21,060 bases of DNA from a virus. The first letter of the stretch is position 1. Each line of letters begins with the position of its first letter. The stretch lies in IMG/VR virus record IMGVR_UViG_3300025120_000695, positions 1-21,060 of that record. The stretch is one strand, 5' to 3'. Made by a program: the position numbers and the translations under genes. Positions 1-21,060 of the stretch are shown here, one piece after another. The notes beneath the pieces were generated by a model. That model saw only the letters and a list, made by a program, of their open reading frames with translations, searched no databases and was not told the origin of the DNA.

Positions 1-66
1 TATTGCCTTGGTAAAAATGGGCAAGTTAGGTTTGGCAACAAGGCAACTTGGCTTGGGGTAGAGTAA
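1..66 (+). CDS. possible C-terminal end of an upstream gene (partial)
   Basis: The first frame of the window is open from base 1 to a TAA at 64-66 and would encode the last 21 residues of a protein, ending in NKATWLGVE. I do not recognise it. A second frame is also open from base 2 to a TAG at 59-61, so the frame choice is uncertain. The case for either is only that the stretch is open and lies before the promoter region. Confidence 0.3.
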   Translation, partial: YCLGKNGQVRFGNKATWLGVE

Positions 67-106
67 GTTTTGGAGATTAAATATGTTAATAAATATTATA
101 TTATCT

Positions 107-140
107 TTGCATTAGATTAATTTAACTTTTGTTATATTTG
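107..140 (+). promoter_or_regulatory. putative Bacteroidota-type promoter before the leader
   Basis: The sequence TATATTTG at 133-140 fits the Bacteroidota sigma-A -7 consensus TANNTTTG. A TTG at 107-109 can serve as the -33 element, with a 23-nt spacer at the long end of the accepted range. Transcription would start about 5 nt beyond the box, close to the ATG at 145. The element is seen directly; its activity is inferred. Confidence 0.5.
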
Positions 141-144
141 TAAT

Positions 145-210
145 ATGTTAGTTGCGGACAAAAAGATATTTTTAATAAATGCCTATTGGAAAAGAAACGC
201 AACTTCTTAA
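145..210 (+). CDS. 21-codon leader peptide frame ending inside a terminator hairpin
   Basis: A short frame starts at ATG 145, 4 nt after the -7 box at 133-140, and stops at TAA 208-210. The product would begin MLVADKKIFL and end KRNATS. Its last third runs through the left arm and loop of the terminator hairpin at 181-225, and its stop lies immediately before the right arm. A ribosome on this frame would therefore interfere with hairpin formation, which is the geometry of a translation-coupled attenuator. Given the promoter spacing, the mRNA could be leaderless. No homologue is known to me, and 21 codons can be open by chance, so confidence is limited. Confidence 0.35.
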   Translation: MLVADKKIFLINAYWKRNATS

Positions 211-225
211 CCGATAGGCTTTTTT
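181..225 (+). terminator. intrinsic terminator or attenuator before the helicase gene
   Basis: GCCTATTGG at 181-189 pairs with CCGATAGGC at 211-219 (nine pairs, one G-U), followed by six T at 220-225. An inner stem AAGAA (192-196) with TTCTT (204-208) extends the hairpin. It lies directly before the helicase ATG at 231 and overlaps the 3' end of the 145-210 leader frame. It either ends a short RNA made from the promoter at 133-140 or attenuates expression of the downstream operon. Confidence 0.75.
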
Positions 226-230
226 ATTTT

Positions 231-1757
231 ATGGAGAAAAACTTAATACACATTTACAACACTATTCATTATGAACACGCTATTAGAGTGTTTAAGGCAT
301 CCGATAAATCTATTGGCACTAGAAACGCTAAAGAATTAGAGGTTCAAAAAAACTTTTACTTTACATATAATTTAAATGAAACTTTTGATTTTGCTCTATT
401 CAACACTAAAATAGGGATGTTTCACATTATAAAAAATGATACGTTTCTTACGCCTTTCGATATGCTATGTAAAATAAAACACAACAACTGTGTTCTACCC
501 GCGTTTTATGAAATAGAATTACTTATAAAAAAATCAAAAATACCTTTTATTCGTGTTGCAAGTGATTATTTTAAGGTGTTAGAGGACAATGAATTGATTG
601 GATATAATAAGTCGGAGATTAGGCAAGACTATGGAAAGGATGTATTTGATGTCATAAAGTCTTATGATAAATTTGGTGTTTTTCCCGATAACATAAACTA
701 TAAAGAAAGTATAGGTAATATGTTAAATACGTATCACAGACCTATGAATAAGGCTTTTAGTGGCGAAAAAATAGAATGGGGGGATGACAGAATTAAGTGG
801 TCTATGTCTATGTTATCGCATATTTTTGGGGATATGTTAGATTTAGGTATTGAATATGTGCAACAATTATGGTGTAATCCCAAACAGATGTTACCTATAT
901 TGGTTTTAGCGTCGGTAGAAAGGCAAACGGGTAAAACAACGTTTAGTAATTGGCTAAATAGTATTTTGGGCGACAATCACGTATCTTTAGGGTTGGAGGA
1001 TATGAAAGGCGATTTTAACCATTTCTTTGCCGAAAAACTATTAGTATCAATAGAGGAAACGCAAGATGAATCGCATAAACTAGTAAATAAACTAAAAAGA
1101 ATTAGTACAACTAGTAAAATGCTAGTAAATCCTAAAGGAGTTAAGCAATATGTTGTAGATTTCTACGGAAAATTAATAATTCTTACAAATTCGCCCGATA
1201 ATTTCTTAAAAATAGATGATGAGGAAATTAGGTTTTGGGTAATGAATATTCCTACACTAGTTGGTAAGGGAAATCATAATATTGTAGAGGATTTAGAAAA
1301 GGAAATACCATTTTTCTTAAACTTTCTAGAAAACCTACCTATGCAAGAAAAAAGGTCTAGAATGTGGTTTCATCCAAGTGAGATTATTACAAGCACGTTA
1401 GAAAAGGTACAAAAAGAAAGTAAAAACAGTACGGTAAAAGATTTAATTTATTTATTTGAAAATGACTTGTATGACGAAATGGTAGTTTCGGGGAGGTCGG
1501 AAATGTATTTTAATGCAACGGATATTAAAGATAAATATTTTAGAAATAACAACTTAGTTACAAGGAATTATTTAAGTGGTGTTTTAGATGATTTAACAGA
1601 TAAAGGTTTATTGAATAGTTCGGATAAAAAGATAAAATATATGCCTACTATTGGGGATATGTCAGCGCAAAGGGTTGGAAAGTGTTATTGGCTATCATTA
1701 CAAGGCGATGATTTAAAAGAAGCGGTTCTTGATAATGATGATAATTTATTCTTTTAA
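231..1757 (+). CDS. SF3-type phage helicase / primase-helicase, DUF5906-like
   Basis: This is probably the replicative helicase of the phage, an ATPase that unwinds DNA at the replication fork. With the start at ATG 231 it has 508 residues. The ATPase core is visible: Walker A ERQTGKTT with the lysine near residue 235, a Walker B-like LLVSIEE around residues 270-276, and an SF3 motif C region LIILTNSPDNF with its asparagine near residue 320. A conserved EEIRFWVM follows, which may carry the arginine finger. The roughly 200 residues before Walker A show no primase motif I can recognise; in relatives this part carries a primase or a linker. The frame is open upstream to a TTG at 186, but that would put 15 codons inside the terminator hairpin at 181-225, so ATG 231 is preferred. 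The following small gene starts 2 nt after the stop. Confidence 0.85.
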   Translation: MEKNLIHIYNTIHYEHAIRVFKASDKSIGTRNAKELEVQKNFYFTYNLNETFDFALFNTKIGMFHIIKNDTFLTPFDMLCKIKHNNCVLPAFYEIELLIKKSKIPFIRVASDYFKVLEDNELIGYNKSEIRQDYGKDVFDVIKSYDKFGVFPDNINYKESIGNMLNTYHRPMNKAFSGEKIEWGDDRIKWSMSMLSHIFGDMLDLGIEYVQQLWCNPKQMLPILVLASVERQTGKTTFSNWLNSILGDNHVSLGLEDMKGDFNHFFAEKLLVSIEETQDESHKLVNKLKRISTTSKMLVNPKGVKQYVVDFYGKLIILTNSPDNFLKIDDEEIRFWVMNIPTLVGKGNHNIVEDLEKEIPFFLNFLENLPMQEKRSRMWFHPSEIITSTLEKVQKESKNSTVKDLIYLFENDLYDEMVVSGRSEMYFNATDIKDKYFRNNNLVTRNYLSGVLDDLTDKGLLNSSDKKIKYMPTIGDMSAQRVGKCYWLSLQGDDLKEAVLDNDDNLFF

Positions 1758-1759
1758 TT

Positions 1760-1924
1760 ATGATATTAAAACTAAAAAATATAAAATTAATTAAGACGGA
1801 ATATGGAAATGATGTCGTTATAAAACAAATAGAGTTAAGAAATGACGACGGAAAATTCATAAAACACATCAAATTAGATAATGATGTTGTTAGAGTATTA
1901 CATAATAGCAAAATAAAATTATAA
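1760..1924 (+). CDS. hypothetical protein, 54 residues
   Basis: A 54-codon frame begins 2 nt after the helicase stop and ends in TAATG, where its stop overlaps the ATG of the methyltransferase by one base. The product starts MILKLKNIKLIK, is rich in lysine, isoleucine and aspartate, and looks like a small mixed alpha/beta protein with no signal peptide, membrane segment or cysteine. The exact fit between two real genes and the stop-start overlap support it as a translated member of the operon. I do not recognise the family. A role in replication or DNA modification is suggested only by its neighbours. Confidence 0.7.
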   Translation: MILKLKNIKLIKTEYGNDVVIKQIELRNDDGKFIKHIKLDNDVVRVLHNSKIKL

Positions 1925-2817
1925 TGGAAACAAAAAACATAGATTTATTTGGAAACGTAGTAATAACAAACCCATTATTAAGGGATAAGTTTATTGAGCC
2001 ACCTTTTAGTATTCTAGATACAAAAAGCGGTAATTGGCAAAAAAGAAAAAAGTTGTGGAAAAGAATAGGTATGAAATCCGAGGTTGGTAGGGATGCAACT
2101 ACTTTTAATATGAAAGATTGGGCGGATAAAAAAAGGGAACAAGGTTTAAAAGGGCATAAATTACCTAGTGACACTAGTATATTTGACCCCGCTTTATGTG
2201 AGGTTTTATATCATTGGTTTGTGCCTAAAGGCGGTACTATATTAGACCCTTTCGCGGGTGGTAGTGTTAGGGGTATTGTTTCTAATTATTTAGGATATAA
2301 ATATACGGGAATAGATATAAGAAAAGAACAAGTAGATAGTAATTACGAACAGGCAAAAGAAATATTAAAGGACGAATCACATTCAGCACCTATATGGATA
2401 GTTGGGGATGCGGATAAATCATTAGACTTACTACCAAAAGACCAAAAGTTTGATTTTGTTTTTAGTTGCCCGCCTTATGCGGATTTAGAGGTTTATTCGG
2501 ATTTAGAAGGAGATATTTCTAATATGAATTACGATGATTTTATGATAGCGTATAGTAGCATTATCAAAAAAAGTATATCTTTGTTAAAAGAAGGAGGTTA
2601 TGCTTGTTTTGTTGTTGGGGAGGTTAGGGACAAGAAAGGTAATTACATAGGCTTTGTACCCGATACTATAAAGGCGTTTCAAAATGCGGGTGTTGGATAT
2701 TATAACGAGGCTATATTGTTAAATTCAATTGCAAGTGCGAGTATGCGTGCTAATGGTAATATGAAAAGCAAAAAACTTGTAAAAATACATCAAAATGTTT
2801 TAATATTCAAAAAATAA
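1924..2817 (+). CDS. DNA methyltransferase (amino-methyltransferase, phage type)
   Basis: This is an S-adenosylmethionine-dependent DNA methyltransferase of 297 residues. The SAM-binding motif I is ILDPFAGGS at residues 106-114, followed by YTGIDIRKEQ (motif II-like). The catalytic motif IV is SCPPY at residues 181-185, of the (D/N/S)PP(Y/F) type used for exocyclic amino methylation of adenine N6 or cytosine N4. Motif I precedes motif IV and a motif X-like segment (LCEVLYHWF) precedes motif I, a gamma-like order. The N-terminal stretch PPFSILDTKSGNWQKRKKLW resembles other phage orphan methylases. No restriction enzyme partner lies beside it, so it is probably an orphan enzyme protecting phage DNA or marking it. 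Target sequence and methylated base cannot be read from the protein. Confidence 0.88.
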   Translation: METKNIDLFGNVVITNPLLRDKFIEPPFSILDTKSGNWQKRKKLWKRIGMKSEVGRDATTFNMKDWADKKREQGLKGHKLPSDTSIFDPALCEVLYHWFVPKGGTILDPFAGGSVRGIVSNYLGYKYTGIDIRKEQVDSNYEQAKEILKDESHSAPIWIVGDADKSLDLLPKDQKFDFVFSCPPYADLEVYSDLEGDISNMNYDDFMIAYSSIIKKSISLLKEGGYACFVVGEVRDKKGNYIGFVPDTIKAFQNAGVGYYNEAILLNSIASASMRANGNMKSKKLVKIHQNVLIFKK

Positions 2818-2822
2818 ATAAA

Positions 2823-2978
2823 ATGAAATCAAAAGGTCTAGGAGATACAATAGAGAAAATAACTAAAGCAACGGGAATAAAAAAAGTTGTTGACACGGTA
2901 AGCGAAATAACGGGAGTTGATTGCGGATGTAGTCGTAGAAAAGAAAGTTTAAATAGAAAACATCCTTACGATAAATAA
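2823..2978 (+). CDS. small conserved-looking protein with CGC motif, 51 residues
   Basis: This 51-codon frame sits between the methyltransferase and the nuclease, with a typical aataaataaaATG start and a stop 1 nt before the next ATG. The product begins MKSKGLGDTIEKITKATGIK, continues with a helical stretch (VVDTVSEIT), then VDCGCSRRKESLN and a C-terminal HPYDK. From memory, similar proteins with GLGDTIEKxTKATGI followed by a Cys-Gly-Cys and basic residues recur in flavobacterial phages and prophages. The function is unknown to me. The two close cysteines and following basic residues could bind a metal or nucleic acid, but two cysteines alone do not make a zinc finger unless it oligomerises. 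Confidence 0.75.
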   Translation: MKSKGLGDTIEKITKATGIKKVVDTVSEITGVDCGCSRRKESLNRKHPYDK

Positions 2979-2979
2979 A

Positions 2980-3321
2980 ATGTCAGAAACAAGATTACAA
3001 CAAGAAATTATAATGTGGTTTAACAACGAATATCCTTTATATAGGGGTTTATTGTGCTACAACAACAATAATTCAACGGGAAGTGTTCGGGGTGTTTGGA
3101 ATAAATTTTTAGGAATTATAAAAGGTAGGTCAGATTTAACGTTTTATTTTAACGGAAAAGCCTATATGATAGAATTAAAAACCTTAAAAGGTAGACAAAG
3201 TGAAGTGCAAAAGGATTGGGAAAAATTGATAGTAAGGCACGGGTTTACTTATATAGTAGTGCGTTCGCTACAAGATTTTAAAATAGCAATACACAAAATA
3301 ATTAATAATTTGGAATATTAA
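2980..3321 (+). CDS. VRR-NUC domain nuclease
   Basis: A 113-residue protein that is essentially one VRR-NUC domain of the PD-(D/E)XK superfamily, which cuts branched or structured DNA. The catalytic pattern is present: E9 in the first helix (LQQEIIMWF), GRSD with D52, the IELK core with E65 and K67, and Q77 in the following helix. Phages commonly carry such stand-alone VRR-NUC proteins, probably to resolve Holliday junctions or replication intermediates before packaging. It lies 1 nt after the CGC-motif gene and is the last gene before the virion operon. The -33 element of the next promoter overlaps its final codons. Confidence 0.88.
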   Translation: MSETRLQQEIIMWFNNEYPLYRGLLCYNNNNSTGSVRGVWNKFLGIIKGRSDLTFYFNGKAYMIELKTLKGRQSEVQKDWEKLIVRHGFTYIVVRSLQDFKIAIHKIINNLEY

Positions 3322-3339
3322 AAAAAAAGCATAACTTTG
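3309..3339 (+). promoter_or_regulatory. promoter of the virion structural operon
   Basis: TTTG at 3309-3312 and TAACTTTG at 3332-3339 are separated by 19 nt and match the Bacteroidota -33/-7 consensus (TTTG, TANNTTTG) very well. The portal ATG lies 17 nt after the -7 box, so the 5' leader would be only about 12 nt. This is the best promoter match I found and marks the switch from DNA-metabolism genes to head genes. Confidence 0.75.
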
Positions 3340-3356
3340 CAGACAAACATTTATAA

Positions 3357-4655
3357 ATGAAATTACTTGGGTATAATTGGCAGTTTCCACTTTGGTTTAG
3401 AAATCGCGAGGGGGAGAATTTTTACGACTATACAACCGCTAACGGTTGGTATCAATCAAAAAACAATTTAGCAATTGCACAAGAACACCCCCTACTTACA
3501 CCAGCATTATTATTTGTTGCAAAACTATTTTCACAAGCAGAATTTAAAGTTTGCAGAAAAAGTAATGGCGAAATAGCTCCAAATCATCCAATGATAGGCG
3601 TTTTAAAAAAACCAAACGCAAACCAAACACTTCCAGATTTATTAGAAAGTTTATTGTTTAGTCAATTAGCAAATGGTGTAGGCGTATTATACATTAAAAG
3701 AAATGCTTTAGTAGGAAAACCTAATTCATTATATGTTTTAGATTATCAATTAATAGAGTTTCCCGAAAATTTAGAAAAGTCTAAATTTATAAATAAAAGT
3801 CAAAACGAAAAATATTTAAACAAAGAAATTATTTACGATGAGAGTGGGGAAAACATTAAAATAAAATTAAAAGATTTATTGTTTTTTTATGATTTACCTA
3901 ATTACTTAAATGAAAATCCTTTCGATGTTAAGTCAAGGCTCGACGGCTTAAAACAGACTTTAATAAATAGTATAGATAGCGCAAAGGCTAAAAATATAAT
4001 TATAAAATCTAACGGTAAAGAATTAATTACGGGTCAAAAAGACGGATTCCCTTTAACGCCAGATGAAAAGAAAGATGTTGAAGATAGATTTAATGGAAGT
4101 TATGGGGTTGGTTATAATAGAAAAAGGGGTATTGTTACTAAAGCAAATATTAAGTGGCAATCTTTACATATTATTGCAAGGGATTTAGGACACGACGAAG
4201 GTACTAAAACGGATGCAAGTGTAATATTTGCAGCTTTACATATTCCAAATGATGTTTATTCTATTACGGGAGCAAAGTCTACTTATAAAAACGCAAACGC
4301 ATCTTTAATTAGTTATATTCAAAACGAAATGATGCCTACATTAAATAGCTTTATAGAAACTATACAACCTTTGTTTGGCGACAATTATTATTTAAAAGGA
4401 GATTATAACCACTTACCCGTTATGTTACCTAGTCTAACTATTACTTATCAAAATTTAAGCCTACAAATGAAAGCTTTAAACGATGCTAGAATGACGGGCA
4501 TTAATGACAAAGACGCTTTAGAAATGGTAGGTTTACCTAGAACATTAGAGTTAAAACCAGTTAAACCATTAAGTTCAACAGGAGAAAATCAAGAACAAGA
4601 AGAAGAAAATAACGATAATCAAAACGAAGAAAATGAGCAAAGCGGAAGTAATTAA
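3357..4655 (+). CDS. portal protein (HK97 family)
   Basis: The portal forms the dodecameric ring at one capsid vertex through which DNA enters and leaves and onto which the tail is built. The 432-residue length fits HK97-type portals. Family features include an N-terminal segment LLTPALLFVAKLFSQAEFKV, the motif HPMIGVLKKPNANQTLPDLL with SLLFSQLANGVGVLYIK behind it, and a C-terminal half with SLISYIQNEMMPTLNSFIE. The last 25 residues or so are strongly acidic and rich in Asn, Gln and Glu and are probably disordered. It opens the head operon behind the promoter at 3309-3339. The large terminase normally found just upstream is absent. The protease and capsid genes that follow support the call. 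Confidence 0.9.
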   Translation: MKLLGYNWQFPLWFRNREGENFYDYTTANGWYQSKNNLAIAQEHPLLTPALLFVAKLFSQAEFKVCRKSNGEIAPNHPMIGVLKKPNANQTLPDLLESLLFSQLANGVGVLYIKRNALVGKPNSLYVLDYQLIEFPENLEKSKFINKSQNEKYLNKEIIYDESGENIKIKLKDLLFFYDLPNYLNENPFDVKSRLDGLKQTLINSIDSAKAKNIIIKSNGKELITGQKDGFPLTPDEKKDVEDRFNGSYGVGYNRKRGIVTKANIKWQSLHIIARDLGHDEGTKTDASVIFAALHIPNDVYSITGAKSTYKNANASLISYIQNEMMPTLNSFIETIQPLFGDNYYLKGDYNHLPVMLPSLTITYQNLSLQMKALNDARMTGINDKDALEMVGLPRTLELKPVKPLSSTGENQEQEEENNDNQNEENEQSGSN

Positions 4656-4758
4656 AAATTTACAAATAACTTTATCAAAGGACGGAAATCCTGATGTTAA
4701 AAAAGTAATAAGAAAAAGATTAGAAAGCTTAATTAAAGATGAAACAATAAAAAAATAA
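4633..4758 (+). CDS. hypothetical protein, 41 residues, overlapping the portal end
   Basis: This short frame starts inside the last 23 bases of the portal gene, in a different frame, and ends 2 nt before the protease ATG. It would encode a lysine-rich helical peptide beginning MSKAEVIKNLQITL and ending in IKDETIKK. It fills the otherwise empty gap between two head genes, and overlapping starts are usual in this operon. I do not recognise it. It could be a small head-assembly factor or simply a spacer that is open by chance. Confidence 0.5.
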   Translation: MSKAEVIKNLQITLSKDGNPDVKKVIRKRLESLIKDETIKK

Positions 4759-4760
4759 TT

Positions 4761-5540
4761 ATGGAAATACCAAAAGAATTAATAGGTAAAGAGCTACACG
4801 CTTTTTTAAAAGAAAATAAAAGTGATTTAATTTATGCTAAAAAAAGCGCAATTAAAACATCTGATTCTATTTCGTCGGTTTCATTAATGGGTAACAATAT
4901 TGATGCTAAAAAAGGTTTTTCTAATGACAATAAAGATGAAATAAAAGTACGTGCAATTATAAACACAACAAATGTAATTGACAGTCACAAGGATGTTCAT
5001 TTGGACGGTATTTGGAATAAGTCTTTAAAAGAAAACAAAAACATAAAGTTTTTACAAGAACATAAAATGTCTTTTAAAACAATTATTGCAGACCGTAATG
5101 ATTTAAAAGTTTCATCTAATAATGTTTCTTGGAAAAGTTTAGGTTATGACTTTGAGGGTAAAACCGACGCACTTACTTTTGATGCTACTATAAAAAGGGA
5201 TAGAAATAAGGAAATGTTCAAAGAATATAGTGAGGGTAATGTTGATAATCATAGCGTTGGTATGCAATATGTAAAAATGGAATTAGCATTATATTCGGAA
5301 GATGAAGATTACGAGGAAGAAAAAGCGGTTTGGGATAAATATATTGATAAAATAGCTAATAAAGATGTTGCTATGAAATCAAGTTATTTTTGGGCTGTTT
5401 CCGAAGCTAAAGTTATAGAGGGTAGTGCGGTTGTAATGGGTAGTAATTCTTTTACACCAACTATTCAATCCGAAAAGCAAACAAAAGAAATAATCGAAAC
5501 AAAAGATAATGCCATAGTTGAATGGCTTAAAAATAATTAA
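4761..5540 (+). CDS. prohead protease (HK97-like, serine protease)
   Basis: The maturation protease cleaves the delta domain off the major capsid protein inside the prohead. The core of the 259-residue protein begins near residue 61 (IKVRAIINTT, VIDSHKDVHLDGIW). The likely catalytic histidine is H101 in FLQEHK and the likely nucleophile is S165 in DNHSVGM, the classic spacing and context of the HK97 prohead protease family. The first 60 residues are a lysine-rich extension and there is an acidic loop around residues 179-188. Its place between portal and major capsid protein is the expected one. The C-terminal tail after about residue 232 looks flexible and may be removed by self-cleavage, as in relatives. 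Confidence 0.88.
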   Translation: MEIPKELIGKELHAFLKENKSDLIYAKKSAIKTSDSISSVSLMGNNIDAKKGFSNDNKDEIKVRAIINTTNVIDSHKDVHLDGIWNKSLKENKNIKFLQEHKMSFKTIIADRNDLKVSSNNVSWKSLGYDFEGKTDALTFDATIKRDRNKEMFKEYSEGNVDNHSVGMQYVKMELALYSEDEDYEEEKAVWDKYIDKIANKDVAMKSSYFWAVSEAKVIEGSAVVMGSNSFTPTIQSEKQTKEIIETKDNAIVEWLKNN

Positions 5541-5590
5541 AGCCGTCATTAGACACTTTAACTAAAAGATGCAAGCCGTATAAAACACTT
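5540..5590 (+). repeat. imperfect direct repeat upstream of the major capsid gene
   Basis: Two related copies lie in the 91-nt gap before the capsid gene: AAGCCGTCATTAGACACTT at 5540-5558 and AAGCCGTATAAAACACTT at 5573-5590. Both begin AAGCCGT and end ACACTT, and the starts are 33 nt apart, about three helical turns. This could be an operator or a leftover of a duplication. No clear TANNTTTG element lies in the gap. Confidence 0.4.
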
Positions 5591-5631
5591 GTATAGAAAT
5601 GAATTAATATAAATTTTTAAAATTATTTAAA

Positions 5632-6834
5632 ATGAAAAACGAAGAAATTCAAAAAATGCTTGATGACAAGTTTAAGTCTGTACAAGACGAACTTGCAACG
5701 GCACAAGAAAATGGCGCTACTAAAGAAGAATTAGTAGAGCTTTCAAACGCTATTGAAAAAGCGGGAAACAGTTTAGAAGATTTTATTGCAAGTCAAACAA
5801 AAAATGAATTAAAAAGCTACCAAGCTCAATTTAAAGATTTTTTAGTTGAAAAAGCTAATGAAATTAAAGAAATGTTTGATAACGGTAGTGGTTCAATAGA
5901 ATTTACACCTAAAGCAGTAGCTGAAATCACAACAGGTTCAGGAACAGATGCAGTTGCTTTTCCAGCAACGGCGCACAATGATTTAGAAAACTTTAACTTA
6001 CGAAACGATGATGTATTAGTTTCTATGGCTAACGTATCTTCTAGTTCAAGTCCTGTTTTTTCTTATTCAGAATTAGAGCCAAAAGACGGAGATTACACAT
6101 TTGTAGCTGAAGGAGCAACAAAGCCACAAATTGATTTCAAATGGGTTAACCGTTTTGCGCAACCTTACAAAATTGCAGCTCACGAAATTTTAACAGAAGA
6201 AGCGGTAACGGATGTAGCTAGACTACAATCGGTTGCTAACGAATATCTTGTTAAAAAGCACGGACTTTTCAAAGCTAACAAACTTTATTTTGGAACGGGT
6301 GTAGGAAACGAGGCTGAGGGAGCTACCGTTGTTGGTAGAACTTTTGTAGCGGGAGATATGGCTGGAGCAGTAACGGATGCAAATTTTATGGATGTAGTTA
6401 ATGCGTGTATTACTGATATTTACACTACACATAACTATACTGATGAATCTAGTTATATGGCTAACATTGTATTGATTAACCCAGTTGATTTTTACTTACA
6501 ATTAGTATCTGCTAAAGACAAACAAGCTTTACCTTTATATCCACAAGCGGGATTATTTAACCAAGTTACAATTGGTGGAGTTACTATTAAGCCGTGGGAT
6601 AAAATTCCAGCAGGAAAGATTTTTGTAGCAGATATGAAAGCTATGAACGTTATTAATTATGTTCCTTTTTCTGTTCGTTTAGGTTGGATAAATGACCAAT
6701 TTATCACAAACCAATTCACAATGGTAGGTGAGTCTAGATATTTCCAGTTTGTTAAAAATTTGGACAGACAAGCATTTATCTATGATGATATTGCGACAAT
6801 AAAAACCGCAATAACAACAGCAACGTCAGTATAA
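5632..6834 (+). CDS. major capsid protein (HK97 fold, with delta domain)
   Basis: This is the shell protein of the icosahedral head. Of 400 residues, about the first 83 are a charged, helical, coiled-coil-like delta domain that acts as built-in scaffold; the linker FDNGSGSIEFTPK follows, so the protease probably cuts between roughly residues 83 and 105. The mature part shows HK97 capsid hallmarks: the E-loop region ELEPKDGDYTFVAEGATKPQ, then FAQPYKIAAHEILTEEAV, which begins the spine helix, and a P-domain ending in QFVKNLDRQAFIYDD. No separate scaffold gene is present, which agrees with a fused delta domain. The start is preceded by the A/T-rich run ttatttaaaATG. As the most abundant virion protein it would be expected to be highly expressed. 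Confidence 0.93.
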   Translation: MKNEEIQKMLDDKFKSVQDELATAQENGATKEELVELSNAIEKAGNSLEDFIASQTKNELKSYQAQFKDFLVEKANEIKEMFDNGSGSIEFTPKAVAEITTGSGTDAVAFPATAHNDLENFNLRNDDVLVSMANVSSSSSPVFSYSELEPKDGDYTFVAEGATKPQIDFKWVNRFAQPYKIAAHEILTEEAVTDVARLQSVANEYLVKKHGLFKANKLYFGTGVGNEAEGATVVGRTFVAGDMAGAVTDANFMDVVNACITDIYTTHNYTDESSYMANIVLINPVDFYLQLVSAKDKQALPLYPQAGLFNQVTIGGVTIKPWDKIPAGKIFVADMKAMNVINYVPFSVRLGWINDQFITNQFTMVGESRYFQFVKNLDRQAFIYDDIATIKTAITTATSV

Positions 6835-6851
6835 TTAAAAAATAATTTAAA

Positions 6852-7046
6852 ATGGCAAAATCAAAAAGTATTAGTACAGATAGCGGTAAATCAACAACTA
6901 AAAAAGTTGTAAAACCAACAAAAGGTATGGTTACCGTAAAATTCCTAAAAGATTTTGGGAGTTATAAAAAAAAGGATGTAGCTTCGTATAACATTACGAC
7001 TGTTTCAGCCTTAATTGATAAAAAAATCTGTGCTATTGTTGAATAG
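6852..7046 (+). CDS. small basic protein after the capsid gene, 64 residues
   Basis: A 64-residue protein starting 17 nt after the capsid stop, behind aataatttaaaATG. The first 25 residues are a disordered tail rich in Lys, Ser and Thr; the rest (MVTVKFLKDFGSYKKKDVAS, then LIDKKICAIVE) looks like a small beta domain. Similar short proteins with KFLKDFGxYKKGDV occur behind capsid genes in other phages, as far as I recall, without a firm function. A head accessory or completion role is inferred from position. It resembles the small protein at 8301-8492 in design. Confidence 0.75.
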   Translation: MAKSKSISTDSGKSTTKKVVKPTKGMVTVKFLKDFGSYKKKDVASYNITTVSALIDKKICAIVE

Positions 7047-7063
7047 TATATAAAACAAGTGAT

Positions 7064-7765
7064 ATGATAACGACACCTAATTTTTATAAAAATGAAATAT
7101 ATTTGCCTAATGCGAAAGAATCGGTTACGGGAGATGTTATGAGCATCCAAAGTGAACTATTGGATTTCATTAGCGAATATGAGGAGGAGTGTCTTATTAC
7201 TTGTTTAGGTTATCAATTAGCCAATAATTTTATGTCTAATTTGGATAGTAGCGAGGATAATGGATTAATTCCAACCGCTAATGTTAAATGGGATAGGCTT
7301 TTAAATGGATATGAATATGTTAACCCAAAGGGAGAAACGGTTAAATGGAAAGGCGTTGTTTTTTCTACGTTTTCTGGTGGCGTTAACGATAAAAGTTTTC
7401 TAGCTTATTATGTGTATTATTTTTACGAAAGTAATGCTTATATAACGCGTTCAGATTTAGGACATCAAATTGAGGTTTCTAAAAATGCCGAAACAATTAC
7501 ACCTACACAAAAAGTCACAAAGGCTTTTCGTAAATTTATAGATATGGTTCAGGGTGGTTATTATAGCTACCCAGAACCTAAATTCTGGAGAGATTTAGGT
7601 AATAATTTAGTAGGTATTGACTACTATCAGCAAAGGAAAAAGAATAGAGGTATAAGTTTATATACTTTCATATCAAATATGAATGAATTAAATGGAGATG
7701 ATTATTATAATGATTTCCTACCATTTGAACATATTATGAAAGAATCTAATGAATTTGGAATATAA
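7064..7765 (+). CDS. putative head-tail connector (adaptor) protein
   Basis: The 233-residue protein follows the capsid genes at the place where phages encode the adaptor that binds under the portal. It opens TPNFYKNEIYLPNAKES and then has an acidic helix, ELLDFISEYEEECLITCLGY, a pattern I associate with Bacteroidota phage proteins of the DUF6712 type, often annotated as head-tail connectors. A central aromatic stretch (FLAYYVYYFYESNAYITR) would form helices of an adaptor fold. The family name is from memory and not verified. The stop overlaps the next start (TAATG), implying coupled translation with the following neck protein. Confidence 0.6.
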   Translation: MITTPNFYKNEIYLPNAKESVTGDVMSIQSELLDFISEYEEECLITCLGYQLANNFMSNLDSSEDNGLIPTANVKWDRLLNGYEYVNPKGETVKWKGVVFSTFSGGVNDKSFLAYYVYYFYESNAYITRSDLGHQIEVSKNAETITPTQKVTKAFRKFIDMVQGGYYSYPEPKFWRDLGNNLVGIDYYQQRKKNRGISLYTFISNMNELNGDDYYNDFLPFEHIMKESNEFGI

Positions 7766-8298
7766 TGAGCAACGTTAAGAATATTATAATTACGGAAAAA
7801 AGGTTAAAAGAAATGTTTGACCTACTACCTAATTCTGAAGCTATTGACGGCTCGGCATCTTTCAAGCCTATATTTGGCTACGGCGACAAAAAAGAATTGA
7901 ACGCTTTTTTAAAAGCTAAAAATCTTGTTAAGACCCGAACGCCTTATCCTTTAATTTGGTTATTATATCCGTATAATGAATATCATTGTAAGACAAATGT
8001 AGAAATCGAAAGATTATCGTTAATTCTAGCGGTTCAAACTAATGCGTCAATGGGCAATGAAAAGCGAATAAATAGTACATTTAGCAAAATATTATTTCCA
8101 TTATTAAATAATATTAAATGGCTATTTACAAGAGCTATAATTGTAAATTGGGATAATAAGTTTGAATTAACAAAGTACCCTAATTATTCGGAGGACGATA
8201 GTGCTACGGAACACGCGGGAACTTTTATATGGGATGCGCTAAAATTTGTTATAGATATTAAAATTACGGATGATTGTTTAAATAAAGTTAAATTTTAA
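7765..8298 (+). CDS. putative neck or tail-terminator protein
   Basis: A 177-residue protein that overlaps the connector gene by one base. It has a helical start (ITEKRLKEMFDLLPN), a central RTPYPLIWLLYPYNE segment followed by a strand-rich part (RLSLILAVQTN), and a C-terminal WDALKFVIDIKI strand. Flavobacterial prophages carry similar proteins between the connector and the tube gene. By position it is expected to be the head-closure or tail-terminator component. No diagnostic motif separates these options, and the specific role is inferred from gene order only. Confidence 0.5.
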   Translation: MSNVKNIIITEKRLKEMFDLLPNSEAIDGSASFKPIFGYGDKKELNAFLKAKNLVKTRTPYPLIWLLYPYNEYHCKTNVEIERLSLILAVQTNASMGNEKRINSTFSKILFPLLNNIKWLFTRAIIVNWDNKFELTKYPNYSEDDSATEHAGTFIWDALKFVIDIKITDDCLNKVKF

Positions 8299-8300
8299 TT

Positions 8301-8492
8301 ATGGATAAAAAAACGGAAAAAAAGAAAAGAACCCCTAGAAAAAAGAAATCTAAATTTATTGGAATAGTTATTTCAGATAGGTTTGTAAAGAAAGGGAAAC
8401 TTATTCCAAAAGGAACAAAGTATGATGCTATCGAAGAGGATAGTTACAATGTATTAATTAATAATGGGTTTATAAAACCTGAAAATAAATAA
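8301..8492 (+). CDS. small basic protein before the tail tube gene, 63 residues
   Basis: A 63-residue protein with 2-nt gaps on both sides, clearly part of the operon. The first 17 residues are almost entirely Lys, Arg, Thr and Glu (KKKRTPRKKKSK); the rest reads FIGIVISDRFVKKGKLIPKG, then LINNGFIKPENK, probably a compact beta domain. Its layout (basic tail, short beta part, a final LI-x-x-G/K) recalls the 64-residue protein at 6852-7046. The basic tail suggests contact with DNA or an acidic partner. Function unknown. Confidence 0.75.
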   Translation: MDKKTEKKKRTPRKKKSKFIGIVISDRFVKKGKLIPKGTKYDAIEEDSYNVLINNGFIKPENK

Positions 8493-8494
8493 AA

Positions 8495-9448
8495 ATGAAA
8501 ATGGCAACAATAACAGATATTGCAAATAAAAAAGAATGTGGTAGCGGGGTAACGGCTAACACTGGAAAATTAGGGTGCTTGTCGCTATTCGGCACACCAA
8601 CGCACGCGATTTTAATAGGCAAATCGTATAGAATCGACTCAAACATTACGTGGGGTATTGACTACATTAAGTCGTTAACATTGAAAGGCGCTATGGTTCC
8701 CCTAATTGGAGCAAGTGCTTTTGAGGATGTTTCATCCGAAGATACTTATTCTACTAGTGTAAACGGAGTTAAGAGATTAAGTCTTAAAGGATTACCTGAA
8801 TATAAATTAACTTTCGAGGAAGGTCACGAATTTTATCGTCAATTAGATAGATTACGTGGTTTCAAAGATTGGGATGTTATTCTTGGGGATGAAAACGGAA
8901 ATTGGCTAATGGCTCAACATTCCGACGGAAGGTTTGGCGGGTTAACTGCGGGTCACTTAACACCTGAACTTACTAAAAGAAAAGTAGCGGGTGGAGATGC
9001 TGAGTCGAAATCGGTAATGTTTCAGTTTTTAGATAGATTACAATTTGACAGATATTACGCTATCTTAAACGCTGATGAATTAGATTTTTACCCAGAGGAA
9101 ATTATGTGTGTTAACGGTGTTGATGTATCATTTACATCAGTTCCGTCTAACGGCGACACATCATTAGAACTTAAGTTTTTACTTAATTCAGACCATAATA
9201 CTCCTGTTCTTGGAATGGACAATGCTGATGTTTATGTAAAAGTAAATGGAGCTACGGCTACTTTAGGAACACTGACTCAAAACGGGGCTAATGGAGATTA
9301 TAGTCTTGCAATTACAAGTCCGTCGTTAGCTACTAACGATACGCTTGAAGTTGGGTTTTGGCATAGCTCTATTCCTAATGGAATTGGTGAGGTAGGAAGT
9401 GAATTATATCGTGCAACGCCTACGTTAACGGGAACAGTTATATTATAA
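8495..9448 (+). CDS. putative major tail (tube) protein with C-terminal Ig-like domain
   Basis: A 317-residue protein at the tail-tube position, last gene before an intrinsic terminator, as expected for an abundant virion protein. Residues 1 to about 200 look like a mostly beta tube domain, with LTLKGAMVPLIGASAFEDVS, RLSLKGLPEYKLTFEEGHEF and VMFQFLDRLQFDRYYAIL. From about residue 205 (VNGVDVSFTSVP) to the end the pattern VYVKVNGATATLGT, DYSLAITSPS, LEVGFW suggests an added Ig-like domain of the kind that decorates siphovirus tubes. The start could be ATG 8495 or ATG 8501, which lies two codons later; 8495 is closer to the A-rich run. Function is inferred from position, size and fold pattern. 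Confidence 0.6.
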   Translation: MKMATITDIANKKECGSGVTANTGKLGCLSLFGTPTHAILIGKSYRIDSNITWGIDYIKSLTLKGAMVPLIGASAFEDVSSEDTYSTSVNGVKRLSLKGLPEYKLTFEEGHEFYRQLDRLRGFKDWDVILGDENGNWLMAQHSDGRFGGLTAGHLTPELTKRKVAGGDAESKSVMFQFLDRLQFDRYYAILNADELDFYPEEIMCVNGVDVSFTSVPSNGDTSLELKFLLNSDHNTPVLGMDNADVYVKVNGATATLGTLTQNGANGDYSLAITSPSLATNDTLEVGFWHSSIPNGIGEVGSELYRATPTLTGTVIL

Positions 9449-9471
9449 TAACTTAATTTTTTTTTGAAAAG

Positions 9472-9502
9472 AGCCTAGCTAATTTAGTTAGGCTTTTTTT
9501 TT
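9472..9502 (+). terminator. intrinsic terminator closing the head and tube operon
   Basis: AGCCTAGCTAA at 9472-9482 pairs with TTAGTTAGGCT at 9484-9494 with one G-U pair, followed by a run of nine T at 9494-9502. An A run before the stem can lengthen it by pairing with the T run. It lies 23 nt after the tube gene and ends just before the next -7 element. Confidence 0.85.
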
Positions 9503-9503
9503 G

Positions 9504-9511
9504 TAGATTTG
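9504..9511 (+). promoter_or_regulatory. -7 promoter element of the tail operon, leaderless geometry
   Basis: TAGATTTG matches TANNTTTG and starts directly after the terminator T run. The next ATG is only 4 nt downstream (9516), so a transcript would start at or next to the start codon. No TTG lies 17-23 nt upstream, only TTTAG at 9483-9487, so the -33 element is weak or absent. The same 4-nt gap is seen at 133-145. Confidence 0.5.
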
Positions 9512-9515
9512 CATT

Positions 9516-9980
9516 ATGAAACCAGAGGAATATATTAGATTATTAGAAAGCAATATTGATAAGCTACCGACATTAGTTAAAAATTATGTTTATAAGCGTG
9601 GTGGCATTTTAAGAAGTATTAAACAAAGATTTTTACAAAAAGGTGTTGACGGATATGGAAATAAATTAGGCACATATTCTAGCGCTACGATTAGAAGGAA
9701 AAAGAAAAAAGGTCAAATAACATCTCACGTAACTTTAAGGGATAGTGGTCAATGGTATGAAAGTTTATTTTTAAAATTTGAAGGAACGACATTAATATTA
9801 GATAGCACCGATTTATCTCTAACCTCTAAACTTGTAGACGGAGAAAAATTATTTCCAGGTTATGGGCAAGGTATAATGGAGCTTGGCAATGAAGAACAAA
9901 TTATGGTTGATAATATTTTAGATGAATTTTATTACGAACTATCAAAAAAATTAGAAAAAAATATAGATATTGAAATATGA
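9516..9980 (+). CDS. tail-completion-like or minor structural protein, 154 residues
   Basis: The first gene after the terminator encodes a 154-residue protein. It has a helical start (RLLESNIDKLPTLVKNYVYK), then SIKQRFLQKGVDGYGNKLGT, a strongly basic stretch RRKKKKGQ, and a segment LRDSGQWYESLFLKFEGTTL. The order of a helix, YGNKLGTYS and LRDSGxxxxS is reminiscent of head-tail joining or tail-completion proteins (gp10 or gpG type) that place the tail on the head, but I cannot assign a family with confidence. The stop overlaps the next start as ATGA, so the two are translationally coupled. Confidence 0.7.
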   Translation: MKPEEYIRLLESNIDKLPTLVKNYVYKRGGILRSIKQRFLQKGVDGYGNKLGTYSSATIRRKKKKGQITSHVTLRDSGQWYESLFLKFEGTTLILDSTDLSLTSKLVDGEKLFPGYGQGIMELGNEEQIMVDNILDEFYYELSKKLEKNIDIEI

Positions 9981-10600
9981 AAGTATATAGAGATTTAGAT
10001 GAAATTCCTATTTATAATTTTTTTAAGGTAATGTATAACTTTGAAAAAAATATGAATTATTTATACAAAAAAAATAAACACAATAAAGATTTGTCAAAAG
10101 AGGAATTATTTAATACCTTTGAAGACCTACAACAAAAATACTTAAAGCTAACTTTTTCTAAATCAGACCTACAAGACGAAAAATTAAAAGCTAAAGTAAC
10201 CTATCTGACAGGAATACAAGAAATTGCAAATTTAGTTTTAAATTGTTATCTTGAAACGCATTATGAGGATGTTTTTTTAATTTTAAATGAATTTAAGATG
10301 TTTAAATTAAAACAACCAATAACAAGTGAAGATATAAAAAATATTAAAAAGCAATTGATTTTTATAGAAAATACAATAAATTTAAACCTAGCTAAATTTA
10401 AATTAAAACACAAAAACGGACAAAAAAATTCTGAAGAATTAGAACATAACTTACAAAAAGATTTAGACAAACAAGCTCTTTCTTTAGAAACGTATTTAGA
10501 ATTAGGATATAAAATAGATGTTAAAAAAACATCAGTTTTAAGGTGGGTTAATTTAGTTAACTTATCAAATGAAAAAAGTGAACGAATAAAACAATTATAA
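9977..10600 (+). CDS. hypothetical helical protein in the tail-chaperone position
   Basis: A 207-residue, lysine- and glutamate-rich and largely helical protein, overlapping the previous gene by 4 bases. It opens with YRDLDEIPIYNFFKVM, has a long helical middle and closes with LETYLELGYKIDVKKTSVLR. It lies between the tube and the tape measure genes, where tail assembly chaperones normally sit, and its helical make-up fits. No convincing slippery site or downstream overlapping frame for a programmed frameshift is visible. The gene itself is clear; the chaperone role is an inference from position. Confidence 0.7.
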   Translation: MKVYRDLDEIPIYNFFKVMYNFEKNMNYLYKKNKHNKDLSKEELFNTFEDLQQKYLKLTFSKSDLQDEKLKAKVTYLTGIQEIANLVLNCYLETHYEDVFLILNEFKMFKLKQPITSEDIKNIKKQLIFIENTINLNLAKFKLKHKNGQKNSEELEHNLQKDLDKQALSLETYLELGYKIDVKKTSVLRWVNLVNLSNEKSERIKQL

Positions 10601-10601
10601 A

Positions 10602-10910
10602 ATGCAAATATTAGATTTAAGATTTGATGCTGACGTAACTTTAAAAATAGACGAGGGGGTTTCTTATAAGCCGTCTATATCTGGTATTGAAACATTAGAT
10701 GTAGAATATACTTTCTTTTGTAATGATATAACAAAAACTGTTTCTAATGGTGGCTTAACTTTAGTTAACAATAGTATTGTTATTAATATTGATGAAGATG
10801 ATTTTCCTAGAGGTCATTATAAAGGTTATTTAGAATCTGATTCAAAAGTAGCGGGTATTTATAAATATTTTAAAATAGAAATAGTAAGTTATGGGGTTGT
10901 TAGCTATTAA
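10602..10910 (+). CDS. hypothetical small beta-rich tail protein, 102 residues
   Basis: A 102-residue protein starting 1 nt after the preceding stop. Alternating strands are suggested by ILDLRFDADVTLKIDEG, LDVEYTFFCND, IVINIDEDDF and KYFKIEIVSYG, a pattern compatible with a single Ig-like or baseplate-type beta domain. No catalytic motif or membrane segment is visible. It precedes three genes with fibre features and overlaps the next gene by 20 bases, so a role in the fibre or baseplate assembly is plausible. Family not recognised. Confidence 0.7.
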   Translation: MQILDLRFDADVTLKIDEGVSYKPSISGIETLDVEYTFFCNDITKTVSNGGLTLVNNSIVINIDEDDFPRGHYKGYLESDSKVAGIYKYFKIEIVSYGVVSY

Positions 10911-11112
10911 TAGTAATATCAGTTTAGAAAAATTAACAATAAGTTGTGTTAATGCAAAATCTGTTTATATGACAAACGGACAAGTAGATAACAAAATTAC
11001 TTTTAGCGTACAACAATATCCAAACATAATATATAACGGCGACCCAACATTAAACGAAAGAGTCGCAGAATTAGAAGCAAAAGCAGTATTAACAAATAAT
11101 TTAAATTGGTAA
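10891..11112 (+). CDS. hypothetical small protein with coiled-coil end, 73 residues
   Basis: A 73-residue protein whose start overlaps the previous gene by 20 bases in another frame. The first 45 residues look beta-rich (NISLEKLTISCVNAKSVYMT); the C-terminal part PTLNERVAELEAKAVLTNNL has a short heptad pattern that could trimerise. This is typical of a small fibre-base or collar piece. It lies 3 nt before the first fibre-like gene. Function is unknown beyond this context. Confidence 0.65.
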   Translation: MGLLAINSNISLEKLTISCVNAKSVYMTNGQVDNKITFSVQQYPNIIYNGDPTLNERVAELEAKAVLTNNLNW

Positions 11113-11115
11113 AAA

Positions 11116-11685
11116 ATGGCAGTAATTAAAATTAGTAAAGAAACCGCAGTTCCTAGCGGTGCATCAATTGTAGCAAACACTATATATGTAGTAAGTGTTT
11201 CAGCCGATGCAAGTAAAATGGAAATCTATATGGCTAATAGTACGGGAACGGCTTTAAGACGTATTCCTACGGATTCAGACATACAAACATTAATTGACGC
11301 TAGTGTAAGTAGTGTAGGTAGTATTCAAGTTGTAGATGACATTTCGGATAGAAACGCTTTATCTCCCACACAAAACATACAAGTGTTGGTAATAGACGCG
11401 AGTGGAGACCCAACAGTTACAAGTGGTAGTGCAACTTATGTTTACAGACTTTCTACAACAACTTGGATAAAAACTAGTGAATATGAATCAATAGACGTTA
11501 CTTTAGAATGGGCGAATATTCAAAACAAGCCTACTAGTACAGTTGCGCAAATAGATTTATCGGTTACTAATAGTCACACACATTCAAACAAAACAGAACT
11601 TGATTTAATAGGTCAAGATAGTGACGGCGATATGACTTATAACGGGTCTAAAGTAGCAAACGAATACACATCAACATCTTGGTAA
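11116..11685 (+). CDS. tail fibre-like protein 1 (adapter plus HxH motif)
   Basis: A 189-residue protein with tail-fibre features. The N-terminal part (residues 1-50, with VPSGASIVANTIYVVSV) resembles the start of the next protein and probably anchors both to the same tail site. Residues 50-120 contain TDSDIQTLIDASVSS and a strand-rich region. The C-terminal part has WANIQNKPTSTVAQIDLSV and SHTHSNK, the latter an HxH motif like those that bind iron in trimeric phage fibres, and ends with TYNGSKVANEY. Such sequences are common in flavobacterial phage fibres. It abuts the next gene (TAA then ATG without a gap). It is a likely part of the host-contact apparatus. Confidence 0.75.
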   Translation: MAVIKISKETAVPSGASIVANTIYVVSVSADASKMEIYMANSTGTALRRIPTDSDIQTLIDASVSSVGSIQVVDDISDRNALSPTQNIQVLVIDASGDPTVTSGSATYVYRLSTTTWIKTSEYESIDVTLEWANIQNKPTSTVAQIDLSVTNSHTHSNKTELDLIGQDSDGDMTYNGSKVANEYTSTSW

Positions 11686-12555
11686 ATGTCAAAAATAAAA
11701 ATAGATAAAGTAGTATCGTCTTTACCGTCTACATTAGTAGCTAATACTGTTTATGCGGTAAGGGTAGGAACTGGCTTTGATTTATATATAACCGACAACA
11801 CGGGTGCAACCGCTCATCAAATAAATTCTAGCGGGGGAACTACCCCTTGGACTACTGACACTAATGGTATAACATATACCGCGGGAAATGTTGGAATTGG
11901 GACAGTCTCTCAATCAGGCGAAAATTTACGTGTATCAGGATTTGCAAGATTTAATTCAGATGTTAGATTTGATGGAGATGTTCAATGTGCTGGTGGCGAC
12001 TTAATAGTAGGTAATTCGCTTAAAGACGTAAACTCAGCAACGGGAACATCGGGTCAAATTCTTTCCTCGGAAGGATCTGGCGGAGGAGTTGAATGGATAG
12101 ACGCACCAAGTGGCGGAGGTGCGCAATTACTTTCCTATAACTTTTCAGCTAATCACAATACTAATGATACAGCGAATTATTATCAATTTAGAAACAAAAG
12201 TAATAGTACTATGTACACAAGGCGTGCTACATTTTCAAGTTGGGGGGGAGTTTATTATGTAGACCTTGTAGCACCAGAAGATTGTTTTTTAAAATCATTT
12301 ACAATAAAAAGTAGAAATGGGTCTACTTGGGCATCTGGTTTGCAAATAAAAATGAGAATACATAAGAATATATCTACTAGAGAATATGACGGAAGCTTTG
12401 TTACATCAACAGGGTCTGGAAATGACGGAAAAATAACATTTGACCTAACTAGTTCTAACACATCATTTTCCCAAGGCGATGCTGTTTCCATAGGCTTTAA
12501 TTGTACAGGCGCTATGGGGTATGTTACCGCTATGGCAATATTTGAATTAACATAA
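11686..12555 (+). CDS. tail fibre-like protein 2 (putative receptor-binding)
   Basis: A 289-residue protein in three parts. Residues 1-50 are an adapter with LPSTLVANTVYAVRVGTGFD, similar to the preceding protein. Residues 60-140 carry the fibre signature TAGNVGIGT, a short beta repeat region (RFNSDVRFDGDVQ) and a Gly-rich connector (TGTSGQILSSEGSGGG) seen in many Bacteroidota phage fibres. Residues 147-289 form a separate beta-rich head (LLSYNFSANHNTND to AMAIFELT) that is the best candidate for the receptor-binding part. It abuts the first fibre gene. Its position before the tape measure gene is unusual. Which receptor it binds cannot be read from the sequence. Confidence 0.75.
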   Translation: MSKIKIDKVVSSLPSTLVANTVYAVRVGTGFDLYITDNTGATAHQINSSGGTTPWTTDTNGITYTAGNVGIGTVSQSGENLRVSGFARFNSDVRFDGDVQCAGGDLIVGNSLKDVNSATGTSGQILSSEGSGGGVEWIDAPSGGGAQLLSYNFSANHNTNDTANYYQFRNKSNSTMYTRRATFSSWGGVYYVDLVAPEDCFLKSFTIKSRNGSTWASGLQIKMRIHKNISTREYDGSFVTSTGSGNDGKITFDLTSSNTSFSQGDAVSIGFNCTGAMGYVTAMAIFELT

Positions 12556-12564
12556 ATAAATATT

Positions 12565-12906
12565 ATGAATACATATAAATGGAATTGTAGAGATGTAGAG
12601 GTTTACACTACCTATGTTGATTCGGAGGGAAACACCGAACCTTTTGTTATATTTAAAGTCAATTGGGAAATATTAGTTTGCGATGAAATAGGAAACGCAA
12701 CTACTATTAGTGGAATTGAAGAATTAGAAATAAAAAATTTAGATAACTTTACTAGTTTTGAAAACGTTACTAACGATGAGGTAACGGGGTGGGTAAAAGC
12801 ATCAATGGGAGAAAGCGGTGTGGAATTTCAACAACAAAACGCTGATTCCGAATTAGATAAATTAATTAATCCAACTACGCAAACTTTACAATTAATTGCG
12901 GATTAA
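12565..12906 (+). CDS. small phage protein, DUF7936-like, 113 residues
   Basis: A 113-residue protein starting YKWNCRDVEVYTTYVDSEGN, then VIFKVNWEILVCDE, and later FTSFENVTNDEVTGWVKASM with MGESGVEF and a proline-containing end (LINPTTQTLQ). This order (WxC, strand, FxxFxxxTxxEVxGWVxxxMG) matches a family of small proteins in tail regions of many phages that I recall as DUF7936. Function is unknown; tail or fibre assembly is inferred from position. It lies 12 nt before the tape measure gene. The family name is from memory. Confidence 0.7.
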   Translation: MNTYKWNCRDVEVYTTYVDSEGNTEPFVIFKVNWEILVCDEIGNATTISGIEELEIKNLDNFTSFENVTNDEVTGWVKASMGESGVEFQQQNADSELDKLINPTTQTLQLIAD

Positions 12907-12918
12907 ACAATAAATAAA

Positions 12919-15900
12919 ATGGCTAAGATTAATGTAAATGCACAAGAAAGTATAGCGTCTATTAGAGATTTAATAGGTGTTATGAAAACTTTAAATAAGG
13001 AAACGGCTAAAATAGGAAACGCAAGCGGTAGTTCTTTTACTAAAATACAAAGCGACATTAAATCTTTAAGAAGTGCAATATCTACTATAAGCAAAAAATT
13101 TACTGAATTAAATCAAAGTTTAACTAGAAATAGTAATATAACAAAAACCAATTCTAAAAGACTTACTAAAAATAGTGCCGAAATAAAACGTAATTCCGAT
13201 TTAACAAAAACCAATTCTAAAAACAAAAGACAAAACAGTGATGCGATAAATAAATTATCGAGTTCGTTAAATAGAGATACAATAGCCACTAAAAAGAATA
13301 ACGCATCTAAAAAGAAAAGTGGGGGGATTTTAGGAAAGCTTGGAAAAAGGTTTTTAGCGCTTGGAGCAGCTTTAGGTGTTGCTAGAATTTTACAACAAGC
13401 AGCTTTAAGTGTTGTTAAATTAACAATTAAGTTTCAAAGTTTAGGTTTTGCTATGGAAAAAATTTCATCGGGGAATCAAAATCTTGTGGGAGCTTACAAG
13501 GCAGTTTATAGTACGGTGGACGATGTTGCGGATAGCTTTGGGTTTTTAATTAGCTTAAACACTAGATTTGGTGCTAGTTTAGATGCGACTAGTGAAAGGT
13601 GGTTAAAGTTTAAGACGGCAGCACAACAATCGGGATTAGTTGTTGAAGAAACAAAACAAATATTTGAATCCGTTACAAAGGCAAGTGCGGTTTTAGGTTT
13701 ACGTACAGATGAATTAAAAGGTGTCTATTTAGCTTTAGAACAAATGCTATCTAAAGGTAAGGTTACGACGGAGGAATTACGTAGACAATTAGGGGAAAGA
13801 TTACCAGGTGCGGTTGGTATTATGGCGGATTCTTTAGGTGTTACTACGGCACAATTAAGTAAGATGATGAAAGCGGGGGAGGTTGTTTCGGGTGCGGTTT
13901 TACCTAAATTTGCTAAAGCACTAGAAAAGGCTTATGGTATTATGGACACCGACACGATTGATAATTTAGCTACGGATGTAGGTAAAATGACGGGTGCTTG
14001 GGATAGATTTGTATTGACGATTACGGAGGGAGATAGTCTTATAAGTAGAACTATTGGTGGTACTATGAAACTAATTACCTCATCTCTTAATGCACTTACT
14101 AACTATTTAGAAACGGTAGAACAAACCGCAAGACGTACGGGGGATGAAAGATTTGGCGAAGAGAATTTAGCTTATATTAGTAAAGAAACCGAGTTGATAA
14201 TGAAACAACAAGGTGTATTAATAAAAACAGAAAAAGAATACCAAGATTTATTAGATAAAGCCGATGAAAAAACAACAACAGCGCCTTTAGAAAGTAAGGC
14301 AAAATTAGATGCACTTAGGGAAGAAATGGCTTTACAAAAAGAATTTCAAAAATTTAAAGAACAAAAAAGAGATGTGTCAAGAAAATTTGCGTTTCAAGAA
14401 ATAGAAGAAGTTAGAAAATTAAGAGACGAGCTATTAAAACAAGTTCAAATGGATGAAATTATCGCTAGCAAAATGAAAGTTAGAATGATAAATAATCGTG
14501 GAGAGGCGGTTTTGGTTGGAGAATTAACTGAGGCGGAAAAAGAAAGATTTAAAGTTGGTTTTGAAGGTTTTAAAAAAACAGAAGAAGCGTACGTAAAAAC
14601 ATTTGATTTATCATTAAAACTAAACGCACTTTTGGAAAAATCTAATAAAGTAGCAGCTGTAGACGATAGTGGCAGCGGAAGTAACAGAAAGCGTAAAATC
14701 AAAATGGCTAAAGAATATAACGGCACTTTAGAGGATGAAATATTAGCATTAGAACGTGTAGCCGATTTAAATGAAAGAGTTTTTAGCCAAGAGGGTCAAT
14801 CAATGGATGACACTATTTTAGCTTTAGATGAATATATAAAAGCTTTAAATAAGATAAATGATTTAGAAAATCAAGAAGTAAATAATGATTTAGACGCAGC
14901 TGAAAAAGATGAACTAAACAAGTGGAAAGTAAGAATGGACAGTTGGGATAAAGGTGCATCAAACTATCAAGAACAAGTAGTCCAACACGAAAAAGCATTA
15001 AAAAATATTGAAGAAAAATACAAGGATTTAAGATTAATTCAAAATCAAAAGTTTTTAAATAAAAATCTAGATATATTACAAGAATCGCAAGACAAAGAAA
15101 TAGCGATGATTGAAAAGTTTATGGAACAAGACCAACAAGACGCTACAATAGATAGTGACGGTGCGATTAGAGGTATTGAAATGGCTATGTTGAAAGAACA
15201 CGAGGGTACGGCGCAATATAATGCCTTGTATAAGTTGCGCGAGGAAATGTTACAACAACATCAAAACAATTTAATAGATATTGAAGTTGAAGCTTTAAGA
15301 AAAAAAGCTAAATTCTATTTGTCAAAAGAGGGCGGTGGCGATATGGATATGGCTGACAATTTATTTGCATTGGCGCAAGGTCTTGAAGGAACTAAAACTG
15401 GATTAGATGAAGTTAAACCTAGTGTCGAGGAAATAGCCGAGGTGGTAACGGACATAATGGACACTATGGGGGATTTAGGCAATGCCCTTTTTGAAAGTAA
15501 AATAGCAAGAATAGACGAGGAAATTGCTAGAGAAACAGAAAAATATGACACCTTATTAAGACTTGCAAAGGATGATGAGGCGGAACAAAAGATAATCGAA
15601 AGGAATAGGGAAATTAGATTAAAAAAGCTAAATGACAAAAAGAAAAAAGAACAAATAAAACAAGCTAAATTTGAAAAGGCTATGAATATAGCAAAAGGTA
15701 CGGTTGCACTTGCATTAGCTATACAATATGCTTTTGCCCAAGACGCTCCTCCGCCTTTTAATGCAGCTCAGGCAGCAATTGTTGCAGCTCTATCAGGAGT
15801 AGAATTAGCTACTATTATAGCAACACCTATACCAACATTTGCAACGGGTGGTGTTATGGGTCACGACGGAAAGGCTTTAATTAATGACGGCGGACAAATG

Positions 15901-16188
15901 GAATATGTCCAAAGGGGAGGTAAAATAATGACGGCTAAAAACGAAAACGCATTAGTTGATTTAAAGCGTGGAGATATTATTCATAAAGATTTTGAAACAA
16001 TGCAAAGAAAAACCTCAATTTTTAATAGTATATTTGGAGGAGGAAATGAATCTACACAAAACGAAATTGATTTTGTTCAAATTGAACTAGCTATCGAAAG
16101 AGGTTTTAAAAATGCAAAAATAAATAATAATATTTCCGTAATCAACGAGTTGGATGATTACGCTGAAAAACAACAAAATTGGAGCTAA
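12919..16188 (+). CDS. tape measure protein
   Basis: This protein sets tail length and sits inside the tube until DNA injection. At 1089 residues, and about 0.15 nm per residue, the tail would be very roughly 160 nm. Residues 1-135 are a helical, Lys/Asn/Ser-rich region with a 21-residue repeat. A hydrophobic stretch lies around 137-170. Residues 170-365 match the tape-measure N-terminal domain, with FGFLISLNTRFGASLDATSE, KGKVTTEELRRQLGERLPGA and VLPKFAKALEKAYG. A long coiled-coil middle follows. Near the C-terminus (about 914-975) is an Ala-rich hydrophobic segment, then PTFATGGVMGHDGKALINDG, typical of tape measure ends. It abuts the next gene (TAAATG). The start follows aataaataaaATG. Confidence 0.93.
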   Translation: MAKINVNAQESIASIRDLIGVMKTLNKETAKIGNASGSSFTKIQSDIKSLRSAISTISKKFTELNQSLTRNSNITKTNSKRLTKNSAEIKRNSDLTKTNSKNKRQNSDAINKLSSSLNRDTIATKKNNASKKKSGGILGKLGKRFLALGAALGVARILQQAALSVVKLTIKFQSLGFAMEKISSGNQNLVGAYKAVYSTVDDVADSFGFLISLNTRFGASLDATSERWLKFKTAAQQSGLVVEETKQIFESVTKASAVLGLRTDELKGVYLALEQMLSKGKVTTEELRRQLGERLPGAVGIMADSLGVTTAQLSKMMKAGEVVSGAVLPKFAKALEKAYGIMDTDTIDNLATDVGKMTGAWDRFVLTITEGDSLISRTIGGTMKLITSSLNALTNYLETVEQTARRTGDERFGEENLAYISKETELIMKQQGVLIKTEKEYQDLLDKADEKTTTAPLESKAKLDALREEMALQKEFQKFKEQKRDVSRKFAFQEIEEVRKLRDELLKQVQMDEIIASKMKVRMINNRGEAVLVGELTEAEKERFKVGFEGFKKTEEAYVKTFDLSLKLNALLEKSNKVAAVDDSGSGSNRKRKIKMAKEYNGTLEDEILALERVADLNERVFSQEGQSMDDTILALDEYIKALNKINDLENQEVNNDLDAAEKDELNKWKVRMDSWDKGASNYQEQVVQHEKALKNIEEKYKDLRLIQNQKFLNKNLDILQESQDKEIAMIEKFMEQDQQDATIDSDGAIRGIEMAMLKEHEGTAQYNALYKLREEMLQQHQNNLIDIEVEALRKKAKFYLSKEGGGDMDMADNLFALAQGLEGTKTGLDEVKPSVEEIAEVVTDIMDTMGDLGNALFESKIARIDEEIARETEKYDTLLRLAKDDEAEQKIIERNREIRLKKLNDKKKKEQIKQAKFEKAMNIAKGTVALALAIQYAFAQDAPPPFNAAQAAIVAALSGVELATIIATPIPTFATGGVMGHDGKALINDGGQMEYVQRGGKIMTAKNENALVDLKRGDIIHKDFETMQRKTSIFNSIFGGGNESTQNEIDFVQIELAIERGFKNAKINNNISVINELDDYAEKQQNWS
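13129..13254 (+). repeat. 21-residue tandem repeat in the tape measure N-terminus
   Basis: Two neighbouring 63-nt units encode 21-residue blocks beginning NSNITKTNSK (from residue 71) and NSDLTKTNSK (from residue 92). A 19-base stretch, ACAAAAACCAATTCTAAAA, is identical in both (13141-13159 and 13204-13222). Twenty-one residues equal three heptads, so the repeat extends a coiled coil. Confidence 0.75.
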
Positions 16189-18597
16189 ATGATTGATATT
16201 AGAAACGAAAACGTTAATGATATAATTTTTGTTTTACAAAACGAAGATAATGTGTCTTTGGTTTTAGACCGAGATCCGATAGGTTGGCGTGAGGACGGTT
16301 TAAATATTGTACGAAACAAAAAGTATCACGGAATTGTAACGCAATTTACAGGTTCGTTGGAATTTGAAAAAAACGCTAAAGATTTTATATTAGACGCTTA
16401 TAAGATAGGCGGACAAAACACAGATTTATATTTAATAAAATATCATTTAAGAAAAGAAAGTTCTAATTATAGGGTAACGGGTGTTGGTAGTAATGATGAT
16501 ATAGATATAAAATATGAAGAAAAATATAGAGGACTTGCGGATTTTGATACGTTAAATGAAGAAAACAGAAAATTAAAAGTTAAATTTACATCCGACGTTT
16601 TAGAAAAATTAATCAAATCAGTAGAGGGGGATGAATTTGAATTAGAAAGAATCAATGATATTGACGGTAATGGTATTACGCATCCATTTGATAAACATAA
16701 TATAAGAATAGAGGGTAGAACTTTAACCGCTAATGGACAACATACAAACTTCGGTAATCCTAGCGGTGCTTATCCTATGCGACCTTTTCAACTAGGAAAT
16801 AATAAATTTATTATTCCTACTAAATTTATAACTAAAGGTTTTGATAGACACGTTGAGGCTAATTTTAGCACATTTGACCCTAATGATAGTTTAGGTTGGC
16901 AAGCTAATTTTATTTATAACGATAGTTTAATACCTAATTTAAGAACAAACCTTACGGTAGAATGGAATATTAATATAAATTGTTTTTTCGCTCAAGACCA
17001 AGGATATAATGGTGCTATAACTCCACAATTACGTCTTTATAAATATGACGCATCAAGTCAAAACTATGAAAGAATATCTGCTGCCGACGGAGGGAGAGTG
17101 CTTATTGGGGAATCCAATAACCCAGGAACGGACGGCTGGATGTATTACTATAGCGAGCAACAAATGGTTATGAATGGCTCACATACATTTGAAAACTTAA
17201 CAAGTGAACACGCTATGACTATTGAATTTTATGTTACTGATTTTGCTAACCAATTTTCCCCATATAACCCAGGGTATTTTTACTTTGTAAATCAGATAAG
17301 CTATTATCACGTTGAATTAAAAGAGGAATCTAAATACGAGCCTGATAGTAAAATTCATACTTTTAGTTTTGTTAACGAGGTTGCCGAAAGATTAATGGAA
17401 ATAATTACGGGTAAAAAGGGTAAGTTTTATTCACGCTTGTTTGGGAGGGATGTAGATAGATTACCTCCCTCAACTGGATTTCCACCCGAATATCAATCAT
17501 ACGATTATCCTAAAACAGGCGCGGAAGGAGATACGGGAATGATACACGGATTTGACATTAGACGGTTTACTAATCAAAACATATTATACAAATCTCTTTC
17601 GGTAAGTTTAAAAAAACTAATAGAAGGACTACAAGCTACATTTAATATTGGTGTAGCCATAGAAAATTATCAAGACGGACAAAGATTAAGATTTGAAAAA
17701 CTAAAACATTTTTATAGACCAGAGATAGTTGTTAAATTACCTAATCAAGTTATTAACGTTAAAAGAAAAATAGAACCTAAAATGTTTAATTCTAACGTTA
17801 AAATGGGTAGTGAATATGGCGGAGATTATGAAATGGGTTTAGGTCTAGACGAGCCGAATGTTAGGACATCTTTTTCTACACCTTTAAAGAAAACTACTAA
17901 TAAATATGATAAAATTTCTAAATTTCGTTCGGACGATACGGGAATGGAAATAATTAGACGGCAACCAGAATTTTTAGATAGAACAAAAGATACACAACAA
18001 GACCAACACGTATGGTATTTAGATTGCAAAAAAGATTATGATAATGGCGCAGGTCAATGGACACAAAAAATTTGGCAAGATGTTTTAGCGTCACAACCGC
18101 AAGGTATTAATGACCCCGATAGTTATAAAAGTTGGAAATTTACACCTAAAAGATGTTTATTAAGGCACGGTTGGGTTTTACGAGCGGGAATGGAAATACC
18201 TAAATATGTTAATTATAGTAGTTATGTATATATGATTTTATCATCATCAGACTCTAACATAAACTTATCTACTAGATACATTGGGGAATCGACACAAGTA
18301 GTTGAAAGCGCAGACCAATTAGTAAGAAGTTTAGATAGGTCAATTGTTTTGCCTGAAATTGTTACCTTTACAGTAAATGTAAATCAAGATATGCTTGATT
18401 TAATTTATGGAACACAAAAAATAGACATACTTGACGAAAATGGACTTGTTGTTGACACAGAAGAAGTGCCTAATTGGTATTTTAAGTTTCAATGGATAAA
18501 CGAAAACGAAGAAATTGAAACGGGGTATTTACGTTCTTTTAAATCTCAAAAAGGACAATTTGAAATGATTAAAGCAAACGATAATTTAATATATTAA
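16189..18597 (+). CDS. large tail-tip / baseplate protein (putative)
   Basis: An 802-residue protein directly after the tape measure gene, where distal tail and hub proteins are encoded. The N-terminus has DRDPIGWREDGLNIVRNKKY followed by HGIVTQFTGSLEFEKNAKDF, a pattern I associate with tail-tip proteins of Bacteroidota phages. The middle (about residues 225-385) is rich in aromatic beta segments such as NLTVEWNININ-like strands and YVTDFANQFSPYNPGYFYF. The last third includes LVRSLDRSIVLPEIVTFTVN and a WYFKFQWINENEEIETGYL end. No peptidoglycan hydrolase motif is visible. A distal-tail or hub function rests on position and size. It is 2 nt from the next gene. Confidence 0.65.
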   Translation: MIDIRNENVNDIIFVLQNEDNVSLVLDRDPIGWREDGLNIVRNKKYHGIVTQFTGSLEFEKNAKDFILDAYKIGGQNTDLYLIKYHLRKESSNYRVTGVGSNDDIDIKYEEKYRGLADFDTLNEENRKLKVKFTSDVLEKLIKSVEGDEFELERINDIDGNGITHPFDKHNIRIEGRTLTANGQHTNFGNPSGAYPMRPFQLGNNKFIIPTKFITKGFDRHVEANFSTFDPNDSLGWQANFIYNDSLIPNLRTNLTVEWNININCFFAQDQGYNGAITPQLRLYKYDASSQNYERISAADGGRVLIGESNNPGTDGWMYYYSEQQMVMNGSHTFENLTSEHAMTIEFYVTDFANQFSPYNPGYFYFVNQISYYHVELKEESKYEPDSKIHTFSFVNEVAERLMEIITGKKGKFYSRLFGRDVDRLPPSTGFPPEYQSYDYPKTGAEGDTGMIHGFDIRRFTNQNILYKSLSVSLKKLIEGLQATFNIGVAIENYQDGQRLRFEKLKHFYRPEIVVKLPNQVINVKRKIEPKMFNSNVKMGSEYGGDYEMGLGLDEPNVRTSFSTPLKKTTNKYDKISKFRSDDTGMEIIRRQPEFLDRTKDTQQDQHVWYLDCKKDYDNGAGQWTQKIWQDVLASQPQGINDPDSYKSWKFTPKRCLLRHGWVLRAGMEIPKYVNYSSYVYMILSSSDSNINLSTRYIGESTQVVESADQLVRSLDRSIVLPEIVTFTVNVNQDMLDLIYGTQKIDILDENGLVVDTEEVPNWYFKFQWINENEEIETGYLRSFKSQKGQFEMIKANDNLIY

Positions 18598-18599
18598 TA

Positions 18600-20717
18600 A
18601 TGGCAACTAAAGGAAAAATAACAATTACTTTTAATACGGACGCATCAGACGGAGAAACTATTTCTTTTGAAAGAACGTCTACCTACGGTACTATAAGTTT
18701 AGATTCTACATTTGTATCGGGTAGTAGAGTTGCAAATAGTCAAATTCCTTTAGGAACACCTACACTTAACGCTGGGGAAATGACTGCAGCAGCTTATGAA
18801 ACATATTTTAACATAGACCAAAATCAAGGTAAGTTAATGAATATTTCTAGAAACATAAATGTTATAGAAATTGACATTTTGTATGGTTGGGATTTCCAAA
18901 ATTTTAGTTCAGATGTTCCGTCTATTGGCGGTGTATTAGTTCCCGAAGTTCCCGATACTTTTCAGTTATTAGCAGCTAGTTTAATCACGTATATTACAGA
19001 CCCTTGTGAATTTGTAACGGTAAATGTTTTAACGTCGGAACAAGCAACGGGTTATTATTTAAAATTGCCAGGGACTTACCAATCAGTTCCAATAACTACA
19101 GTTAGCACTAATCCTTTTAATGTAGACGTTCCAAGATTGCAAGGCTATGAATTAAAAGTTATTAAATCGGGGAGTAGTAATGTTATTAATGTTTCAGAAT
19201 ATTTCAATGAACCTTTTTTTTATTTTAGACGTGTAGGTCAACAAAATATAGTCTTAACGGTAGCAAGCGATTATTTTAGCGGTTCTACGGTTTCAGCTAG
19301 TGTTGATTATCTAAATCAATTAACCGAAAGACCTAATCCTTTATTACAAATAGAATATAGTTTAGACGGCTATAATTGGTTTGATGACGGCACTTTTTCG
19401 GGTCAAGTTCCAGGAGATTATACTTTATTTATAAGAGACGGAATGGGGTGTACTATTCAAAAAGATTTTAAAATAAAAGGTACTGTTGGTCAAAGAACGC
19501 CTTTCTTTTTTATTTCAGAAGCAAATAGTATTAGTTTTAGTCAAAGTCAAGTTTGGAACAATGAACAAAACGGAATATATAAAAACCCAAACAATGTACT
19601 AGCTACAAGCGATTTACAAGAAAATTTATATAAAGAAAGATTAATATTTAGAAAAGAAGATGAGGTAAGAATACAATTTAAAAGCAACTATGAATATCAC
19701 GATATTAGTGTAGAAGATTGCGAAGGAAATTCAACTGGAGTTAATGCTACATCTCCTGAAAAAATGTCTAACAATATGAATTTATATGAAAGTTTAGATT
19801 GTAAATTAGTTGGGTTAAGTAACACAAGAGCTGGGATATATTTTGATAGTGGAAACTATTACGACATAAACGGAGCGGTTGAAGGCACTTATGAGCTTTT
19901 TGGTAATCTACCCGATAGTGCTATGATAGATAATAAAATAAGAATTCCAGGGCGAGGTGTTTTTGTAATTCAAGATGTAATTTATAATGAGGAGTTAAAC
20001 AAAAAGCTAATTGTTTTTAATATGAATAATAGCATTGGTGTTAATTTTCCTGTTGATGAAATTATGCAGTGTCATTATAATTTATTAAATTTTGAAGTTT
20101 ACGAATTTAATATAGATTTTTCTGTTCCTATTATAAAATCTGGATTAGAAAAATTAATTAGAGTTAATATTAGAGCTACGGATGATTTGTTTGATGAAAT
20201 ATTTTTCTGCTCAGAATATTCGCTTATAGTAGATTCAGATAATTTTAATGGAAATAAATATGTTGGTATAAATTATTACGGAAGTAACAATAGGTCTATA
20301 TTTTATTTATATGGAATAGAACATTTTATACGTGCTGAAATAATTGACATATCTAGTTATATAGATGATGACAACGATATATTAAAAGGGGATTTACATA
20401 CTTACCTTACCGAATCTACTGTCCATAAAGGAATTAAAATACTTTTTTCAGAAGTTACGTATAGGATGATGATGAAATTATCGTTAGCTTTGTCAAGTGA
20501 ATTTTTATTTGTAAACGGTCTTGGTTATGTTAAAGACAAATCTTTAAAAGTAGAACAAATAGAACATACAAATCTATATACAATGGAGTGTCAATTGATA
20601 AGTACAAATTCAAATTACAACCCTATGGCTAATCAAAGAACGGGGGAAAGAGAAGGATATAAAACATTATATATACCAAACATATTAGGAACAGATACAG
20701 GTGTAGTTAAATTATAA
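18600..20717 (+). CDS. large tail-tip protein with SprB-like repeat (putative)
   Basis: A 705-residue protein following the tail-tip gene. Residues 1-120 begin KGKITITFNTDASDGETISF and look like a beta-rich tail domain. A second beta region covers about residues 121-225. Residues 249-290 (IEYSLDGYNWFDDGTFSGQV, then PGDYTLFIRDGMGCTI) closely follow the consensus of the SprB repeat (YSxDGG, F, LxxGxYTVxVxDxxGCT) found in flavobacterial surface adhesins. The remaining 400 residues are mixed beta sequence with no family I recognise. It is most likely a baseplate or host-contact protein. The SprB-like part may be structural (an Ig-like spacer) or may contact or mimic host surface proteins. Confidence 0.65.
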   Translation: MATKGKITITFNTDASDGETISFERTSTYGTISLDSTFVSGSRVANSQIPLGTPTLNAGEMTAAAYETYFNIDQNQGKLMNISRNINVIEIDILYGWDFQNFSSDVPSIGGVLVPEVPDTFQLLAASLITYITDPCEFVTVNVLTSEQATGYYLKLPGTYQSVPITTVSTNPFNVDVPRLQGYELKVIKSGSSNVINVSEYFNEPFFYFRRVGQQNIVLTVASDYFSGSTVSASVDYLNQLTERPNPLLQIEYSLDGYNWFDDGTFSGQVPGDYTLFIRDGMGCTIQKDFKIKGTVGQRTPFFFISEANSISFSQSQVWNNEQNGIYKNPNNVLATSDLQENLYKERLIFRKEDEVRIQFKSNYEYHDISVEDCEGNSTGVNATSPEKMSNNMNLYESLDCKLVGLSNTRAGIYFDSGNYYDINGAVEGTYELFGNLPDSAMIDNKIRIPGRGVFVIQDVIYNEELNKKLIVFNMNNSIGVNFPVDEIMQCHYNLLNFEVYEFNIDFSVPIIKSGLEKLIRVNIRATDDLFDEIFFCSEYSLIVDSDNFNGNKYVGINYYGSNNRSIFYLYGIEHFIRAEIIDISSYIDDDNDILKGDLHTYLTESTVHKGIKILFSEVTYRMMMKLSLALSSEFLFVNGLGYVKDKSLKVEQIEHTNLYTMECQLISTNSNYNPMANQRTGEREGYKTLYIPNILGTDTGVVKL

Positions 20718-20721
20718 TAAA

Positions 20722-21060
20722 ATGGCAAGAACAGAAGAACAAATACAAATAAATACAATAGCAATACAAACATTAATTGATAATGCCCAAAAGATAAATC
20801 AATTAACGCAAGTCACATCATTTGATGATGCGGATGTTTTTTTAGTTCAAAGAAATGCAGCTGGGGATAGTTTTTATGCTACTTGGTTACAAATTAAAAA
20901 TGCTATCGGTGGCGGTAGTATGGAATTTTTAGATTTAACAGATGTTCCTAGTAATTATTCTTGTCAAGTTGGTAAAAATGTTAAAGTAAAAGCCACTGGC
21001 GACGGATTAGAATTTACACCCGATTATATGGATTTTGCTTGTAGTGACGAAACAAGTGAC
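20722..21060 (+). CDS. tail fibre-like protein 3 (N-terminal part, cut by window end)
   Basis: A frame opens at ATG 20722 behind attataataaaATG and stays open to the last base (113 codons seen). The first 30 residues, ARTEEQIQINTIAIQTLIDN and on, are a coiled-coil-like helix. Next comes DDADVFLVQRNAAGDSFYAT, then LDLTDVPSNYSCQVGKNVKV and KATGDGLEFTPD. The LTDVPxxYxxQxGKxVxVxxTxDGLEF pattern is a familiar linker in phage fibres. This is probably the main side fibre or receptor-binding protein, with most of its length beyond the window. Confidence 0.75.
   Translation, partial: MARTEEQIQINTIAIQTLIDNAQKINQLTQVTSFDDADVFLVQRNAAGDSFYATWLQIKNAIGGGSMEFLDLTDVPSNYSCQVGKNVKVKATGDGLEFTPDYMDFACSDETSD

Follow-up and report, generated by a model that had tools for sequence, protein, structure and literature searches.

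What keeps GATC almost entirely out of a stretch of tailed-phage DNA, and is a single host enzyme enough to explain it? We address this for the entire IMG/VR record IMGVR_UViG_3300025120_000695 (21,060 bases, G+C 31.6%), hereafter the window, for which a preliminary description had reported a near absence of GATC, ascribed it to selection by a GATC-cutting host enzyme and proposed it as a handle on likely hosts. Both ends of the window lie inside a phage genome, so that it is a fragment. We used 21 forward ORFs picked from the 35 listed (19,866 bases), whose products include a primase-like protein, a DNA methyltransferase, a VRR-NUC protein, the portal, major capsid and tape measure proteins and two large virion proteins (Table 1). 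Against solved structures the methyltransferase gave weak matches (best E 5.6e-06). The window yielded no tRNA gene, and a PHROGs scan of 14 of the 21 ORFs of this fragment, together with six proteins of a related contig, gave no match to an integrase family. That contig, IMGVR_UViG_3300025108_000196 (31,651 bases), is referred to below as the relative.

Within the annotated collection, the closest phage is Leeuwenhoekiella phage vB_LaeS_Arctus_1 (PP314354), with a capsid protein 48.5% identical over 90%. Scanning genome contigs with the capsid produced 11 loci. Five were 31–51% identical over most of the capsid (one in Elizabethkingia, three in Chryseobacterium and one in a Bacteroidales MAG); the remaining six were weaker partial matches from other groups. 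Because of the Arctus_1 capsid and those from Elizabethkingia and Chryseobacterium (31–43% identity), the host of the phage likely belongs to the Flavobacteriales.

Depletion of GATC and of further words

An exact count over the 21,060 bases found GATC only at the two positions that had been read by eye (Table 1), against 57.8 copies expected from base composition, 33.8 from a first-order Markov model and 40.4 from a maximal-order Markov model (z −7.1). Shuffling of synonymous codons in the 21 ORFs (300 shuffles) gave a mean of 35.2 copies and a minimum of 24, compared with the 2 observed. The earlier estimate of several tens of expected copies was therefore borne out, as was the occurrence of GAT in the hundreds (434 counted), and a GATC count near expectation is excluded by both the Markov and the shuffling results. 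Avoidance is also visible at the codon level, as had been proposed, and all five cases cited for it, in which GAC precedes a C, are correct. Across the ORFs, an Asp codon that precedes a C is GAC 22 times and GAT once; when A, G or T follows, GAT is the commoner codon (116:40, 95:53 and 95:10, respectively). No switch of this kind is seen ahead of a C for Asn (AAT 32, AAC 17) or for Tyr (TAT 29, TAC 7). Words that differ from GATC by a single letter have observed/expected ratios of 0.88–1.50.

The depletion of GATC is thus real, but GATC alone is too narrow a description, as at least seven words are purged. CATG, CCGG and GGCC are absent from the window (36.9, 25.5 and 12.2 expected, respectively, under the maximal-order Markov model), and in the window ORFs CCATC is found once (28.6 expected), CTTAG/CTAAG three times (26.4) and GGTGA twice (25.6). 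Summed over the window ORFs, the seven words have 8 sites rather than about 162 expected (a sum of three regions). The codon-shuffle expectations for CCGG (9.3) and GGCC (7.8) are small in the window alone, and therefore the case for these words leans in addition on the Markov model and the relative. At the codon level, His before G is CAC 22 times and never CAT, and GGT-GAA is used in none of 22 Gly-Glu pairs in the window and none of 29 in the relative, GGT and GAA being the most frequent codons for Gly and Glu in both.

When window and relative were pooled, the four palindromes had observed/expected ratios of 0.00–0.06, the next lowest among 136 four-letter words being 0.45. The neighbours by one letter of CATG (0.56–1.30), CCGG (0.56–2.25) and GGCC (0.65–1.50) contrast with these values, and for the four palindromes, which the neighbour test covers, the depletion is limited to the word itself. 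Some neighbours of palindromes other than GATC are low too (CCTG and CAGG, 0.56). The three remaining words, CCATC, CTTAG and GGTGA, are scarce whichever strand is read, with only 3 to 6 sites expected on the rarer strand of CCATC and GGTGA; strandedness was checked with strand-biased (Type III-like) avoidance in mind.

Outside this core set, CTAG, CGCG, CCWGG, GCATC and GGATG are not avoided. GGGAC is likely a further avoided word (3 in the window and 0 in the relative, with 12.1 and 18.0 expected; 0 changes and 7.1 expected in the divergence test described below), which we keep outside the core. TGAGW is also low (11 and 7, with 45.0 and 69.0 expected), but was rejected as a core word because the divergence test gives it no backing (TGAGA 3 versus 6.1 expected, TGAGT 7 versus 5.2). 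Moderate depletion was found for GTAC (0.62, 0.60) and TCGA (0.47, 0.51). Weaker pooled ratios for ACTC (0.45), GAGA (0.46) and CTTC (0.60) may reflect codon context instead of restriction, and are doubtful as restriction signals because the codon shuffle takes no account of codon-context preferences.

Table 1 Genes, word-bearing sites and residual copies of the avoided words in the window
Feature	Position	Strand	Remark
Whole record	1..21060	.	Tailed-phage structural and DNA-metabolism region, purged of GATC, CATG, CCGG, GGCC, CCATC, CTTAG, GGTGA(H)
DNA methyltransferase gene	1924..2817	+	phrog_12517, phrog_498; Pfam N6_N4_Mtase
VRR-NUC gene	2980-3321
Portal protein	3357..4655	+
Major capsid protein	5632..6834	+	96% identity in relative
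Tail module most diverged from relative	10891..16188	+	Tape measure 67%; three ORFs without good counterpart; 4 of 8 residual sites
GAC-C where GAT would create GATC	2245..2248	+	Also 6694, 9191, 15130, 18001
GATC	12074..12077	.	Within diverged tail module
GATC	16273..16276	.	Near flanks identical in relative (rel 21739)
CCATC, sole copy (GATGG on +)	11971..11975	-	Within diverged module
CTTAG	1553..1557	+
CTTAG (CTAAG on +)	12923..12927	-	Tape measure gene start; kept in relative
CTTAG	14314..14318	+	Tape measure gene
GGTGA, then G	6727..6731	+	Kept in relative
GGTGA, then G	9386..9390	+

Persistence between two related genomes

Eighteen of the 21 window ORFs align well to the relative, 15 of them at 84–99% identity and the others at 81%, 78% and 67%. 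The same words are scarce in the ORFs of the relative: GATC 3 (53.2 expected), CATG 3 (59.7), CCGG 0 (14.0), GGCC 1 (13.7), CCATC 1 (45.8), CTTAG 1 (38.4) and GGTGA 5 (36.6). Window and relative share ancestry and are therefore not independent samples. Their divergence was used instead: at aligned codons for the same amino acid, synonymous transitions that would create one of the words were set against how often the same codons change in this way elsewhere.

For the seven words, 3 of 364 such sites had changed in one direction, compared with 31.4 expected, and 7 of 732 compared with 63.7 when both directions, which are not independent, were counted. Word-creating synonymous changes are about nine times rarer than expected between the two genomes. 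By word, the changes were 1 of 87 for GATC (10.2 expected), 1 of 156 for CATG (15.5), 1 of 97 for CCATC (13.7), 0 of 49 for GGTGA (5.2), 0 of 88 for GGCC (3.8) and 2 of 195 for CTTAG (7.7); for CCGG (2 of 68, 2.5 expected) the test is powerless. Of 22 control words, 21 could be tested, CTAG having zero such sites, and these summed to 155 changes versus 155.9 expected, with some individual controls low (GTTAG 2 versus 9.6, GTAC 3 versus 7.8, AGCT 7 versus 13.1) and some high (GAGGA 10 versus 2.9). Taken together, the near absence of the seven words is maintained by selection at synonymous sites.

The few residual sites are unevenly distributed. Pooling window and relative, so that three sites kept in both are counted twice, the tail module that differs between them holds 11 residual sites versus 95.6 expected, and the rest of the shared block 7 versus 233.5. 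The numbers are small, and the clustering fits a tail module that was recently swapped and in which the purge is still incomplete.

Probable restriction by several host systems and its alternatives

Our findings are very probably explained by restriction-site avoidance under several host systems in a tailed phage, probably of Flavobacteriales. The phage lineage would have been restricted by several enzymes with different targets, such that phages carrying GATC, CATG, CCGG, GGCC, CCATC, CTWAG or GGTGA(H) would have been cut upon entry into some hosts, and site-less variants, mostly synonymous, would have taken over, leaving none to three copies of each word. The agents are presumably restriction endonucleases, and the set is probably spread over several host strains rather than held by one. 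The GATC reader would be an enzyme of the Sau3AI, MboI or DpnI type, which avoidance does not distinguish because all three read GATC. The methyltransferase encoded by the phage is a second possible defence.

At least three of the words (GATC, GGCC and CCGG, the ones covered by our enzyme-family search) have gene families of corresponding enzymes in the candidate host order, since matches over the curated cut-off were found among 196 genomes from the order of a Chryseobacterium genome, which we take to be Flavobacteriales: DpnII/MboI in 1, MutH/Sau3AI in 5, DpnI in 3, HaeIII in 2 and HpaII in 6, some of the HaeIII and HpaII matches carrying internal stops. In both MutH/Sau3AI-positive genomes that were scanned (G052 and G083), an endonuclease over the NCBIfam Sau3AI cut-off adjoins a cytosine-5 methyltransferase gene. 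Near the MutH/Sau3AI matches the GATC ratio is 0.21 and 0.29 in these genomes and 0.51 in a third (G176); a genome with a broken HaeIII homologue has a GGCC ratio of 0.76, and one with an HpaII homologue with an internal stop has 0 CCGG versus 11 expected. Chromosomal word avoidance does not always track the enzyme.

The GATC agent might instead be a methyl-dependent DpnI-type enzyme that strikes phages last grown in a Dam-methylating host. The DpnI family is represented in this order at a level between those of DpnII and MutH/Sau3AI, 53 of the 196 genomes have a D12-type methyltransferase match above the cut-off, and Rusinov et al. 2018 (PMC6286503) give GATC, as a Type IIM site, as below expectation in 46 of 46 phages of Type IIM-encoding hosts. 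Such an agent accounts for GATC only and leaves six words, and we regard this explanation as improbable.

Next, a bias of composition or codon context common to phage and host order could make the words rare. As proxies for host chromosomes we took 40 stretches from the same order, 38 of them long enough (from 33 genomes) and 20 of these 38 picked at or near methyltransferase or endonuclease matches. In these proxies, which are not the phage's own host, the median GATC ratio is 0.71, and that of GGCC is 0.67 over 37 stretches, both mildly below 1 as a shared bias would have it. However, GATC is below 0.2 in only 1 of the 38, none of them falls below 0.6 for CCATC or GGTGA, and the median for CCGG is 1.08. 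The one low-GATC stretch (L159) comes from a contig of 24.9 kb in G013, which may be of phage origin itself. Normal ratios for the single-letter neighbours of GATC and the values seen in related phages, which reach 1.53 for GATC and 1.59 for CCATC, likewise argue against a shared bias, which we consider very unlikely.

These related phages come from a comparison of 63 sequences, each 12 kb or longer and with window and relative among them, from which removal of near-duplicates left 54. Of the other 52 loci, 35 derive from a methyltransferase scan; the remaining 17 are Arctus_1 or derive from scans with the capsid or tape measure. Ratios below 0.2 were found for GATC in 24 of the 54, for CATG in 11, for CCATC in 4 and for CCGG in 20 of the 40 loci with enough expected sites. 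The avoided words vary from phage to phage, related phages included, and 8 of the 54 loci are without any word past the threshold. Arctus_1 (L002, 39,479 of its 42,666 bases), with its related capsid, also avoids CATG (10 versus 86 Markov-expected), but differs in that GATC (100/122) and CCGG (50/47) are not avoided by the Markov measure and in that CTCAG is (7/41). All seven words lie below 0.25 only in the window and the relative, followed by L054 with five, which has 0 CCGG versus about 4 expected. GATC alone is therefore a weak host handle, its depletion being shared by 24 of 54 loci, and the seven-word set is more telling than the single word proposed earlier.

Sites might also have been erased by mutation rather than selection, through conversion of methylated cytosines to thymine in CCGG and GGCC. 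The word that such decay would yield from GGCC, GGTC/GACC, is at 1.5 times its expectation, but the one it would yield from CCGG, CTGG/CCAG, is at 0.65, methyl-adenine, in the case of GATC or CATG, is not subject to such decay, and the creation of words is suppressed in either direction of comparison, all of which makes decay highly improbable. Equally little can be said for the phage's own methyltransferase or nuclease as the driver: both genes are present in the window, but phages with methyltransferases 49–82% identical avoid quite different words, and one enzyme is hard to reconcile with seven unrelated words.

The selection by a restriction enzyme that was first proposed for GATC is well supported in that the depletion is of exact words, is held at synonymous sites, is specific to the phage and is mostly absent from the sampled host-order stretches. 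The depletion, its exact-word nature, its persistence between two related genomes and its scarcity in those stretches are directly observed. A single GATC cutter was rejected as a full account, since six further words are equally depleted.

Possible base-level targets and meaning of the purge

The pattern of avoidance may resolve two of the target words base by base. In the window and relative together, CTWAG occurs 4 times versus 64.5 expected, compared with 13 versus 23.2 for CTSAG. Six of the seven residual GGTGA sites in the pair have G next, such that GGTGAG is spared (6 versus 4.8 expected), in contrast to the other three GGTGA contexts (1 versus 57.6). DdeI recognizes CTNAG and HphI GGTGA. 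We doubt that DdeI lies behind the CTTAG signal, as CTSAG is far less depleted than CTWAG, and that HphI lies behind the GGTGA signal of this pair, as GGTGAG is spared. Among other phages, all CTNAG are absent from the ORFs of L053 and L054, the latter having two CTWAG outside ORFs, and the ORFs of L078 have 1 CTWAG versus 20.2 expected and 31 CTSAG versus 30.4, with 5 CTWAG over its whole length. The six other GGTGA avoiders have no GGTGAG, with 3.0 (L054), 2.2 (L067), 4.5 (L074), 1.3 (L004), 1.6 (L040) and 1.1 (L053) expected.

To our knowledge, GGTGAH and CTWAG match no known enzyme specificity, and no paper in the collection searched contains these strings. We tentatively suggest, as a possibility somewhat on the doubtful side, that host enzymes exist which read CTWAG (and CTSAG not or hardly) and GGTGAH. 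This base-level detail is the least ordinary part of our findings.

Loss of GATC is known from phages of hosts with Sau3AI or DpnII, such as staphylococcal phage K. The near loss of GATC is similar here, but at least six further words are depleted with it and two copies of GATC persist. Near elimination of Type II sites is documented as a strategy of dsDNA phages, stronger in non-temperate phages, by Rusinov et al. 2018 (PMC6286503). Our phage resembles the cases described there in that short sites, ordinary Type II palindromes with GATC included, are nearly eliminated from a dsDNA phage; it differs from them in the number of words (at least seven), in that three of these are non-palindromic, and in the addition of a divergence test between two relatives. 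Both GATC and GGCC are among the methylated words reported in marine viral genomes (PMC9516812). Site avoidance is thus a known strategy, and the present instance is an unusually broad and clean one that makes a strong case.

So thorough a purge of seven words records, in compact form, which restriction systems a phage lineage has met. As a pointer to the host, the full combination is superior to GATC by itself; it also predicts which enzymes to seek in uncultured Flavobacteriales. If the base-level targets are correct, the words missing from a phage would tell which restriction systems, uncharacterised ones included, its uncultured hosts possess.

Features compared for word avoidance and divergence
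Feature	Location	Remark
Methyltransferase	window 1924-2817	family also in other phage loci
Tail module	window 10891-16188	divergence from the relative far above that of the flanks
L159	G013:C1:1-20000	contig of a host-order genome

Divergence of the tail module

Of the 18 window ORFs aligned with the relative (contig IMGVR_UViG_3300025108_000196, which avoids the same seven words), 11 were at least 94% identical, the aligned tape measure ORFs shared 67% identity, and three tail-module ORFs had no good counterpart in the relative. Four of the eight residual copies of the avoided words in the window fall inside this module. The tail module was thus likely swapped by recombination.

Word avoidance in other phages and in a host-order contig

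Methyltransferase family members were found in 87 phage loci, at 49-97% identity in the 80 listed, and the avoidance sets of those loci in which words were counted vary widely.

Another phage locus, L119, equals the window in avoidance breadth with a different word set: its ORFs contain zero GGCC, CCGG, AGCT, GTAC, GAGA, ACGT and TCGA (14 to 32 expected each). In four further phages (L101, L114, L121 and L050), many words containing CAG or CTG are depleted, including ACAG, CAGA, CTGA, CCAG and CTGC, a pattern resembling avoidance of a three-letter core.

L159, sampled from a Flavobacteriales genome as a proxy for the host chromosome, is itself depleted (observed/expected: GATC 1/47, CTTAG 1/18, TCGA 5/50), and is possibly a phage contig binned with that genome.
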